A stretch of 64,000 nucleotides of DNA from Kutzneria chonburiensis (lineage in GTDB: Bacteria; Actinomycetota; Actinomycetes; Mycobacteriales; Pseudonocardiaceae): assembly GCF_028622115.1 (NCBI RefSeq), contig NZ_CP097263.1:868001-932000 (forward strand). The letters run 5' to 3'. Of the stretch, positions 1 through 64,000 are shown piece by piece. The first letter of the stretch is position 1. Every line of letters begins with the position of its first letter. The position numbers were made by a program, and so were the translations under genes. The notes under the pieces are model-generated. The model saw nothing but the letters and a program-made list of their open reading frames with translations, ran no database searches and was not told where the DNA came from.

Positions 1-2
1 GC

Positions 3-986
3 CGCCACTCCTTCCGCGTCAAGTTCGAAACCCGCCCCGGTGGCGGCGACGGCCTGGCCGCCGTGGTCACCGTGCCGGCCGAGCTGGTGGTCCGTGGCAC
101 CGGCGGCCGTGAGCGTCCGCTGACCACGCCGATCGAGCCGGGGTTGAACGGCAACGCCCCGGCGCCGCGGCTCGCGCCCGACGACACCACGCGGATCCGG
201 CGCATCGACGACGAGGTCGTCTGGCCCAGTGACACCGTCGAGGACGAGCCGTGGGACCCGCCGCAGCGCAACGCCCCCGTCGTGCCCGACACGCCGCCGC
301 CCAACGTGGTCAAGGCGATCGACCCGTCGCCGACACCGCTGCCGTCCCGCAAGGGCCCGCGCAAGCCCGTCGACCCGGGAGCGCTCGAGCCGCCGACGCT
401 GCAGACCGGCTCCACGCCGGCGCCGTCGCCCGGTGACCTGCCACGTCGCACCTTCACGCCGCCGCCCGCGGTGCAGCCGCCGGCCAACCCGGCCGCCGGC
501 TGGTTCGCCGCCAACACGCCGAGTGGCCCCGACAACGCGAATCCGCCGTCGCGTCCGGAATCGGAATCCGTCCGACGACCGGAGGTCTCGCTGGAACCGA
601 CCAGCTACGCTTGGTTCGAGCACATGTCGGGGGGACCGGGAAACGGGTCGCCCGTTCAGGTGAACCCGTCGGACGCGACCGTGTCCGATCCGGTCCCGGC
701 CGCGACGCCGGAACCGGCCTGGCCGACCGAGCAGCCGACCGCGCAACCCGCGCCGCCCGCTCGGGCCCAGGGCACCCAGAACGGGGCTGGCCTGCCCAAA
801 CGCGTGCCCAAGGCGGGACTGTTCCCGTCGACGGGCGCGCCGGCGGCCGGACCCGCCAACGGTGCCGCGCACCGCGATCCGAACCGGACACGCGGGTTCC
901 TTGCCAGCTACCAGTCTGGTATCCGTCAGGACCACACTGGTGCAGCAGCGTCGAGTGAGAACGAACGGGGGCAGGAGAGCCCATGA
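3..986 (+). CDS. Conservon-type sensor kinase-like protein, C-terminal part (CvnA-like)
   Basis: The gene is open at the left edge; 327 residues are visible. They begin in what looks like the end of an ATPase domain and continue into a long Pro/Ala-rich, low-complexity tail of about 300 residues. Such tails are typical of the nitrate-sensor-like kinases that head actinobacterial conservons. No catalytic kinase motif lies inside the window, so the call rests on the tail and on context: the stop overlaps the start of a roadblock gene by 4 bp, and a DUF742 gene follows. The expected role is a membrane-associated sensor partner of a small-GTPase-like complex. This is inferred from neighbours. Confidence 0.6.
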   Translation, partial: RHSFRVKFETRPGGGDGLAAVVTVPAELVVRGTGGRERPLTTPIEPGLNGNAPAPRLAPDDTTRIRRIDDEVVWPSDTVEDEPWDPPQRNAPVVPDTPPPNVVKAIDPSPTPLPSRKGPRKPVDPGALEPPTLQTGSTPAPSPGDLPRRTFTPPPAVQPPANPAAGWFAANTPSGPDNANPPSRPESESVRRPEVSLEPTSYAWFEHMSGGPGNGSPVQVNPSDATVSDPVPAATPEPAWPTEQPTAQPAPPARAQGTQNGAGLPKRVPKAGLFPSTGAPAAGPANGAAHRDPNRTRGFLASYQSGIRQDHTGAAASSENERGQESP

Positions 987-1426
987 CCGCACCCCAGTCG
1001 CGGCAGGTGAACCAGTTCGGGTGGTTGGTCAACAACTTCGCCGAGCACGTGCCAGGTGTCGCGCACGCGGTCGTCGTGTCCGTGGACGGGGTGCTGCTCA
1101 CCTCGTCCTCACGGCTGCCGGCCGAGCGGGCCGAGCAGGTGGCCGCCATCGCGGCCGGCGCGGTCAGCCTCACCCAGGGCGCGTCCCGCTGTTTCGACGG
1201 CGGTCCGGTGCGTCGCACCGTCGTGGAGATGCAGGGTGGCATCATGCTGCTCATGACGATCATGGACGGCTCGTGCCTCGCGGTGCTCGCCGCTCCGAAC
1301 TGCGACGTTGGCCAGGTGGCCTACGAGATGACCGTCCTGGTCGACCAGGTCGGCCCGCTGCTCACACCGGAGCTGCGGACCGAGCTCAGGGTCGCCAAGC
1401 AGGCCATGGACAGCCAGCCCGTCTGA
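983..1426 (+). CDS. Roadblock/LC7 domain protein (CvnB-like)
   Basis: This 147-residue protein has the roadblock/LC7 layout: an N-terminal helix (NQFGWLVNNFAEHVPGVAHAVVVS), a central VDGVLLTSSSRL strand-turn and the helix AEQVAAIAAGAVSLTQGA, ending with GGIMLLMTIMDGSCLAVLA. Proteins of this family in conservons act with a small GTPase and are thought to modulate its cycle, comparable to MglB. The start overlaps the stop of the preceding sensor gene (ATGA), implying translational coupling. It is followed after 8 bp by the DUF742 gene. Cytosolic; the family is clear, the function inferred. Confidence 0.85.
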   Translation: MTAPQSRQVNQFGWLVNNFAEHVPGVAHAVVVSVDGVLLTSSSRLPAERAEQVAAIAAGAVSLTQGASRCFDGGPVRRTVVEMQGGIMLLMTIMDGSCLAVLAAPNCDVGQVAYEMTVLVDQVGPLLTPELRTELRVAKQAMDSQPV

Positions 1427-1434
1427 GGGTGGAG

Positions 1435-1968
1435 ATGAGTTCCGAGGACTGGGGCGAAGACCCCGCGGAGAGCACGTTCGCGGACGTGCTCAACGGTTTC
1501 ACGCTCAACGGCGGCGGCGGGCGGACCCGCCGCGGCCGGGGCGAGCCCGACGGCCGGCACGCCGAGCAGCCGCCGGCGGCGCCCGAGCCGGCGGCGCTAC
1601 CGCCGGTGGCCGCCGACCCGGACGAGTCGTCCGCCGCCATCGTCCGCGCCTACGCGTGGACCGGTGGGCGAACACGGTCCGAGGTGCCGCTCCAGATCGA
1701 GACCCTGGTCTCGACCAGCGAGCACGGCACCAGCACCGGCGAGCCCATGCAGGCCGAGTACCGGGCCATCGCCGACCTGTGCGCGCAGACCCGGTCGGTG
1801 GCCGAGATCGCCGCGCTGCTGTCGATCCCGCTCGGCGTGTCCAAGGTGTTGGTCGGCGACATGGCCAGCCTCGGGCTGGTTTTCGTGCACGCCGCCGACA
1901 ACTCGGGCGACGGCGTGCCCAACCTGGGGTTGATGGAGCGGGTGCTCAGCGGGCTGCGCCGGCTGTAG
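1435..1968 (+). CDS. DUF742 protein (CvnC-like)
   Basis: A 177-residue protein with a disordered Pro/Ala/Arg-rich N-terminal half (about residues 1-65). The C-terminal DUF742 module has the typical AYAWTGGRT motif and a winged-helix-like segment (AEYRAIADLCAQTRSVAEIAALLSIPLGVSKVLVGDMASLGLV). ATG at 1435 is chosen because GGTGGAG precedes it and it follows the roadblock stop by 8 bp. In Streptomyces conservons this gene is followed by a GTPase gene (cvnD); here the next gene is convergent and overlaps by 23 bp, so the GTPase is missing. DUF742 proteins may bind DNA or other conservon proteins; their role is not settled. Confidence 0.85.
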   Translation: MSSEDWGEDPAESTFADVLNGFTLNGGGGRTRRGRGEPDGRHAEQPPAAPEPAALPPVAADPDESSAAIVRAYAWTGGRTRSEVPLQIETLVSTSEHGTSTGEPMQAEYRAIADLCAQTRSVAEIAALLSIPLGVSKVLVGDMASLGLVFVHAADNSGDGVPNLGLMERVLSGLRRL

Positions 1969-2653
1969 TCCGCTTCTCGGCCTGGAACGCGTCCTCGTGC
2001 AGGCCGCGCCGCCAGTAGCCGGAGATCGACAGCTGGGCCACGTCCTTGACCAGGCCGCGGAGTTCCTTGACCATGCCCGCCTCGCCGTGCACGAAGGCGT
2101 GCCCGCGGCCGGCCGGCAGGGTCAGGTTCTTGACCGTCGCCACGACGTCGTCCGGGTCGACCCAGATGACGTCGTGCGGCAGGTCCTGCGGCTCGTTGCT
2201 GCCTACGATGGCAATGATCCGCGCGTTTTCGGGCAGCTGTTCGAGGGCCGCGCCGATCGCCGGCAGGGCTGCCTCGTCGCCGACCAGCAGGTGCCAGTCG
2301 GCCGTCGGGTCGGGGGTGTAGGCGCCGCCCGGGCCGAGGAAGTACAGCTCGTCGCCCGGCTTGGCGTTGGCCGCCCAGGGGCCGGCCAGCCCGCTGTCGC
2401 CGTGGTGGACGAAGTCGATCGTCAGCTCGTCGTCGTGGGCCGACCTGATCGTGTAAGTCCGGCGGGGCGGCATCTCGTTGCGGGGCAGGGTGTCCAGGTT
2501 GTCCGGGTAGACGCCGTCCACCGGGAACAGCAGTTTCACGTAGCGGTCGGTGAAGCCGTTGTCGACGGCGAGGTTGTCGCCGGTGAAGGTCACTCGGACC
2601 ATGTGCGGCGTGATCCGCTCCGTGCGGCGGACGTTGATGCGGGTCGCTGGCAT
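1946..2653 (-). CDS. Siderophore-interacting protein (FAD-binding ferric-siderophore reductase)
   Basis: A 235-residue SIP/ViuB-family flavoprotein. An N-terminal FAD-binding beta-barrel has the RTYTIRSA FAD motif (about residues 65-72) and the FVHHGDSGLAGPWA segment. It is followed by an NAD(P)H-binding half (LLVGDEAALPAIGAALEQLP) and the typical SIP C-terminal segment (ISGYWRRGLHED). These cytosolic enzymes reduce ferric siderophores to release iron. An iron box lies immediately upstream, consistent with IdeR/DmdR repression under iron sufficiency. The 3' end overlaps the convergent DUF742 gene by 23 bp. No siderophore biosynthesis or uptake genes are adjacent. Confidence 0.92.
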   Translation of the reverse strand: MPATRINVRRTERITPHMVRVTFTGDNLAVDNGFTDRYVKLLFPVDGVYPDNLDTLPRNEMPPRRTYTIRSAHDDELTIDFVHHGDSGLAGPWAANAKPGDELYFLGPGGAYTPDPTADWHLLVGDEAALPAIGAALEQLPENARIIAIVGSNEPQDLPHDVIWVDPDDVVATVKNLTLPAGRGHAFVHGEAGMVKELRGLVKDVAQLSISGYWRRGLHEDAFQAEKRTTAGAAR

Positions 2654-2657
2654 TGGT

Positions 2658-2676
2658 TCAGCTTAGCCTAACCTTA
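2658..2676 (-). promoter_or_regulatory. Iron box (IdeR/DmdR1-type operator)
   Basis: The minus strand reads TAAGGTTAGGCTAAGCTGA. This agrees at 16 of 19 positions with the actinobacterial iron-box consensus TTAGGTTAGGCTAACCTAA. It begins 4 nt upstream of the SIP start codon, so a bound regulator would cover the leader and ribosome-binding region. The position and the product (siderophore-interacting protein) both support iron-dependent repression. Confidence 0.8.
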
Positions 2677-2711
2677 CCAACGGTTGTAAACCTATAACCG
2701 TTCTTGGTCGA

Positions 2712-2717
2712 TAGGGT
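2712..2717 (+). promoter_or_regulatory. -10 box (TAGGGT) of a leaderless transcript
   Basis: TAGGGT is followed by exactly 7 nt and then the ATG at 2725, which puts the predicted transcription start on the A of the start codon. No Shine-Dalgarno sequence is present. The phosphoribosyltransferase gene is therefore probably leaderless. Confidence 0.55.
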
Positions 2718-2724
2718 AGCCGAC

Positions 2725-3222
2725 ATGAACGATCAGCGTGAGGTGCTGACCTGGGACCTTTTCGGCACCGCCAGCCGTGAGTTGGCCGCCGCCGTCGCTT
2801 CCGACGGTTTCGAGCCCGACCTGCTGCTGTCCATCGCCCGCGGCGGCCTTTTCGTCGCCGGCGCGTTGGGGTATGCGCTGGACGTCAAGAACCTGCACGT
2901 CATGAACGTCGAGTTCTACACCGGGGTGGACCAGCGCCTCGACCTTCCCGTCATGCTCCCGCCCGTGCCGTCCGCCGTCGACCTCCACGGCGCCAAGGTC
3001 CTCGTCTGCGACGACGTGGCCGACACCGGGGCGACGTTGAAGCTCGTCCGCGACTTCTGCGCCGACCAGGTCGCGGACGTGCGGTGCGCCGTCGTGTACG
3101 AGAAGCCCCATTCCACCGTCAAGTGCGAGTACGTGTGGCGGCACACCGACCGTTGGATCAACTTCCCGTGGTCGACTCTGCCCCCGGTCGTCCAGCGCCG
3201 TGGCCAGGTCCTCGATGCTTGA
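2725..3222 (+). CDS. Phosphoribosyltransferase family protein
   Basis: A 165-residue type-I phosphoribosyltransferase. The PRPP loop is VLVCDDVADTGATL (about residues 93-106), the PPi-loop region is LLLSIARGGLFVAGALG (about 33-49), and the end WINFPWSTLPP is as in bacterial xanthine-guanine PRTase-like proteins. The likely role is nucleobase salvage or a related PRPP-dependent transfer; the substrate cannot be read from sequence. ATG 2725 is preferred over an upstream GTG because TAGGGT lies 7 nt before it. Its stop overlaps the start of a macrodomain gene by 8 bp, so the two are probably cotranslated. It is divergent from the iron-regulated SIP gene. Confidence 0.85.
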   Translation: MNDQREVLTWDLFGTASRELAAAVASDGFEPDLLLSIARGGLFVAGALGYALDVKNLHVMNVEFYTGVDQRLDLPVMLPPVPSAVDLHGAKVLVCDDVADTGATLKLVRDFCADQVADVRCAVVYEKPHSTVKCEYVWRHTDRWINFPWSTLPPVVQRRGQVLDA

Positions 3223-3727
3223 GCTCGTCGAGGGTGACATCACCGCCCAGGAGGTCGACGTCATCGTCAACGCCGCCAACTCTTCCCTGCTCGGCGGCGG
3301 CGGTGTCGACGGCGCGATTCACCGGCGCGGCGGCCCTTCCATCCTGGCCGAGTGCCGTCGTCTGCGTGCCGGCCACTACGGCCGTGGCCTCCGCGTCGGC
3401 CAGGCCGTCGCCACCACCGCCGGCCGCCTCCCCGCTCGGTGGGTCGTGCACACCGTCGGTCCCGTTTGGTCCGCTACCGAGGACCGCTCCGCGTTGTTGG
3501 CCGACTGCCACCGCAATTCGTTGCGGGTAGCCGCTTCCCTCGGCGCTGTGAGCGTCGCCTTCCCGGCTGTTTCCACCGGTATCTACCGCTGGCCCTTGGA
3601 GTCGGCGGCCGACATCGCGTTGTCCACCGTGGCCGAGGAGTTGGCGGGGGAGACGTCGGTGAAGCTGGTGCGCTTCGTCCTCTTTGGACAGCAGGCTTAC
3701 GACATCTTCCGTTCGCGCGCCGTCTGA
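3215..3727 (+). CDS. Macrodomain protein (O-acetyl-ADP-ribose deacetylase-like)
   Basis: A 170-residue single-domain macro protein. It begins with the classic LVEGDITAQEVDVIVNAANSSLLGGGGVDGAIH, which holds the catalytic Asn/Asp and the glycine-rich ADP-ribose loop. Later comes the second loop SVAFPAVSTGIYRWPLESAA. MacroD-type enzymes remove O-acetyl or protein-linked ADP-ribose. ATG 3215 overlaps the phosphoribosyltransferase stop; a GTG at 3200 would only add five residues. The tight pairing with a PRPP enzyme hints at joint handling of ribose-phosphate metabolites, which is inference. A 55-bp palindromic repeat follows 13 bp after the stop. Confidence 0.92.
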   Translation: MLELVEGDITAQEVDVIVNAANSSLLGGGGVDGAIHRRGGPSILAECRRLRAGHYGRGLRVGQAVATTAGRLPARWVVHTVGPVWSATEDRSALLADCHRNSLRVAASLGAVSVAFPAVSTGIYRWPLESAADIALSTVAEELAGETSVKLVRFVLFGQQAYDIFRSRAV

Positions 3728-3740
3728 CACGCCCTTCTTT

Positions 3741-3795
3741 TGCCACATGCGCTCCCCACTTGTCACCAGAGTGCAAGTAGGAAGCGCATGTGGCA
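3741..3795. repeat. 55-bp palindromic element, copy 1
   Basis: Arms of 22 bp (3741-3762 and 3774-3795, two mismatches) flank an 11-nt loop. The outer ends read TGCCACATGCG and its complement. It lies between two convergent genes (macrodomain and PucR-type regulator), 13 and 24 bp from their stops. It could act as a bidirectional terminator, but the conserved primary sequence points to a dispersed repeat family. Four more copies are listed below. Confidence 0.85.
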
Positions 3796-3819
3796 TCACG
3801 GCCGGCGGTCGCGACCGAC

Positions 3820-5379
3820 CTACTTGGTCAACCGGAGTTGGAGTTGGGCGACGAGGCGCTGGTCGGGGTCGGAGAGGTCGAGGCCGCTGACTTCGCAGGC
3901 GCGGCGGACGCGGTAGCGCAAGGTGTTGGGGTGGACGTGAAGGACGGCGGAAGCGGAGCGGACGTCGCCGAAAGCGTCGAGGTAGGCGAGTAGGGAACGG
4001 CCGAGGTCGCTGCCGGCCAGAGGGTCGAGGCGAGGATCGCGGATGCGGGGGTTGTCGGCGAGCAAGGTGAGGGTCTCGCTGAGCAACACCTGGGTCCGTA
4101 CGTCGGCGAGGGCGGCGACGTCGAGGGACGGCCGAGCGGCGATGGCGTCGAGCACGCGGTCGGCTTCCTGGCGGGAGACGGGAACGTCCTCGAGCCCGGC
4201 GACGACGGAGCCGATGCCGGCCTGGACGGAAACGCCGAGGTGCCGGCGGGTGGCGGCGACGGCGTCCCGGGTCATGGATGTGACGGTGGCGGCGTCGGTG
4301 ACCTCAGGCAGGAGCACGTAAACGCGGCCGGCGATGGGGGTGACGAGGGCGGAACGGCGGTAAGAAGCGGCGTGCACGGAGATGATGCTGATCATCTCGG
4401 CGCGGTGCAGCTCGACCTCGGAACGGGTGCGATCGGTGCTGCGCAAGAGGAAAGCGACGACGGCGGCCGGCTTCAGAGGATCGGCGCCGATCTGGCCGGC
4501 GACGGCGGTGCCGGTGATGCGACCGCCGAGGACACCGGCGAGGAGGTTCTCCCGCAAGCGAAGACCGGCGCTGGTGGTGTTGCGGTGCTGCACGAGGTAC
4601 AAGGCAGTGATCCGGGCAGCACCGAGCAGGGCACGGTCGGCGTGCTCGGCCAACGGGTGGCTGCCCTCCTGCACCCACACGGTCCCGAGCGGCTGCGACC
4701 CGGCATGGATGCCGACGGCGATCCGCCGCTTGATCCCCAACTCGGGCCGCGCGTCGATGTGCACGACGTCCTCGCCGGAACGAAGCCGCTGGTAGACGCC
4801 CCATTCCCGGAGCATCTTGAGGTACGGCTCCGGCCCCTGCCGGCCGAGAATGGACAGCCGCCGCAGCTCGTCGACCTCGTCGGAGGACCGCGAATAGGCC
4901 AGCACCCGGTTGGCGGTGTCCTCGATGCTGACGCTGCCGCCGGTCAGGGCGGCGATGGTCTGGGCCAACGAGAACAGGTCACCGAGCACCTCGCCGGCAT
5001 CGGCGTCGGCGGTGCCACGGGCGGCGCTGACCACGTTGCGCGACAACGATTCCAGCTGCTCCCACCGCACCTCGGTCCGTACGTCCAACAGCGCGACACC
5101 GGCATCGGCGGCGGTCTGCCGCAACGGCTCGGCATCCTTGACGGCGACGGCGGTCGCCCCACGCTTGCCGGCCGCCCGCACATGCGCGGCGGCGGACCGG
5201 CCGCGGGCGCCGATCACCAGCACCAGGTCGCCGGCCCGGGAGTCGGGGGCGTCGTCGGGATCGAGGATGACGACGTCGCGCACCTCGGCGTCCAGGCCGT
5301 CGGGCGCGGTCAGCACCTCGACGAACGGCTCGCCGAGCGCGAGCAGCAGCTGCTGGATGGTCGAGCCGGGGATGACCAC
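3820..5379 (-). CDS. pruC: PucR-family transcriptional regulator of proline catabolism (PruC-like)
   Basis: A 519-residue PucR-type activator. It has an N-terminal PucR sensory region, a central GGDEF-like cyclic-phosphate fold without GGDEF signature, and the C-terminal PucR helix-turn-helix (SLLAYLDAFGDVRSASAVLHVHPNTLRYRVRR, about residues 463-494). It is divergent from pruA, and in mycobacteria a PucR-type protein, PruC, activates pruAB; the same role is inferred here. The start is uncertain. GTG 5379 has its GGA directly adjacent, while a better GGAGG (5407-5411 on the complement) has no standard in-frame start at the right distance. A perfect inverted repeat lies in the leader. Confidence 0.85.
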   Translation of the reverse strand: MVIPGSTIQQLLLALGEPFVEVLTAPDGLDAEVRDVVILDPDDAPDSRAGDLVLVIGARGRSAAAHVRAAGKRGATAVAVKDAEPLRQTAADAGVALLDVRTEVRWEQLESLSRNVVSAARGTADADAGEVLGDLFSLAQTIAALTGGSVSIEDTANRVLAYSRSSDEVDELRRLSILGRQGPEPYLKMLREWGVYQRLRSGEDVVHIDARPELGIKRRIAVGIHAGSQPLGTVWVQEGSHPLAEHADRALLGAARITALYLVQHRNTTSAGLRLRENLLAGVLGGRITGTAVAGQIGADPLKPAAVVAFLLRSTDRTRSEVELHRAEMISIISVHAASYRRSALVTPIAGRVYVLLPEVTDAATVTSMTRDAVAATRRHLGVSVQAGIGSVVAGLEDVPVSRQEADRVLDAIAARPSLDVAALADVRTQVLLSETLTLLADNPRIRDPRLDPLAGSDLGRSLLAYLDAFGDVRSASAVLHVHPNTLRYRVRRACEVSGLDLSDPDQRLVAQLQLRLTK

Positions 5380-5383
5380 TCCT

Positions 5384-5399
5384 TTGTTCGGCAGAACAA
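5384..5399. promoter_or_regulatory. Inverted repeat TTGTTC-N4-GAACAA in the pruC-pruA divergent promoter region
   Basis: Perfect 6-bp half sites are separated by 4 nt, immediately upstream of the pruC start codon. It is the only perfect palindrome noticed in the 113-bp pruC-pruA gap, and so the best candidate operator for PruC or another regulator of proline use. Binding is not shown by the sequence itself. Confidence 0.5.
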
Positions 5400-5492
5400 T
5401 CCGGTACCTCCAAGCTTAGCCGTCCGGACAACACGGCGCCGAGCGTGGCTGCATAGCCTTCTGCCATCGACGACGTCGCCGAAGGAGTGCCA

Positions 5493-7118
5493 GTGGATGC
5501 CGTGACGCAGGTCCCGACCCCCGTGAACGAGCCGGTGCTGCAGTACGCGCCGGGCAGCCCGGAGCGGACCGAGCTCGAGGCGAAGCTGGTTGAACTGGCC
5601 AAGGAGCAGATCGAGCTGCCGCTGACCATCGGCGGCGAGCGCCGGATGGGCGGCGGCGAGCGGGTCGACGTCGTGCAGCCGCACAACCACCGCCACGTGC
5701 TGGGCACCTTCGCCGGCGCCACCCAGGCCGACACCCGCGACGCGATCGCCGCGGCCAAGGCCGCGGCCCCGGCCTGGCGCGCGATGCCGTTCGACGAGCG
5801 GGCGGCGGTCCTGCTGCGCGCGGCCGACCTGCTGTCCGGCCCGTGGCGCTCGACGCTGAACGCGGCGACCATGCTCGGCCAGTCCAAGACGGCGATCCAG
5901 GCCGAGATCGACGCGGCCTGCGAGCTGGCCGACTTCTGGCGCTACAACGTGGCCTTCGCCCGTGAGCTCCAGGCCAAGCAGCCGGAGAGCTCGAAGGGCG
6001 TGTGGAACCGCACCGACCACCGCCCGCTCGAGGGCTTCGTCTACGCGATCACGCCGTTCAACTTCACCGCCATCGCCGCCAACCTGCCGACCGCGCCGGC
6101 CCTGCTGGGCAACGTGGTGCTGTGGAAGCCGTCCCCGACCCAGACCTTCGCCGCGCACCTGACCATGCGGCTGCTGGAGCAGGCCGGCATGCCCCCGGGC
6201 GTGATCAACCTGCTGACCGGCGACGGCATCGCGGTGTCCGAGGTGGCGCTGGCCGACCCGGACCTGGCCGGCATCCACTTCACCGGTTCGACCAAGACCT
6301 TCCAGCACCTGTGGGCGGGCGTCGGCGCGAACATCGCCAACTACCGCAGCTACCCGCGGCTGGTCGGCGAGACCGGCGGCAAGGACTTCGTGGTCGCGCA
6401 CCCGTCGGCCGATCTGGACGTGCTGCGCACCGCGCTGGTCCGCGGCGCCTTCGAGTACCAGGGCCAGAAGTGCTCGGCCGCGTCCCGCGCCTACGTCCCG
6501 CGTTCGGTGTGGACCCGGCTGCGTGACGGCCTCGTCGCCGAGACCGAGGCGCTGAGCATGGGTGACGTCACCGACCTGGGCAACTTCATGGGTGCGGTGA
6601 TCGACCGCCGCTCGTACGACAAGCTGGCCGGCGTGCTCGACCGGGCCCGCGCCGACAGCAAGCTGGAGGTCATCGCCGGCGGCACCGCCGACGACTCCGA
6701 CGGCTACTTCGTGCGGCCGACCGTGCTCGTGGGCGATGACCCCTCGCACGACGTGTTCAAGACCGAGTTCTTCGGCCCGGTCCTGGCCGTGCACGTCTAC
6801 GAGGACAACGACTTCGACTCGGTTTTGTCCACTGTGGACGCTGCCTCGCCGTACGCGCTGACCGGCTCGATCATCGCCGACGACCGCGCCGCCGTGCTCA
6901 AGGCGTCCGAGGCGCTGCGCTTCACCGCCGGCAACTTCTACGTCAACGACAAGCCGACCGGCGCCGTCGTCGGCCAGCAGCCGTTCGGCGGCGGCCGGGC
7001 CTCCGGCACCAACGACAAGGCCGGCTCCGTGCACAACCTGCTGCGCTGGGTCAGCCCGCGGTCGATCAAGGAGACCTTCGTCGCCCCGACCACCGTCCGT
7101 CACCCCCACCAGGGCTGA
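5493..7118 (+). CDS. pruA: L-glutamate gamma-semialdehyde (1-pyrroline-5-carboxylate) dehydrogenase
   Basis: A 541-residue aldehyde dehydrogenase of the P5C dehydrogenase subfamily. It oxidises glutamate semialdehyde to glutamate with NAD+, the second step of proline catabolism. Motifs: FVYAITPFNFTAIAANLP and WKPSPTQ in the Rossmann region, GETGGKDF with the general-base Glu, and YQGQKCSAASR with the catalytic Cys. Family length is about 540. GTG 5493 is chosen because GAAGGAG ends 5 nt before it. It is divergent from the PucR-type regulator and is followed by pruB across a 55-bp palindromic repeat. Confidence 0.95.
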   Translation: MDAVTQVPTPVNEPVLQYAPGSPERTELEAKLVELAKEQIELPLTIGGERRMGGGERVDVVQPHNHRHVLGTFAGATQADTRDAIAAAKAAAPAWRAMPFDERAAVLLRAADLLSGPWRSTLNAATMLGQSKTAIQAEIDAACELADFWRYNVAFARELQAKQPESSKGVWNRTDHRPLEGFVYAITPFNFTAIAANLPTAPALLGNVVLWKPSPTQTFAAHLTMRLLEQAGMPPGVINLLTGDGIAVSEVALADPDLAGIHFTGSTKTFQHLWAGVGANIANYRSYPRLVGETGGKDFVVAHPSADLDVLRTALVRGAFEYQGQKCSAASRAYVPRSVWTRLRDGLVAETEALSMGDVTDLGNFMGAVIDRRSYDKLAGVLDRARADSKLEVIAGGTADDSDGYFVRPTVLVGDDPSHDVFKTEFFGPVLAVHVYEDNDFDSVLSTVDAASPYALTGSIIADDRAAVLKASEALRFTAGNFYVNDKPTGAVVGQQPFGGGRASGTNDKAGSVHNLLRWVSPRSIKETFVAPTTVRHPHQG

Positions 7119-7120
7119 AG

Positions 7121-7175
7121 TGGCACATGCGGCGCGCATTTGACGCTGGAAGGCAAATGCGCGCCGCATGTGACA
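7121..7175. repeat. 55-bp palindromic element, copy 2
   Basis: Arms 7121-7142 and 7154-7175 are complementary at 21 of 22 positions, with an 11-nt loop. The ends are TGGCACATGCG and TGTCACATGCG (inverted). It starts 2 bp after the pruA stop and lies inside the pruA-pruB operon, where such a stable hairpin could attenuate or process the transcript. Confidence 0.88.
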
Positions 7176-7206
7176 AAACGATGATTGCAGAGAGTGAGGA
7201 AACCCC

Positions 7207-8136
7207 ATGCTGCGCACCGCTTTGCTGGCCGCCGCCCGCTCGCCGCTGGCCCGTCAGACCGTCGAGCGCACCCCACTGGCCAAGCCGGTGGTGCGCAGGT
7301 TCGTGGCCGGCTCCTCGCTCGCCGAGGCCGTCGACGTGACCGCGTCGCTGATCGCCGACGGCCGCAAGGTCACGCTCGACCACCTCGGCGAGGACACCAC
7401 CGACGCCGCCCAGGCCGCGCTCACCGTGGACGCCTACGAGCGGCTGCTGGCCGAGCTGGGCGGCACCGGGCTGTCGAGCGGGGCCGAGGTGTCGGTGAAG
7501 CTCTCGGCCGTCGGCCAGTCGCTGCCCAAGGACGGCGAGAAGATCGCCCTGGACAACGCCCGGCTGATCTGCGAGGCGGCCGCGGCCGTCGGCACCACGG
7601 TGACGCTGGACATGGAGGACCACACCACCACGGACTCCACCCTGGGCATCCTCGCCGACCTGCGGGTCGACTTCCCGTCCACCGGCGCCGTGCTCCAGGC
7701 GTACCTGCGGCGCACCGAGCAGGACTGCCGTGACCTGTCCGGCGCCGGCTCCCGCGTCCGGCTGTGCAAGGGCGCCTACAAGGAGCCGGAAACCGTTGCC
7801 TACCAGGACAAGTCCGAGGTCGACCGGTCGTACGTGCGCTGCCTGAAGATCCTCATGGCCGGCGACGGCTACCCGATGGTCGCTTCGCACGACCCGCGCC
7901 TGGTGGCCATCGCCGCCGACCTGGCCGAGTCGCTGGGCCGGACCCCCGACACCTACGAGCACCAGATGCTCTACGGCGTCCGCCCCGACGCGCAGCGCGA
8001 GATCGCCGCCGCCGGTAAGACCCTAAGGGTCTACGTCCCTTACGGCGACCAGTGGTACGGCTACTTCATGCGCCGCCTGGCCGAGCGCCCGGCCAACGTC
8101 GCGTTCTTCCTGCGCTCCCTCGCCACCAAGAGCTAG
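7207..8136 (+). CDS. pruB: Proline dehydrogenase
   Basis: A 309-residue monofunctional proline dehydrogenase (FAD-dependent TIM barrel) of the actinobacterial short type. Motifs: VSVKLSAVGQSL, TLDMEDHTTTD, the flavin/substrate segment VRLCKGAYKEPETVAYQ (about residues 187-203), MVASHDPRLVAIA, YEHQMLYGVR, and the substrate-carboxylate segment YVPYGDQWYGYFMRRLAERPAN. It converts proline to P5C and passes electrons to the respiratory chain. It lies downstream of pruA, whose product uses its product. Predicted peripheral membrane or cytosolic location. The start is supported by GTGAGGAAA about 8 nt upstream. Confidence 0.95.
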   Translation: MLRTALLAAARSPLARQTVERTPLAKPVVRRFVAGSSLAEAVDVTASLIADGRKVTLDHLGEDTTDAAQAALTVDAYERLLAELGGTGLSSGAEVSVKLSAVGQSLPKDGEKIALDNARLICEAAAAVGTTVTLDMEDHTTTDSTLGILADLRVDFPSTGAVLQAYLRRTEQDCRDLSGAGSRVRLCKGAYKEPETVAYQDKSEVDRSYVRCLKILMAGDGYPMVASHDPRLVAIAADLAESLGRTPDTYEHQMLYGVRPDAQREIAAAGKTLRVYVPYGDQWYGYFMRRLAERPANVAFFLRSLATKS

Positions 8137-8145
8137 CTCCCGTAT

Positions 8146-8200
8146 TGCCACATGCGCTTCCCACTTGGCGCCAGACGCCAAGTGGGAAGCGCATGTGGCC
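8146..8200. repeat. 55-bp palindromic element, copy 3
   Basis: Arms 8146-8167 and 8179-8200 are complementary at 21 of 22 positions around an 11-nt loop. The loop itself contains a GCG/CGC pair that can extend the stem. It sits between the convergent stops of pruB (9 bp away) and an SDR gene (8 bp away). Its arm sequence is closely related to copy 1. Confidence 0.88.
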
Positions 8201-8208
8201 TGAGCTGA

Positions 8209-9033
8209 TTAGTCGAAGTTGGTGCTGCGGCTGACCTTTTCCCAGGTCGCTAGCTCGGTGCGGAATCGGTCCGAGTGGGCGAGCAGCACGTCCACGGCGT
8301 CGCCGCCGAGCGGCAGCCGCAGCGGTGTCTGCTCGGCGTCGAGTGCGGCGATGATCGCGGCGGCGGCCTTGGCCGGGTCGCCGGCCTGCTGGCCGTCGGA
8401 GGCGGCGGCCGCCGCGGCGGTGGCGCCGACCGTGGCCTCGTACGCCGGCATCGGCGTCGACCGGACGAAGCCGTTCTGCAAGCCCGTCCGGAAGGAGCCG
8501 GGCTCGACGATCAAGACCTTGATGCCGAGCGGGCCCACCTCGGCGGCCAGTGCCTCGGACAGTCCTTCCAGCGCGCACTTCGCGGCCGAGTAGGCGGAGT
8601 AACCGGCGAACGACAGCTGTCCGCCGATACTGCTGATCTGCACGATGGCCCCGGAGCCCTGGCCCCGCAGGTGCGGCAGCACGGCGCGGGTCACGGCGGC
8701 CGCGCCGAAGAACATCACCTCCATCATGCCGCGCAGCTCGGCGTCGGTGTTCTCCTCGACCGCGCCGACCAGTGCGTACCCGGCGTTGTTGACCAGCACG
8801 TCGAGCCGGCCCTGCCACTGCACGGCTTCCGCCACCGCCGCCGGGATGCGGTCGCCGTCGGTGACGTCCAACTCCAGTGGCAGTACCCGACCCGGGTACG
8901 CCGCCGCGAGGTCGGCCAGCGCCGACGGCCGCCGCGCGCTGGCCACCACGTCGTCACCCGCGGCCAGCGCCGCCTCCGCGATGGACCGCCCGAAGCCGGA
9001 CGAGGCACCCGTGATCAACCAAATCCTGCTCAT
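8209..9033 (-). CDS. Short-chain dehydrogenase/reductase
   Basis: A 274-residue classical SDR. It has the NAD(P)-binding TGASSGFGRSIAE motif, the structural NNAG, the catalytic Ser in QISSIGGQ and the YSAAKCALEGLSEALAAEVG active-site Tyr/Lys. A Pro-Gly segment (VEPGSFRTGL) follows. It resembles ketoreductase-like SDRs often named for oxidoreductases of unknown substrate. ATG 9033 is preferred (GGAAGG about 10 nt upstream); a GTG at 9042 is possible. Convergent with pruB across a palindromic element. The substrate is unknown. Confidence 0.85.
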   Translation of the reverse strand: MSRIWLITGASSGFGRSIAEAALAAGDDVVASARRPSALADLAAAYPGRVLPLELDVTDGDRIPAAVAEAVQWQGRLDVLVNNAGYALVGAVEENTDAELRGMMEVMFFGAAAVTRAVLPHLRGQGSGAIVQISSIGGQLSFAGYSAYSAAKCALEGLSEALAAEVGPLGIKVLIVEPGSFRTGLQNGFVRSTPMPAYEATVGATAAAAAASDGQQAGDPAKAAAAIIAALDAEQTPLRLPLGGDAVDVLLAHSDRFRTELATWEKVSRSTNFD

Positions 9034-9138
9034 TCCCCCCACACCTTCCGGTCGTGATCATGCTGAGCCTCCTTTCTAGCAGCGCGGCTTCCCCAATGGC
9101 AGGACGAATCAACCGGTCACCAGGCAGGATGATCGGCC

Positions 9139-10539
9139 ATGCGGACAGTGGTGTGGCGGCCGGTGCTGATCGTCGCGGCGATTGCCGCCGTGGTGCACCT
9201 GGCGGTGGCGCTGCGCTACGGCTGGCACCGGGACGAGTTCTACTTCGTGATCTCCGGCCAGCATCCGGACTTCGGCTACGTGGACCAGCCGCCGCTGACG
9301 CCGCTGCTGGCGGCGCTGGCGGGGAACCTGCTGGTGCTGCGGATCATGGCGATCGCGGCGCAGGTGGGCTGCATCGTGCTGACGGCGATGCTGGCGGCGG
9401 AGCTGGGCGGCGAGCGGAAGGCACAGACGCTGGCGGCGGCGGTGATCGCGGCGTGCCCGATCTTCGTGGGGGCGTCGCTGCTGTTCGGCACGACGGTGCT
9501 GGACCAGGTGGTGTGGATCGGCGTTTTCCTGACGACGGCCCGGGCACTGCGGATCGGCACGGTGAAACCGTGGCTGTGGCCGGGGGTGATCGCCGGCCTG
9601 GGCCTGGAGAACAAGGACACGGTGGCGGTGCTGCTGGCGGGCATAGGCGTCGGCCTGCTGCTGTACCGGCGAGACGTGCTGAAGACCCCTGGCCCGTGGC
9701 TGGCGGTGGGTGTGGCATTGCTGATCGCGCTGCCGAACATCGTGTGGCAGGCGGTGCACGGCTGGCCGCAGTTCGCAATGGCTTCGGTGCTGGCGGACCG
9801 CACCGGCGGCACGCTGGGCTCGCTGGGGCAGTTGCTGGTGCTGGCTTTCCTCCAGGCCGGGCCGCCGCTCGTGGCGGTGTGGGTGCTCGGGGCCCGTGAG
9901 CTGACCAAGCACCGCTGGCTGCTGGTGGTCGTGATCCTCGCACCGGTGGTGTTCACGCTGGCCGGCGGCAAGTCCTACTACCCGGCCCCGGTGCTGGCCG
10001 TGCTGTTCGCGGCCGGCGCGGTGCGGATCGGCAAGCTGTCCAAGGGATGGCTGACGGCCGTGGCCGTGACGGCCGTGGTGTCGCTGGCGGTGGCCCTGCC
10101 GGTGCTGCCGCCGACGATCCAGACCAACCTGCGGGCGGTCGACCCGGAGCCGATGGAGACCTACGGCTGGCCCGAATTCGTCAACCAGGTCAAGCAGGTC
10201 GCGCAGACCCTGCCGCCAGGAACGCCCATCTTCACCAGCAACTACGGCGAAGCCGGCGCGCTGACGGTCATCGGCGGCCTGCCCAATGTCTACAGTGGAC
10301 AGAACTCCTACGGCGACTGGGGCCCGCCGCCCGGCAGTGCGCAGACCGTGCTGATGGTCGGCGGATTCACCGCCGACCAACTACGACAGGGCTGGCAGAA
10401 GGTCCAGACGATCGCCCCGATCACCCTGCCGGACGGCATCAAGAACGACGAGATCCTCTGGCACGCCACCATCTTCCGTTGCGACGAGCCCAAAGCCGGC
10501 TGGGCCCAGCTGTGGCCCAAGCTGCGGCACCTCAGCTAG
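9139..10539 (+). CDS. GT39/ArnT-like membrane glycosyltransferase
   Basis: A 466-residue multi-pass protein. The N-terminal membrane segment (VLIVAAIAAVVHLAVAL) is followed by the catalytic loop WHRDEFYFVISGQHPDFGYVDQPPLTPLLA, containing the conserved Asp-Glu and the YVDQPPL motif of the PMT_2 family. About ten hydrophobic helices and a soluble C-terminal domain from about residue 330 follow. These enzymes transfer sugars from polyprenyl-phosphate donors to proteins or envelope glycans at the outer face of the membrane. The acceptor is unknown. It ends in a 4-bp convergent overlap with the Lrp/AsnC gene. Confidence 0.85.
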   Translation: MRTVVWRPVLIVAAIAAVVHLAVALRYGWHRDEFYFVISGQHPDFGYVDQPPLTPLLAALAGNLLVLRIMAIAAQVGCIVLTAMLAAELGGERKAQTLAAAVIAACPIFVGASLLFGTTVLDQVVWIGVFLTTARALRIGTVKPWLWPGVIAGLGLENKDTVAVLLAGIGVGLLLYRRDVLKTPGPWLAVGVALLIALPNIVWQAVHGWPQFAMASVLADRTGGTLGSLGQLLVLAFLQAGPPLVAVWVLGARELTKHRWLLVVVILAPVVFTLAGGKSYYPAPVLAVLFAAGAVRIGKLSKGWLTAVAVTAVVSLAVALPVLPPTIQTNLRAVDPEPMETYGWPEFVNQVKQVAQTLPPGTPIFTSNYGEAGALTVIGGLPNVYSGQNSYGDWGPPPGSAQTVLMVGGFTADQLRQGWQKVQTIAPITLPDGIKNDEILWHATIFRCDEPKAGWAQLWPKLRHLS

Positions 10540-10991
10540 GAGCCCAACGCCGCCCGGGTCACCGGCCGCGACGGCACCGGCCAGGACAGGATCATGGCGC
10601 TGGACGTCTCGCCGTAGCCCCACAGCCGTTCCAGCACGGCGGTCAGCTGCTGCACGTCCTTGGCGGCGATGTGCACGACGGAGCACACGTCGCCGGTGAG
10701 CCGGACGATGGACAGGATCTCGGCGAAGTCGGCGACCCGCTCGGGTTGCAGGGTGATGCACCGCGGCCCGTAGCAGCGCATGGACACCAGGGCCTGCACG
10801 CCGAGCCCGACGGCCGAGACGTCGACGGTGGCGCGGTAACCGGTGATCACGCCGGCTTCCTCGAGCCGCCGGACCCGTTGCGCGACGGTGGGGGAGGAGA
10901 CGCCGAGACGGCGGGCCAGCTCGTTGAACGAGGTCCGCGCGTCGGCCTGGAGCTCGTTCAGCAGGCCCCAGTCGAGGTTGTCCAGCTCCAT
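10536..10991 (-). CDS. Lrp/AsnC-family regulator, likely of the kynurenine operon
   Basis: A 151-residue Lrp-type protein. An N-terminal winged HTH (LLNELQADARTSFNELARRLGVSSPTVAQRVRRLEEAGVI, about residues 10-49) is followed by a RAM/AsnC ligand-binding domain (ALVSMRCYG, VRLTGDVCSVVHIAAKD). It is divergent from kynA with a 103-bp gap, the classic arrangement for an Lrp regulator of an adjacent amino-acid catabolic operon; tryptophan or kynurenine is the inferred effector. The gene looks leaderless: TACACT lies 6 nt before the ATG. Confidence 0.85.
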   Translation of the reverse strand: MELDNLDWGLLNELQADARTSFNELARRLGVSSPTVAQRVRRLEEAGVITGYRATVDVSAVGLGVQALVSMRCYGPRCITLQPERVADFAEILSIVRLTGDVCSVVHIAAKDVQQLTAVLERLWGYGETSSAMILSWPVPSRPVTRAALGS

Positions 10992-10997
10992 CTCACG

Positions 10998-11003
10998 AGT
11001 GTA
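10998..11003 (-). promoter_or_regulatory. -10 box (TACACT) of the Lrp/AsnC gene, leaderless
   Basis: On the minus strand TACACT is followed by 6 nt and the ATG at 10991. No Shine-Dalgarno sequence is seen, so the transcript probably begins at or next to the start codon. Confidence 0.45.
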
Positions 11004-11094
11004 AGCCGCAACCGCTCACGACTTTACGATCGGCAGTGAAACACACCGCAACCAGCGACAACGCCCATGGCGACCCTCACCCGATCGAGCGACG

Positions 11095-11916
11095 ATGGAG
11101 CACGTGAAAACCGAGCCGAAGCTGGAGTTCGCCGAGCCGAGCCCGTACGACCGGTACGTGCACGCGTCCACGCTCACGTCCCTGCAGCAGCCGTGGTCGG
11201 ACGACCCGGCGGAGATGGCGTTCCTGATCACCACCCAGGTGATGGAACTGTGGTTCACACTGCTCGTCCACGAATGGCGCACGGCCCGCGACGCCCTCAA
11301 GCAGGACCGCCTGGCCGACGCGCTGGCGGCGCTGCGCCGCAGCCTGCCGCAGCTCAAGGCGCTCAACGCCTCGTGGCAGCCGATCTCCTCGCTGACCCCG
11401 GGCCAGTTCAACTCGTACCGCTCGGCGCTGGGCGAGGGCTCGGGCTTCCAGTCGGCGATGTTCCGCCAGCTGGAGTTCGTGCTCGGCGACAAGAGCGCCA
11501 GCCTGCTCCAGCCGCACAAGGCGGTCCCGCAGGTGCACCGCGAGCTGGAGAAGGCGCTGCACGAGCCCAGCCTGTACGACGAGGTGCTGGCCTTCCTGCA
11601 CCGCCGCGGCTTCGCCGTGCCGCAGGAGGTCCTCGACCGTGACGTCTCCCAGCGCTACCAGGACAATCCGGGTGTCGAGGCGGTGTGGGCGGAGATCTAC
11701 CAGGATCCACGCCATGATGATCTGGTGACACTGGGAGAGGCACTGACCGACGTGGCCGAGCTCGTCGGCCGCTGGCGCACCGACCACCTGCTGGCCACCC
11801 GGCGCGCGATGGGGGCCAAGCCCGGCACCGGCGGCTCGGCCGGCGTGGCCTGGCTGGAGAAGCGGGCCAACAAGGTCGTCTTCCCCGAGCTGTGGACGGC
11901 GCGCAGCCATGTCTGA
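11095..11916 (+). CDS. kynA: Tryptophan 2,3-dioxygenase
   Basis: A 273-residue heme dioxygenase of the TDO family. It opens the indole ring of tryptophan to N-formylkynurenine. Visible landmarks are PYDRYVHASTLTSLQ near the N-terminus, FLITTQVMELWFTLLVHEW with the conserved distal-side residues, PGQFNSYRSALGEGSGFQSAMFRQLEFVLG and LVGRWRTDHLLATRRAMGAKPGTGGSAGVAWLEK with the proximal heme-ligand region. First gene of the kynA-kynU-kynB operon. The ATG at 11095 lacks a clear ribosome-binding site; no better start is seen. Confidence 0.95.
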   Translation: MEHVKTEPKLEFAEPSPYDRYVHASTLTSLQQPWSDDPAEMAFLITTQVMELWFTLLVHEWRTARDALKQDRLADALAALRRSLPQLKALNASWQPISSLTPGQFNSYRSALGEGSGFQSAMFRQLEFVLGDKSASLLQPHKAVPQVHRELEKALHEPSLYDEVLAFLHRRGFAVPQEVLDRDVSQRYQDNPGVEAVWAEIYQDPRHDDLVTLGEALTDVAELVGRWRTDHLLATRRAMGAKPGTGGSAGVAWLEKRANKVVFPELWTARSHV

Positions 11917-13078
11917 GCTCGCGGAGCGGGCGGCCAAGCTGGACGGATGCGACCCGCTGCAAGGCCGTCGGGACCTGTTCGACCTGGACGACGGCGTGAT
12001 CTACCTGGACGGCAACTCGCTCGGCGCGCTGCCCCGGCACGTGCCGGCCCGGGTGGCCGACGTGTTGACCCGGCAGTGGGGGCGGATGCGCATCCGGTCC
12101 TGGACCGAGGAAGGCTGGTGGGAGGCCCCGGAGCGGATCGGCGAGCGCATCGCGCCGCTGATCGGCGCGGCCCCGGGCCACGTCGTCGTCGGCGACTCGA
12201 CCAGTGTCAACGTGTTCCGGGCGGTCGTGTCCGCGCTGCGCATGACGCCCGGCCGCAGCGAGATTCTCTTTGACGCCACGACTTTCCCGACCGACGGCTA
12301 CATCGCGGCGTCGGCCGCCCGCATGACCGGCGCGACGGTCCGTGCCGTGGATCCGGCCGAGGTCGCCAAGAGCTTGACTGACGACACGGCCGTGGTGCTG
12401 CTCAATCATGTGGACTACCGCTCGGGCCGCCTGCACGACATGGGCGCCCTGACCGAGGCCGTGCACAATGCCGGGGCTCGCGTGGTCTGGGACCTGTCGC
12501 ACAGCGCCGGCGCGCTGCCGGTCGACATCACCGGCCACAACGTGGATTTCGCCGTCGGCTGCACGTACAAGTACCTCAACGGCGGCCCCGGCGCGCCGGC
12601 GTTCTTCGCCGTCCGGCCAGACCTGTTGCCGCAGCTGGACCAACCGCTGGGTGGCTGGTGCTCACACCGCGAGCCGTTCGCCATGGACACGGAATACGTT
12701 GCGGCGGAAGGCATCGCCAAGGCCCGTGCCGGCACGCCGGAGATCGTCTCGCTGCTGACCCTTGACGCCGCGCTGGACGTCTGGGACGGCGTGGACCTGC
12801 ACCAGCTGCGCGAGAAAAGCCTGGCGCTGACCGGCTTCTTCGAGGAGTGTGTCAAGGAGCTGGCCCCGGCCGCGCGCAGCGTCACGCCGGAAATCCGTGG
12901 CAGCCAGGTCTCACTGTCCTGTGTGGACGCTGAACGGGTCATGGGCGAGCTGGTCAACCGGGGTGTGGTCGGCGATCACCGGCCGCCGGACCTGCTGCGC
13001 TTCGGCTTCACGCCGCTCTACACCCGGTTCGCCGACGCCTTGCGGGCGGCGGAGATTCTCGGTGAGATCCTGGCATGA
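11909..13078 (+). CDS. kynU: Kynureninase
   Basis: A 389-residue PLP enzyme that cleaves kynurenine to anthranilate and alanine. Motifs: DGNSLGALP near residue 35, GDSTSVNVFR (PLP phosphate binding), WDLSHSAGALPVD with the PLP-pyridine Asp, FAVGCTYKYLNGGPGAPAF with the Schiff-base Lys, and the C-terminal RFGFTPLYTRFAD. Length matches the family. It overlaps kynA by 8 bp and kynB by 4 bp, so one operon produces the full route from tryptophan to anthranilate. Confidence 0.95.
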   Translation: MSELAERAAKLDGCDPLQGRRDLFDLDDGVIYLDGNSLGALPRHVPARVADVLTRQWGRMRIRSWTEEGWWEAPERIGERIAPLIGAAPGHVVVGDSTSVNVFRAVVSALRMTPGRSEILFDATTFPTDGYIAASAARMTGATVRAVDPAEVAKSLTDDTAVVLLNHVDYRSGRLHDMGALTEAVHNAGARVVWDLSHSAGALPVDITGHNVDFAVGCTYKYLNGGPGAPAFFAVRPDLLPQLDQPLGGWCSHREPFAMDTEYVAAEGIAKARAGTPEIVSLLTLDAALDVWDGVDLHQLREKSLALTGFFEECVKELAPAARSVTPEIRGSQVSLSCVDAERVMGELVNRGVVGDHRPPDLLRFGFTPLYTRFADALRAAEILGEILA

Positions 13079-13731
13079 GAACCGTCGCTTACGGCGAGCA
13101 CGCCGACAACGTCGTCGACGCCTGGGACACCGATGCCGACACCGTCGCGGTGCTGGTGCACGGCGGCTACTGGCGGGTGCGCTACGACCGCTCCTACCTG
13201 ACGCCGTTCGCGGAATACCTGGTGGCCCAAGGGCTTTCGGTGGCCTCGCTGGAGTACCGGCGGATCGGCAACGGCGGCGAGTGGCCGGTGCTGCACCAGG
13301 ACGTGGTCGCCGGCGTCGACAAGGTGGTGGAACTGTTCCCCGGCAAGCGGATCGTGCTCGTCGGCCACTCGGCCGGCGGCCACCTCGCGCTGCTGGCGGC
13401 CGACCGGCCGGGCGTAGCCAAGGTCGTGTCCGTTGCCGGGCTGTGCGACCTCGCCCGGGCCCATGAGCTGGGCCTGAGCGACAACGCCGTCACGGAGCTG
13501 CTGGGCGGCGACATGGGTCGGCTGGCGGAGGCGGACCCGATGAACCGCATGCCGCCACCCGTGCCCGTGACGTTGCTGCACGGCGACGCCGACACTCACG
13601 TGCCGCTGGAGCTTTCCCAGCGGTACCAGGCGAAGAGCGGCGCCGAGCTGGTGGTGCTGCCCGGGATCGACCATTTCGAGCCGGTCGAGCCCGGGGCAGC
13701 GGCCACGGTCGAGGCGATTCAGCGACGGTAG
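13075..13731 (+). CDS. kynB: Kynurenine formamidase-like alpha/beta hydrolase
   Basis: A 218-residue alpha/beta hydrolase. The oxyanion-hole motif HGGYW (about residues 26-30) is typical of the arylformamidase/esterase group. The nucleophile is in GHSAGGHLALLA, the acid in LLHGDADTHVPLE and the His in GIDHFEPVE. Its position as third gene of a kynA-kynU operon, overlapping kynU by 4 bp, makes N-formylkynurenine the natural substrate. The symbol is by function; the fold differs from the metal-dependent Pseudomonas KynB. It converges on a secreted-protein gene with a 13-bp overlap. Confidence 0.85.
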   Translation: MRTVAYGEHADNVVDAWDTDADTVAVLVHGGYWRVRYDRSYLTPFAEYLVAQGLSVASLEYRRIGNGGEWPVLHQDVVAGVDKVVELFPGKRIVLVGHSAGGHLALLAADRPGVAKVVSVAGLCDLARAHELGLSDNAVTELLGGDMGRLAEADPMNRMPPPVPVTLLHGDADTHVPLELSQRYQAKSGAELVVLPGIDHFEPVEPGAAATVEAIQRR

Positions 13732-14585
13732 GTGTACACCGCGATGTCGGTGTTGCACGGGCTCGGCGGCAGCACCTCGACCCGCAGCTCACCGGTGACG
13801 GCGTCGTAGTCGACGCCCTCGGCGGTGTACGCGCCGACGCAGGTGCTGGCCAGCGGCAGCTGCCCGAGCGAGGTCACGTGCGCCTTGACGTCCTTGCCGC
13901 GCAGCGGATGCTGGAGGTCGATCTGCAGCAGCGGCTTGCTGGTCGGGTACAGGTCGTTGTTGGAGTCGTCGGACGCGCAGATCAGTCGGGTCGAGCTGAC
14001 GAAGTCGCAGCCCTGAAGGTTGCGGACCGGCTTGTCCAGCAGCACCTTCGCGGCCAGCGGCAGGGTGCCGCCGCCCGCCGGCAGCGAGTTGTTCAAGATC
14101 GGCGCCGGCCACACCAGCAGGCGGTCGACCTGGGCCAGCTCGCTGGACACCAGCCACTGCCCGTCCGGCGTGACCGCGGTGTAGGCGTTGCTGTTGGCCA
14201 CGACCTCGTCCGGGCCCAGCGTGTGCGCGTACTCGTACTGCTGGCCGGTCGGGGTCGTCACCAGCATCATCTTCTGCGTGATGGTGGCGGTGGTCTGCTG
14301 GTACGGGTCGAAGACGTAGCCGTGTAGGGAGTCGGAGTCGCCGATGTGGCCCCAGCCCTCGGCCTTCAGGTTGGCCGGGATGGTGTTGCCGGCGGTGTAG
14401 TACAGCTTCGCCGGCTGGCCCGGCAGTCTGACCGTCGCCACGCCCTCGCCGCCGACGGCCGCCGGCACGGTGGTCTTGTCCACGACGTGCCACGACTCGT
14501 GGTGGGCATCGTTGGCCAGCGCCGCCGGGGCGGCGACGGTGGTCAGCATGGCCGCGAACAGCACGGCCGCAACGCCTCGGATCAT
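13719..14585 (-). CDS. Secreted protein of unknown function
   Basis: A 288-residue protein with a Sec signal peptide (VAAVLFAAMLTTVAAPAALA, cleavage near residue 25). The mature part has repeated short hydrophobic strands (VATVRLPGQ, YTAVTPDGQWLVSS, RLICASDDSNNDLYP), suggesting a beta-propeller-like fold, and four Cys (GCDF, ICAS, STCVG, SPCNTD) that may form disulfides. No catalytic motif is recognised. AGGAGG lies 7 nt before the ATG, so the start is firm. The gene overlaps kynB by 13 bp at the 3' end, but nothing links it to tryptophan catabolism. Confidence 0.75.
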   Translation of the reverse strand: MIRGVAAVLFAAMLTTVAAPAALANDAHHESWHVVDKTTVPAAVGGEGVATVRLPGQPAKLYYTAGNTIPANLKAEGWGHIGDSDSLHGYVFDPYQQTTATITQKMMLVTTPTGQQYEYAHTLGPDEVVANSNAYTAVTPDGQWLVSSELAQVDRLLVWPAPILNNSLPAGGGTLPLAAKVLLDKPVRNLQGCDFVSSTRLICASDDSNNDLYPTSKPLLQIDLQHPLRGKDVKAHVTSLGQLPLASTCVGAYTAEGVDYDAVTGELRVEVLPPSPCNTDIAVYTYRR

Positions 14586-14912
14586 CGAGCTGCCTCCTCA
14601 AGCAGGATTACCGAACAAGGAAAGCTAGAAGGCCGATCCGAGCCCGTCAATGGCCGATTTCCCGGTTCACATCGGTGAAATGGACGAGCCCGTCTTCTTG
14701 TTCCACGATGACGTCAGTGCCGACTGAAGTTCGTATATGTGAAATGAAATGGGCCGAATAGCGGCGTGAATTCCGGAAAGGTGAACGCCGGATGGCCGCC
14801 GACCGACGGTGACCCGGCGATGACGGCGCGCGAGGAGTTAATACCGTTCACTCACCCGTTCGGGTATAGCGTTGGGGCCAACGGAACCGCTCTCACGCAC
14901 GGAGTCCTCGCG
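14586..14912. other. Intergenic region upstream of the AfsR-like gene
   Basis: This 327-bp gap separates the divergent secreted-protein and AfsR-like genes. It is locally AT-richer than its surroundings (for example around 14700-14760). An open frame continues upstream of the chosen AfsR start to a GTG at 14766, but that extension has no conserved content. A TATAGC at 14865-14870 could be a -10 box for a start at 14913. No repeat or RNA gene was recognised. Confidence 0.4.
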
Positions 14913-17756
14913 TTGACGATCATCGAGGAGACCGCCCTCCCCGATCTGGGGCACCTCCGCATCGGCCTGCTCGGCCCCGTCCGCGCGTGGCTGGACGACG
15001 CCGAGGTCGCGGTCGGGCCGCCGCGCCAGCAGGCCCTGCTCGCGGTGCTGGCCACCAACCCCAACCAGGTGATCTCCCGTTCCGAGCTGATCGACGCCAT
15101 CTGGGGCACCGAGCCGCCGGCCAGCGCGGTCGGCAGCGTGCACACCTACGTCGCCGGCCTGCGGCGGGCCCTCGAGCCGGCCCGCAAGACGTTCCAGGTG
15201 CTGGTCAGCGCCGGTTCCGGCTACAGCCTGCGGGTCGGCCCCGAAGGTGTGGACGCCGAGCGCTTCACCCGCTACCGGCAGGACGCGCGGCAGTTGCTGG
15301 GCCGCGGCAACCCTGAGGCCGCGTTGGCCGGCTTCGACCGGGCCTTGGCGCTGTGGGCCGGCACGCCGCTGGGTGGCATCGGCGGGCCGTTCGCCGACAT
15401 CGAGCGGCAGCGGCTGGCCGAGCTGCGGCTGGACGTCATCGAGGAGCGGGCCGACCTGCTGCTGGCCCTGCGCCGACCGGCCGAGGTCGTCGGCCAGCTC
15501 AAGGAGGTCCTGGAGGATCACCCGCTGCGCGAGTCGACCCGGGCGCTGCTGATCACCGCGCTGCACCAGCAGGGCCGGGCCGGCGAGGCCAAATCGGTCT
15601 ACCAGGCCGGCGCCCGGCTGCTCGACGACCGGCTGGGCGTGCAGCCCGGGCCGGCGCTGCGCCGCGTGTACGAGACGCTGATCGACAGCGAGCAGCCGGC
15701 CGAGGAGATCCTGCCGCGGGTCGTGCCGTCCCAGCTGCCGCACGACACCCGGCGGTTCACCGGGCGCGGCGAGGAGCTGCGGCGACTGGACGGTCTGCTG
15801 CCCGCGGCCGGGGCCGTCGGCGGCGGCAGCACCGTCGTCATCACGACGATCGAGGGCACCGCCGGAATCGGCAAGACCTCACTGGCCGTGCACTGGTCGC
15901 ATTTGGTCCGCGACATGTTTCCGGACGGTCAGGTTTATCTGAACCTGCGCGGATTCGATGTCGCCGACAAACCGGTCCAGCCGCACGACGCCCTTTACAC
16001 ATTGCTGTCGGCATTTCGGGTGCCGTCGGAGAAGATTCCGCAGGACACCGGTGGGCGCAGCGCCATGCTGCGCAGCGTCGTCGCCGGCCGGCGGATGCTG
16101 ATGGTGTTGGACAACGCCATGTCCACCGACCAGGTCACGCCGCTGCTGCCGGCCAACCAGAGCTGCGTGGTCCTGGTGACCAGCCGCAACCGCTTGGACG
16201 GGCTGGTCGCGACCGGCGACGGCCGGCAGCTGACGCTGGGCCTGTTCGACAAGGCCGATTCGTCGGCGCTGCTGGCCAGCTACCTCAGTCCGGAGCGGGT
16301 GTCCGAGGAGCGCGATGCGTTCGCCGAGCTGCTCGGCCTGTGCGCCGGGCTGCCGCTGGCGCTGAGCATCGTCGGCGCGCGGGCCTGGTGCAGCCCGAAC
16401 CTGCCGCTCGCCCAGTTCGTCGACGAACTGAGAGACGCTCACTTCCGGTTGGATGCTTTGGACACCGGCGATGACGCCGCATCCAGCGTGCGGGCCGTGT
16501 TCTCGTGGTCGTACGACGCGTTGAGCCCCGCGGCCGCGCGCATGTTCCGCCTGCTCGGCCTGCACGCCGGGCCCGACGTCAGCCGGCACGCCGCCGGCGC
16601 GCTGGCCGACGTGACCGAGGACGAGGCCCGAGCCCAGCTCGACGAGCTCGTGCGGGCGCACCTGTTGGAGCTGCGCGCCGACGGCCGTTTCCAGTTCCAC
16701 GACCTGCTGCGCGTGTACGCGTTGGAGCGGGCCACCAGCGACGAGTCCGACGCCGAGCGCGACGCCGCCGCGCGACGCGGCGTCCGGTGGTACATGCACG
16801 CCGCCAACCAGGCCGACCGGGTCATGCTGACCTTCAAGCCCGTGCACAACATCATCGATCCGCCGCCGCACTGGAGCTTTCCCACGCAGGCCGATCCCGA
16901 CGGGGCCAAGGCGTGGTTCATGGCCGAGGAGACCAACCTCGTCGAGGCCATCCGGCGGGCCGCCGAGCTCGGCGAGCATGCCGTGGCGTGGCGGTTGCCG
17001 CAGACCATGTCCAGCTTCTGGTACGTCTACAACAAGCGTTGGGAGCTGTGGAACGAGATGCTCCGCATCTCGTTGGAGCACGCCGTTCTCGACGCCGACA
17101 CCAACGGCATCGCGTCCGCGCACTCGTCGCTCGGCATCGTCGCCAACGACCTCAAGCGTTACGACGAGGCCGTCCAGCACTACCTGCGGGCCATCGAGCT
17201 TTTCCCCCAGCTCGACGAGAAGTGGTTGGTGGGCATCACCTACAACTCCCTCGGCCACACCTACGTCGCCCTCGGCCGGTTCCCCGAGGCCATGGCCGCC
17301 CTGCGCACCGCCGCCGAGGCGTACGAGGCCACCGGCAACATCTGGGGCCGGGCGTGGGCACTACAGGGCACCGCTTCGGCCTACAACGCCATGGGCGATC
17401 ACGCGAAAGCCTTGGAGTACGGCCGTTTGACCCTCGCCGCCTGGCACGACGTCGACTACAAGCACGGCATCGGCTCGGGTCTCAACCTCCTCGGCGAGAT
17501 CCACCTCGCCGCCGGCGACTACACCTCCGCGATCGACTACTACGACCAGGCCGTGCAGGCCCGACAGGCCATCAACGACCGCTTCGGCATCGCCAACGCC
17601 TTGCGCGGCAAGGCTTTGTCCGAATGGCGTGCCGGTCTCGTCGACGACGCCCGCGAGTCCTACCGCCGCGCCCTGCCCATCCTGACGGCCTTGGAGTCCC
17701 CGGAGCTCTCCGAGGTCGAGGCCGAACTCGCCCAACTCGACGCCGACCACCCCTGA
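14913..17756 (+). CDS. AfsR/SARP-type regulator (wHTH-BTAD-NB-ARC-TPR)
   Basis: A large multidomain regulator of 947 residues. Order: OmpR-type winged HTH (about residues 15-100, LGPVRAW to GSVHTYVAGLRRAL), BTAD (about 105-250), NB-ARC/STAND ATPase with P-loop GTAGIGKTSLAVHW and Walker-B MLMVLDNA, then a TPR-rich C-terminus (SSLGIVANDLKRYDEAVQHY, NSLGHTYVALGRFPEAM). AfsR-type proteins switch secondary metabolism or development genes in response to ATP and partner binding. TTG 14913 is preferred because GGAG lies 8 nt upstream and the conserved fold starts about 14 residues later; GTG 14766 would give 996 residues. No biosynthetic cluster is adjacent. Confidence 0.88.
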   Translation: MTIIEETALPDLGHLRIGLLGPVRAWLDDAEVAVGPPRQQALLAVLATNPNQVISRSELIDAIWGTEPPASAVGSVHTYVAGLRRALEPARKTFQVLVSAGSGYSLRVGPEGVDAERFTRYRQDARQLLGRGNPEAALAGFDRALALWAGTPLGGIGGPFADIERQRLAELRLDVIEERADLLLALRRPAEVVGQLKEVLEDHPLRESTRALLITALHQQGRAGEAKSVYQAGARLLDDRLGVQPGPALRRVYETLIDSEQPAEEILPRVVPSQLPHDTRRFTGRGEELRRLDGLLPAAGAVGGGSTVVITTIEGTAGIGKTSLAVHWSHLVRDMFPDGQVYLNLRGFDVADKPVQPHDALYTLLSAFRVPSEKIPQDTGGRSAMLRSVVAGRRMLMVLDNAMSTDQVTPLLPANQSCVVLVTSRNRLDGLVATGDGRQLTLGLFDKADSSALLASYLSPERVSEERDAFAELLGLCAGLPLALSIVGARAWCSPNLPLAQFVDELRDAHFRLDALDTGDDAASSVRAVFSWSYDALSPAAARMFRLLGLHAGPDVSRHAAGALADVTEDEARAQLDELVRAHLLELRADGRFQFHDLLRVYALERATSDESDAERDAAARRGVRWYMHAANQADRVMLTFKPVHNIIDPPPHWSFPTQADPDGAKAWFMAEETNLVEAIRRAAELGEHAVAWRLPQTMSSFWYVYNKRWELWNEMLRISLEHAVLDADTNGIASAHSSLGIVANDLKRYDEAVQHYLRAIELFPQLDEKWLVGITYNSLGHTYVALGRFPEAMAALRTAAEAYEATGNIWGRAWALQGTASAYNAMGDHAKALEYGRLTLAAWHDVDYKHGIGSGLNLLGEIHLAAGDYTSAIDYYDQAVQARQAINDRFGIANALRGKALSEWRAGLVDDARESYRRALPILTALESPELSEVEAELAQLDADHP

Positions 17757-17872
17757 CCCCGCGAGTCCCGCCCAGCGTCACACCGAATGTCGGAACCGTG
17801 CAGAACTGAGCTTCGGAGCTCAGTTCTGCACGAAACCGCATTTCAGTATGACGCTGGGCGGGACTCGCGGGG
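17757..17872. repeat. GAGTCCCGC palindromic element E1 (intact)
   Basis: A 116-bp element bounded by perfect 24-bp inverted ends (17757-17780 and 17849-17872) carrying GCGAGTCCCGC. An inner perfect 15-bp hairpin (17798-17812 and 17817-17831, loop TCGG) fills the centre. It starts on the base after the stop of the AfsR-like gene and ends 1 bp before the stop of metH. It therefore fills the convergent gap almost exactly and probably terminates both transcripts. It is the reference copy for E2-E4. Confidence 0.85.
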
Positions 17873-17873
17873 T

Positions 17874-21476
<3,603 letters not shown>

Positions 21477-21481
21477 ACCGA

Positions 21482-21500
21482 CCTCCCATGTCGTGGGAGG
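21482..21500 (-). promoter_or_regulatory. Shine-Dalgarno-sequestering hairpin of metH
   Basis: On the minus strand CCTCCCA (21494-21500) can pair perfectly with TGGGAGG (21482-21488) around a 5-nt loop. TGGGAGG contains the metH ribosome-binding site. Four nucleotides of the CCTCCCA arm are also part of the pseudoknot strand of the upstream aptamer, so the two pairings exclude each other. This is the expected expression platform of an ON switch. Confidence 0.65.
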
Positions 21501-21566
21501 CGCCCTTGCATCACGGTTCACCGGCCGAGCGTGGCGGGCCCGAGCCCGTTGCAGCGCCTCTCGACC
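21497..21566 (-). ncRNA. S-adenosylhomocysteine (SAH) riboswitch, metH leader
   Basis: The minus strand carries the SAH-aptamer signatures in order. GGTCGAG (21566-21560) forms P1 with CTCGGCC (21529-21523). GCGCTGCAAC (21557-21548) is followed by a GGGC/GCCC hairpin. Then come GCCACGCTCGG (21535-21525), a CGG-TGAA-CCG hairpin, and AAGGGCGCC (21507-21499), whose GCGCC pairs with GGCGC as the pseudoknot. SAH riboswitches are known upstream of SAH-recycling genes including metH and switch expression on. The call is from remembered consensus; a covariance-model search was not run. Confidence 0.82.
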
Positions 21567-21758
21567 TGAGCCAAAGATTACCGGAGCGCGCTCGAGGCTC
21601 ACCAGAAACCCGCTGATGTCCGGCTCGCTCCCGCTCCTACCAGGTGGAACAACGCTTCCCGGTGCGGGAAAAGTCCCGGCTCCCAGCATGTGGAACACGA
21701 TCGGGCCTGGTCGGCGGTGAGTATGCCTCGGTCGAAAAGTCCGCGACGGTCGGCACTT

Positions 21759-22430
21759 TCACCCGGTCGTGCCCGGGGTCCACATGCCGACGGCGTCCAG
21801 ATGTCGCAACAGGCGGCGTTCGCCGTCCTTGACGTGTCGGTAGACGGCCTCGCGAGCTGCGTTGGCGTCTCGGGCCCGCAACGCGGCGACGATGGCGGCG
21901 TGGTCGGCCACGACCTGCACCCGCCACTCGGGGTCGGCGGTGTAGACCCGGGCCGGTGTGTAGCGGCTGGCCATGTCCAGGAACCGGGCCAGTTTCCGGG
22001 AGCCGGCGGCCTTGTTGATCAGGCGGTGGAACTCGTACTCCAGGGTGGACAGCTCCTGGTGGCCCTCGGCCGCGGCGAGCTCGTCGGCGACCTGGGCCAC
22101 GTGCGCCAGCTGCTGCTCGCTGATCAGCGTGGTGGCCCGGCCGATCAGCTGGGCGGCCAGCTCGGCCTGGAGCCCGAACATGTCCTTGACGTCCCGGCGG
22201 GACAGCGGGCTGACCACGAAGCCGCGGCGGGGCTCCAGTTCGACCATGTCCTCGCCGCGCAGCGCCAGCAGTGCCTCGCGGACCGGCGTGACGCTGACGC
22301 CCAGCTCGGCGGCGACCGCGTCGAGGCGGACGAACTGCCCGGGCTGGAGCGCGCCGGACATGATCGCCTCGCGGAGGTGCGCGGCGACCTCGTCGGACAG
22401 CTGCGGACGGGACGACAGAGGCCTGGCCAT
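21759..22430 (-). CDS. GntR-family regulator (FCD domain)
   Basis: A 223-residue FadR-subfamily GntR protein. The N-terminal winged HTH (LREAIMSGALQPGQFVRLDAVAAELGVSVTPVREALLALRGEDMVELEPRRGFVV, about residues 18-72) is followed by an all-helical FCD domain with metal-ligand-like residues (ELSTLEYEFHRLINKAAG, VVADHAAIVAALRARDANAAREAVYRHVKDGERRLL). It is divergent from an F420-type oxidoreductase gene, which it probably regulates. The start is ATG 22430: a TATAAT ends 8 bases upstream and no Shine-Dalgarno exists, so the mRNA is probably leaderless. Effector unknown. Confidence 0.88.
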   Translation of the reverse strand: MARPLSSRPQLSDEVAAHLREAIMSGALQPGQFVRLDAVAAELGVSVTPVREALLALRGEDMVELEPRRGFVVSPLSRRDVKDMFGLQAELAAQLIGRATTLISEQQLAHVAQVADELAAAEGHQELSTLEYEFHRLINKAAGSRKLARFLDMASRYTPARVYTADPEWRVQVVADHAAIVAALRARDANAAREAVYRHVKDGERRLLRHLDAVGMWTPGTTG

Positions 22431-22431
22431 A

Positions 22432-22445
22432 AGATATATTATATG
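22432..22445. promoter_or_regulatory. Overlapping AT-rich promoter/operator of the GntR-LLM divergon
   Basis: An AT island (AGATATATTATATG) in otherwise GC-rich DNA. On the minus strand it contains TATAAT (22443-22438) exactly 7 nt before the GntR start codon. On the plus strand TATATT-like sequence could serve the LLM gene. The ATATANTATAT symmetry makes it a candidate GntR operator that controls both directions. Confidence 0.55.
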
Positions 22446-22470
22446 CGCGGTCCCATCGAGGAGGCCTGAT

Positions 22471-23490
22471 ATGCGGCTCAGCGTGCCGTTGCAGTACGCC
22501 GGCGACCCGATCCGGCTCATGGAGCAGGTGGTCGCGCTGGAACGGGCCGGCCTCGACGCCGTATGGGTGGCCGAGGCCTACGGCTTCGACGCGCCGACGC
22601 TGATGGGCTACCTCGCCGCGCGTACCGAGCGGCTGCTGATCGGCTCGGCGATCCTGCCGATCTACTCCCGTACCCCGGCACTGATCGCGCAGACCGCCGC
22701 CGGTCTCGACGCCGTCTCCGGCGGGCGGGCCCTGCTCGGGCTGGGCGCGTCCGGGCCGCAGGTGATCGAGGGCTGGCACGGCGTCCGCTACGACAAGCCG
22801 CTCGGCCGTACCCGCGAGGTCGTCGACCTGTGCCGGCGCATCTGGCGTCGTGAGGTGATCAGCAACGACGGCATCTACCCGCTGCCGCTGCCCGGCGGCA
22901 CCGGCCTCGGCAAGCCGTTGAAGCTGCTGACCCGGCCGGTGCGGGACTCCATCCCGATCTACGTGGCCTCGTTGGGGGACAAGAACGTCGAGCTCACCGC
23001 CGAGATCGCCGACGGCTGGCTGCCGACGTTGTTCCTACCGGAGAAGGCATCCGCGGTGTGGGGCAAGGCTTTGGCCGCCGGCCGGGCTCGTCGCACGGTG
23101 GAGGCACCCCTGGACGTGGTGGCCGGCGGGCTGCTGGCCATCGGCGACGACGTCGCCGGGCTGCGGGACATCGCCCGCGCGTCGATCGCCCTGTACGTCG
23201 GCGGTATGGGCGCGCGGGACCGCAACTTCTACAACGACCTCATGCGCCGGTACGGCTACGAGGACGAGGCCCGGACCATCCAGGACCTGTACCTGGCCGG
23301 CCGCAAGGACGAGGCCGCCGCCGCGGTGCCGGCCGAGTTCCTGGAGCTGAGCTCGCTGGTCGGGCCGGCCGGACACGTCAAGGAGCGCGTCGAGGCCTAT
23401 CGCGAGGCCGGCGTGACCATGCTCAACGTGACCCCGGTCGGGCCCGATCCGGTGGCCGACGTTCGTACCGTGCGCGAGTGGTTGGGGTGA
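22471..23490 (+). CDS. LLM-class F420-dependent oxidoreductase
   Basis: A 339-residue luciferase-like TIM-barrel protein. Features are the N-terminal RLSVPLQYAGDPIRLMEQVVALERAGLDAVWVAE, the cofactor segment RTERLLIGSAILPIYSRTPALIAQTAAGLDAVSGGRALLGLGASGPQVIEGWHG, and NVELTAEIADGWLP. The LGxSGPQVxEGWxG signature is shared with the paralogue at 57728-58786 and typifies a mycobacterial F420-dependent LLM subgroup. GAGGAGG precedes the ATG. It is divergent from the GntR regulator and followed after 3 bp by an MpaB-like gene, so both likely act in one oxidative pathway. Substrate unknown. Confidence 0.85.
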   Translation: MRLSVPLQYAGDPIRLMEQVVALERAGLDAVWVAEAYGFDAPTLMGYLAARTERLLIGSAILPIYSRTPALIAQTAAGLDAVSGGRALLGLGASGPQVIEGWHGVRYDKPLGRTREVVDLCRRIWRREVISNDGIYPLPLPGGTGLGKPLKLLTRPVRDSIPIYVASLGDKNVELTAEIADGWLPTLFLPEKASAVWGKALAAGRARRTVEAPLDVVAGGLLAIGDDVAGLRDIARASIALYVGGMGARDRNFYNDLMRRYGYEDEARTIQDLYLAGRKDEAAAAVPAEFLELSSLVGPAGHVKERVEAYREAGVTMLNVTPVGPDPVADVRTVREWLG

Positions 23491-23493
23491 GTC

Positions 23494-24378
23494 GTGGGCC
23501 GCTGGGACAACCTCAGGCACATCTTGTCGCTGGATCCCGAGCGTGACCACCAGGAGATCTACCGCTTGTCCTCGGGTTTCGAGTTTCCGTGGGACTACCA
23601 GCGGTCGATGGAGTTCGCCTTGTTCCGCACGTACTGCGTGCCGTCGATCTCCACGCTGCTCGCCGCTACCCGCGAGTTCGAGCTGCGGCCGCAACGTCGT
23701 TATGACGACACCGCGCTGCTCATCGCCGAGATGATGGAGCACGGCTACGACTCGCCTCGCGGCAAGGCCGCCCTGCGGTCGATCAACCGCGCGCACAACC
23801 GGTTCCGCATCAGCAACGACGACATGCTGTATGTGTTGTCCACCTTCGTTTTCGAGCCCGTCCGCTGGCTCGACCGCTTCGGTTGGCGGCGTTTGTCCTC
23901 CCACGAGCGCCTCGCCGCCTTCCACTTCTACCGCGCCGTCGGCGCCCGCATGGGCATCCGCTCCATCCCCTCCGGCTATGCCGAGTTCGAACAGTTCAAT
24001 GTGGACTTCGAACGTCGTCACTTCACGTACACCGCAACGAATGCCGCCATCGGCCGGTACACCCTCGAGCTCTTCTGCTCCTGGTATCCGCCCGCTTCAC
24101 GGCCGTTGATCCGCCCCGCCCTCCGGTCCTTGATGGACCGCCCCCTCCTGGACGCTTTCGGCTTCCCTCCCGCGCCCCCTTGGCTCACCGCCCTGTCCGA
24201 GGCCGGCGTCCGTTTCCGCTCCGCCGTCGTCCGGGAGTTGCCGCCCCGCCGGCATTCCAAGCTGGCCAACGACCCCAAGAACCGGACCTATCCGGGATAT
24301 CCCACCGGCTACGACCCGTCCGAGATGGGTGCGGGGGAGCCGCCGGCGGACATCGACCCGTCGCTGCTACGGCGGTAG
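23494..24378 (+). CDS. MpaB/rubber-oxygenase-like (DUF2236) heme oxygenase
   Basis: A 294-residue helical protein of the DUF2236 family, which includes the latex-clearing protein Lcp and fungal MpaB. Family-like motifs are WDYQRSMEFALFRTYCVPSIS near the N-terminus and YDDTALLIAEMMEHGYDSPRGKAALRSINRAHNRFRISNDDMLYVLSTFVFEPVRWLDRFGWR (about residues 70-131), containing a His and an Arg expected in the heme pocket. No signal peptide is seen, so it acts in the cytosol, unlike Lcp. GTG 23494 begins 4 bp after the LLM stop. Its TAG stop doubles as the beginning of the next -10 box. Confidence 0.8.
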   Translation: MGRWDNLRHILSLDPERDHQEIYRLSSGFEFPWDYQRSMEFALFRTYCVPSISTLLAATREFELRPQRRYDDTALLIAEMMEHGYDSPRGKAALRSINRAHNRFRISNDDMLYVLSTFVFEPVRWLDRFGWRRLSSHERLAAFHFYRAVGARMGIRSIPSGYAEFEQFNVDFERRHFTYTATNAAIGRYTLELFCSWYPPASRPLIRPALRSLMDRPLLDAFGFPPAPPWLTALSEAGVRFRSAVVRELPPRRHSKLANDPKNRTYPGYPTGYDPSEMGAGEPPADIDPSLLRR

Positions 24379-24381
24379 GGT
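24376..24381 (+). promoter_or_regulatory. -10 box (TAGGGT) before the first leader ORF
   Basis: TAGGGT, whose first three bases are the stop codon of the MpaB-like gene, is followed by 7 nt and the ATG of a 10-codon ORF. The same box and spacing recur at 24795-24800. A leaderless transcript starting at that ATG is predicted. Confidence 0.55.
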
Positions 24382-24388
24382 TGGCGGC

Positions 24389-24421
24389 ATGACGATCAAC
24401 CGAAAGGGCCATGCCGCGTAG
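24389..24421 (+). CDS. Leader peptide MTINRKGHAA, copy 1
   Basis: A 10-codon ORF whose 33 bases are repeated identically at 24808-24840. It starts where a leaderless transcript would start. Its stop overlaps the first codons of the downstream ORF (ATG 24411) in another frame by 11 nt. Ribosomes terminating here could restart on the overlapping gene. That is translational coupling by inference. Identity at the DNA level could also simply reflect a recent tandem duplication. Confidence 0.5.
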   Translation: MTINRKGHAA

Positions 24422-24797
24422 GCGCCCGAGTGAGCTGCGGTTCCGCCGCAGCGACGTCAAGAAGAAGCCGCCCGGCCTGCCGCGTGGTTCCGCTCGCCTG
24501 CTGACGGCCGTCGCGGCGTTGGAGCGCAACGGCTTCGATTCAGTCGGCGGCGCGCTGCGCAACTGGCGACTCAACGTGCAGGGACGGTGGGAACTCACTG
24601 GCTGCGACCACTGCGACTGGCTCGTGATCACGGCCCGGGAGACCCTCGACTCCGCCATGCGGGCGCTGCCGCCACCGTTGGCGCGTGAACTGGGGGCGAT
24701 GGTCGCCCCGCTGGATGAGCTCTACGAAGCGCGAACCGTGCCCGATCCAGCCGCCCCTTCGAACGCCCCGGCTTGGTCCCGGCGCACGAGGTCGTAG
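24411..24797 (+). CDS. Small basic protein of unknown function, paralogue A
   Basis: A 128-residue Arg-rich protein: MPRRRPSELRFRRSDV, a GLPRGSARLLTAVAALE segment, a central region with CDHCDW (possible metal or redox Cys pair) and an amphipathic helix LDSAMRALPPPLARELGAMVAPLDELYEA. It is clearly related along its length to the next gene. The internal ATG 24411 is just after AAAGGG with only 2 nt spacing, so initiation by coupling from the 10-codon leader ORF is likely. No known domain is recognised; it sits between MpaB-like and clpP genes without an obvious functional link. Confidence 0.65.
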   Translation: MPRRRPSELRFRRSDVKKKPPGLPRGSARLLTAVAALERNGFDSVGGALRNWRLNVQGRWELTGCDHCDWLVITARETLDSAMRALPPPLARELGAMVAPLDELYEARTVPDPAAPSNAPAWSRRTRS

Positions 24798-24800
24798 GGT
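24795..24800 (+). promoter_or_regulatory. -10 box (TAGGGT) before the second leader ORF
   Basis: TAGGGT overlaps the TAG stop of paralogue A and is followed by 7 nt and the ATG at 24808, an exact repeat of the arrangement at 24376-24389. Confidence 0.55.
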
Positions 24801-24807
24801 CGTGCCT

Positions 24808-24840
24808 ATGACGATCAACCGAAAGGGCCATGCCGCGTAG
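24808..24840 (+). CDS. Leader peptide MTINRKGHAA, copy 2
   Basis: Identical over 33 bases to 24389-24421, again leaderless in appearance, with its TAG overlapping the start of the following ORF (ATG 24830). The upstream bases differ between the copies apart from the -10 box, so the identity is confined to the leader ORF and junction. Confidence 0.5.
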   Translation: MTINRKGHAA

Positions 24841-25213
24841 GCGGCCCCGTGAGCTGCGGGACGGTCGAGTCCGCCGCAGCGAGACCCGTCACGTGCGCGG
24901 ACTGCCGCGGGCTTCGGCTCGGCTGGTCGGTGCGGTCAGCCGCTGGGAGAAGTTCCCGGGTGAAGTGGCTTTGGCGTTGAAGTTCTGGGGCGACGCCGTT
25001 CGGCGGCCGCATCACGTGCGCTACCGGACCGGCGGATGGGACTTCCCGTACGAGCTCCGCGACCGGCTGGAGGATGCGCTGCGGGCGCTGCCCCGGCAGG
25101 CGGCCCGTGAACTGCGCGAACTGATACGACCGCTGGACGAGATCTACCTGGCCAACACGGCGAACGATCCCTTCGCGGCCAGGGACGAACCGTGGTGGCA
25201 CCGGAGGTTGTGA
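24830..25213 (+). CDS. Small basic protein of unknown function, paralogue B
   Basis: A 127-residue protein related to paralogue A: shared MPRRRPxELR start, GLPRxSARLxxAV segment and a helix LEDALRALPRQAARELRELIRPLDEIYLANT. It differs in the centre, where it lacks the CxxC of paralogue A and has WGDAVRRPHHVRYRTGGWDFPYEL. The gene is followed by a short GC-rich hairpin with a downstream A-rich stretch (25275-25300) that may end the transcript. Function unknown. Confidence 0.65.
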   Translation: MPRRRPRELRDGRVRRSETRHVRGLPRASARLVGAVSRWEKFPGEVALALKFWGDAVRRPHHVRYRTGGWDFPYELRDRLEDALRALPRQAARELRELIRPLDEIYLANTANDPFAARDEPWWHRRL

Positions 25214-25274
25214 GGGCACGGTGCTGGTGCACCGAATTGGGGGTGCAGGGGGCGAAGCCCGCCCTGCCTGGGGG

Positions 25275-25294
25275 TGTGGGGCGCGAGCCCCACA
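25275..25294 (+). terminator. Hairpin TGTGGGGC-GCGA-GCCCCACA
   Basis: A perfect 8-bp stem with a GCGA tetraloop lies 62 bp after the stop of paralogue B, without a strong U-tract on this strand. On the minus strand it follows the larger hairpin downstream of clpP, so it may act as part of a bidirectional terminator. Confidence 0.5.
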
Positions 25295-25305
25295 AAACAC
25301 GACAA

Positions 25306-25342
25306 GAGCCCCATGTCTGCGCTTTCCGCAGACATGGGGCTC
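25306..25342. terminator. Bidirectional terminator between paralogue B and clpP
   Basis: A perfect 16-bp inverted repeat (25306-25321 and 25327-25342) with a 5-nt loop, 15 bp beyond the clpP stop. On the minus strand it is followed by a T-rich run (TTGTCGTGTTTTGTGG), fitting an intrinsic terminator for clpP. Confidence 0.75.
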
Positions 25343-25357
25343 CCAGGATCGCGTCTC

Positions 25358-25960
25358 TCACACGCGGTCGGGGGACCGCTCGATGACGTGGTCGATGAAG
25401 CCGTAGGCCAGCGCGTCCTTGGCGGTGAACCAGCGGTCGCGGTCACCGTCGCGGATGATGTTCTCGACCGGCTGGCCGGTCTGGCGCGCGGTGATCTCGG
25501 CCAGCTCCTTCTTCCACAGCGCGTAGACCTCGGCGCGGATCTTGATGTCCGAGGCGGTGCCGCCGACGCCGCCGGAGGGCTGGTGCATCATGATCCGGGC
25601 GTACGGCAGCGCGTAGCGCTTGCCGGGGGCACCGGAGGACAGCAGGAACTGCCCCATCGACGCGGCCAGGCCCATCGCGTAGGTCTGCACGTCGGGCTGC
25701 ACGAACTGCATGGTGTCGTAGATCGCGAAGCCCGCGGTGACCGAGCCGCCGGGGGAGTTGATGTAGAGCCGGATGTCCTCTTCCGGGTTCTCCGCGGTCA
25801 GCAGCAGCAGCTGGGCGACGATCCGGTTGGCCACGTCGTCGTCGACCTCGGAACCGAGCACGATGATCCGGTCGCGGAGCAGGCGCTCGTAGACCGAGTC
25901 GGTGAGGTTCATCCCGGACGAGGCTCGCGCCACGAGGTCCATGTTGGCGTGGTGTTCCAC
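25358..25960 (-). CDS. ATP-dependent Clp protease proteolytic subunit (ClpP paralogue)
   Basis: A 200-residue ClpP serine peptidase. It has the nucleophile in [14 protein letters not shown], the His in [10 protein letters not shown] and the family segments [24 protein letters not shown] and [20 protein letters not shown]. ClpP forms the barrel degraded-protein chamber with Clp ATPases in the cytosol. It stands alone: no clpP partner, clpX or tig is next to it, so it is probably an accessory paralogue rather than part of the clpP1P2-clpX operon. A strong hairpin terminator follows. ATG 25960 is in context; a second ATG (residue 7) is possible. Confidence 0.93.
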
Positions 25961-26182
25961 TTCTGTCCGCCTCTTCTTGAAAGCCAGGACTTCTGATTCC
26001 TGGCCGCTACTCTAGCCGAGCGGATCGCGGCGGAGTTGGGCGGCACGGCCGTGTTCGCCCACAGCAGTACGTCGGCCCTTGTCGACCGCTCTGAGCTGCG
26101 ACAACGTGACCGCGCACCGCCTTGACGGCGTGTCGTGGCAATTTCCGTTCGCCATCGGCGGAATTGTATTTGGCGGGGAATA

Positions 26183-26806
26183 TCACTGCCCGGTGTAGAA
26201 CCCGATGGCCAGGTCGCCGCCGGCCTTGGCCTTGGCCGGGTCGGTGCCGGACGCGATGTCGGCCTCGATCCACGACCGGCCGCTGGCGGTGTAGAACTCC
26301 CTGGCCTCGTCGGAGACCATCCACGCGGCGGCCTCCTCGGGGGCCATGCCGGCGCCGGTGGACAGGTACATGGCCAGGCCGAGCACGGCGCCGTCCCAAC
26401 CGATGCCGACGGCGCCGGGGCCGTAGCTGTCCCACTCCTCGACGATGACGGCGATGTGGTTGAGCTCGAACCGGGTGCCGCCGTCGACCTCGCTCAGCCG
26501 CAGCTCGATCCAGCTGACCTGGTCGCCCATCTCCCACGTGGCGTCCAGCGCCCGCGGCGCGTCGCACGCGGTGACGGTGCCGCCGGCGTTGCCCTCGAAC
26601 TGGTAGTGGCCGCCGAGCTTGAGCTCGCCGCTGACCGGGAGGAACCAGCGCTGGATGCGCTCGGCCGTGGTGACGGCGTCCCACAGGTCGTCGATGTCGG
26701 TGCCGTACGTCTGGCTGATGGTGACGATGCGGGCCTCGCCCGCGTCCAGCGTCCGGTTGCCGACCTGACGGGTGACGGCATTGATCTGGTGCTTCACGTC
26801 GAACAT
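26183..26806 (-). CDS. SRPBCC (AHSA1/START-like) protein
   Basis: A 207-residue protein with an AHSA1-type helix-grip fold. Typical segments are TYGTDIDDLWDAVTTAERIQRWFLPVSGELKLGGHYQFEGNAGGTVTACDAPRALDATWEMGDQ (about residues 35-98) and LSEVDGGTRFELNHIA. The last 50 residues extend beyond the minimal domain. Such proteins bind hydrophobic ligands and are often paired with ArsR regulators, none of which is present here. ATG 26806 is chosen since TAATTT lies 7 nt before it; a TTG at 26815 would add three residues. Function unknown. Confidence 0.85.
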   Translation of the reverse strand: MFDVKHQINAVTRQVGNRTLDAGEARIVTISQTYGTDIDDLWDAVTTAERIQRWFLPVSGELKLGGHYQFEGNAGGTVTACDAPRALDATWEMGDQVSWIELRLSEVDGGTRFELNHIAVIVEEWDSYGPGAVGIGWDGAVLGLAMYLSTGAGMAPEEAAAWMVSDEAREFYTASGRSWIEADIASGTDPAKAKAGGDLAIGFYTGQ

Positions 26807-26813
26807 GGCCGAC

Positions 26814-26819
26814 AAATTA
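26814..26819 (-). promoter_or_regulatory. -10 box (TAATTT) of the SRPBCC gene, leaderless
   Basis: On the minus strand TAATTT is followed by 7 nt and the ATG at 26806, with no Shine-Dalgarno sequence, in an AT-rich patch of the intergenic region. Confidence 0.5.
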
Positions 26820-27094
26820 TCAGCAGAGGCTTATATAAGCAATGACTGGGTTTAGGGTAATCGTTGCCGTACGGGTGAAGTTGATCGCCGGTCCCGGCCG
26901 CAGCATATCGGGCGGCCGTGGCGCGCTTCTGGTAGTGCGGCAAGGGATCCCGGAAATGCGGTGGGAGCGAAAGACGATCTTCGAGGAACCGTCGCGATGG
27001 GCGTTTTGTCGGTAGCTGGACCGAGTGATGACGGTCCGTGACCGGGGTCGGGCACCGGTGGTGGCGCCCGCTGAGCTCTGCTTACGTCCGGCCC

Positions 27095-27427
27095 ATGGCA
27101 CCAGGACGAAGTTTGAGGATGGCCGCGCTGGCGGCGGCGGTGTGCGGGCTGATGCTGCTCGCCGTCGCGCCGGCATCGGCCGATCCGAGCACGAGCGACT
27201 GGCTGAAGCTGCGCCGCTGCGAGTCCGGCAACCGCTACGACCTGAACAGCGGCAACGGCGAGTACGGCGCCTACCAGTTCACCCTGCGCACCTGGCAGGG
27301 CCTCGGCGGCGCCGGCTACCCGCACCGCGCGGCCCCGGCCGTGCAGGACGCGAAGGCGCTGGCCCTGTGGCGGCAGCGCGGCTGGCAGCCGTGGGCCAAC
27401 TGCGCCCGAAGGTGTGGCTTGCACTGA
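27095..27427 (+). CDS. Secreted Rpf-like (transglycosylase) domain protein
   Basis: A 110-residue exported protein. It has a signal peptide (SLRMAALAAAVCGLMLLAVAPASA, cleavage near residue 30) and then one Rpf/transglycosylase-like domain: DWLKLRRCESGNRYDLNSGNGEYGAYQFTLRTWQGLGG, with the catalytic Glu in RRCESGN and the cleft motif YGAYQF. Paired Cys (RRCE, NCARRCG) probably form disulfides. Rpf-type proteins cleave peptidoglycan and stimulate growth or spore outgrowth. It lacks LysM or other wall-binding domains. The start is chosen to place the signal peptide at the N-terminus. No c-di-AMP riboswitch was recognised upstream. Confidence 0.85.
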   Translation: MAPGRSLRMAALAAAVCGLMLLAVAPASADPSTSDWLKLRRCESGNRYDLNSGNGEYGAYQFTLRTWQGLGGAGYPHRAAPAVQDAKALALWRQRGWQPWANCARRCGLH

Positions 27428-27489
27428 CGCCAACGTTTGTCGGGTCGTCGGCGGGCTACCCCACCGGCGACCCGACAAGGAGGCCGACG

Positions 27490-27858
27490 ATGCTGAAAAC
27501 GCTGGCCAGGCCGATGCTGGCGGCGACGTTCGTGACCAACGCGTGGGCCACGCTGAAGGACCCCGCGCCGATCGCCAAGCACGCGGAGCCGATGATCGAG
27601 CGCTACCGCAAGGTGCTGCCGGACTGGTTTCCGACCGACGCCATGACGCTGACCAAGGTCGACGCGTGCGTGAAGCTCGGCTGCGGCGCGCTGCTCACGG
27701 TCGGGCGGCTGCCGCGGCTGGCCTCGCTCGTGCTGGCCGCCGACCTGGTGCCGACCACGCTGGTCGGCCACCGGATCTGGGAGTCCGGCGACCCCGAGGA
27801 ACGGATCCACTTCCTGAAGAACCTGGCCATCTTCGGCGGGCTGCTGGCCTCGATATGA
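27490..27858 (+). CDS. DoxX-family small membrane protein
   Basis: A 122-residue protein with hydrophobic helices (ARPMLAATFVTNAWATL, KLGCGALLTVGRLPRLASLVLAADLVPTTLVGHRIW, FLKNLAIFGGLLASI) in the DoxX pattern, including the Arg/His-containing end of a transmembrane bundle. DoxX proteins are membrane components linked to redox or thiol stress in actinobacteria. AAGGAGG precedes the ATG by 7 nt. Its stop overlaps the ancestral udgX start (ATGA), indicating that the two genes were co-translated. Confidence 0.78.
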   Translation: MLKTLARPMLAATFVTNAWATLKDPAPIAKHAEPMIERYRKVLPDWFPTDAMTLTKVDACVKLGCGALLTVGRLPRLASLVLAADLVPTTLVGHRIWESGDPEERIHFLKNLAIFGGLLASI

Positions 27859-28537
27859 CGGCCGTCGTCCCGCCGCGCGGCGGCCTGGCCGCACTGCGCC
27901 GGGCCGCCGCCGACTGCCGCGGGTGTGACCGAGCTTGCGAGGGCACCATTCAGCACAGGGACCTGGGTCGCAGACCCGCCGAGCGTCAGCGAGGTGGGCC
28001 TGCGACCTCTACAAGGACGCCACCCAGACGGTGTTCGGTGACGGGCCGGGCACGGCGCGGGTGATGATGATCGGCGAGCAGCCGGGCGACCGTGAGGACG
28101 TGGCCGGCGAGCCGTTCGTCGGCCCGGCCGGCAGGCTGCTGGACCGGGCGCTGGCCGAGGTGGGCATCGACCGGGCCGAGGTCTACCTGACCAACGCCGT
28201 GAAGCACTTCAAGTTCACGCTGCCGGAGCGCGGCAAACGCCGTATCCACAAGAAGCCCAGCCAGGGCGAGATCACGGCCTGCAAGCCGTGGCTGCTGGCC
28301 GAACTGGACCGCGTCAAGCCGAAGCTGGTCGTGTTCCTCGGCGTCACGGCGGCATCGGCCCTGCTGGGCAAGGATTTCCGGCTCACCGAGCAACGCGGGC
28401 GGATCGTCGAGCTGGCGCAGGGGATACCGGCGGTGGCGACCGTGCACCCGTCGGCGGTGCTGCGTGCGCCCGACCGTGAGGCGGCGTACCAGGGGCTGGT
28501 CGCCGACCTCACGGTCGTCGCTCGTCACCAGGAATAG
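27855..28537 (+). pseudogene. udgX: UdgX uracil-DNA glycosylase gene disrupted by a 77-bp insertion
   Basis: The reading frame starts as MTAVVPPRGGLAALRRAAADCRGC at 27855 (overlapping the DoxX stop) and resumes as CDLYKDATQTVFG in another frame at 28001. The two halves together match UdgX: GEQPGDREDVAGEPFVGPAGRLLD, NAVKHFKF, and the UdgX-specific KRRIH loop whose His forms a covalent bond to uracil-excised DNA. An intervening 77 bp shifts the frame and separates the first Cys of the CxxC iron-sulfur pair. Translation from TTG 27935 through the insert could give a 200-residue protein with the catalytic core but an altered N-terminus and cluster site. Confidence 0.82.
27924..28000 (+). mobile_element. 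77-bp palindromic REP/MITE-like insertion in udgX
   Basis: Inserted between near-identical 7-bp direct repeats (TGTGACC 27924-27930, TGCGACC 28001-28007). Internally GGTCGCAGACCC (27966-27977) is inverted as GGGCCTGCGACC (27996-28007) around a GCCGAGCGTCAGCGAGGT core. A second CCGAGC/GCGAGG palindrome lies at the left. There is no coding capacity, so it resembles a nonautonomous palindromic repeat. Confidence 0.65.
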
Positions 28538-29504
28538 TGCTCCGGCGCGGTCTTGTAGCCCGGGAAGATCTCGTCGATCGTCGCCAGGTCGTCCTCGGAC
28601 AGCGTGATGTCCACGGACTTCAGGCCGCCGGCCAGCTGCTCCGGGGTGCGCGGGCCGATGATCGGCGCGGTCACCGCCGGCTGGTGCAGCAGCCACGCCA
28701 GGGCCAGGTCGCCGGGCTGGTGCCCGAGCTTCTCGGCGAAGTCCTCCCACTGGCCGAGCTGTTCACGCTTGCGTTCCAAGGTCTTGGCCAGGAAGTCGCT
28801 GAACCGGCGCTTGCCCTCGCGCTGCCCACGCACCGAACCGCCCAGCAGACCGGAGGCCAAGGGGCTCCACGGGATCACGCCGATGCCGTGGGCCTGCGCC
28901 GACGGCAGCACCTCCAACTCGACCTCGCGGGTCAGCAGGTTGTAGTGCGACTGCTCGCTGACCAGGCCGAGGAAGTTGCGCTTGGCCGCCTCGGCCTGCG
29001 CGACGGCCAGGTGCCAGCCGGCGAAGTTGGACGAGCCGAAGTAGAGCACCTTGCCTTGCGTGACCAGGGTTTCGCAGGCCTGCCACAGCTCTTCCACGGC
29101 GTGGCCCGGTCGATGTGGTGGAACTGGTACAGGTCGACGTAGTCGGTCTGAAGCCGGCGCAACGAGGCGTCGATGGCGCGGCGGATGTTCAGCGCGGACA
29201 GCTTGCCCTCGTTGGGCCAGTCGCCGGTGGCGCCGTAGAGCTTGGTGGCGATGACGGTCCGCTCGCGGCGGTTGCCGCCGGAGGCGAACCAGCGGCCGAT
29301 GATCTCCTCGGTCGCCCCCTTGCCGGCCTCCCCGCCGTACACGTTGGCCGAGTCGAAGAAGTTGATGCCGTTGTCCAGCGCCTCGTCCATGATGCCGTGG
29401 CTGGTGGCCTCGTCGGTCTGGCCGCCGAAGTTCATGGTGCCCAGGCACAGTCGCGAGACGGACAGCCCGGTCCTGCCGAGGTGTGTGTACTCCATGGCGT
29501 CCAT
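28525..29504 (-). pseudogene. Aldo/keto reductase gene with a single-base frameshift
   Basis: The N-terminal frame from ATG 29504 (or 29495) encodes MEYTHLGRTGLSVSRLCLGTMNFGG, the catalytic Asp/Tyr segment FFDSANVYGGEAG, the Lys in VIATKLYG and the His in YQFHHIDRATP. The reading then continues in another frame as EELWQACETLVTQGKVLYFGSSNFAGW to the C-terminal SEDDLATIDEIFPGYKTAPEHYSW. Restoring one base near 29097 (within GCCACGCCGTGGAAG on the minus strand) joins the halves into a normal enzyme of about 325 residues. Either a recent null mutation or a sequencing error. It converges on udgX with a 13-bp overlap. Confidence 0.85.
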
Positions 29505-29514
29505 CTAAGTACGT

Positions 29515-29542
29515 GACGGGGCCGCCCGCAGGCGACCCCGTC
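29515..29542 (-). terminator. Hairpin downstream of the protease pair
   Basis: GACGGGG (29515-29521) and CCCCGTC (29536-29542) form a 7-bp stem, starting 7 bp past the protease stop at 29550. It separates the protease operon from the aldo/keto reductase gene that begins at about 29504. Confidence 0.5.
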
Positions 29543-29549
29543 GACGTTC

Positions 29550-30254
29550 TCACACTCCGGTCGTCGACCGGATCCAGCTGCGGCTGGCCGCGATGCTGGC
29601 GTAGTTCTGGATGCCGTGCGGGTCGGACCCGCTGTTGCCGGCGGTCGAGGCGACGCCGACCTGGAGGCCGTTGGAGACCTCGGGGCCGCCGGAGTCGCCG
29701 TGCCAGGCCGCGCCGTTGATGCCGCGGCTGGCGATGGCCCGCCCGCCGTAGGCGTCGGTGCTGCGCCCGGTCACCTGGACGTTGGCCGTCTTCAGCACCG
29801 GCGACGGCGGACTCTGGTTCAGCGTCCGGCCCCAGCCGTAGATCTGGTTGGTGGCGCCGGTGGCCGGATCGGCGCTGCCCAGCCGCATGTACGTCGTCTG
29901 CACCGGGGAAGCCAGGTGCAGCAACGCGATGTCGCCGTTGGGCGAGGTGACCTGCCGGTCCACGGCCACGTTCGTGCCCTGGTCGAAGCGCACGTCACCG
30001 ATCTTCACGTGCATGCCCGAGGCACTCTGGCAGTGATGGGCGGTGATCACCCACTGCGCCGCGATGATCGTGCCGGAGCACTCGAATCCGTCGAATTCGC
30101 TGCCGCCGCTGTTCCAGTAGACCTGTGCGCCCCACGGGGCCGAACTCACCTGCGTGCCGCCGATGATGTTCGGGCTCACCGAGGCCGAGGCCATCGCCGG
30201 CGCGGCCAGCATGGCCGCGCCGACGAGCGCGGCCGCCACTACGGACCCGCGCAT
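29550..30254 (-). CDS. Secreted trypsin-like serine protease (S1), copy B
   Basis: A 234-residue exported S1 peptidase. A signal peptide (VVAAALVGAAMLAAPAMASA) is followed by a short segment and the mature-like start IIGGTQVSSAPWGAQVYW. The triad is visible: His in VITAHHC, Asp in SPNGDIALLHL, and Ser in WHGDSGGPE. A Cys pair flanks the His (FECSG/HHCQ). It is about 60-70% similar in appearance to the gene just upstream, with which it overlaps by one base (TGATG), so the pair arose by tandem duplication and is co-translated. Substrate specificity is not evident. Confidence 0.88.
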   Translation of the reverse strand: MRGSVVAAALVGAAMLAAPAMASASVSPNIIGGTQVSSAPWGAQVYWNSGGSEFDGFECSGTIIAAQWVITAHHCQSASGMHVKIGDVRFDQGTNVAVDRQVTSPNGDIALLHLASPVQTTYMRLGSADPATGATNQIYGWGRTLNQSPPSPVLKTANVQVTGRSTDAYGGRAIASRGINGAAWHGDSGGPEVSNGLQVGVASTAGNSGSDPHGIQNYASIAASRSWIRSTTGV

Positions 30255-30961
30255 CACACCCCCGCGGTGCTGCGAATGAACGAACGGCTCGAGGCGACGC
30301 TGGCGTAGTTCTGCGTGCCCTGGGGGTTGGAGCCGCTGTTGCTGCCGGTCGAGCACACGCCGACCTGGAGGCCGTTGAAGACCTCGGGGCCGCCGGAGTC
30401 GCCGTGCCACGCCGCGCCGTTGATGCCGACGCTGGCGATCGCGCTGCCGCCGAAGGCGTCCGAGCTGTGGCCGGTCACGCGCACGTTGGCCGTCTTGAGC
30501 ACCGGGGACGGCGGGTTGCTGCCCTGGGTGCGGCCCCAGCCGTAGATCTGGTTGGTGCTGCCGGTGGCCGGGTCGGAGCTGGCCAGCCGGCTGTAGGTGG
30601 TGTTGATCGACGTGGTCAGGTGCACCAGCAGGATGTCGCCGTTGGGCGACGGAACCTGGCGGTCGACGGTTGCCCGCGTGCCCTGGCCCAGGTTCAGGCT
30701 GCCGACCAGCACGTACATGCCGGGGTTGTTCTGGCAGTGCCGCGCGGTCAGCACCCACTGCGGGGCGATGATCGTGCCGGAGCACTCGAAGCCGTTGCCG
30801 GAGCCGGCGTTGGTCCAGTAGATCTGGGCGCCGTAGGGGATGTTGCTGGCGGCGCCACCACCGATGATGTTCGGGTTGACGCCGGCCGAGGCCGGCGCGG
30901 CGGCAAGGCCCGCGGCCAGGGCGGCGCCGGCGATCGTGGCGGCGACGAGGGATTTACGCAT
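30254..30961 (-). CDS. Secreted trypsin-like serine protease (S1), copy A
   Basis: A 235-residue paralogue of the downstream protease. The signal peptide is SLVAATIAGAALAAGLAAAPASA. Then come NIIGGGAASNIPYGAQIYW, the His in VLTARHCQN, the Asp in SPNGDILLVHL and the Ser in WHGDSGGPE. The IIGG motif lies only a few residues beyond the signal cleavage site, so there is almost no propeptide. First gene of the two-gene operon. A GAAAGGTG about 7 nt upstream serves as ribosome-binding site. Extracellular. Confidence 0.88.
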   Translation of the reverse strand: MRKSLVAATIAGAALAAGLAAAPASAGVNPNIIGGGAASNIPYGAQIYWTNAGSGNGFECSGTIIAPQWVLTARHCQNNPGMYVLVGSLNLGQGTRATVDRQVPSPNGDILLVHLTTSINTTYSRLASSDPATGSTNQIYGWGRTQGSNPPSPVLKTANVRVTGHSSDAFGGSAIASVGINGAAWHGDSGGPEVFNGLQVGVCSTGSNSGSNPQGTQNYASVASSRSFIRSTAGV

Positions 30962-31069
30962 GGGAAAGACACCTTTCGGCGACTGGCAGGGACAGTCGTG
31001 CGTAACCGAAAGCTAGCCCCGTGTGAGCGGCGGCGGCACCCGACGATCGTCGGTACCTTTTCCGCCGTT

Positions 31070-31525
31070 TTACCCCAGTTTGCGGAAGTCCCAGGAGACT
31101 ATGGTGTGCGGGCACAGGCGCAGCCACGCGTGCCGGCCGTCGTGGTACATCTGGTCGAGGCCGAAGTACTTGGCGGCGAACAACTTCTCCGGTTCGACCA
31201 GCTCAGGCACGTGCTCGCCGGTGCGCGGCGCCTCGCCGACGAACTCGACCTCGCCGCGCAGCTCCACCCCGCGCAGCTCACCGTAGTCGTGGCCGGCGTC
31301 GACCAGCACCGACACCTTGGGGTCCTTCTTGAGCTGGGCCCAGCGCTTGGCCCGGGTGATCGACGTCAGCCACAGCGTCTTGTCGTGCCACAGGAACCAC
31401 AGTGCGGTCAGGTGCGGGCCGTCGGCGCCGGCGGTGGCCACCCGGCAGGTGCGTTCTTCGCCGAGGAAGTCGTCGAGTTCCGTGTCGCTCATGGCGATGC
31501 GTCGGCCACGCCGCTGTTCTGCCAT
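31070..31525 (-). CDS. PNPOx-fold protein, probably F420- or flavin-binding (FDOR-B-like)
   Basis: A 151-residue split-barrel protein: MAEQRRGRRIAMSDTELDDFLGEERTCRVATAGADGPHLTALWFLWHDKTLWLTS, RAKRWAQLKKDPKVSVLVDAG and GVELRGEVEFVG. The MAxQRRGRxIAM start is typical of actinobacterial PPOX-class F420-dependent proteins. The 37-bp overlap with the end of ipdC makes this the last gene of the ipd operon; an internal ATG at 31492 would give a 4-bp overlap instead. A role in steroid ring reduction is possible but unproven. Confidence 0.78.
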   Translation of the reverse strand: MAEQRRGRRIAMSDTELDDFLGEERTCRVATAGADGPHLTALWFLWHDKTLWLTSITRAKRWAQLKKDPKVSVLVDAGHDYGELRGVELRGEVEFVGEAPRTGEHVPELVEPEKLFAAKYFGLDQMYHDGRHAWLRLCPHTIVSWDFRKLG

Positions 31526-32577
31526 CGTGTTCCTCCGGCCAGTCCGTCGATCACCGTGGTCGCCTGCGCGACGATGCCGGTGATCAGTTCCTCGCAGCTT
31601 GGCAGATCCTTGAGCACGCCGACCACCTGGCCGGCGGCCAGCACACCGGCGTCGGTGTTGCCCTGCACCAGACCGGAGCGCAGCAGCATCGGCGTGTTCG
31701 CCGCCATGATCACCTGAGACCAGCTCAGTTCCCGGCCGTGTTTCATGCGCAGGCCGTCGCTGATCAGGCCACGCCAGCTCATCCCGGTCAGCGCCTTGAA
31801 CTTGCGGGCGTTGGCCAGCGCCTTGACCAGCGACCGGAGCCGTCCCGACTGCTCCAACCGGTTCACGAGTTCGGTGCGCAGCACTCGGTGTGGCATGCCG
31901 TCAACCTTGGTTGTAACAACCGTTCCGTCCAGACCTCTTACGAGGTAGAGCTGTTTGACCTCGTCCGGCACCGGGCTGTCGCTGGTCAGCAGAAACCGGG
32001 TGCCCATGGCGATGCCGGCCGCGCCGTAGGCCAGGGCGGCGGCGAGGCCGCGACCGTCGTAGAAGCCGCCGGCCGCGACGACGGGGATGTCCACGGCGTC
32101 GACCACGCTGGGCAGCAGCAACGTCGTCGCCACCGCGCCGGTGTGGCCGCCGCCCTCGCCGCCCTGCACGACGACGGCGTCGACGCCCCACGCGGCGACC
32201 TTCTCGGCGTGCCGGACCGCGCCGATCGACGGCATCACCACGATGCCGTGGTCCTTGAGCCTGCTGATCAGGTCCTTTTTCGGCGCCAGCGCGAAGGATG
32301 CCACCTTGACGCCGTGTTTGATCAGCAGCTCGACCCGGTCGACGGCGTCGCCCGCGTCGGCGCGGAGATTGACGCCGAACGGATTCTCCGTTCGCTGCTT
32401 GGTTTCCGTGATCGCTCGGTCGAGTTCTTCGAGCGTCATCGTGGCCGAGGCGATGATGCCGAGGCCGCCGGCGTTGGCCGTGGCCGAGACGAGTTTCGGC
32501 CCGGCGACCCAGCCCATGCCGGTCTGCACCACCGGATGCCGTACGCCGGTGAGGCGGGTGAGGTCAGTGTCGAGCAT
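31489..32577 (-). CDS. ipdC: IpdC-like flavin oxidoreductase (nitronate monooxygenase family)
   Basis: A 362-residue FMN-binding TIM barrel of the NMO/2-nitropropane dioxygenase family. Features: RHPVVQTGMGWVAGPKLVSATANAGGLGIIASATM at the N-terminus, VDAVVVQGGEGGGHTG for FMN phosphate binding and PVVAAGGFYDGRGLAAALAYGAAGIAMGTRF. Together with ipdB, ipdA and echA20 upstream it reproduces the M. tuberculosis Rv3550-Rv3553 order, so it is called IpdC, an oxidoreductase of ring C/D (HIP) catabolism. It overlaps ipdB by 14 bp. Confidence 0.88.
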   Translation of the reverse strand: MLDTDLTRLTGVRHPVVQTGMGWVAGPKLVSATANAGGLGIIASATMTLEELDRAITETKQRTENPFGVNLRADAGDAVDRVELLIKHGVKVASFALAPKKDLISRLKDHGIVVMPSIGAVRHAEKVAAWGVDAVVVQGGEGGGHTGAVATTLLLPSVVDAVDIPVVAAGGFYDGRGLAAALAYGAAGIAMGTRFLLTSDSPVPDEVKQLYLVRGLDGTVVTTKVDGMPHRVLRTELVNRLEQSGRLRSLVKALANARKFKALTGMSWRGLISDGLRMKHGRELSWSQVIMAANTPMLLRSGLVQGNTDAGVLAAGQVVGVLKDLPSCEELITGIVAQATTVIDGLAGGTRWQNSGVADASP

Positions 32578-33238
32578 GGTCGGGATCCAGCTTGTCGATC
32601 AGCTCCAGCTCCTGCGGCGTGGGCTCGCGGGTCGTGCCGGCCTCGCCCACGTCCAGCGGAAAGCCGGTGTTGTCCAGGACTTCCTCGACGGTGACGCCGG
32701 GATGGGTTGACACCAGCCGCATCGAGCCGTCCGGGGTGGCGAAGTCCAGTACGCACAGGTCGGTCACGACCCGGTGCACGTTGTGGAAGCCGCGATCATG
32801 GCCGACGCCGCTGACCACGTCCACCCGCGGCACGAACACCCGCTTGCTGTGCTTGGGCACCCAGTAGCTGGTGCGGTGGTTGACCGTGTTGCCGGGCGCG
32901 CCGCGGAAGCCCAGCAGCTGCCGGGTCGGCTTGTCGTGGTCGCCGATGCACGAGATGTTCTGATTGCCGAAGCGGTCCAGCTGGTTGGCCCCCATCACCA
33001 CGTGCCGGCGGCCGTGGGCGACCACGTCGAACACCTTGCGGTACGGCAGCCAGCCCTCGATCCCGTGCTCGCCCAACAGGTACGCCTCGCCGTCGGACAT
33101 CAGCAGATCGGGCTCGCTGGTCAGCCGGGCCAGTTTCGCGCCCAGCTGCGGGATCAACCCCATGGGACTGGCCAGGATCTCGCCGGCGCCGAGGAACAGG
33201 TCGGCACAGGCGGCGACGCACACGTCTATGCGGCTCAT
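32564..33238 (-). CDS. ipdB: CoA-transferase family hydrolase, beta subunit (IpdB)
   Basis: A 224-residue class I CoA-transferase beta-type subunit (GAGEILASPMGLIPQLGAKLARLTSEPDLLMSDGEAYLLG; VVMGANQLDRFGNQNISCIGDHDKPTRQLLGFRGAPGN). It pairs with IpdA. IpdAB hydrolyses the last carbocyclic ring of the steroid nucleus (COCHEA-CoA) in mycobacteria and rhodococci. The Glu nucleophile of ordinary CoA-transferases is not in the expected EXG position of this subunit, as known for IpdAB. ATG 33238 overlaps the ipdA stop by 4 bp. Confidence 0.88.
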   Translation of the reverse strand: MSRIDVCVAACADLFLGAGEILASPMGLIPQLGAKLARLTSEPDLLMSDGEAYLLGEHGIEGWLPYRKVFDVVAHGRRHVVMGANQLDRFGNQNISCIGDHDKPTRQLLGFRGAPGNTVNHRTSYWVPKHSKRVFVPRVDVVSGVGHDRGFHNVHRVVTDLCVLDFATPDGSMRLVSTHPGVTVEEVLDNTGFPLDVGEAGTTREPTPQELELIDKLDPDHARH

Positions 33239-34083
33239 GACATCCCCTGCACGGCGAGTTGGTAGCCAGTCTCGCCCCTCGACAGGAACTGGTCCACGAA
33301 GGATGGCCAGAGTTCCTGGTCGGCGGCGGATTTCGCGTAGTGGCGCTGGAACTTCTCGTCCCGGCCGTAGTCGGGCACGCAGGAGGTGAAGTGCGCGCCG
33401 TTGGGGGTCTCGACCACGCCGTCGACCATCATCCGGTTGGTCAGCAGCGACTGCGGCGGCCCGTCCAGCTCGGCGGTGTCCACGATCCGTTCGCACGACA
33501 GGAAACGGCGCTTGGCCGCCAGACAGAACAGGTCGTCGAAGTACGGGTCCGGGCCGAGGTACTGGCCGTTGCCGTGCCGGTCGGCCCGGTTGAGGTGGAT
33601 CAGCGCCACGTCCAGCTGAAGTGCCGGCATGGCGACCAGTTCCTCGTCGTCATAAGGAGATCGCACGGTCTTCAGGTCGGGGTTGACCCGCATGACGTCC
33701 GAGCCGAGGCCGGCCCGGATGGGCAGGAACGGCAGCCGGTGGGACGCCGCCAACAGTCCACTGTAGAGCATGCCCTCGTCGTACTCGCGGACCTCGATAC
33801 CGCCCTGCTGGCGGACTCGCTGGAACCACGGGTCGTAGGCGATGCTGTCCAGGGAGACGAAACCGAACACCAGCCGGCGGACTTTGCCGGCGGCGCACAG
33901 CAAACCGACGTCCGGGCCGCCGTAGGAGACGACGGTCAGGTCCCGCACGGGCGAGTCGAGAATGGCCCGCACCAGGGCCATCGGTTTGCGCCGCGAGCCC
34001 CAGCCGCCGATGCCGACGGTCATCCCGTCGGACAGCTCGGCCGCCACCTCGGCGGCGCTCATCCGCTTGTCCCGCACTGTCAT
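33235..34083 (-). CDS. ipdA: CoA-transferase family hydrolase, alpha subunit (IpdA)
   Basis: A 282-residue alpha-type subunit: KRMSAAEVAAELSDGMTVGIGGWGSRRKPMALVRAILDSPVRDLTVVSYGGPDVGLLCAAGKVRRLVFGFVSLD, then LDVALIHLNRADRHGNGQYLGPDPYFDDLFCLAAKR. This is the CoA-transferase alpha fold with an IpdA-like C-terminal extension. It forms the ring-opening hydrolase with IpdB. Start ATG 34083 overlaps echA20 by 4 bp. The order echA20-ipdA-ipdB-ipdC and the tight coupling are as in known HIP-catabolic operons. Confidence 0.9.
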   Translation of the reverse strand: MTVRDKRMSAAEVAAELSDGMTVGIGGWGSRRKPMALVRAILDSPVRDLTVVSYGGPDVGLLCAAGKVRRLVFGFVSLDSIAYDPWFQRVRQQGGIEVREYDEGMLYSGLLAASHRLPFLPIRAGLGSDVMRVNPDLKTVRSPYDDEELVAMPALQLDVALIHLNRADRHGNGQYLGPDPYFDDLFCLAAKRRFLSCERIVDTAELDGPPQSLLTNRMMVDGVVETPNGAHFTSCVPDYGRDEKFQRHYAKSAADQELWPSFVDQFLSRGETGYQLAVQGMS

Positions 34084-34820
34084 CCCTCCAGGAAGGCCCG
34101 CCGTGCCTCGTCGGACACGCCGGACAGGTTCAGCTCGAAGGTGAAGCCCTGCTCGTAGCGGTAGCTGCGGTGCACGTGCTGGGTGTCGATGCCGTTGAGC
34201 GCCTCCTTGGCGCAGCGGATCACCCGGGTGTCCTTGGCCGCGATCTCCTCGGCCAGCGCCATCGCCGCCGCGTCCAGCTTGTCCGGCTGCACCACCTCGT
34301 ACACCGAGCCGTGGTGGTGCAGCTCCTCGGCCGAGATCCGCCGGGCCGTGTAGTACAGGGCGCGCATCAGATGCGGTGGCACCAGCCGGGCCAGGTGGGT
34401 GGCCGCGCCGAGCGCCCCTCTGTCCACTTCGGGCAGTCCGAAGCTGGCATCCGTTGCCGCCACGACGATGTCGGCGTTGCCGACCAGACCGACGCCGCCG
34501 CCGAGGCAGAAACCGTTGACCGCGGCGATGACCGGCACCTCGCAGTCGTAGACCGCGGCGAACGCGGCCGCACAGCCGCGATTGGCGCCGATCAGCGCGT
34601 CGAAGCCCTCGGTGCGCTGGATCTCCTTGATGTCCACGCCCGCGCAGTAGCCCCGGCCCTCGGCCCGCAGCACCACGACGTGCGTGTCCGGCCGCCGCCC
34701 GGCGGCGGTCAGCTCGTCGGCCAGGTCGAACCAGCCGCGGACCGGGACGGCGTTCACCGGCGGATAGTCGATCGTGATCACCGTGACGCCGGATCCGGTG
34801 TGGCTGCTGGAGATGCCCAT
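34080..34820 (-). CDS. echA20: EchA20-like enoyl-CoA hydratase/ring hydrolase
   Basis: A 246-residue crotonase: VTVITIDYPPVNAVPVRGW, the oxyanion-hole loop VVLRAEGRGYCAGVDIKEIQRTEGF, and VNGFCLGGGVGLVGNADIVVAATDASFGLPEVDRGALGAATHLARLVP. EchA20 opens steroid ring D of the HIP-derived CoA ester; the assignment rests on family plus synteny. First gene of the echA20-ipdA-ipdB-ipdC operon. ATG 34820 has GAAGGA 6 nt upstream, which is why it is preferred to GTG 34826. A palindromic candidate operator begins 15 bp before it. Confidence 0.88.
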   Translation of the reverse strand: MGISSSHTGSGVTVITIDYPPVNAVPVRGWFDLADELTAAGRRPDTHVVVLRAEGRGYCAGVDIKEIQRTEGFDALIGANRGCAAAFAAVYDCEVPVIAAVNGFCLGGGVGLVGNADIVVAATDASFGLPEVDRGALGAATHLARLVPPHLMRALYYTARRISAEELHHHGSVYEVVQPDKLDAAAMALAEEIAAKDTRVIRCAKEALNGIDTQHVHRSYRYEQGFTFELNLSGVSDEARRAFLEG

Positions 34821-34835
34821 CGGCACTCCTTCCCA

Positions 34836-34853
34836 ACCTAGCGGTTGCTTGGT
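34836..34853. promoter_or_regulatory. Candidate TetR-type (KstR2-like) operator between echA20 and the SDR pair
   Basis: ACCTAGC-GGTT-GCTTGGT is an inverted repeat with 6 of 7 half-site positions paired, midway in the 68-bp divergent gap. In mycobacteria this same gene pair is controlled by KstR2, whose remembered motif has AAGCAAG/CTTGCTT-type half sites; the match here is partial (CAAGCAACCGCTAGG). A single operator could repress both directions. Confidence 0.5.
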
Positions 34854-34888
34854 ACGTTAACAGGCATCAGCGGACCTTGGAAGTGTCG

Positions 34889-35632
34889 ATGGAATTGACC
34901 GACCGGGTAGTCCTCGTGACCGGTGGCACCAGGGGAGTGGGCGCGGGCATCACCCGCGTGTTCCGGCAGGCCGGGGCCACCGTCGTCACCTGCGCGCGGC
35001 GGCCGTCCGGCGATCCCGACTTCGTCGCGTGCGACGTGCGCGAGCCCGAGCAGGTGATCGCCATGATCGACGGCATCGTGGCGCGTCACGGGCGGCTCGA
35101 CGTGCTGGTCAACAACGCCGGCGGCGCCCCGTACGCCGACGCCGCCGAGGCCTCGCCCCGGTTTCACGCCAAGGTCGTTGAGCTCAACCTGTTGGCCCCG
35201 CTGCTCGTCTCGCAGGCGGCCAACCGCGTGATGCAGGGGCAGCCCGACGGCGGCGCGATCGTCATGGTCAGCAGCGTCAGCGGGCAGCGGCCGTCGCCCG
35301 GCACCGCCGGCTACGGGGCGGCCAAGGCCGGCCTGGACAGCCTGACCGGCAGCCTGGCCGTGGAGTGGGCGCCGAAGGTGCGGGTCAACGCCCTGGCCGT
35401 CGGGCCGGTCCGCACCGAACTGTCCGAACTGCATTTCCCCGACCTGGCGGCGGTGGCCAAGACCGTGCCGCTGGGCCGGCTGGCCGAGCCCGAGGACGTC
35501 GGCCACTGCGCGTTGTTCCTCGCCTCGCCGCTCGCCTCGTACGTGTCGGGCGCGACGCTGCTCGTGCACGGCGGCGGCGAGTGGCCCGCTTTCCTGACTG
35601 CGCAGTATTCATCAGACCGGGGAGAACGATGA
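34889..35632 (+). CDS. Short-chain dehydrogenase, HIP-catabolic locus (Rv3549c-like position)
   Basis: A 247-residue SDR with VVLVTGGTRGVGAGITRVF, LDVLVNNAGGAP, MVSSVSGQRPSPGTAGYGAAKAGLDSLTGSLAVEWAPKVRVNALAVGPVRTE, where the catalytic Ser, Tyr and Lys are in place. ATG 34889 has GGAAG 6 nt upstream. It is divergent from echA20 and translationally coupled to the next SDR (ATGA). In M. tuberculosis two SDR genes occupy the same place in the KstR2 regulon. The precise step (likely a hydroxyl oxidation on a ring C/D intermediate) is not known from sequence. Confidence 0.85.
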   Translation: MELTDRVVLVTGGTRGVGAGITRVFRQAGATVVTCARRPSGDPDFVACDVREPEQVIAMIDGIVARHGRLDVLVNNAGGAPYADAAEASPRFHAKVVELNLLAPLLVSQAANRVMQGQPDGGAIVMVSSVSGQRPSPGTAGYGAAKAGLDSLTGSLAVEWAPKVRVNALAVGPVRTELSELHFPDLAAVAKTVPLGRLAEPEDVGHCALFLASPLASYVSGATLLVHGGGEWPAFLTAQYSSDRGER

Positions 35633-36480
35633 GGGTAGCCATCGTCACCGGCGCCGGCCGCGGCCTCGGCCGGGCCCACGCGCTGGCCTTCGCCGCCGCC
35701 GGCTACGCCGTGGTGGTCAACGATGTCGACGACGCCGCTGCCGATGTCGTGGCCGAGATCGGCTCACATGCCGTGGCCAACCGGGACGACATCGCCGACT
35801 GGGACGGGGCCGCGCGGCTGGTCGACACCGCGCTGAGCGCGTTCGGGCGGCTGGACGTGCTGGTCAACAACGCCGGTTTCGTGCGGGACCGGATGCTGGT
35901 CAACCTCGGCGAGTCCGAGTGGGACGACGTGGTCCGCGTGCACCTGAAGGGCCATTTCGCGCCGCTGCGACACGCCGCGGCGTACTGGCGGGGCGAACAC
36001 AAGGCGGGACGGCCCGTAACGGCCCGCGTGATCAACACGACTTCCGGGGCGGGACTGCTGGGCAGTGTCGGCCAGGGCAACTACTCGGCCGCCAAGGCCG
36101 GCATCCTCGGCTTGACGTTCGTCGCCGCGGCGGAGCTCGATCGCTACGGCGTGACCGTCAACGCCATCGCGCCCGCGGCCCGGACCCGGATGACCGCGGA
36201 GACCTTCGCCGCGCAGATGGCCGCGCCCACAACGGGTTTCGACGCCATGGCGCCGGAAAACGTGTCGCCCCTTGTGGTGTGGCTCGGCAGCGAGGAAGCC
36301 GGCGACGTCACCGGGCGTGTCTTCGAGGTCGAGGGCGGCCGCATCTGCCTGGCCGACGGCTGGCGTCGCGGACCCACCGTTGAGCGGGAAGAACGCTGGC
36401 CGGTCAACGAAGTCGGCCCCGCCGTGCGAGCACTGCTCGACAAGTCCGTGCCGCCGGAGCCCGTGTACGGGGCGGGATGA
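35629..36480 (+). CDS. Short-chain dehydrogenase, HIP-catabolic locus (Rv3548c-like position)
   Basis: A 283-residue SDR of the MFE-2-like type: VAIVTGAGRGLGRAHALAFAAAGYAVVVND, LDVLVNNAGFVRDRMLVNLGESEWDDVVRVHLKGHF, NTTSGAGLLGSVGQGNYSAAKAGILGLTFVAAAELDRYGVTVNAIAPAARTRMT. The RDRM and AP-AARTRM segments are typical of 3-hydroxyacyl-CoA dehydrogenase domains of peroxisomal multifunctional enzymes. So it probably oxidises a 3-hydroxyacyl-CoA derived from the steroid rings. The start overlaps the preceding SDR by 4 bp. Confidence 0.87.
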   Translation: MRVAIVTGAGRGLGRAHALAFAAAGYAVVVNDVDDAAADVVAEIGSHAVANRDDIADWDGAARLVDTALSAFGRLDVLVNNAGFVRDRMLVNLGESEWDDVVRVHLKGHFAPLRHAAAYWRGEHKAGRPVTARVINTTSGAGLLGSVGQGNYSAAKAGILGLTFVAAAELDRYGVTVNAIAPAARTRMTAETFAAQMAAPTTGFDAMAPENVSPLVVWLGSEEAGDVTGRVFEVEGGRICLADGWRRGPTVEREERWPVNEVGPAVRALLDKSVPPEPVYGAG

Positions 36481-36599
36481 TCCGGTCACACAGCGGCAAA
36501 TTCTGCTAACGAACCGGCAACGTCACTGTCCATTGTGGTCCATTTGGCGCAAGCTCCTGAGCGGAACTCCACTTCGCCGTCGCTTCGCTGGAGGCCGCC

Positions 36600-37349
36600 A
36601 TGGCCAGGTCGGTCATTCGCAACACCCTCGCCGCCGCACTGATCGTCGGGGGCCTCGCCCTGTCCGTGGCCGGTGCCGCATTCGGCGCACCGCCCCCGCC
36701 ACCGCCGTCCGGCGACCCACGCGCCGTCGTGCACGGCGGCAACGCCACCACGTGCTTGGAAGCGGGCTTGGACGGCGGCTTCATCACCGTCACCGACACG
36801 ATCAAGGACAACACGTACATCACCATCACCGGGCTGCCCGACAACACCACCGTCACCGGCGTCGTGGTCAAGGGCAGCGACGGCTACAACGTGTATCTGC
36901 CCGGCGCGCTCGGCTCGCTGCCGTGGGTCGACCTGCACTCGCCGATCGCCGGCAACAGCGGCGCACCGGCGACCATCAGCCACTGGTTCGTGTGCGGCAC
37001 CGCGACGACCACCACCACGCCGCCGACGACCACCACGACGACCACGACCACCACGACGACGACGACGAAGTCGACGACCACGACGACCGTGCCGTCGACC
37101 ACCACCACCACCGACACGACGACCACGACGTCGGACACCACGACGACGACGCCGACCAGCACCACCACGACCGCCCCGGTCACCACCACCGAGGCGCCGC
37201 CGACCACCACCGAGGTGGCGTCGACCTCGTCCGGAGGGCTGGCCTTCACCGGCTTCTCCGGGGGCTGGCTGATCATCATCGCGCTGGTGCTCATGCTGGC
37301 CGGCCTGTCGCTGCTGACGGTGCCGAAGCTGCTGGCCCGCCGTCGCTGA
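36600..37349 (+). CDS. LAFTG-anchored, Thr-rich surface protein (sortase E substrate)
   Basis: A 249-residue wall protein. It has a signal peptide (VIRNTLAAALIVGGLALSVAGAAFG), a 105-residue N-terminal globular part with two Cys (TTCLEAG, FVCGTA), and an approximately 80-residue Thr-rich stalk with Pro/Ser/Asp interruptions. The sorting signal LAFTG comes next, then a hydrophobic helix (WLIIIALVLMLAGLSLLTV) and a positive tail (LARRR). LAXTG is the motif of class E sortases in high-GC actinobacteria. No sortase is adjacent. The stalk probably projects the N-terminal domain and may be O-glycosylated. Ends before a strong terminator. Confidence 0.85.
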   Translation: MARSVIRNTLAAALIVGGLALSVAGAAFGAPPPPPPSGDPRAVVHGGNATTCLEAGLDGGFITVTDTIKDNTYITITGLPDNTTVTGVVVKGSDGYNVYLPGALGSLPWVDLHSPIAGNSGAPATISHWFVCGTATTTTTPPTTTTTTTTTTTTTTKSTTTTTVPSTTTTTDTTTTTSDTTTTTPTSTTTTAPVTTTEAPPTTTEVASTSSGGLAFTGFSGGWLIIIALVLMLAGLSLLTVPKLLARRR

Positions 37350-37358
37350 GGGCTCGGT

Positions 37359-37394
37359 CCGCCCGTCCTACCGCGCTCGCGGTAGGACGGGCGG
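37359..37394. terminator. Strong hairpin after the LAFTG protein gene
   Basis: A perfect 16-bp inverted repeat (37359-37374, 37379-37394) with a GCTC tetraloop, 9 bp after the stop codon. There is no U-tract, which is common for actinobacterial terminators. Confidence 0.75.
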
Positions 37395-37476
37395 CCGCCG
37401 TCTGCGGTCGACGCGGTAGGGCGAAAGCCTGTCGTGGCCGGACGACGGGAGAGCGGCGTTTCGCCAGGCTTTCGGC

Positions 37477-37851
37477 ATGGTTCTCGGCACGAAACGGTGG
37501 GTTCGGTGGAGCCTGCGGGGGATGGCGACGCTGGTCGCGGCGGATGCGTACGGGCAGGCGGTGCTGGCCGGGCGGTTCCTGTCCGGCGACGTCGGAATGT
37601 TGTTGGCGCACCGGTACAACGCCACGGACGGGCTCGTCTGGCTGTCGGTCGGCCTGATCGTGGTCACGGTGATCGGCTGGCGTACACGTCAGGTGTCGGG
37701 GCACATGCCGGCGCTGGCCACCGCCCTGACGGTGATGGTCGTGGTGCAGGTGGCGATGGGGTTCAACCGGGTGCTCGGCGTGCACATCCCGCTGGGCGTG
37801 GGAATCATCGCGCTGGCGACCGTGCTGGCGGTGTGGGCGTGGCGGCGATGA
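37477..37851 (+). CDS. Small integral membrane protein of the copper-oxidase operon
   Basis: A 124-residue protein with about four predicted membrane helices (WSLRGMATLVAADAYGQAVLAG, GLVWLSVGLIVVTVIGW, PALATALTVMVVVQVAMGF, IPLGVGIIALATVLAVWAWRR). His residues (AHRYNATDG, GHMPA, VHIPLG) are spaced as in small heme- or metal-associated membrane proteins, though no family is recognised with certainty. It overlaps the multicopper oxidase gene by 4 bp (ATGA), which suggests a shared function such as electron or metal delivery. Confidence 0.7.
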   Translation: MVLGTKRWVRWSLRGMATLVAADAYGQAVLAGRFLSGDVGMLLAHRYNATDGLVWLSVGLIVVTVIGWRTRQVSGHMPALATALTVMVVVQVAMGFNRVLGVHIPLGVGIIALATVLAVWAWRR

Positions 37852-39332
37852 TCACCCGACGGCAGCTGCTGGGATACCTGGGTGGGGTAGCGGCGATGGG
37901 CGTCGGCCTGCCGCTGCTCGGCGGTACGACCGAGCCGGGGACGCTGATCCCGAGCCTGCTGCCGCTGCCCACGCCGTTCCGCGCCAGGCTGCCGATACCG
38001 CGCACGCTGACGCCCGGCCGGCATCCCGAACACCCGGGCGCGGACTACTACGAGATCGTCGACCAGGTCGTGGCGCACGAGATCATTCCGGGCGTCAAGA
38101 CGCGGCTCTGGGCACCGGGCGGCACGTTCCCCGGGCCGACCATCGTCTCGCGCAGCGGTCGGCCGACGGTGGTGCGACGGATCAACCGGCTGCCCGTCCC
38201 GACCGTCAACCACCTGCACGGCGGCCACGTGCCGGCGGACAGCGACGGCTTCCCCACGGACCTGGTCTTTCCGCTCGACTACGAGCCGGAGCACGAATCC
38301 ATGGCCGGCATGCCGATGGTCGAGGACCCCTCAGCGGTCACCACGGTCGGTCACCGCGACTACGTGTATCCCATGAACCAGCGCGCGGCGACACTTTGGT
38401 ACCACGACCACCGGATGGGCGCGACGGGCACGGATGTGTGGAACGGCCTCGCCGGCTTCCACCTGATCCGTGACGACGAGGAGCAGGCCCTGCCGCTGCC
38501 GTCGGGCGACCGGGACATCCCGCTGATGGTGGCCGACCGGTCGTTCAACCGTGACGGCTCGTTCCGCTCGCCGGACACGGCCATGGACGGCGCTCTCGGC
38601 GACGTGATCCTGGTCAACGGCGCGCCGTGGCCGGTGGCCGACGTGCATGCTTGCCGCTATCGTTTGCGCCTGCTCAACGCCTCCAACGCTCGTCGCTACC
38701 GCTTTGCGCTAGGCGGCCTTCCGTTCGTCCAAATAGGATCGGACGGCGGCCTGCTCGAACGGCCCCTGACTCACTCCACTGTGGACGTTGCCCCGGCCGA
38801 GCGGTTCGACGTGATCGTCGACTTCAGCGGCCACCAAGGCCGTTCCGTCACGTTGACCGACGAACTCGACGGCGGGCCGATCATGCGGTTCCGGGTCGGG
38901 GACCCTCTGCCGGACCGCACCGACGTCCCCGACCGGCTGAGCGAAGTGCCGCTGTTGCGCCGTGAACAGGCCGCTGTCATCAGGGAATTCGCGTTCCAGA
39001 AGGGACCGCGCTACTGGGGCATCAACGGCGAGCTGTTCGATCCGACGAAGCCGATCGCCACGCCGCGGCTCGGCGAGTACGAGATCTGGCGGCTGGTCAC
39101 CGACTTCCACCACCCGGTGCACCTGCATCTGGCCCAGTTCCAGGTGCTGTCCCGCAACGGGAAGGGCCCGGGCCCGGCCGACGCCGGCTGGAAGGACACG
39201 ATCGACCTGCGGCCGGCCGAGGTCGCCGAGATCATCGTGCGGTTCACCGACTACCGGGGCCGCTATGTGCTGCACTGTCACAACCTGGAGCACGAGGACA
39301 TGGCCATGATGGCCCTGGTGACGGTGGTGTGA
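37848..39332 (+). CDS. Multicopper oxidase (CotA/bilirubin-oxidase-like)
   Basis: A 494-residue three-domain cupredoxin enzyme. The N-terminus MITRRQLLGYLGGVAAMG carries a twin-arginine-like export signal. Copper ligands are visible in all four expected places: VNHLHGGH, LWYHDHRMG, HHPVHLHLAQF, and RYVLHCHNLEHEDMAMMA, the last giving the type 1 Cys with an axial Met. It couples one-electron oxidation of phenols, pigments or Cu(I) to reduction of O2 outside the cytoplasm. It follows a small membrane protein (4-bp overlap) and directly precedes a sensor kinase gene, so regulation by that two-component system is plausible. Confidence 0.93.
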   Translation: MITRRQLLGYLGGVAAMGVGLPLLGGTTEPGTLIPSLLPLPTPFRARLPIPRTLTPGRHPEHPGADYYEIVDQVVAHEIIPGVKTRLWAPGGTFPGPTIVSRSGRPTVVRRINRLPVPTVNHLHGGHVPADSDGFPTDLVFPLDYEPEHESMAGMPMVEDPSAVTTVGHRDYVYPMNQRAATLWYHDHRMGATGTDVWNGLAGFHLIRDDEEQALPLPSGDRDIPLMVADRSFNRDGSFRSPDTAMDGALGDVILVNGAPWPVADVHACRYRLRLLNASNARRYRFALGGLPFVQIGSDGGLLERPLTHSTVDVAPAERFDVIVDFSGHQGRSVTLTDELDGGPIMRFRVGDPLPDRTDVPDRLSEVPLLRREQAAVIREFAFQKGPRYWGINGELFDPTKPIATPRLGEYEIWRLVTDFHHPVHLHLAQFQVLSRNGKGPGPADAGWKDTIDLRPAEVAEIIVRFTDYRGRYVLHCHNLEHEDMAMMALVTVV

Positions 39333-40436
39333 ATGAGACGGCAGCTGGCCGAGGCCACGGTGCTCGGCGGCACGGCGGTGGTCGGCCTGTTCGGCGTGGC
39401 GGCCGAGTGCACGTATGCCCATCGCCCGCCGCCTCCGCTGGCCTGGGCACTCGCGCTGACCGTGGTAACGGTCTTGGCGTTACCTCTCCGGCGGCGCTTC
39501 CCGGTCGCCGTGGTCGTCGGGATCCTGGCCGCCTGCCTGGTCTACCACCTGGTCGGCTACCCCGGCCTGGCGATCGCGGCGGCGATCGCCCCGGCTTGCT
39601 ACACGCTCGTCGCCGAGGGCGATGGACGGCGATCCTTGCTGGTCGGCGCGCTGGCGGCGGCTGCCGTGACGGTCATCTCGTTCCTGCCGCCGGCCAGCTT
39701 CAACCTAGGTGCCACCACCGGCATCGTGACGATCCTGGTCGCCCTGCTCGCGATGGCCGAGGCGCGCCGGGCTTGGCGGTTCGCGGCCGACGAGAGGCTG
39801 CGGGCCGTCACCCGGGAATCCGAGCGACGCCTGGTCGACGAGCGGTTGACCATCGCCCGCGAGCTGCACGACGTGCTCGCCCACACCATTACCTTGATCT
39901 CCGTACAGGCCGCGGCCGGCTTGGACGCCCTGCCGGCCCGTCCGGACAATGCCGAGGAGGCGCTGCGCACGATTCGCGGTGCGGCCAAGGAGGCCATGGC
40001 CGAGCTGCGCAGCACCGTGCGCGTCCTGCGCGAGGTCGACGAGCTGGCCCCGCAGCCCCGACTCGACCAGGTCGGCCAGCTCGTGGACGTGGCGCGGAAG
40101 GCTGGCATCGACGTCGACCTCACGACCAGCGGCGATGCACGTGAGCTACCGGCCGGCGTGGAACTGGCGGCCTATCGCGTCGTCCAGGAGGCGCTGACCA
40201 ACGTCGTCCGGCACGCGCACGCCACGGCGGCAACCGTCCGTATCGACCATCGCGCCGACTGCCTGCACGTCGAGGTCGTCGACAACGGGGACGCGAGCGA
40301 GCCGCCGGTCGACGGCCACGGCATGATCGGCATGCGGGAGCGGGTCCGCGCGGTCGGCGGCTCCTTCGCCGCCGGCCCGACTCCGGGCGGCGGCTTCGCC
40401 GTGTCGGCCCGGTTGGACCTCGGAGGTGCGCGATGA
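39333..40436 (+). CDS. Sensor histidine kinase (NarL/LuxR type, HisKA_3)
   Basis: A 367-residue membrane kinase. Roughly five hydrophobic helices occupy residues 8-145, followed by the dimerisation/phosphoacceptor helix RLTIARELHDVLAHTITLISVQAAAGLDALPARPDNAEEALRTI with the conserved His. The ATPase domain is degenerate in style but complete (LTNVVRHAHATAATVRIDH N-box; VVDNGD; GHGMIGMRERV G-box). Its start abuts the multicopper oxidase stop. The stop overlaps the response regulator start by 4 bp. The signal sensed is unknown; copper or redox stress is a guess from the neighbour. Confidence 0.92.
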   Translation: MRRQLAEATVLGGTAVVGLFGVAAECTYAHRPPPPLAWALALTVVTVLALPLRRRFPVAVVVGILAACLVYHLVGYPGLAIAAAIAPACYTLVAEGDGRRSLLVGALAAAAVTVISFLPPASFNLGATTGIVTILVALLAMAEARRAWRFAADERLRAVTRESERRLVDERLTIARELHDVLAHTITLISVQAAAGLDALPARPDNAEEALRTIRGAAKEAMAELRSTVRVLREVDELAPQPRLDQVGQLVDVARKAGIDVDLTTSGDARELPAGVELAAYRVVQEALTNVVRHAHATAATVRIDHRADCLHVEVVDNGDASEPPVDGHGMIGMRERVRAVGGSFAAGPTPGGGFAVSARLDLGGAR

Positions 40437-41086
40437 CCGTCCGGCTGGCGTTGGCCGACGACCAGGCCCTGGTCCGCGCCGGTTTCCGAGCGTTGCTGGA
40501 GAACACTCCCGACTTCGACGTGGTCGGCGAGGCCGCCGACGGCCGGGCCGCCGTCGACCTGGCCGTCCGTACGAAACCGGACGTCGTGCTCATGGACGTC
40601 CGCATGCCCGTCCTCGACGGCATCGAGGCCACCCGTGAGATCTGCGCCGCGCTCCCCGCGACCCGGGTGATCATGCTGACCACCTTCGAGATCGACGAGT
40701 ACGTCTTCGCCGCACTTCGCGTAGGGGCCAGCGGCTTCCTGCTCAAGGACGTCGAGCCCGACGACCTCCGCAACGCTGTCCGCGTCGTCGCCGCCGGCGA
40801 GGCCCTGCTGTCCCCGAGCGTGACCCGCCGCCTGATCGCCGAGTTCGTCGCCACCCCGCAGCGCACCGCCGCCCAGACCTCGTTGCTGGACAAGCTGACC
40901 GACCGCGAACGCGAGATCACCGCACTCGCCGCCGAAGGGCTCACCAACGACGACATCGCCGAGCGCCTCGTGATCAGCGTCGCCACCGCCCGCACCCACG
41001 TCTCCCGGGCCATGACCAAGGTCGACGCCCGCGACCGTGCCCAACTGGTCGTCTTCGCGTACCAGTCAGGGTTGGTCCGCCCCTAG
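40433..41086 (+). CDS. NarL/LuxR-family response regulator
   Basis: A 217-residue regulator. The receiver domain (about residues 3-118) has RLALADDQALVRAGFRALL, the phosphoacceptor Asp in VVLMDVRMPVLDG, the Thr in MLTTFEID and the Lys in GFLLKDVEP. The C-terminal LuxR-type HTH is LTDREREITALAAEGLTNDDIAERLVISVATARTHVSRAMTKVDARDRAQLVVFAY. It is cognate partner of the kinase just upstream. It ends in a 4-bp convergent overlap with an SDR gene. Confidence 0.93.
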   Translation: MTVRLALADDQALVRAGFRALLENTPDFDVVGEAADGRAAVDLAVRTKPDVVLMDVRMPVLDGIEATREICAALPATRVIMLTTFEIDEYVFAALRVGASGFLLKDVEPDDLRNAVRVVAAGEALLSPSVTRRLIAEFVATPQRTAAQTSLLDKLTDREREITALAAEGLTNDDIAERLVISVATARTHVSRAMTKVDARDRAQLVVFAYQSGLVRP

Positions 41087-41904
41087 CCGACCTCGTACGA
41101 GGTCGGCGGGCGGTTGCCGTCGATGTCGGTGAAGCCGTAGCGCTCGGCCAACGCGGCGGTGGTCTCGACGCTGCCGGTCCGTTCGAGCCGAGCGGGATCC
41201 GTGGCCAGGCCGACGACAGCGCGGCCGATGAACCGGGGCGTCTCGGCCAGGTTGACGTCGAGCACGCGACCGTCGGGGAAGTCCAAGACCTGGTGGCCGT
41301 CGGAGGTGGTGCGGGCGGCGGCGAGCAGGAACTCGGTGCGTACGAGTCCGGGCCAGAGGGAGAACACCGCAACGCCACGGAGTTTGAGCTGGGTGGCGAG
41401 CTCGGCGACCAAGCGGTCCGTGGCGGCCTTGCCGACGCTGTAGGACACGTTCGGCACCTGCTCGCCCGGCGACGACACGGCGACGATCAGGCCACTGTCG
41501 GACATCATCGGCACGGCGTGCACGGCGGCCACATACGCCGCCCGGGTGCCGAGGCCCAGGACCTGGTCCCAACTGCCGATGGGCAGCTCCCAGAACGGCC
41601 GGGTCAGCCAACCGGCCAGGTCGGGGGAGCAGAAGGCGCTGTTGACCACGATGTCGACGGTGCCCTGCTCGTCGGCGATCCGGTCGAACAGCGCGGCGGT
41701 CTGCCCGTCGTCGAGGACGTCGGCCGCGACCGCGATGCCGACGCCGCCGGCTTCGGTGACTGCCGCGGCGGTCTCGGCCAACGGCCCGGCGCTGCGTGCG
41801 ACGACGTACACCGTGGCACCTGCGGTGCCTAACTCGACCGCGATTCCCTTGCCCACGCCGCGACTGGCGCCGGTGACCACCGCGACCTTGCCCTTGAGCT
41901 CCAT
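41083..41904 (-). CDS. Short-chain dehydrogenase/reductase
   Basis: A 273-residue SDR: KVAVVTGASRGVGKGIAVELGTAGATVYVVARS, NSAFCSPDLAGW in place of the usual NNAG, AVSSPGEQVPNVSYSVGKAATDRLVAELATQLKLRGVAVFSLWPGLVRTE with Tyr/Lys in place. The changed NNAG (NSAF) is typical of a divergent group including DHRS1-like proteins. Substrate unknown. Leaderless start likely: TAGCTT lies 6 nt before the ATG. It converges on the response regulator with a 4-bp overlap. Confidence 0.83.
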   Translation of the reverse strand: MELKGKVAVVTGASRGVGKGIAVELGTAGATVYVVARSAGPLAETAAAVTEAGGVGIAVAADVLDDGQTAALFDRIADEQGTVDIVVNSAFCSPDLAGWLTRPFWELPIGSWDQVLGLGTRAAYVAAVHAVPMMSDSGLIVAVSSPGEQVPNVSYSVGKAATDRLVAELATQLKLRGVAVFSLWPGLVRTEFLLAAARTTSDGHQVLDFPDGRVLDVNLAETPRFIGRAVVGLATDPARLERTGSVETTAALAERYGFTDIDGNRPPTSYEVG

Positions 41905-41910
41905 CCGGCC

Positions 41911-41916
41911 AAGCTA
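41911..41916 (-). promoter_or_regulatory. -10 box (TAGCTT) of the SDR gene, leaderless
   Basis: On the minus strand TAGCTT is followed by 6 nt and ATG 41904, with no ribosome-binding sequence between. Confidence 0.45.
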
Positions 41917-41960
41917 CGTGATCATGCCGCTGACATCGGCCGCCGCTGTCCGGATGTGCA

Positions 41961-42599
41961 CTATTTGCGGGCCCGCACCGAGAACGTCACCGGAGTCGCC
42001 TCGTCGCCCTCGCCGAACCGCTCCACGGTGAAGCCGACATCGGTGAAGGCGTTGAGCAGCTGGTGCATCGGCCAGTGCGCGGCCCCGACCCGGTTGCGCA
42101 CGCCCTGGTCGGTCCACGACCTCTTGGTCCAGCTGCCGTCGCGGTACCCACCGCCGATCACGATGTTGTCCGGATCCGACCGGTCCGCGAAATGCCCACA
42201 GAAGCACGGGTGCACGCCGATGTGGACAAAAACCCCGCCCGGCTGAAGTACCCGCCGCACCTCGCGCAGCACGCTCGGATAATCGGGCATATCGGTATGG
42301 ACCATCACCGACAGGACCGCCGGCAGCGAGTCGCTCGGGAACGGCAGGTGCTCGGCGTCGGCCCGCATCACCGGCAGCCGGTCCATCGCGTAGCCCAGCA
42401 TCCCGGTGGACAGGTCCACCCCGATCGGCGTCCAGCCCAGCGCCTGCACCGCCGCCGCGTGCGCGCCCGTGCCGCACCCGATCTCCAGGCACACCCCGGT
42501 GCCCTTGCCGAGCATCTCGACGAGCTGCCGGGGCAAACCGGGCAGCGGGGAGAATTGTTCCTCGTACCAGTCGGCGATCTCGTCATATACGGCCTTCAC
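41961..42599 (-). CDS. Class I SAM-dependent methyltransferase
   Basis: A 212-residue methyltransferase. VKAVYDEIADWYEEQFSPLPGLPRQLVEMLG precedes motif I GVCLEIGCGTGAHAAAVQALGWTPIGVDLS, followed by MRADAEHLPFPSDSLPAVLSVMVHTDMPDYPSVLREVRRVLQPGGVFVHIG (motifs II-IV). It resembles ubiquinone/menaquinone-type methyltransferases that act on small molecules. The substrate is unknown. GTG 42599 or GTG 42608 may be the start; neither has a good ribosome-binding site, and both lie inside a hairpin. Confidence 0.8.
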   Translation of the reverse strand: MKAVYDEIADWYEEQFSPLPGLPRQLVEMLGKGTGVCLEIGCGTGAHAAAVQALGWTPIGVDLSTGMLGYAMDRLPVMRADAEHLPFPSDSLPAVLSVMVHTDMPDYPSVLREVRRVLQPGGVFVHIGVHPCFCGHFADRSDPDNIVIGGGYRDGSWTKRSWTDQGVRNRVGAAHWPMHQLLNAFTDVGFTVERFGEGDEATPVTFSVRARK

Positions 42600-42629
42600 C
42601 CCGTCCACGCTGGCGTGAACGGGGTGAAG
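42594..42629. terminator. Hairpin between the ABC operon and the methyltransferase
   Basis: CTTCACCCCGT (42594-42604) and ACGGGGTGAAG (42619-42629) form a perfect 11-bp stem with a 14-nt loop, 15 bp after the ABC ATPase stop. It overlaps the probable methyltransferase start codon. It may terminate the ABC transcript or, if read through, hide the methyltransferase start. Confidence 0.55.
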
Positions 42630-42643
42630 GGCAACCGTGTTCG

Positions 42644-43717
42644 CTACGGGATGACCATCACCGGTTCCGGTGCGAACCGGATGTCGGCCAATGTGCCCGG
42701 CCGCAGGTCGACGGCGGCGGAGCTGGGCAGGTCGCTGTCCACCTCGGTGCCGTCGGCCAATTCCACGGTGACCCGGGTGACGGGACCGCGGAAACTGCTG
42801 CGTGCCACCCGGACGGTGCCGGCGACCGCCGGACTGAGCAGCACGGACTCGGGGCGCACAAGGGCCGTGATCTTGGCGCCGGCGGAGACCTCGGGCGGCT
42901 GGGTGACGGCCAGCCGCTGGCCGAGAACCTCGACCTCGGTGCCGGAGGCGATGCCGGGAATGCGGTTCATGGCGCCGACGAACGCGGCCACGAACGGCGT
43001 GGCCGGGCGGGTGTAGACCTCGTCGGGGCTCGCGCACTGCTCCAACCGGCCGGCGTTCATCACGGCGACCCGGTCGGACATGCTGAGCGCCTCCTCCTGG
43101 TCGTGCGTGACGAACAGGGTGGTGATGCCCAGACGTTGTTGCAGGCCACGGATCTCGTCCCGCAGCTGCACGCGCACCTTGGCGTCCAAAGCGGACAGTG
43201 GCTCGTCCAGCAGCAGCACCTTGGGCTCGATGGCCAGCGCACGGGCCAACGCGACGCGCTGCTGCTGGCCGCCGGACATCTGTGTGGCGTAACGGTCGTA
43301 GTGCTGGTTGAGCCCGACGAGCTCGAGCAGCTCACCGGCCCGCTTGGCCCGCGCGGCCGGGCTGACGCCGCGCAGGCGCAGCCCGAACGCGACGTTCTCG
43401 CCGGCGGTCAGGTTGGGGAACAGGCTGTAGGACTGGAAAACCATGGCCATGTCCCGCTTGTTGGCCGGCACCTTGGTGATGTCCCGGCCGTCCACGAACA
43501 CCGCGCCGGCGTCGCTGTGCTCCAGCCCGGCCACGATGCGCAGCGCGGTGGTCTTGCCGCAGCCGGACGGCCCGAGCAGGCTGACCAGCTCGCCGGGCGC
43601 GATGTCCAGGTCCAGCCCGTCCAGCGCGGTCACCGGGCCGTAGCCGCGGCGCAGCCCGGCCAGCCGGACCGGGCTGCCGGGCTTGGCCTCGGTGCTGGGA
43701 TCGATGGTGGCGGTCAT
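42644..43717 (-). CDS. ABC importer ATPase (PotA/FbpC/PhnT-like)
   Basis: A 357-residue ATPase: Walker A LLGPSGCGKTTALRIVAGL, Q-loop MAMVFQSYSLFPNLT, signature MSGGQQQRVALARALAIEPKVLLLDEPLSALDAKVR with Walker B, and the H-loop in TLFVTHDQEEAL. A C-terminal TOBE-type regulatory domain follows from about residue 250. Such ATPases drive uptake of polyamines, ferric iron, sulfate/thiosulfate or 2-aminoethylphosphonate. Last gene of a four-gene operon (binding protein, two permeases, ATPase), overlapping the upstream permease by 4 bp. The substrate is not resolved. Confidence 0.92.
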   Translation of the reverse strand: MTATIDPSTEAKPGSPVRLAGLRRGYGPVTALDGLDLDIAPGELVSLLGPSGCGKTTALRIVAGLEHSDAGAVFVDGRDITKVPANKRDMAMVFQSYSLFPNLTAGENVAFGLRLRGVSPAARAKRAGELLELVGLNQHYDRYATQMSGGQQQRVALARALAIEPKVLLLDEPLSALDAKVRVQLRDEIRGLQQRLGITTLFVTHDQEEALSMSDRVAVMNAGRLEQCASPDEVYTRPATPFVAAFVGAMNRIPGIASGTEVEVLGQRLAVTQPPEVSAGAKITALVRPESVLLSPAVAGTVRVARSSFRGPVTRVTVELADGTEVDSDLPSSAAVDLRPGTLADIRFAPEPVMVIP

Positions 43718-44541
43718 CCGGACCTCCCGGTGCGGCGGGCCCCGCGCTGCCCGAACACGGACATCAGCAGCAACAGCGCCCAGGTGACGATGAGGATCAG
43801 CATGGAAGCCGCGGTGGCGACCTCGCCGTCCTGCTGACCGGCCTGGACCGTCCAGACCGGCAGGGTGTTCATCAGCAGCAGGTTGGCGATGGTGAACTCG
43901 CCCAACACCATGGCCGCGCTGAGGATCGAGGCGTTGAGGATGGACGTGCGCAGGTTCGGCACCACCACCCGCAGCAACACGGTCAGCCAGCTCGCGCCGA
44001 GGTTGCGGCCGGCCTCGACCAGCGTGGTCAGCGGAATCGACGACAGGCCGGCGTCCAGCGTGCGATAAGTGAACGGCAGGGCCAGCACCACGTACTCCAG
44101 CGCCAGGATGACCGGCGTGCCGGTGAGCCAGTTCGGCCCGCCGCGGAACGCCACCAACACTCCGTTGGCCAGCACCACGGCCGGGATCACCAGCGGCAGC
44201 ACGCAGATCGCCTCGATCAGCCGCCGCAGCTTCGGCAGCCGCAGGTGCACCCACGCGGTGGTCGGGACCATCAGCACCAATGTGATCACCACGGTGCCGG
44301 CGGCCAGCTCGAGCGAGGTGATCAGGTTGTCCACGAAACCGGGCTGCCCGAACAGGTTCTCCCACGTGGACAGGTCGTGCGTGTCGTGAACGCCGCGCAG
44401 GCTGAACTCCACCGACGCCGCGATGGGGATCAGAAAGTACAGCGCGGCAACGATCAGCACCAGCCACGCGGCGACGCGACCCTTGCCGAGCTTGCGGCGG
44501 GGGCCCTGCGTCGCAACGGTCAGATCGGCAACTGCGGTCAT
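43714..44541 (-). CDS. ABC importer permease 2
   Basis: A 275-residue inner-membrane permease with about six helices and the binding-protein-dependent transport (EAA) loop LTTLVEAGRNLGASWLTVLLRVVVPNLRTSI (about residues 172-202). The N-terminal 20 residues are cytosolic and basic. ATG 44541 overlaps the first permease by 4 bp, and its own stop overlaps the ATPase start. Forms the transmembrane channel with the companion permease. Confidence 0.9.
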   Translation of the reverse strand: MTAVADLTVATQGPRRKLGKGRVAAWLVLIVAALYFLIPIAASVEFSLRGVHDTHDLSTWENLFGQPGFVDNLITSLELAAGTVVITLVLMVPTTAWVHLRLPKLRRLIEAICVLPLVIPAVVLANGVLVAFRGGPNWLTGTPVILALEYVVLALPFTYRTLDAGLSSIPLTTLVEAGRNLGASWLTVLLRVVVPNLRTSILNASILSAAMVLGEFTIANLLLMNTLPVWTVQAGQQDGEVATAASMLILIVTWALLLLMSVFGQRGARRTGRSG

Positions 44542-45392
44542 CGCAACCACCTCGACGTGCGGCGCTGCATCCACGCGTAGCCGGCCAGCGCGAGGCCGAC
44601 GATCAGGATCATGCCCAGACCCAAGGCATTGCCCAGGTTCTCCTGGCCGACGGCCACGTTGCCGGACATCACGGCGGCGATCTGGATCGGCACCAACGGA
44701 ATGATGCCGTTGGTCAGCGCCGCGGCCGTCGCGTACGCGGCGAAGGCGTTGGCGAACAACAACATCAGTGCACCAAGGAACGGCGGCAGCAGCAGCGGGC
44801 CGCCGACCAGCCGCCAGTACTGCCAGCGGCTCGCGCCCAGGTTGCTGGCCGCCTCCTGCCACTGTGGACGGAGACCCTCCAGCGCCGGGAAGATCACCAG
44901 CACCATCAGCGGGATCTGGAAGTACAGGTACACCAGGGTGATCCCGGCGAAGCCGAACAGGCTGAAGCCGGAGATGTCCAGGCCGGCCGAACCCAGCCAC
45001 TTGGTCACCAGACCCTGGCTGCCGATGGCCGCGATGAACGCGAAAGCCAGTGGCACGCCGGCGAAGTACGCCAGCACGCCGGAGGCCGTCGACACCACCT
45101 GGCGCAACGCGCCGCCGGGCGGCGAGGCGCTGACCGCGAAGGCAATGGCCAGCCCGACCACGGCCCCGATGACCGCCGTCAGCGCGGAGATCTCCGTGCT
45201 GACCACGAAAGCGTGCAGATACGGGTCGCCGGCGGCGGCGCCGATGTTGCCCAGCGTCCAGCCGCCGGCGTCGTCCTGGAACGCGCCGACGACCACGGAG
45301 ATCGTCGGCACGCCCAGGAACACCGCGACGTAGGCCAGAAACGGCAGCAGCCCGAGCAGGTCGAGCCGCCGCCGCACCTTCTGCTCAGCCAA
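44538..45392 (-). CDS. ABC importer permease 1
   Basis: A 284-residue permease with helices starting LLGLLPFLAYVAVFLGVPTISVVVGAF and the EAA loop ALEGLRPQWQEAASNLGASRWQYWRLVGGPLLLPPFLGA. It overlaps the binding-protein gene by 8 bp and the second permease by 4 bp. The pair of distinct permeases matches the FbpB-split or PhnU/PhnV type rather than a fused one. Confidence 0.9.
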   Translation of the reverse strand: MAEQKVRRRLDLLGLLPFLAYVAVFLGVPTISVVVGAFQDDAGGWTLGNIGAAAGDPYLHAFVVSTEISALTAVIGAVVGLAIAFAVSASPPGGALRQVVSTASGVLAYFAGVPLAFAFIAAIGSQGLVTKWLGSAGLDISGFSLFGFAGITLVYLYFQIPLMVLVIFPALEGLRPQWQEAASNLGASRWQYWRLVGGPLLLPPFLGALMLLFANAFAAYATAAALTNGIIPLVPIQIAAVMSGNVAVGQENLGNALGLGMILIVGLALAGYAWMQRRTSRWLR

Positions 45393-46518
45393 CGGTCTTC
45401 GCCCAGTTGGCGGCGATGACCTTCTTGGCCGCGTCCAGCTGCGCCTCGGTCGGGAACGGCGAGTTGCCGCTGACCTTGGGCAGCGCGTCCAGCAGCGTCT
45501 TGTCCACGGTGCCGGCGCCCTGCATGGCGGCCAGCTCGACCGGACGGGCCCAGCCCTTCAGGAAGCCGTTCTGGCCCTCGGCGGAGTACAGGTACTCCTC
45601 CCACAGGCGGGCGGCGGCCGGATGCGGGGCGGTGGCGCTGACGGCCTGGTTGTAGTAGTTGGCGTACAGGCCGTCGGTCGGCACGACGACCTTCCAGTCC
45701 ACCTTGCCCTTGAGCGTGTCGGCCGCCGAGACCTGGAGGTAGTCCCAGTCGATGGTGATCGGCGTCTGGCCGGACTGGATGGTCGCCTGGGTGGCGCCGA
45801 CCGGGATGAAGTTGCCGGACTTCTTCAGCTCGCCGAAGAAGTCGATGCCCGGCTGGATGTTGTCGGCGTTGCCGCCCTTGGCCAGCGAGGCCGCGAACAC
45901 GCCGGCGAAGGCCGCGCCGGCCTTGGTCGGGTCGCCGTTGAGCGCCACCTTGCCCTTGTAGTCCGGCTTGGCCAGGTCGGCGAACGAGGTCGGCGGCGTG
46001 GTGATCTGCTTGGCGTCGTAGCCGATGGAGATGTAGCCGCCGTAGTCGTTGAACCAGCGGCCCTGCGCGTCCTTCTGCGAGTCCGGGATGTCCTTCCAGG
46101 TCGAGACCTGGTACGGGGCGAGCAGGTTGGCGCTGGCCGCCGACAGCGCGAAGGAGGAGCCGAGGTCGAGCACGTCCGGGGCGCGGTCCTGGCCCTTGAG
46201 CTGCTTGACCGCGTTGATCTCGTCCTGGCTGCTGCCGTCCGGGTTGGCATCGTTGATCTTGATGCCGTACTTCTTGGTGAAGTTGTCCATCAGATCGCCG
46301 TAGCCGGCCCAGGTGCGGGGCAGCGTGATGACGTTGAGCGTGCCCTCCTTCTTGGCCGCGGCGATGAGGGCGTCCATGCCCCCGAGGTCGGCGGCGCTCT
46401 TCGCGGTGGCCGCCTTGTCGTCCGACGCGCTGCTCGCGCCGGACGAGGAGCCGCATGCGGTGGTGGCCAGCGCGACGACGGCCAGCAGACCGGCCGCGAG
46501 GGTACGGCTTCTGTTCAC
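45385..46518 (-). CDS. ABC importer substrate-binding lipoprotein
   Basis: A 377-residue extracellular binding protein anchored as a lipoprotein: signal RTLAAGLLAVVALATTACGSSSG with lipobox TTAC near residue 22. The mature part has the type-2 periplasmic binding fold of the putrescine/iron/2-aminoethylphosphonate group (DALIAAAKKEGTLNVITLPRTWAGYGDLMDNFTKKYGI; TWKDIPDSQKDAQGRWFNDYGGYISIGYDAKQI; GATQATIQSGQTPITIDWDYL). No Tyr triad typical of ferric iron binding is evident, so an organic anion or phosphonate is as likely. First gene of the importer operon, opposite a GntR/UTRA regulator. Confidence 0.88.
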   Translation of the reverse strand: MNRSRTLAAGLLAVVALATTACGSSSGASSASDDKAATAKSAADLGGMDALIAAAKKEGTLNVITLPRTWAGYGDLMDNFTKKYGIKINDANPDGSSQDEINAVKQLKGQDRAPDVLDLGSSFALSAASANLLAPYQVSTWKDIPDSQKDAQGRWFNDYGGYISIGYDAKQITTPPTSFADLAKPDYKGKVALNGDPTKAGAAFAGVFAASLAKGGNADNIQPGIDFFGELKKSGNFIPVGATQATIQSGQTPITIDWDYLQVSAADTLKGKVDWKVVVPTDGLYANYYNQAVSATAPHPAAARLWEEYLYSAEGQNGFLKGWARPVELAAMQGAGTVDKTLLDALPKVSGNSPFPTEAQLDAAKKVIAANWAKTVG

Positions 46519-46573
46519 GGGGGACTCCAGGAGTACGGGGAACGACTGGCGGCAGACTTGTTCACCGAACTGA

Positions 46574-46593
46574 CCACTTGGCTAGATAAGTGG
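46574..46593. promoter_or_regulatory. Candidate operator of the GntR/UTRA regulator
   Basis: CCACTT-N8-AAGTGG is a perfect 6-bp inverted repeat centred on CTAG in the gap between the importer operon and the gntR gene. The core ACTTGGCTAGATAAGT is close to the symmetric ACTTGTCTAGACAAGT type bound by UTRA-domain GntR proteins (compare the DasR consensus with its central TCTAGA). Confidence 0.6.
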
Positions 46594-46667
46594 GAACATG
46601 GTTGAACAGCGACATGAACTCCGGATGTCGGATTCCCCTCACGGCGGGTGACCGAGCGGTTGCCGGT

Positions 46668-46673
46668 TACGGT
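46668..46673 (+). promoter_or_regulatory. -10 box (TACGGT) of the gntR gene, leaderless
   Basis: TACGGT is followed by 7 nt and ATG 46681, with no ribosome-binding site. It supports choosing ATG 46681 rather than the upstream GTG at 46648. Confidence 0.5.
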
Positions 46674-46680
46674 GCTCGGC

Positions 46681-47424
46681 ATGGGGACGACGCTCTACCG
46701 CCGAGTGGCCGAGGACATCAGGGCAGCCATCGTTTCCGGTGCGTACCAGGCGGGAGCCCGGTTGCCGTCCGAGTCGGAGCTGGCTTCCCGCTACGGCGCG
46801 TCGAGGGGCACGATCCGGCAGGCGTTCGCCGCGCTGGTGGCCGACGGAGTGATCTCGTCACGACAGGGCGCGCGCCGGGTGGTGCTGGGCGGGCCGCGGT
46901 TGCAGACGTTCAACGAGCTGGTGAGCTTTTCCCGCTGGGCCAGGGCGATCGGTGAGGAGCCGGCCGGCCGGGTCGAGCGGCTGGAGCTGAGGCCGGCCGC
47001 CGAGGAGGAGTGCGCGCAGCTGGAGGTGCCGCCGGGCAGCCGGGTCTATCACCTGACCCGCGTGCGGTTCCTGTCCGGACGGCCGGTGATGGTCGAGCGG
47101 ACCGCCTGGCGCGAGCCGGTCGGCGCCATGGTCGCCGGCATGGACCTGGACGTCGTGTCGATCACCGACCGGCTGGAGGACCTCGGCGTGATCTTCGCCG
47201 ACGCCGAGCACCAGATCGACGCCGTGGCCGCGACGTCGGAGGACGCGCGGCTGCTCGACGTCCGGCCGCGCACGCCGCTGCTGCGGGAGCGGCGGCGCAC
47301 GGCCGATCCGAACGGCGTCATGCTGGAGTGGTCCGATGATCGCTACGTCGGCGACGTCGTGGCGTTCACGGTGCGGAATTCCGCGGGTGCCAAGGCCTTG
47401 TCGCGGCTACCCTCGCAGCGGTGA
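46681..47424 (+). CDS. GntR-family regulator with UTRA domain
   Basis: A 247-residue HutC-subfamily protein. The winged HTH is LYRRVAEDIRAAIVSGAYQAGARLPSESELASRYGASRGTIRQAFAALVADGVISSRQGARRVV (about residues 5-68). The UTRA ligand-binding domain follows (ELVSFSRWARAIGEEPAGRVERLELRPAAEEECAQLEVPPGSRVYHLTRVRFLSGRPVMVERTAWRE). Divergent from the importer operon with a palindromic site in the gap, so it probably senses the imported compound. Its stop overlaps a methyltransferase gene start (GTGA). Confidence 0.9.
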   Translation: MGTTLYRRVAEDIRAAIVSGAYQAGARLPSESELASRYGASRGTIRQAFAALVADGVISSRQGARRVVLGGPRLQTFNELVSFSRWARAIGEEPAGRVERLELRPAAEEECAQLEVPPGSRVYHLTRVRFLSGRPVMVERTAWREPVGAMVAGMDLDVVSITDRLEDLGVIFADAEHQIDAVAATSEDARLLDVRPRTPLLRERRRTADPNGVMLEWSDDRYVGDVVAFTVRNSAGAKALSRLPSQR

Positions 47425-48062
47425 CGACGAACTGGGTGGAGTGGCACAACGCCTATGACGACCCGACGTCCGGGCTGGTTCGCCGGCTGGCCCACGTGCG
47501 GCGGCGGGTGCTGACGGCGCTGCGGGACGCGCCGGCCGGCGAGATCCGGCTGATCAGCATGTGCGCCGGGCAGGGGTTGGACGTCTTCGGTGCAGTGGCG
47601 GAGTTCGACCGTACGGACGACGTGGTGGGGCGGCTGGTCGAGCTGGACCCGGAGAACGTCGCCGCTGCGAAGGCGCGGGGTGTGCCGGGCATCGAAATCG
47701 TCGAGGGTGACGCGTCGGTCACCTCGGCCTACTACCCGGCCGATGTCGTGCTGGCGTGCGGCGTTTTCGGCAATGTGTCCGATGAGGACGTTCAGCGCAC
47801 GGTGACACTGCTGCCGATGCTGTGCCGTCCGGGCGCGACCGTGGTGTGGACCCGCCACCACGAAGCGCCGGATCTGACGCCGTCGATCCGGGAATGGTTC
47901 GCTGCGGCCGGTTTCGAGGAGCTGGGCTTCGACACCGAGCCGGGCTACTCGTACTCGGTCGGCACGCACCGGCTCGTGGGAGAGCCTTTGCCTTGGCAGG
48001 ACACGAAGTTGTTCGACTTCGTCGGCAAGCCGTTCGACGGCCGCCGCAGCCCTGTGTCGTAG
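47421..48062 (+). CDS. SAM-dependent methyltransferase-like protein
   Basis: A 213-residue protein with an N-terminal helix (WHNAYDDPTSGLVRRLAHVRRRVLTALRDAP) and a variant motif I (IRLISMCAGQGLDVFGAVAEF). VELDPENVAAAKARGVPGIEIVEGDASVTSAYYPADVVLACGVFGNVSDEDVQRTVTLLPMLCRPGATVVWTRHHEAPD covers the acidic-loop and motif IV regions. It is cotranslated with the GntR regulator (4-bp overlap). The substrate is unknown. It converges on fadA5 with only 6 bp between stops. Confidence 0.8.
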   Translation: MTTNWVEWHNAYDDPTSGLVRRLAHVRRRVLTALRDAPAGEIRLISMCAGQGLDVFGAVAEFDRTDDVVGRLVELDPENVAAAKARGVPGIEIVEGDASVTSAYYPADVVLACGVFGNVSDEDVQRTVTLLPMLCRPGATVVWTRHHEAPDLTPSIREWFAAAGFEELGFDTEPGYSYSVGTHRLVGEPLPWQDTKLFDFVGKPFDGRRSPVS

Positions 48063-48068
48063 CGGCGG

Positions 48069-49265
<1,197 letters not shown>

Positions 49266-49277
49266 CTAGGAAGGTCG

Positions 49278-49291
49278 TAGAACCCGTTCCA
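49278..49291. promoter_or_regulatory. KstR-type site 2 (cyp125 promoter)
   Basis: TAGAACCCGTTCCA is a full match to TNNAACNNGTTNNA, 26 bp before the cyp125 start and just after a TATGCT (49262-49267) that may be its -10 box. Confidence 0.78.
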
Positions 49292-49317
49292 CGCACGACG
49301 AGGTGCCTGGAGGCAGC

Positions 49318-50532
49318 GTGGTACCCGACGGTTACGACTTCACCGATCCCGATGTCTACGCAGACGGCGTGCCGTACGGGCACTTCGCCGAGCTGCGTCG
49401 CACCGCGCCCGTCTGGTGGAACGCGCAGAGCGGACACTGCGGCGGTTTCAGCGACGGCGGCTTCTGGGCCGTGACGCGGCACGCCGACGTGCGCGAGATC
49501 TCCCGCCGCAGCGACGTCTTCTCCTCGTGGGCCAAGGGCGCGATCGTCCGCTTCGGCCAGGAGATGCCGCCGGAGCGGATGGAGATGCTGCGGCTGATCA
49601 TGCTCAACCAGGACCCGCCGCAGCACACCAAGGTCCGCGGCATCGTCTCCCGCGGCTTCACCCCCAAGTCGATCAACTCCTTACGCGACGCGCTGCGCGA
49701 CCGGGCCGAGCGCATCGTCGACGCCGCGGTGGCCGGTGGCAGCGGTGACTTCGTCACCGATGTCGCGTGCGAGCTGCCGCTGCAGGCGATTGCCGAGCTG
49801 CTCGGCGTGCCGCAGGAGGACCGGCTCAAGATCTTCGACTGGTCGAACCAGATGATCGCGTACGACGACCCGGAGTACGAGATCGAGCCGGACGTGGCCA
49901 GCGCGCAACTGCTCGGCTACGCCTGGAACATGGCCGAGCAGCGTCGCGCCTGCCCGATGGACGACATCGTCACCAAGCTCGTGCAGGCCGACGTGGACGG
50001 CGAGGCGCTGGGCTCCGACCAGTTCGGCTTCTTCGTGCTGCTGCTGGCCGTGGCCGGCAACGAGACCACGCGCAACGCCATCACCCATGGCATGGCGGCC
50101 TTCCTCGACCACCCCGAGCAGTGGGAGCGGTTCAAGGCCGAGCGCACCGCAACCGCCGCCGACGAGATCGTCCGCTGGGCCACGCCGGTCGTCGCCTTCC
50201 AGCGCACGGCCAAGGAGGACGTGGAGATCGGCGGCGTGTCGATCAAGCAGGGGCAGCGGGTCGGCATGTACTACAGCTCGGCCAACTTCGACCCCGAGGT
50301 GTTCGACAACCCGCACGCCTTCGACATCGGCCGCGACCCCAACCCGCACCTCGGCTTCGGCGGCAGCGGCACGCACTACTGCCTCGGGGCCAACCTGGCC
50401 CGGCTGGAGATCGAGCTGATCTTCAACGCCATCGCCGACCGGATGCCCGACATCCACAAGCTGGCCGAGCCCGAGCGGCTGCGTTCCGGCTGGCTCAACG
50501 GCATCAAGCACTTCCAGGTCGCCTACGCCTAA
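49318..50532 (+). CDS. cyp125: Steroid C26/C27-hydroxylating cytochrome P450 (CYP125-like)
   Basis: A 404-residue soluble P450. I-helix LLLAVAGNETTRNAITHG with the acid-alcohol pair, the ExxR in ADEIVRWATPV, and the heme Cys in HLGFGGSGTHYCLGANLARLE. GYDFTDPDVYADGVPYGHFAELRRTAPVWWNAQ, GGFWAVTRHADVREISRRSDVFSS and LRSGWLNGIKHFQVAY are near-identical in pattern to remembered CYP125A1. It oxidises the terminal side-chain carbon of cholesterol/cholestenone. GTG 49318 is chosen: GGAGG ends 4 nt upstream. A KstR-type site lies in the promoter. A nested repeat element follows directly on the stop codon. Confidence 0.92.
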   Translation: MVPDGYDFTDPDVYADGVPYGHFAELRRTAPVWWNAQSGHCGGFSDGGFWAVTRHADVREISRRSDVFSSWAKGAIVRFGQEMPPERMEMLRLIMLNQDPPQHTKVRGIVSRGFTPKSINSLRDALRDRAERIVDAAVAGGSGDFVTDVACELPLQAIAELLGVPQEDRLKIFDWSNQMIAYDDPEYEIEPDVASAQLLGYAWNMAEQRRACPMDDIVTKLVQADVDGEALGSDQFGFFVLLLAVAGNETTRNAITHGMAAFLDHPEQWERFKAERTATAADEIVRWATPVVAFQRTAKEDVEIGGVSIKQGQRVGMYYSSANFDPEVFDNPHAFDIGRDPNPHLGFGGSGTHYCLGANLARLEIELIFNAIADRMPDIHKLAEPERLRSGWLNGIKHFQVAYA

Positions 50533-50694
50533 CCCCCGCGAGTCCCGCTCACAGACACCCCGAAATGCGGTTTCCAGCACATTCGAATGTCACATGCGCG
50601 GCGCACTTGCCTCCCTGAGGCACGTGCGGTCCGCATGTGACAGGAGAGGGCTACCGGAAGCCGTATTTCGGTGTGACGCTGGGCGGGACTCGCC
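50533..50694. repeat. GAGTCCCGC element E2 with a 55-bp element nested in its centre
   Basis: Left half (50533-50587) and right half (50643-50694) are inverted copies with GCGAGTCCCGC ends and share about 30 of 39 outer positions with each other. They also resemble E1. The E1-type central hairpin is replaced by a 55-bp CACATGCG element. It begins on the base after the cyp125 stop. Confidence 0.78.
50588..50642. repeat. 55-bp palindromic element, copy 4 (nested in E2)
   Basis: Arms 50588-50609 and 50621-50642 (18 of 22 paired) around the 11-nt loop CCTCCCTGAGG. Ends TGTCACATGCG. The loop is identical to copy 5, although the arms differ. Confidence 0.85.
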
Positions 50695-50750
50695 GCTTTG
50701 TTCTACTTGGCCGTGAACACGAGTGGGGGCCGCGACCAAGTAGAGATGTG

Positions 50751-51308
50751 ATGACAGCAATCGACGAGGCGGCGCCACCTGGCCACCTCGCGGATTTCGA
50801 GCAGCTGTTCGAGGCGCACGCCGATGACCTGCACCGCTACCTGGGCAGACTCGTCGGCGGCGTGGCCGACGACCTGGTCGCCGACACGTTCGTGGCGGCC
50901 TTGAAGGGCCGCGACGGCTTCGATCCGGCGCGGGCATCGGCCCGGGCCTGGCTGTTCGGGATCGCCAACAACCTCGCCCGCAACCACCTGCGCCGCCGTA
51001 AACGTGAGACGGCCGCGACCGCCCGGCTGGCCGACGCCGCCCGGGCCGAGAGCCACGAGAATCGCGTGGTCGAGCAGGTCGACGCGCAGCTACGGGCCCG
51101 CCGGCTGCGCGCGGCCATCGCCGAGTTGGACGACGCCGACCGCGATGTGCTGCTGCTGACCAGCTGGGCCGGCCTCGACTCGAACGAGATCGCGGAGGTG
51201 CTCGGCATCCCGGCCGGCACCGTGCGGTCCCGCCTGCACCGCGTGCGCCGCCACCTGCGGGTCGCCGCGCCGAGAATGGATCTTGGGAGCACCGATGATG
51301 TGGACTGA
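50751..51308 (+). CDS. RNA polymerase ECF-type sigma factor
   Basis: A 185-residue sigma-70-family factor. Region 2 spans about residues 16-85 (FEQLFEAHADDLHRYLGRLVGGVADDLVADTFVAALKGRDGFDPARASARAWLFGIANNLARNHLRRRKRE). Region 4 spans about 110-170 (AIAELDDADRDVLLLTSWAGLDSNEIAEVLGIPAGTVRSRLHRVRRHLR). The 3' end overlaps a gene of the CU044_5270 family, its usual partner. ATG 50751 is chosen over an upstream frame that runs into the E2 repeat. The regulon is unknown. Confidence 0.9.
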   Translation: MTAIDEAAPPGHLADFEQLFEAHADDLHRYLGRLVGGVADDLVADTFVAALKGRDGFDPARASARAWLFGIANNLARNHLRRRKRETAATARLADAARAESHENRVVEQVDAQLRARRLRAAIAELDDADRDVLLLTSWAGLDSNEIAEVLGIPAGTVRSRLHRVRRHLRVAAPRMDLGSTDDVD

Positions 51309-52353
51309 CAGCGAGCTCGACCAGGCCCTGGCCGACCAGCCGGCGCCGGCCTTCAGCCCCGAGGCCCGGGCCCGTGCGCTGGCCGCCCTGCGCGCGGCCG
51401 AGGCCGCGCCGGCCCGTCGCAACGGCAAGGCGTGGTGGCTGGCCGCCGCGGCGGCGGCCGTGGTGGCCACCGGCGTGACGGCCACCTTTCTGTCCGGCGG
51501 ACCCGCCCCGCAAGCCAGCGCCGCGGCAGTGCAGAGCCTCCAGCAGGCGTCAACCGTAGTCGGCGACGTGCGGGTCGGGCCGGGGCAGTACTACTACACC
51601 GCCACCCACGACTGGGACCTCGGCGCGGCCCAGACGCGCACCGGCAAGCACCTGGACGCCATGCTGGAGAACGTCCGCGAGGTATGGATCCCGGCCAACC
51701 GCTCCGACGAGTGGCTGCGGCGCTCCGGGTACACCGGCCGGCACACCTGGATCGTCGGCAGCGACGACCTGGTCAAGGCCGAGGGCGACGGCGGCCTGTT
51801 CGAGCCGGCCAAGATCACCGAGGAGCGGGGCACCTGCGGCGACTGGAACGGACGCCAGATGCCGCAGCTGGGCGGTTCCCCGGACGACGGCAAGCCGTGC
51901 GACCAGCGGATCGGCGATTTCTCCGCGCCGACTCCGAGGTTCATCGCCCAGCTGCCGACCGACCCGGCCAAGCTGTACGACCAGCTGCTGGCCGCCGCCC
52001 ATGGCGACAAGTCCACCGCGCTGAAGGATGCCGCCGGCGTCCTGCTGTCGGCCGACGCCGACCATGCCGTGCGGTCCACTGTGTACAAAGCGCTGATGTT
52101 GATGCCAGGGCTGGACGTCACCGACAATGCGGCCAATTTGGACGGTCAGCGCGGTGTCGCCCTCGGTGTGTCCAACGGCACCCTGCGCCAGGAGATCGTC
52201 CTCGACCCGGGCACCGGTCGGTACATCGGTGACCGCCTGACGCTGGTCGTCGACGGCAGCGACTACTGGGCCGGGGTGAAGGCCGGCAGCGTGGTGGAGT
52301 TCAACTCGGTGCGGATCGGCGTCGCCGAGAAAATCGGTGTCGCGCCTCGGTAA
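51295..52353 (+). CDS. CU044_5270-family membrane-anchored protein (sigma-factor partner)
   Basis: A 352-residue protein. A cytosolic segment of about 45 residues (MMWTDSELDQALADQPAPAFSPEARARALAAL) precedes one membrane helix (WWLAAAAAAVVATGVTATFL, about 48-67) and a large extracytoplasmic domain. The domain has YYYTATHDWDLGAAQTRTGKHLDAMLENVREVWIPANRSDEWLRR and later TVYKALMLMPGLDVTDNAANLDGQRGVAL. This architecture is common next to actinobacterial ECF sigma genes and suggests an anti-sigma or sensor function; it has no ZAS motif (HXXXCXXC), so that is uncertain. GGGAG precedes ATG 51295 by 5 nt. Confidence 0.75.
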   Translation: MMWTDSELDQALADQPAPAFSPEARARALAALRAAEAAPARRNGKAWWLAAAAAAVVATGVTATFLSGGPAPQASAAAVQSLQQASTVVGDVRVGPGQYYYTATHDWDLGAAQTRTGKHLDAMLENVREVWIPANRSDEWLRRSGYTGRHTWIVGSDDLVKAEGDGGLFEPAKITEERGTCGDWNGRQMPQLGGSPDDGKPCDQRIGDFSAPTPRFIAQLPTDPAKLYDQLLAAAHGDKSTALKDAAGVLLSADADHAVRSTVYKALMLMPGLDVTDNAANLDGQRGVALGVSNGTLRQEIVLDPGTGRYIGDRLTLVVDGSDYWAGVKAGSVVEFNSVRIGVAEKIGVAPR

Positions 52354-52356
52354 CGT
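52351..52356 (+). promoter_or_regulatory. -10 box (TAACGT) of the kinase-like gene, leaderless
   Basis: TAACGT is followed by GGAGGC (6 nt) and ATG 52363. The GGAGG is too close to the ATG (1 nt) to be a normal ribosome-binding site. The first TAA is the stop of the preceding gene. Confidence 0.4.
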
Positions 52357-52362
52357 GGAGGC

Positions 52363-53199
52363 ATGGATACGGAGCGACTCACGTGGGCGATCGGCGAGCC
52401 GGTCGTCCGCGTGACGCCGTTCGGCGGCCGTGGCTACACGCCGGCCCGCCGGATGATCGTGGAACTGGCCGACGGCACAACGGTGTTCGCCAAGCAGGCG
52501 GTGAACGAGTACACGGCGGGGGAGTTGCGGCGCGAGCACGCGAACTACCTTCGACTGGACGCGTCGTTCATGCCCCGGCTGCGCGGCTGGGACGACGACG
52601 GCAGCGTGGAGCCGATCCTGGTGCTGGACGACCTGTCCGGCGCGCACTGGCCGCCGCCGTGGCGGCTGGACCAGGTGCGTCAGGTGCTGGACACCATCAC
52701 GGCGATCGGCCGGCAGCCGGTCCCGGACGGCATGCCGGTGCTGGACGAGAGCTCGATCAATGGTGGCTGGCAGACCGTCGCCGAGGACCCGGAACCCTTT
52801 CTGTCGCTGGGACTGTGCACGCGAGCCGGGCTGAACTGGATGCTGCCGACCATGCTCGAGGCGTCCGCCGCGGCGAAGCTGTCCGGCGATTCCGTGGTGC
52901 ACCTGGACGTGCGCAGCGACAACCTGTGTTTCTCCGGCGACCGCACGGTGTTCGTCGACTGGAACCACAGCTGCCTGGCCAACCCGGAGCTCGACCGCGC
53001 GGCTTTCCTGCCCAGCGTGCACGCCGAAGGCGGACCGCGGCCGGACGACGTCGCGGACATCGACATCACCCTGGTCGCGGTCGTGGCCGGGTTCTTCGCC
53101 GCCCGGGCCGGGTTGCCGCCGGTGCCGGACGCGCCGGGGTGCGCCCGATCCAGCGCAAGCAGCTGGAAGTGGCGCTGCCGTGGGCGATTCGGGCGCTAG
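52363..53199 (+). CDS. Aminoglycoside phosphotransferase/choline kinase-like protein with frameshifted tail
   Basis: A 278-residue kinase-fold protein. The N-lobe is PVVRVTPFGGRGYTPARRMIVELADGTTVFAKQAV with a Lys. The hinge is EPILVLDDLSG. The catalytic loop is SVVHLDVRSDNLCF (HxDxxxxN Brenner motif) and the metal-binding Asp is in TVFVDWNHSCLANPELD. The C-terminal tail reads PDAPGCARSSASSWKWRCRGRFGR. Inserting one G into the run at 53136-53139 would give PDAPGVRPIQRKQLEVALPWAIRALGLGS and a stop at 53213. The active-site residues are intact. The substrate is unknown. Confidence 0.72.
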   Translation: MDTERLTWAIGEPVVRVTPFGGRGYTPARRMIVELADGTTVFAKQAVNEYTAGELRREHANYLRLDASFMPRLRGWDDDGSVEPILVLDDLSGAHWPPPWRLDQVRQVLDTITAIGRQPVPDGMPVLDESSINGGWQTVAEDPEPFLSLGLCTRAGLNWMLPTMLEASAAAKLSGDSVVHLDVRSDNLCFSGDRTVFVDWNHSCLANPELDRAAFLPSVHAEGGPRPDDVADIDITLVAVVAGFFAARAGLPPVPDAPGCARSSASSWKWRCRGRFGR

Positions 53200-53630
53200 G
53201 GCTTGGCTCGTAGCGTCTTCATCGCGCGTTCCATCTCCCAGTGCGCCCGGACCGAGCGGATCAGCCCGTCCTCGTCGATCCGGTAGACGAACACGCCGTC
53301 GGTGTCCATCAGGTTGTTGCCGGGCAGGTGGATCGTGATGGTGCCGACGTTGGCGCACTCAAGACCGTTGGCGTACGAGTCGGTCATGGTGAAGTCGAAA
53401 CCCTCGGCCAGCGCGATCGCCTTGTCCCAGAAGGCCGCGATGGCCTCGTGCCCGTGATGGCCGAGGCCGTCGGGGTCGAACGGGGACGGGCCGACCGGGT
53501 CCTCCACGCTGCCGTCGAGCGCGAACAGCGAGATCCACTTCTCCTTCTCGCCGGCCACCACGGCCTCCATGGACCGCCAGGACGCCTTGCGCGCCGGGTG
53601 TTCGGCCTTCGACGCCCGCCAGTCGATCAT
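53196..53630 (-). CDS. NTF2/SnoaL-fold protein of the sterol operon
   Basis: A 144-residue cone-shaped alpha+beta barrel protein: MEAVVAGEKEKWISLFALDGSVEDPVGPSPFDPDGLGHHGHEAIAAFWDKAIALAEGFDFTMTDSYANGLECANVGTITI. The EDPVG-P and HGHEAIAAFWD segments are typical of nuclear-transport-factor-2-like/ketosteroid-isomerase-like proteins. Its last position in a sterol operon, overlapping the LLM gene by 4 bp, makes an isomerase, hydratase or binding role on a steroid CoA plausible. The catalytic residues of true ketosteroid isomerase could not be assigned. Confidence 0.8.
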   Translation of the reverse strand: MIDWRASKAEHPARKASWRSMEAVVAGEKEKWISLFALDGSVEDPVGPSPFDPDGLGHHGHEAIAAFWDKAIALAEGFDFTMTDSYANGLECANVGTITIHLPGNNLMDTDGVFVYRIDEDGLIRSVRAHWEMERAMKTLRAKP

Positions 53631-54502
53631 GCCGTCACCTTCTCGATCACCTCGTGCTGGAAGCGCCGCAGCGCGTCCTGCTTGGCCGCCAGCTCGCCGT
53701 CGAAGCCGACGCCGTAGAGCAGCCACGGCATGACGATGGCGTCGGTGACACCGGCCCCGGCCAGGTCGCGGTAGCCGTCGACGCCGAACTTGTCGATCGA
53801 CACGGCCTGGATCTCGAACGGCTGGTCGTCGCGCCCGTATTCCTTGCGCAGCTCGGCGAGCCGGGCGACGATCTGCTGGAGGTCACCGAACTTGATCATC
53901 GCTGACGTCCAGCCGTCACCGATGCGGGCGGCCCGGCGCAGCCCGGCCTCGGTGTGCCCGCCGACGTAGAACGGAACCGGTTTCCCGGGCGTGGGGCTCA
54001 TCTGGAGCTTGTCGAAGTCGTAGTACCTGCCGTGGTACTCGACCATGCCGCCGCCGAGGATCAGCTTCAGCACGTCGATCATCTCGTCCGAGCGCGGCCC
54101 GCGGTGCGCGTATTCCGTGCCGCACCAGGCGAATTCCTCCGGCGACCAGCCGAGTCCGACGCCGAGCCCGAACCGGTCGTTGGTCAACGCGGCCACCGAG
54201 TTGACCTGCCGGGCCAGCAGCACGGGATTGCGCGAGCCGAGCTTGAGGACCTGTGTGTAGAAGCGGATCGTGCTGGTGCCGGCGCCCATCGCGGCTGCGG
54301 CGATCAGCGGGTCGGCCCACGGCGTGTCGGCGTTCCAGAACCGGCTGCCGTCCGGCGTGTACGGATAGTCGGCCGACACCTTTTCCGACCAGAACAGGGA
54401 ATCCGGCAGCGCGATCGACGCGAAGCCGCACTCCTCGGCCGTCTTGGCCAGCTCGACCAGCTGGTCCAGCGGGCTCATGGCAATCGCCAGCGTGAACTTC
54501 AC
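53627..54502 (-). CDS. LLM-class F420-dependent oxidoreductase (Rv3520c-like position)
   Basis: A 291-residue luciferase-like protein: KFTLAIAMSPLDQLVELAKTAEECGFASIALPDSLFWSEKVSADYPYTPDGSRFWNADTPWADPLIAAAAMGAGTSTIRFYTQVLKLGSRNPVLLARQVNSVAALTNDRFGLGVGLGWSPEEFAWCG. This has the LGVGLGWSxEE signature of F420-dependent LLM oxidoreductases. GTG 54502 overlaps the ltp3 stop by 4 bp (GTGA). In M. tuberculosis Rv3520c, also an LLM protein, is near ltp3/ltp4 and belongs to the KstR regulon. The step catalysed is not known. Confidence 0.85.
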   Translation of the reverse strand: MKFTLAIAMSPLDQLVELAKTAEECGFASIALPDSLFWSEKVSADYPYTPDGSRFWNADTPWADPLIAAAAMGAGTSTIRFYTQVLKLGSRNPVLLARQVNSVAALTNDRFGLGVGLGWSPEEFAWCGTEYAHRGPRSDEMIDVLKLILGGGMVEYHGRYYDFDKLQMSPTPGKPVPFYVGGHTEAGLRRAARIGDGWTSAMIKFGDLQQIVARLAELRKEYGRDDQPFEIQAVSIDKFGVDGYRDLAGAGVTDAIVMPWLLYGVGFDGELAAKQDALRRFQHEVIEKVTA

Positions 54503-55662
54503 CGCGCACCCGGCCTTTCCGATCCGACCACCCAGAGCGAGAAGTACTGCGAGCCGCCGCCGTAGGCGTGGCCCAGCGCGACGCGCGCGCCGTCGACCTG
54601 GTGGTCGCCGGCCCGGCCGAGCACCTGCATCGCCGCCTCGGCGTAGCGCAGCAACCCTGATGCCCCAATGGGATTCGAGGACAGCACACCGCCGGACGGG
54701 TTCACCGGCAGGCGTCCGCCGATCGCGGTCTCGCCCGCCTCGGTGAACTTCCAGCCCTGGCCTTCCTCGGTGAAACCGAGGTTCTCCAACCACATCGGTT
54801 CGAACCACGAGAACGGCACGTAGATCTCGGCAACGTCCACTTCGGACACGGGATCCTTGATGCCGGCCTGCTTCCACAGCGCCGCCGAGGCATCCTTGCC
54901 GGCCTGTGGGCTGACCTGGTCGCGTCCGGCGAACGTTGTCGGCTCCGTGCGCATCGCCGTGGCGTGGATCCACGCCGCCGGGCGGCCCTTGGCCGTCTGC
55001 TCGTCGGCGATCACCACGGCCGCCGCGCCGTCCGAGGACGGACACGTTTCGTCGTACCGGATCGGGTCCCACAGCATCGGCGACGCCTGCACCGACTCGA
55101 CCGTGATGTCCGGCTGTTTCAGGTGTGCGTAAGGATTGAGGGCGCCATTGCGGCGGTCCTTGGCCGCGACGATCGCGCCGATGTGGTCCGGCGCACCGGA
55201 ACGCCGGATGTAGGACCGGACGTGCGGCGCGAAGTAGCCGCCCGCGCCGGCGCCGACCGGCATGTGGAACGGCGGCATCACCGACAGCGCCCACATGGCA
55301 TTGGACTCGGACTGCTTCTCGAATGCCACCGCCAGCACCCGGCGGTGCACGCCCGACTGCACCAGGCTGGCCGCCACATTGCCGGTCGAGCCACCCACCG
55401 AACCCGCGGTATGCACGCGCAGCAACGGTTTCCCGGTCGCGCCGAGCGCGTCGGCCAGGAACAGTTCGGGCATCATGACGCCCTCGAACAGGTCCGGGGC
55501 CTTGCCCAGGACGACCGCGTCGATGTCGGCCCAGTCGGTGCCGGCGTCGGCCATCGCGCGGTCGATCGCCTCCCGGCAGAGGCCGGCCATGGACACGTCG
55601 AGCCGCTTGGCGGTGTGGTTGGTCTGGCCGGTCCCGATCACGGCCGCGAGTTGCCCGCCCAT
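54499..55662 (-). CDS. ltp3: Thiolase-fold steroid side-chain lyase (Ltp3-like)
   Basis: A 387-residue protein with the SCP-x thiolase fold: QLAAVIGTGQTNHTAKRLDVSMAGLCREAIDRAMADAGTDWADIDAVVLGKAPDLFEGVMMPELFLADALGATGKPLLRVHTAGSVGGSTGNVAASLV. Its nucleophile-equivalent region reads HTAGSVGG without a Cys, so it is not a true thiolase. It is a likely aldolase component, as described for Ltp proteins acting on C-24-branched sterol side chains. It overlaps ltp4 by one base and the LLM gene by 4 bp. Confidence 0.87.
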   Translation of the reverse strand: MGGQLAAVIGTGQTNHTAKRLDVSMAGLCREAIDRAMADAGTDWADIDAVVLGKAPDLFEGVMMPELFLADALGATGKPLLRVHTAGSVGGSTGNVAASLVQSGVHRRVLAVAFEKQSESNAMWALSVMPPFHMPVGAGAGGYFAPHVRSYIRRSGAPDHIGAIVAAKDRRNGALNPYAHLKQPDITVESVQASPMLWDPIRYDETCPSSDGAAAVVIADEQTAKGRPAAWIHATAMRTEPTTFAGRDQVSPQAGKDASAALWKQAGIKDPVSEVDVAEIYVPFSWFEPMWLENLGFTEEGQGWKFTEAGETAIGGRLPVNPSGGVLSSNPIGASGLLRYAEAAMQVLGRAGDHQVDGARVALGHAYGGGSQYFSLWVVGSERPGAR

Positions 55663-56714
55663 CAGCGTCCCTCCAGCACACAGACGAGATTCTGTTGCAG
55701 CAGCGGGCCGCTGGTCGCGTGGGCCATGGCCTTGTCGGCTCGGCCGGCGCGGATCTCGGCGGCCGCCGCGCCGATGCGGATCAGGCCGGCGGCGAACAGC
55801 GGATTTCCGGCCAGCACGCCGCCGGACGGGTTCACCCGCACCTCCTCGCCGAGACCAAGTGCTTGGCGCAGCAGGATTTCCTGGTGCGTGAAGGGCGCGT
55901 AGAGCTCGGCCACCTGGACTCCGTCGATGCCAGCCGCCTTGGCCGCCGCGATGGTCGACGGCGACGTGGTCAGGTCGCGGGCACCGATCAGGGGAGTGTC
56001 GATCCGATGCTCGAATCCGGTGATCCAGGCCGGCCGCTCGCTCAGCTCGCGGGCTTTGTCGCCGGCGGCCAGGATGATCGCCGCCGCACCGTCGGTGATC
56101 GGCGCGCAGTCGTGCGCCCGCAGCGGATCCGCGATGTACGGCTGTCGCAGCAGTTCCTCGACCGTGGTTTCACCGGACAGCTGTGCGTCCGCATTGGACA
56201 GTGCCGCACGACGGCTGGCCGCCGCCACCGCGGCCATGTCCCGTTGGCTCCACAGGCCGGCGTCGAGGCCCAGCCGGGCCTGAAGTCCGGCCAGGCCAAC
56301 GGTGTCCGGCCACAGCGGCGTCGTCAGGTAGGGGTCCATCTGCATGGCCATGACCCGCCGCAGCTCGCCGGCCGACGACTTGCCGAAGCCGTACACCAGC
56401 GCAGTCTCCACCTCGCCGGTGCGGATCTTCACCCACGCCTCGTACAGCGCCCACGCGGCGTCCATCTCCACGTGCGACTCCATGATCGGCGGGAACGCGC
56501 CGATCGCGTCCACCGCAGCGATGAAGGAGAACGCCCGCCCGGCAAGGTAGTCCGACGACCCCGAGCACCAGAATCCGATGTCCTGTTTGGACAGACTGGT
56601 GTCGGCGAGCAGCCGGTGGAACACCGGCACCAGCATCTCGACGCCGTTGGTGGTGCCGGGTGTGCGGCGCACGTTCGGCGCCTGCGCGAAGCCGACGACC
56701 GCCACCTCGCTCAC
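55662..56714 (-). CDS. ltp4: Thiolase-fold steroid side-chain lyase (Ltp4-like)
   Basis: A 350-residue thiolase-fold protein: EVAVVGFAQAPNVRRTPGTTNGVEMLVPVFHRLLADTSLSKQDIGFWCSGSSDYLAGRAFSFIAAVDAIGAFPPIMESHVEMDAAWALYEAWVKIRTGEVETALVYGFGKSSAGE. The second half has SPSTIAAAKAAGIDGVQVAELYAPFTHQEILLRQALGLG and VNPSGGVLAGNPLFAAGLIRIG. Ltp4 with Ltp3 and a DUF35 partner is required for C-24-branched sterol side chains in rhodococci. It follows the DUF35 gene by 9 bp. Confidence 0.88.
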   Translation of the reverse strand: MSEVAVVGFAQAPNVRRTPGTTNGVEMLVPVFHRLLADTSLSKQDIGFWCSGSSDYLAGRAFSFIAAVDAIGAFPPIMESHVEMDAAWALYEAWVKIRTGEVETALVYGFGKSSAGELRRVMAMQMDPYLTTPLWPDTVGLAGLQARLGLDAGLWSQRDMAAVAAASRRAALSNADAQLSGETTVEELLRQPYIADPLRAHDCAPITDGAAAIILAAGDKARELSERPAWITGFEHRIDTPLIGARDLTTSPSTIAAAKAAGIDGVQVAELYAPFTHQEILLRQALGLGEEVRVNPSGGVLAGNPLFAAGLIRIGAAAAEIRAGRADKAMAHATSGPLLQQNLVCVLEGR

Positions 56715-56723
56715 GAGGGCCTC

Positions 56724-57686
56724 CTACAGATGCTGTGAATACGATTCATAAGGCGCGTCCGGTTCGCCCGTCGGCTCGAAGTGGTCGATGTTCTCCAGCG
56801 TGGTGCCCCACTGGTCGCGCGGCCGCCAGGCCGCCCGCACCCGCATGCCCATCCGGACCTCGCTCGCCTCGCAGCCCAGCACCAGGTGCAGGAACGCGAT
56901 GTCCGCGCCTTCGAGCAGGATGTAGGCGGCCACGTAGGGCGGCTTGATCCGTTGGCCCAGGAACGGCACGTTCACCACGCAGAACGTGGTCACCACGCCG
57001 TGGTCGGGCAGTTCGATCTCGTCTTCGGTCGGCACGCCGTCGGTCGGGCAGGAGCCGCGCGGCGGGATGTAGACCTTCTCGCAGGCCGGGCAGCGCTGGC
57101 CGAGCAGCTTGCCCTCGGCCAGGCCGCGCAGGTAACGGCTTTCCTCCGGCGAGGCCGCGTGCTGGTACGTGAGGTGGATCGGCGTGGTCACCATCGTGAC
57201 CGGGTCGCCCGCTCCCGGCTCGCGTTCGGTGGGCTCATTGTCCAGCGGTTCAAAGCATTCGATGTCCCGGATGCTGCCGATCGGTTCGGCGGCCCAGCGC
57301 ACGCGAACGCGCATGCCGGTGCTCATCCGGTCCGGCGAGCCGGCGTCGACGGCGTGCAGCAATCCGGTGTCGGCGCCGTCGAGTTTGATCAGCGCCCAGG
57401 CAAAGGGATGCTGAAGTGGTTGGCCCGCAAGCGGTTGCGGGATCCAGGACCAGGTCTGCACCACGCCTTCGGTGGCCACGTCGACGAATTCGGTGAGCTT
57501 CTCCGCGGTCACCGGGTCGTACTCGGTCGGCGGCACCAGGATTCGGCCGTCCGAGCCGCGGACGCCGGCGATCTTGTGCTCGCGCAGCCCCGTGGCGAAC
57601 CGGCCCAGCACCGGCCCGAGCGAGCGGGTGTAGTCGAACCCCACGTTCAGCGGGGCGCTCAACGGTTCCGAGCTGATCGTCACCAT
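56724..57686 (-). CDS. DUF35/OB-fold acyl-CoA-binding partner of Ltp3/Ltp4 (Rv3521-like)
   Basis: A 320-residue protein containing two OB-like halves. The N-terminal one (about residues 20-170) has no zinc ribbon. The C-terminal one has the DUF35 zinc ribbon GQRCPACEKVYIPPRGSCPTDG, though the fourth ligand is Cys-Pro-Thr-Asp only, and is followed by HGVVTTFCVVNVPFLGQRIKPPYVAAYILLEGADIAFLHLVLG. DUF35 proteins position acyl-CoA for Ltp aldolases and ChsH-type hydratases. First gene of the minus-strand operon DUF35-ltp4-ltp3-LLM-NTF2. A KstR-type site lies 5-19 bp upstream of its ATG. Confidence 0.88.
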   Translation of the reverse strand: MVTISSEPLSAPLNVGFDYTRSLGPVLGRFATGLREHKIAGVRGSDGRILVPPTEYDPVTAEKLTEFVDVATEGVVQTWSWIPQPLAGQPLQHPFAWALIKLDGADTGLLHAVDAGSPDRMSTGMRVRVRWAAEPIGSIRDIECFEPLDNEPTEREPGAGDPVTMVTTPIHLTYQHAASPEESRYLRGLAEGKLLGQRCPACEKVYIPPRGSCPTDGVPTEDEIELPDHGVVTTFCVVNVPFLGQRIKPPYVAAYILLEGADIAFLHLVLGCEASEVRMGMRVRAAWRPRDQWGTTLENIDHFEPTGEPDAPYESYSQHL

Positions 57687-57691
57687 CGAAG

Positions 57692-57705
57692 TGAAACACG
57701 TTCTC
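57692..57705. promoter_or_regulatory. KstR-type site 3 (DUF35/LLM divergent promoter)
   Basis: TGAAACACGTTCTC matches TNNAACNNGTTNNA except for the last base. It lies in the 41-bp gap between the divergent DUF35 operon and the LLM-fadD pair, and could repress both. Confidence 0.7.
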
Positions 57706-57727
57706 GTTTTTGCGGCAAGATGAAGGC

Positions 57728-58786
57728 ATGAGGCTTGGACTGCAACTCGGCTACTGGACCCCGGTGCCGGCCCCCAACACTCCCGAGCTGGTCGCCGCGG
57801 CGGAGCGGTCCGGCTTCGACTCGGTGTTCGCCGCCGAGGCGTGGGGCTCGGACGCGTTCACCCCGCTGGCGTGGTGGGGTTCCCGCACGTCACGGCTGCG
57901 GTTGGGCACCTCGGTGGCCCAGCTGTCGGCGCGCACGCCGACCGCGTGCGCCATGCACGCCCTCACCCTGGACCGGCTCAGCGGTGGCCGCTTCATCCTG
58001 GGGCTGGGCGTGTCCGGGCCGCAGGTGGTGGAGGGCTGGTACGGGCAGCCGTTCGGCCAGCCGCTGGCCCGGACCAGGGAATATGTCTCGATTGTGCGGC
58101 AGGTGCTGGCCCGCGAGGCGCCGGTCGTCAACAACGGCCGGCACTATCCGCTGCCGTACCAGGGGCCCGGGGCGCTGGGGCTGGGCAAGCCGTTGAAGCC
58201 GATCGCCCATCCGCTGCGGCCCGACGTGCCGATCATGCTCGGCGCGGAGGGGCCCAAGAATGTGGCCCTGACCGCGGAGATCGCCGATGGCTGGCTGGCC
58301 ATCTACTACACGCCGAGGCTGGCCGCGATGTACAACGAGTGGCTGGACGAGGGCTTCGCGCGGCCGGGGGCGCGGCGGTCGCGTGAGGAGTTCGAGATCG
58401 TCGCGAGCTGCCAGATCGTGCTCACCGATGACCGTGCGCGAGCCTTGCAGGCGATGAAACCCGTGCTGGCGCTGTACATCGGCGGCATGGGCGCGGCCGG
58501 CATGAACTTCCACGCCGATGTGTTCGCCCGTATGGGCTATGCCTCGGAGGTCGCCGCCATCGGCGAGTTGTTCCGGGCCGGTCGCAAGGACGAGGCCGCC
58601 GCCGTGGTGCCGGATGCCCTGGTCGAGGGCATCGCGCTGATCGGCTCCGCCGAGGAGGTGCGAGCCCAGGTGGCCGAGCTCGAGCGGGGCGGCGTGACCA
58701 CCCTGCTGGTCGGCTGCGGCAACGTCGAACAGGTCGAGCAGCTGTCCTCGGCCCTTGTCGGCGAAGTGGAACACGTTCTAGATTGA
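57728..58786 (+). CDS. LLM-class F420-dependent oxidoreductase, second sterol-locus copy
   Basis: A 352-residue LLM protein: RLGLQLGYWTPVPAPNTPELVAAAERSGFDSVFAAEAWGSDAFTPLAWWGSRTSRLRLGTSVAQLSARTPTACAMHALTLDRLSGGRFILGLGVSGPQVVEGWYG. It is a close paralogue of the protein at 22471-23490 (same GPQVxEGWxG and ALYIGGMGA motifs) but different from the LLM of the opposite operon. ATG 57728 is chosen for the conserved N-terminus. KstR-type site 3 lies upstream. It is followed after 5 bp by an acyl-CoA synthetase gene. Substrate unknown, presumably a steroid CoA intermediate. Confidence 0.85.
   Translation: MRLGLQLGYWTPVPAPNTPELVAAAERSGFDSVFAAEAWGSDAFTPLAWWGSRTSRLRLGTSVAQLSARTPTACAMHALTLDRLSGGRFILGLGVSGPQVVEGWYGQPFGQPLARTREYVSIVRQVLAREAPVVNNGRHYPLPYQGPGALGLGKPLKPIAHPLRPDVPIMLGAEGPKNVALTAEIADGWLAIYYTPRLAAMYNEWLDEGFARPGARRSREEFEIVASCQIVLTDDRARALQAMKPVLALYIGGMGAAGMNFHADVFARMGYASEVAAIGELFRAGRKDEAAAVVPDALVEGIALIGSAEEVRAQVAELERGGVTTLLVGCGNVEQVEQLSSALVGEVEHVLD
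58767..58780. promoter_or_regulatory. KstR-type site 4, inside the 3' end of the LLM gene
   Basis: TGGAACACGTTCTA is a full match to TNNAACNNGTTNNA. It lies within the last codons of the LLM gene and overlaps the -10 box of fadD by two bases, so fadD seems to have its own KstR-controlled promoter besides read-through from the LLM gene. Confidence 0.75.
58779..58784 (+). promoter_or_regulatory. -10 box (TAGATT) of fadD, leaderless
   Basis: TAGATT is followed by 7 nt and ATG 58792; no Shine-Dalgarno sequence is present. It supports ATG 58792 over a TTG at 58783. Confidence 0.55.
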
Positions 58787-58791
58787 GGCGT

Positions 58792-60336
58792 ATGACGGCG
58801 CCTGGACTTTGGCACATCGCGGCTGCGGAACCCGGGTTGACGGCGGTGGTCGACCCTGACGGCGGCGAGGTGAGCTACGGCTCGCTCGCCGCTGCGGCGG
58901 ATCGGTACGGGCGGGGGTTGCAGGCCATGGGCCTGCGCCCTGGCGACAGTGTCGTGGTGTTGCTGCCCAACGGGTCCGACCTGATGGCGATGTACTTTGC
59001 CGCCATGCAGACCGGGCTGTACATCGTGCCCGTGAACTGGCATCTGGTCGGTCCGGAGATCGCGTATCTGATCTCCGACTCCGGCGCCAAGGCTTTCGTC
59101 GCCTCTTCCCGCTTCGCCGAGGCCGCCGCCGTCGCCGGCGAGTCGCTGCCTGCTTCCGCACGGTTCTCGGTGGGGGAGATCCCCGGCTTCCAGCCGTTGT
59201 CCTCCCTTGGCGCGTCGGAACCCGTTGGCCGGCCCGACATCCGCACCGCCGGCGCACCCATGCTCTACACCTCCGGCACCACCGGCCGGCCCAAGGGCGT
59301 CCGCCGGGCTTTGACCGGGGCCGATCCCGACGACGTGCCCGCCGCCGGCATCTGGTTCTTCGGCATCTTCGACCTCAAGCCGTTCGACGGGCACGTGCAC
59401 CTGTGCGGTTCGCCGCTCTATCACACCGCCGTGCTGAACTTCGTCGCCCTGTCCATCCAGTTCGGACACACGGCCGTGTTGATGGACCGTTGGGACGCCG
59501 AGGAGATGCTTCGGCTGATCGCCAAGTACCGCGTCACCCACAGTCACATGGTCCCCACCCAGTTCCGCCGCCTGTTGGCCCTGCCCGAGGACGTTCGTTC
59601 TTCTTACGACGTCTCTTCGTGGCGGGCCGCCATCCACGGCGCCGCCCCGTGCCCGCTCGAGGTCAAGCGCCGCATGATCGAGTGGTGGGGGCCGGTCGTC
59701 ACCGAGTACTACGCCGCCACCGAGGGCGGCGGCACCGTAATCAATTCCGTCGACTGGCTCCGCAAGCCCGGCTCGGTCGGCCTCCCTTGGCCCGGCTCGG
59801 TGGTCAAGGTCCTCGCCGACGACGGCTCCGAGCTCCCCGCCGGCGAGATCGGCACCGTGTACATGCGCATGGGCGCTTCCACCTTCGAGTACTACAAGGA
59901 CAAGGCCAAGACCCAGGCCGGCCGCGTCCGCGACCTCTTCACCCTCGGCGACATCGGCTACCTCGACGAGGACGGTTACCTGTTCCTCTGCGACCGCAAG
60001 GCCGACATGATCATCTCCGGCGGCGTCAACATCTACCCGGCGGAGATCGAGGGCGAGCTGGCGTGCCACCCCGCCGTCGCCGACGTCGCGGTCTTCGGCA
60101 TTCCCCACCCCGATTGGGGCGAGGAGATCAAGGCCGTCGTCCAGCCCGTCGACGGTGTCTCCGGTTCCCCCGAGCTCACCGCCGAGCTGCTCTCGTACCT
60201 CGCCACCCGCCTCGCCAAGTTCAAGCTGCCCCGCACCGTCGACTACGCCGCCGAGCTCCCTCGCGACCCCAACGGCAAGCTCTACAAGCGCCGCCTGCGG
60301 GACCCGTACTGGGAGGGGCAGGAGCGCGCCATCTGA
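58792..60336 (+). CDS. Acyl-CoA synthetase (FadD family), sterol locus
   Basis: A 514-residue AMP-forming ligase. The phosphate loop is LYTSGTTGRPKGVRR (about residues 157-171). Others: YYAATEGGG (A5-type), DIGYLDEDGYLFLCDRKADMIISGGVNIYPAEIE (ribose-binding Asp and hinge) and the catalytic Lys in ELPRDPNGKLYKRRL. It belongs to the bile-acid/steroid-CoA ligase type of FadD enzymes; the exact counterpart (FadD17, FadD3 or another) could not be decided. It acts downstream of P450 oxidation to activate a side-chain or ring acid. It has its own KstR-type site. Ends one base before repeat E3. Confidence 0.88.
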   Translation: MTAPGLWHIAAAEPGLTAVVDPDGGEVSYGSLAAAADRYGRGLQAMGLRPGDSVVVLLPNGSDLMAMYFAAMQTGLYIVPVNWHLVGPEIAYLISDSGAKAFVASSRFAEAAAVAGESLPASARFSVGEIPGFQPLSSLGASEPVGRPDIRTAGAPMLYTSGTTGRPKGVRRALTGADPDDVPAAGIWFFGIFDLKPFDGHVHLCGSPLYHTAVLNFVALSIQFGHTAVLMDRWDAEEMLRLIAKYRVTHSHMVPTQFRRLLALPEDVRSSYDVSSWRAAIHGAAPCPLEVKRRMIEWWGPVVTEYYAATEGGGTVINSVDWLRKPGSVGLPWPGSVVKVLADDGSELPAGEIGTVYMRMGASTFEYYKDKAKTQAGRVRDLFTLGDIGYLDEDGYLFLCDRKADMIISGGVNIYPAEIEGELACHPAVADVAVFGIPHPDWGEEIKAVVQPVDGVSGSPELTAELLSYLATRLAKFKLPRTVDYAAELPRDPNGKLYKRRLRDPYWEGQERAI

Positions 60337-60337
60337 A

Positions 60338-60391
60338 CCCCCGCGAGTCCCGCTCTCAGACACACCGAAACACGCTCTCACGCACATTCGA
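60338..60391 (+). repeat. GAGTCCCGC element E3, left half only
   Basis: Begins 1 bp after the fadD stop with CCCCCGCGAGTCCCGC and matches the complement of the right half of E4 (61023-61114). It is interrupted by a 55-bp element, and its own right half is missing; beyond the insert lies an echA19 fragment instead. Confidence 0.75.
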
Positions 60392-60446
60392 TGTCACATG
60401 CGCGTCATACTTGCCTCCCTGAGGCACCTCCGGACCGCATGTGCCA
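60392..60446. repeat. 55-bp palindromic element, copy 5 (nested in E3)
   Basis: Arms 60392-60413 and 60425-60446 pair well in their outer 11 bases (TGTCACATGCG with CGCATGTGCCA) but poorly inside. The 11-nt loop CCTCCCTGAGG is identical to copy 4. The most degenerate copy, though the 22-11-22 spacing is kept. Confidence 0.78.
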
Positions 60447-60464
60447 GGGGAGAGGGGCGGGTGC

Positions 60465-60513
60465 CTCCTTGGCGTCGGCGCTGGGGAACAGGCGCATTCC
60501 GTGGTGGGCCTCG
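60465..60513 (-). pseudogene. Duplicated fragment of the echA19 3' end
   Basis: These 49 bases match 61167-61215, inside the 3' part of echA19, with three mismatches and no gap, in the same orientation. The fragment has no start codon or frame of its own. It is a decayed relic of a tandem duplication of the echA19 end with its flanking GAGTCCCGC element. Confidence 0.8.
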
Positions 60514-60652
60514 TGGTTGCGTCGGATGCCCGCGCCGCGCGGTCGGCACATGGTGCCTGCAGTCCCCCTTTCGACCTCGAAGTTGTGGACCGTCTAGTTC
60601 CGTCCCGATCAACCTGACGCGCCGGATCGCCCAGGTCGCGTCGACCGTGGTC

Positions 60653-60692
60653 GGCGCGACGGCGCGACGGCGCGACGGCGCGACGGCGCGAC
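60653..60692. repeat. 8-bp tandem repeat (GGCGCGAC) x5
   Basis: Five perfect copies of GGCGCGAC follow each other, 49 bp upstream of the small ORF. Because 8 is not a multiple of 3, changes in copy number would shift any reading frame through it. It is a likely slippage site. Confidence 0.85.
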
Positions 60693-60741
60693 GGCGGGGC
60701 GGTTGGGCGGCGGCTGGCCACGGCGCAGCTGGAGGGACCCG

Positions 60742-61020
60742 ATGGCTGTCGGCGGCGAGCAACGCCGTGAAGGGCGCAGATCCCTTGTCGAGGCGAACTT
60801 CTCTGCCGCGGACATCGAGCTGGCGCTCGAACTGCTGCCCCTGGCCGACATGGCATGGCACGACTGCTACGGCCCGAGCGTGCTGGAAATGCCCACGCCG
60901 GTGCTCGACGACGTGCGGCTCCTCGCGGCGGGTGATCTCGCACGACTGATCCGATTCGGGCGAACGGCTGTCCGGGATGTCCGAATCGCCGCGGACAACG
61001 AGCGCGCGACAGCTCCGTAA
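60742..61020 (+). CDS. Small protein of unknown function
   Basis: A 92-residue protein preceded by GGAGGG at 5 nt spacing. It is acidic and helix-rich in the middle (SLVEANFSAADIELALELLPLADMAWHDCYGPSVLEMPTPVLDDVRLLAAGDLARLIRFGRTAVRDVRIAADNERA). No domain is recognised. It sits between the echA19 relic and element E4, in a region otherwise made of repeats, and may have arrived with that rearrangement. The good ribosome-binding site and codon use suggest a real gene. Confidence 0.6.
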   Translation: MAVGGEQRREGRRSLVEANFSAADIELALELLPLADMAWHDCYGPSVLEMPTPVLDDVRLLAAGDLARLIRFGRTAVRDVRIAADNERATAP

Positions 61021-61022
61021 AT

Positions 61023-61114
61023 CTCCACCAGTCCCGCTCTCGGACTACCACGGGTCGAGTTGATGTTCGCCAGAAAACGTGTTTCGGTGTGACGGAGAGC
61101 GGGACTCGCGGGGG
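61023..61114. repeat. GAGTCCCGC element E4
   Basis: Left end AGTCCCGCTCTCGG (after the stop of the small ORF) and right end with GAGAGCGGGACTCGCGGGGG (1 bp before the echA19 stop) are inverted copies. The right half is nearly the complement of E3's left half. No 55-bp element is nested in it. Confidence 0.75.
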
Positions 61115-61115
61115 T

Positions 61116-61916
61116 TTACCTGCCCTGGAAGTCGGGCTTGCGCTTGGCGGCGAAGGCGGCGGGGCCCTCCTTGGCGTCGGCGCTGAGGAACACGCGCATT
61201 CCGTGCTGGGCCTCGATGGCGAAGGCCTCGTTCTCGGGCATGGCCTCGGTCTCGCGGATGGTGCGCAGGATGGCCTGCACGGCCAACGGTCCGTTGGCGG
61301 CGATCATGTCGGCGAGTTCCAACGCCTTGGTCAAGGCCTGTCCGTCGGGGACAACGTGACCGATCAAGCCGATGCTCAACGCCTCGGCGGCGGTGATGTG
61401 CCGGCCGGTCAGCAAAAGATCGGCGGCGACGGTGTACGGGATCTGGCGGGGCAGCCGGACGGCGGAGCCGCCGAGGGGGAAGAGGCCCCAGCGGGCTTCG
61501 GAGACGCCGAAGCGGGCGCTCTCGCCGGCCACGCGGATATCGGTGGCCTGCAAGATCTCCGTGCCGCCGGCGATGGCCGGCCCCTCGACGGCGGCGATCA
61601 GCGGCTTGGTCAGCCGACGGCCCTTGAGCAGGGGCTCGATGACGGACAGGTCCCAGCCGCCGCCGGAGAAGGAATCGCCGGGATGGCTGGTGGTCATGGC
61701 CTTGAGATCGGCCCCGGCGCAGAACGCGCCGCCGGCGCCGGTGAGCACACAGACCCGGACGCTGTCGTCCGAGTCGACGCGGTCCCAGGCCTCGCGCATG
61801 ATCGCCATCATCGGGCCGGACAGGGCGTTGCGTGCCTCCGGGCGGTTCATCGTCACCACCAGGACCCCGCCTCGTTGGTCTACCAGGCAGTGCTCGGACT
61901 CCTGCGTCGCCGTCAT
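61116..61916 (-). CDS. echA19: Enoyl-CoA hydratase of sterol side-chain degradation (EchA19-like)
   Basis: A 266-residue crotonase. [57 protein letters not shown] carries the first oxyanion-hole loop. [53 protein letters not shown] carries the second loop and the Glu/Glu-type acid-base region. EchA19 of M. tuberculosis hydrates steroid side-chain enoyl-CoAs and lies beside fadD19 as here. GGGAGG lies 4 nt before ATG 61916. Divergent from fadD19 across a KstR-type site. Confidence 0.9.
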
Positions 61917-61943
61917 CAAGCCTCCCAGGGGATTGCCCAAAAC

Positions 61944-61957
61944 AGTAACACGTTCTA
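61944..61957. promoter_or_regulatory. KstR-type site 5 (echA19/fadD19 divergent promoter)
   Basis: AGTAACACGTTCTA matches TNNAACNNGTTNNA at all but the first position. It lies in the 51-bp gap between the divergent echA19 and fadD19 genes and adjoins the fadD19 -10 box. Confidence 0.7.
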
Positions 61958-61961
61958 GTTT
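61956..61961 (+). promoter_or_regulatory. -10 box (TAGTTT) of fadD19, leaderless
   Basis: TAGTTT is followed by 6 nt and GTG 61968; there is no ribosome-binding site. It overlaps KstR-type site 5 by two bases. Confidence 0.5.
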
Positions 61962-61967
61962 GCAGGG

Positions 61968-63614
61968 GTGGCCCTGAACATCGCAGACCTCGTGGAGCAC
62001 GCAGCCGATCTCGTCCCCGAGCGTGCCGCGGTGATCTGCGGCCAACGCCGGGTGACCTACGCCGAACTGGACGAGCGAGCCAACCGGCTGGCCAACCACC
62101 TGGCCGCCGCCGGCGTGCGGCCGGGCGACCACGTCGGCGTCCACTCGCGGAATTCCATTGAGATGGTGGAAAGCATGCTCGCGGCCTACAAGCTGCGGGC
62201 GGTCGCCATCAACGTCAACTACCGGTACACCAGCGCCGAGCTGCGCTACGTGTTCGACAACTCCGACCTCGTCGCGCTGGTGCACGAACGCCGTTACGCA
62301 CCGTTGGTGGCCGAGGTGCTGCCGGACGTGCCGCGCCTGCGCCACGTGATCTACACCGACGACGGCTCGAACGAGAACGTGTCCTATTCCGCCGTCGAGT
62401 ACGAGGCGGCGCTGGCCGGCGCGAGCCCGGCCCGGGATTTCCCCGAACGCAGCCCGGACGACATCTACATCCTCTACACCGGCGGCACGACCGGCTACCC
62501 CAAGGGCGTGCTGTGGCGGCAGGAGGACGTGTGGCGCGTGCTCGGCGGCGGCATCGACTTCATCACCGGCGTGCCGGTCGAGGACGAGTGGCAGCAGGCC
62601 CGGCAGGGCCAGGCCTACGGGCTGGTCCGGCTGTGCGCCCCGCCCATGATCCACGGCGCCGCGCAGTGGGGCGTGTTCGGTGCGCTGTTCACCGGCAGCA
62701 CCGTCGTGCTGCTGCCGCAGTTCGACGCCGACGAAATCTGGCGGGCAGTGCAGCAGCACAAGGTCCAGGTGATGATGATCGTCGGCGACGCCATGGCTCG
62801 GCCGCTGATCGAGTCCTATCGGGACGGTTCGTACGACGCGTCCTCGCTGGCCGCGATCTCCAGCAGTGCGGCGCTGTTCTCCAAGGCCGTCAAGGAGGAG
62901 TACGTCGCCGCCTTCCCCAATGTCGTTATCACGGACGCGATCGGCGCGTCCGAGACCGGCTTCACGGGCATCGGTGTCGTGCAGAGCGGGGCGCCGCAGA
63001 ACGGTGGCCCACGGGTGAAGGCCGACCCGGCCAGCGTCGTACTCGGCGACGACGGCCGACCGGCCCCGCCCGGCGTGATCGGGAAACTGGCCCGTGGCGG
63101 GCACATTCCGCTCGGCTACTACAAGGATGAGGCAAAGACCGCGGCGCTGTTCACCGAGGTGGACGGCAAACGCTATGCCGTGCCAGGGGATTTCGCGCGT
63201 CTCGAGGAGGACGGCACCGTGACCCTGTTGGGGCGCGGCAACATGTGCGTCAACACCGCGGGGGAGAAGGTGTTCCCCGAGGAGGTCGAGGGCGTCCTCA
63301 AGTCGCATCCCGACGTCTTCGACGCGCTGGTGCTCGGCATCCCGGACGAGCGGCTCGGTCAGCGCGTCGCCGCCGTCGTGCAGACGAGGTCGGGGCGGAC
63401 ACTGTCCTTCGACGAGCTCGATGCCCATGCACGCCAACAGATCGCTGGTTACAAGGTGCCGCGTAGCATCTGGCTGGTCGACGAGATCAGCCGGCTCCCC
63501 AGCGGCAAACCCGACTACCGGTGGGCGCGGGAGCTCGTCGCCGAACGCGCGCCATCGGTCGAGGTCCAGACCACCGCCGGGCTGGGAGGCTCTCGTGCGC
63601 ACGGCACTGTGTGA
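61968..63614 (+). CDS. fadD19: Steroid side-chain acyl-CoA synthetase (FadD19-like)
   Basis: A 548-residue AMP-forming acyl-CoA ligase, the same length as M. tuberculosis FadD19. [24 protein letters not shown], the phosphate loop [28 protein letters not shown] (about residues 167-194), [63 protein letters not shown] and the catalytic Lys in [11 protein letters not shown]. FadD19 activates C-24-branched sterol side chains. GTG 61968 is supported by the leaderless promoter. It overlaps the next gene by about 20 bp. Confidence 0.92.
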
Positions 63615-64000
63615 CCGGTTCGGCATCGAACACCCGATCTTCGGCTTCACGCCGTCCGAGCACGTCGCCGCGGCGATCAGCCGCGCCGGCGGGCTGGGTG
63701 TGCTGGGCTGCGTCCGCTTCAACGACCCGGCCGAGCTGGACGCCGCGCTGACCTGGATGGACGAGAACACCGACGGCCGGCCGTACGGTGTCGACGTGGT
63801 GATGCCGGCGAAGATCCCCACCGAGGGCACCGCGGTCGATCTCGACGCCCTGATTCCGCCCGGGCACAGGGATTTCGTCGATCGGACCTTGATCGAGCTC
63901 GGCGTGCCGCCGCTGGATTCCCACGGCGCCGGCGTGTTGGGCTGGCTGCACTCCGTTGCACGGTCCCATGTGGACGTTGCCCTGCAACATCCGATCCGCC
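63595..64000 (+). CDS. Flavin-dependent oxidoreductase (NMO family), 5' part
   Basis: The window ends within this gene; 135 residues are visible. [74 protein letters not shown] is the typical N-terminus of nitronate monooxygenase-like FMN proteins, with the extended insertion of a steroid-locus subgroup. GTG 63595 has GGGAGG 5 nt upstream and overlaps fadD19. It shares the fold of IpdC at 31489-32577 but is not a close copy. It is likely cotranscribed with fadD19 under KstR-type control. Confidence 0.8.

Follow-up and report, generated by a model that had tools for sequence, protein, structure and literature searches.

A REP-like family of 55-bp palindromic elements at gene ends in a Kutzneria genome

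The closest described systems are the REP superfamilies GTAG and CGTC, which are defined by an unpaired GTAG or CGTC tag and a stem of 5-13 bp (PMC3733652). According to that work, REPs share several features with the Kutzneria elements described here: they are short intergenic palindromes in families of fewer than 100 to thousands of units, they lie mostly in convergent or unidirectional gaps, where, for the two species treated in detail, the convergent ones mostly sit less than 20 bp from each of the flanking 3′ ends, some families are confined to one species or genus, dimers occur, and no dedicated transposase accompanies the CGTC families either (PMC3733652). The Kutzneria elements are actinobacterial, whereas the terms 'Actinobacteria' and 'Streptomyces' are absent from that main text. 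A second likeness is found in Streptomyces avermitilis, where Term-seq places transcript ends after GC-rich palindromes with no overall poly-U tail, a U-rich motif marking about 25% of the ends, the stronger ones (PMC8780764). The U-less ends thus resemble the Kutzneria elements, which likewise mostly lack poly-U; however, the Streptomyces palindromes are not presented as a repeat family in the text available, whereas the Kutzneria elements are copied with primary sequence and length conserved, and the same source cautions that in GC-rich genomes stems may arise at random places (PMC8780764). Finally, a survey across life reports inverted repeats concentrated near transcript ends, which recalls the gene-end placement in Kutzneria, although it counts perfect inverted repeats of any sequence and its main text contains neither 'Kutzneria' nor 'Actinobacteria' (PMC13155455). 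A search of openly licensed papers found none describing 55-bp Kutzneria elements, the main text of the Kutzneria albida genome paper contains no word starting with 'palindrom' (PMC4210621), and an Rfam 15 scan of the window, the 64,000-nt stretch of DNA analysed here, gave no match at the gathering score.

The initial annotation of the window placed five copies of exactly 55 bp at 3741, 7121, 8146, 50588 and 60392, each within a few to about 60 bp of a stop codon, and both statements are borne out, the distances being 13, 2, 9, 55 and 55 nt. The copies, and a further palindromic module termed C, are as follows.

3741..3795, unstranded: copy 1, symmetric subfamily A, 13 nt past the stop ending at 3727, in the convergent gap between a macro domain gene (3215-3727, +) and a PucR-type regulator gene (3820-5379, -).
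7121..7175, unstranded: copy 2, with the rarer GCGCGC spacer and assigned to B in the two-way A/B split, 2 nt past the stop ending at 7118, in the tandem gap between an aldehyde dehydrogenase gene (5493-7118, +) and a proline dehydrogenase gene (7207-8136, +).
8146..8200, unstranded: copy 3, subfamily A, a nearly perfect 25-5-25 hairpin, 9 nt past the stop ending at 8136, convergent between the proline dehydrogenase gene (7207-8136, +) and a short-chain dehydrogenase gene (8209-9033, -).
17756..17873, unstranded: module C as a free 118-bp palindrome, occupying the whole gap between two convergent stop codons.
50531..50586, unstranded: left arm of module C (CCCCCGCGAGTCCCGC ... CACATTCGA), beginning at the stop codon of the upstream gene.
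50588..50642, unstranded: copy 4, asymmetric subfamily B, flanked by two module C arms, 55 nt past the stop ending at 50532, between a cytochrome P450 gene (49318-50532, +) and an ECF sigma factor gene (50748-51308, +).
50657..50700, unstranded: right arm of module C (...TTTCGGTGTGACGCTGGGCGGGACTCGC), partner of 50531-50586.
60336..60391, unstranded: left arm of module C adjoining copy 5.
60392..60446, unstranded: copy 5, subfamily B, 55 nt past the stop ending at 60336, in the convergent gap between an AMP-binding enzyme gene (58846-60336, +) and an enoyl-CoA hydratase/isomerase gene (61116-61916, -).
61073..61116, unstranded: right arm of module C, about 630 bp from copy 5, finishing at the stop codon of the gene at 61116-61916.

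The search proposed in the initial annotation, with the outer motif and its spacing, returned 125 exact copies of CACATGCG-N33-CGCATGTG from the 10.4-Mb genome containing the window. The inner gap is 33 nt in 125 of 125 copies although 20-48 nt were permitted, and the reversed pattern has no match in the same genome. Few copies, variable spacing or no tie to gene ends, named beforehand as counter-evidence, were thus not what emerged, and the results support a family of dispersed repeats that keep their primary sequence and a constant spacing and are tied to gene 3′ ends. The family is essentially restricted to the genus Kutzneria, and the length has a few exceptions among the relatives, where 2 of 14 copies in one genome (G003) and 1 of 6 in another (G006) are off by 1-2 bp. 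Within the window CACATGCG occurs 11 times, against a mean of 4.4 and a maximum of 9 in 100 shuffles, and 10 of the occurrences are inside the five elements. The DNA uptake sequences of Neisseria and Haemophilus similarly consist of a conserved motif that forms inverted pairs after genes, acting as inverted-repeat terminators, and they also occur singly and inside genes. In Kutzneria, by contrast, single half-elements are nearly absent, the A-type half-units of the own sample being paired in 151 cases and unpaired in one, and CACATGCG as an uptake-type single motif was therefore rejected.

The internal structure was described in the 100 of the 125 copies that lie up to 8.12 Mb. While the fixed 55 bp of the annotated 22-11-22 architecture holds, the frame is better read as a 25-bp arm, a 5-nt loop and a 25-bp arm, built of four octamers on the plan 8-9-8-5-8-9-8, and copy 3 indeed has 24 of its 25 arm positions paired, with a loop of 5 nt. 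The 22-bp arms are likewise present but not equally good, with 20, 21, 21, 18 and 14 of 22 positions pairing in copies 1-5, and in the asymmetric copies 4 and 5 the arm middles are mostly unpaired. A two-way split assigns 53 copies to A and 47 to B, with medians of 22 and 17 paired positions out of 25, respectively. The element ends, NNNCACATG and CATGTGNNN, pair with each other (mostly YGNCACATG...CATGTGNCR), the outer octets being invariant because the search pattern required them; an outer end shared by all window copies does not hold strictly, since copy 3 terminates in GGCC and not GGCA. Compensating changes in the inner arms are real but narrow, being strongest at arm positions 14 and 16 of the symmetric A, where covariation beyond column make-up reaches z of 6.7 and 6.7 in the 53 own copies and 8.3 and 6.3 in 87 copies from relatives. 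At position 17 the values are 2.2 and 4.2, positions 3, 20 and 27 give 0.8-2.9, and position 25 shows a deficit. A scan for inverted repeats in gaps and a scan of octamer spacings also point to a further family with GAGTGGCTC spacers.

The placement of the copies is clearly biased to gene ends. Of the 100 copies, 83 lie at most 60 nt and 61 at most 20 nt from a stop codon, and 46 fall in convergent, 44 in tandem and 8 in divergent gaps, with 2 within called genes, where intergenic length would predict about 14, 52 and 32 for the three gap types (n=98). In tandem gaps 41 of 44 copies are closer to the upstream stop than to the downstream start (sign test p 8e-10), and the median distance to the stop in these gaps is 21 nt against 75 nt for uniform placement; when 60-100 bp before the start are excluded, the medians are about 22-24 against 50-64 nt (40 and 28 usable copies). 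Subfamily B has no strand preference among its 28 tandem copies (13 opposite to the gene, 12 same, 3 undecided), and this random orientation fits the expectation for a part working both ways. Among gene-side cases, only 4 of 63 for A and 7 of 50 for B are followed by a U-tract (at least 4 T in the 8 nt past the element). The niche extends beyond this family, as strong inverted repeats are found in 46 of 90 convergent, 10 of 210 divergent and 63 of 391 tandem element-free gaps of 30-400 bp in the same genome and in none after shuffling, and the free module C at 17756..17873 is a different family in the same niche as the 55-bp element. Several palindrome families are thus shown to occupy one gene-end niche.

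Comparison with Kutzneria sp. 744 was possible for 44 copies, corresponding to 42 distinct intervals in 744. The same subfamily is present at 13 of these sites, a different palindrome family at 9, and none was found at 19, which implies that the slot need not be filled; over-gapped alignments (e.g. sites 1, 16, 17, 19, 52, 56, 57, 95) were entered as 'none', and site 20 meets a run of N in 744. The nine differences comprise three sites with A against B, five with D, whose ends are GCCACATGTGG, against A or B, and one, site 23, with module C against B, so that some orthologous gene ends carry different families in the two genomes. Sites 50 and 87 come in addition, with module C alone in 744 where the own genome has B between two C arms. 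At sites 2 and 28 the flanks match up to a few bases from the element, and at site 29 the adjoining flanks differ.

The Kutzneria elements behave like REPs, and their location in convergent and unidirectional gaps near 3′ ends is that of REPs, yet they fail the tests by which REPs are defined. First, no GTAG or CGTC tag is present at the foot, as the ends pair mutually in the 100 copies. Next, the arms are 25 bp and the length is fixed at 55 bp, as opposed to stems of 5-13 bp. Finally, the genome lacks the RAYT of GTAG REPs: the REP-associated RAYT/Y1 transposase suggested by the initial annotation was not found, a PF01797 profile search giving no match in the own genome, with control matches in 5 of 14, and none in 8 of nine genomes including the own one, while G003 has a single partial match covering 33 of 121 profile positions in a 58-aa frame. 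From the REP/MITE-type family proposed there, the dispersed repeat at gene ends remains, without the RAYT transposase and without the target-site duplication of a MITE. With a probability of roughly 0.58, the elements are non-autonomous REP-like palindromes that would act as two-way gene-end hairpins and would have spread by copying without Y1/RAYT. Transcription from either side would yield an RNA that folds into a long hairpin marking the 3′ end in both directions, and this hairpin would stop transcription without a U-tract or block 3′ decay. Because of such two-way marking, selection would tend to retain a palindrome at the site, though not necessarily one of the same sequence. Copying of new sequence versions into existing slots or palindromes may proceed by template switching, by conversion via the common outer octamers, or through some enzyme other than a Y1/RAYT transposase. 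Copying, together with a gene-end niche common to several palindrome families, best accounts for the conserved primary sequence. The absent U-tract, the randomly placed stems and the U-rich motif at the stronger transcript ends noted for Streptomyces, the 8 of 100 divergent copies, the 19 of 44 sites without a family in 744, the length exceptions in relatives and the flanks of site 29 count against this explanation, and the hairpin function in particular is weakened by the B median of 17 paired positions out of 25, which is below expectation for a selected hairpin.

A neutral or selfish origin, in which mobile palindromes without host function accumulate at gene ends as the places of least harm or by attraction to existing palindromes, is improbable on balance. 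Species-specific bursts would fit it: B makes up 47 of 100 own copies and 2 of 89 copies with exact outer octets in relatives, a contrast somewhat overstated because B-like copies with a changed octet exist in 744. So would the sites in 744 that look simply empty (5 of the 19) and the arrangement at sites 50 and 87, where B lies between two module C arms in the own genome and 744 has module C alone, a C-type arm occurring within 130 bp of 13 of 47 B copies and 1 of 53 A copies. The presumably younger B is also less convergent-biased than A (15/43 against 31/47, Fisher p 0.006). However, the tandem placement is tighter than mere tolerance predicts, and different families use the one niche.

The preferred reading, two-way gene-end hairpins spread by copying, draws support from the sister species G005, which has no copy of the 55-bp Kutzneria family. 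It carries instead a family of different sequence and the same core length, with 228 matches genome-wide, whose pattern with a gap 2 bases longer, an accidental spacing control, has no match in 297 genomes including G005. Seven of 11 copies in 400 kb lie in convergent gaps, and in the same 400 kb strong inverted repeats mark 14 of 16 convergent, 3 of 43 divergent and 12 of 76 tandem gaps, with none after shuffling. The equal core length and the comparable location of the two families suggest a gene-end part spreading by copying. A more speculative and rather unlikely extension is a previously undescribed actinobacterial system that keeps and copies gene-end palindromes under a length rule. An enzyme or protein pair would measure a frame of 55 bp, composed of two octamer pairs of 25 bp with 5 bp between them, and would write the prevailing version into existing gene-end slots. 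On that view one sequence family would succeed another at a given site with frame and position unchanged, and this would hold for more than one genus of Pseudonocardiaceae.

A binding site for a candidate sequence-specific protein, with the four octamers bound by two dimers, appears doubtful; protein binding was also raised in the initial annotation. The role of such a protein could lie in chromosome organisation, in insulating convergent transcription or in the copying reaction itself, and several observations agree with it: the inner octamers are similar to the outer ones, with a consensus of roughly NGNCAMRT in alternating orientation at spacings of 9 and 5 bp, A half-elements are hardly ever single, the octamer frame is retained in B where pairing is lost, and B orientation is random. 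The spacing scan of the own sample, with 95 matches at 9/5 and none at 34 other spacings, describes the family but carries no weight as independent proof, the spacing being fixed by the elements. Against a protein site, the G005 family keeps the frame with different octamers, and the placement at gene ends is left unexplained.

MITEs with TGNCACATG ends moved by a classical DDE transposase would account for terminal inverted repeats and dispersed copies, yet they are very unlikely, as the whole element is an inverted repeat with no internal body, the empty-looking 744 sites show no duplication by eye, and no convincing target-site duplication was found among 100 copies, the best of 252 settings being a 2-mer at 15 of 100 against 6.5 when shuffled (shuffle maximum 14). 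Ordinary intrinsic terminators of independent origin at each gene can practically be set aside, for although stable hairpins do follow the genes (placement in 100 copies; z-scores for folding between -5.0 and -10.6 for the five copies of the window), the family structure contradicts them, with primary sequence and length conserved across 125 copies, no U-tract and weak pairing in B.

The elements would represent an actinomycete REP-like system with traits absent from the REPs as described in PMC3733652, namely an exact length in this genome, no Y1 transposase, a core length common to a family of different sequence in a sister species, and gene ends at which two species carry different families. 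Two questions would become open to testing, the ending of transcripts in GC-rich bacteria that lack U-tracts and the spread of palindromic repeats that have no transposase, as is stated of the CGTC REPs. The elements would also be candidates for compact two-way gene-end parts.

The 55-bp palindromes of Kutzneria chonburiensis form a family with a fixed internal frame and a gene-end niche, and at some gene ends shared with a related species different palindrome families are found. The five copies reported in the window by the initial annotation, at 3741, 7121, 8146, 50588 and 60392, are all present in the sequence. Across the genome (one contig of 10,411,187 bp, of which the window covers bases 868001-932000; window G+C 69.9%), the outer octets at a gap of 33 nt occur 125 times; gaps of 20–48 nt return the same 125, and the reversed-pattern control gives 0 matches. 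Among 120 genomes, this one included, the exact pattern is further found in Kutzneria sp. 744 (45), K. buriramensis (42), a third relative, G003 (14), and Kutzneria sp. CA-103260 (6), with no match in G004 or in the sister species G005, while two genomes of other genera have one match each with unpaired interiors. In a scan of 84,980 species, one genome per species, 82 of the 106 stretches with the pattern belong to Kutzneria and 24 to other organisms. Departures from this length, of 1–2 bp, affect 2 of the 14 G003 copies and 1 of the 6 in CA-103260. Looser ends, GNCACAT-N39-ATGTGNC, give 130 matches in K. chonburiensis, 64 in 744, 41 in CA-103260, 33 in K. buriramensis, 10 in G003, 1 in G005 and none in G004 among 297 genomes, of which 13 others have one match each; the reversed control likewise yields scattered singles.

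The flanks were analysed for 100 of the 125 copies, with genes called by a codon-model script. The copies lie in convergent (46), tandem (44) and divergent (8) gaps and inside called genes (2), while intergenic length predicts 14, 52 and 32, respectively, for the 98 intergenic copies (chi-square 92). In tandem gaps the upstream stop is the nearer end for 41 of 44 copies, and the median stop distance of the tandem copies is 21 nt versus 75 nt under uniform placement. The proposed closeness to stop codons holds for 83 of the 100 copies, which lie within 60 nt of one.

Two subfamilies can be distinguished. The symmetric subfamily A, with arms CACATGCGCTYC..., accounts for 53 of the 100 copies, and the asymmetric B, mostly with one CGTC-type and one GTCCGG-type arm, for 47, including copy 7121, which has a rarer spacer and falls in B by the two-way split. 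A copies lie at a median of 10 nt from a stop (n = 48), B copies at 18 nt (n = 44). Among 28 tandem B copies no orientation is preferred (12 run with the gene, 13 against it and 3 are undecided). Past the 3′ arm, T shows no enrichment (A 17%, B 25%); in A it is commoner ahead of the 5′ arm (28%). The 89 copies in loci of relatives comprise 86 A (87 by a looser rule), 2 B and 1 mixed; 744 also carries B-like copies with one octet changed, and a version with other ends, D (GCCACATGTGG), is found in 744 and CA-103260. The elements follow the frame 8-9-8-5-8-9-8, in which the inner octamers mostly resemble the outer ones, roughly NGNCAMRT. A-type half-units are nearly always paired: 151 versus 1 unpaired in the K. 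chonburiensis sample, 29 versus 2 in 39 map-chosen 744 loci, and 82 versus 1 in K. buriramensis loci. Doublets 72–89 bp apart occur at four places, with one further pair at 253 bp.

Matching intervals in 744 could be aligned for 44 copies, in 42 distinct intervals. There, 744 has A opposite 16 (13 A and 3 B in K. chonburiensis) and D at five (sites 27 and 35, own A; 25, 28 and 78, own B). Site 23 holds B alone in K. chonburiensis and, in 744, only module C, a different palindrome family; at sites 50 and 87, B is flanked by two C arms in K. chonburiensis and is absent from 744, which has module C there. At site 96 (window 7121) 744 carries a relic of other length, and at the remaining 19 none of these families is found; sites 21, 26, 36, 38 and 59 appear by eye to be empty, without a duplication. 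For 23 of the 44 copies the 744 stretch was picked by map position alone, and 744 has A (1), D (4), C (3) or none (15) there, a filled share biased downward by omission of sites already matched to element-bearing loci; it is biased upward for the other 21 copies, whose 744 loci were fetched for containing an element somewhere. At sites 2 and 28 the flanks are alike on both sides to within a few bases of an element whose interior comes from another family, which points to replacement in place. At site 29 the flanks diverge right beside the element.

Other palindromes share this niche. In K. chonburiensis gaps lacking the element, strong inverted repeats occur in 46 of 90 convergent (30–400 bp), 63 of 391 tandem and 10 of 210 divergent gaps, and in none after shuffling. 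Several are repeat families, among them module C, represented in the window by:

17756-17873, module C, a 118-bp palindrome of GCGGGACTCGC arms, spanning stop to stop between two convergent genes

The GCGGGACTCGC arm occurs 33 times in a 1.56-Mb sample, with many occurrences paired or adjoining B and a few plainly unrelated. A module-C-type arm (GAGTCCCGC) lies within 130 bp of B copies on both sides in 4 and on one side in 9 of 47, and of A copies in 1 of 53. Another family, GCTTGGAAGG...CCTTCCAAGC, has 29 copies across the genome with cores of 51–53 bp. Next to window copy 5, about 66 bp of the 3′ part of an enoyl-CoA hydratase gene are duplicated (60447-60513 and 61149-61215, 89% identical), and a module C right arm there lies about 630 bp from its partner. 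Another gene-end hairpin, a 16-bp perfect inverted repeat (GAGCCCCATGTCTGCG) at 25306-25342, stands about 15 nt past the stop-side end of the minus-strand gene 25358-25960. Two 66-bp stretches 419 bp apart (24375-24440 and 24794-24859, 86% identical), each with a TAGGGT box just ahead of a short open frame ATGACGATCAACCGAAAGGGCCATGCCGCGTAG, look like copies of one leader belonging to two related small genes.

In G005, strong inverted repeats occupy 14 of 16 convergent gaps in 400 kb. Its own family, CATGAA-N-TTCATG, has 180 matches at gaps of 31–47 (reversed control 1), and in 48 of 50 places among the matches listed the core is 49 bp, equal to that of the K. chonburiensis element; the remaining two, at 58 and 53 bp, appear to be fortuitous. 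In 400 kb of G005, eleven of these elements can be fitted to the frame 8-9-8-5-8-9-8, with outer octamers such as TGNCATGA; they lie in convergent (7) and tandem (3) gaps or inside a called gene (1). Among 70 genomes, another form of the motif occurs 228 times in G005, 23 in G012, 5 in G036 and 1 in G033, and not in the other 66, K. chonburiensis included. The 23 palindromes of G012, from a different genus of the same family as Kutzneria, have the G005 core spacing and a different interior.

RNA folding of the five window copies gives z-scores of -5.0 to -10.6. In A, arm positions 14 and 16 show the greatest pairing excess over column chance, followed by 17, with a weak excess in the inner octamers and a deficit at position 25; in B, positions 12–14, 17, 19 and 20 are mostly unpaired. 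Of the 25 arm positions, a median of 22 pair in A and 17 in B. Since template-switch correction of DNA can likewise create covariation in palindromes, that in the 55-bp element is not proof of RNA function.

The elements may act as two-way hairpins at RNA 3′ ends, retained by selection for having a palindrome at the gene end, and would have spread through copying of some kind. Such 3′ ends are plausible in actinomycetes by analogy with Streptomyces avermitilis, where, in a Term-seq study, transcript ends have GC-rich palindromes without an overall poly-U, a U-rich motif being found in about 25% (PMC8780764). The element also occupies the niche of REPs, whose convergent copies, in two species described in detail, are mostly less than 20 bp from both genes and whose unidirectional ones lie near the upstream gene (PMC3733652). 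The REP-associated (RAYT/Y1) transposase envisaged initially has no counterpart, Y1 transposases being absent from the K. chonburiensis genome; since the elements differ from REPs in tag, stem length and RAYT, they are REP-like rather than REPs. What would surprise specialists is the fixed frame common to families of different sequence, together with their apparent exchange at the same gene ends.
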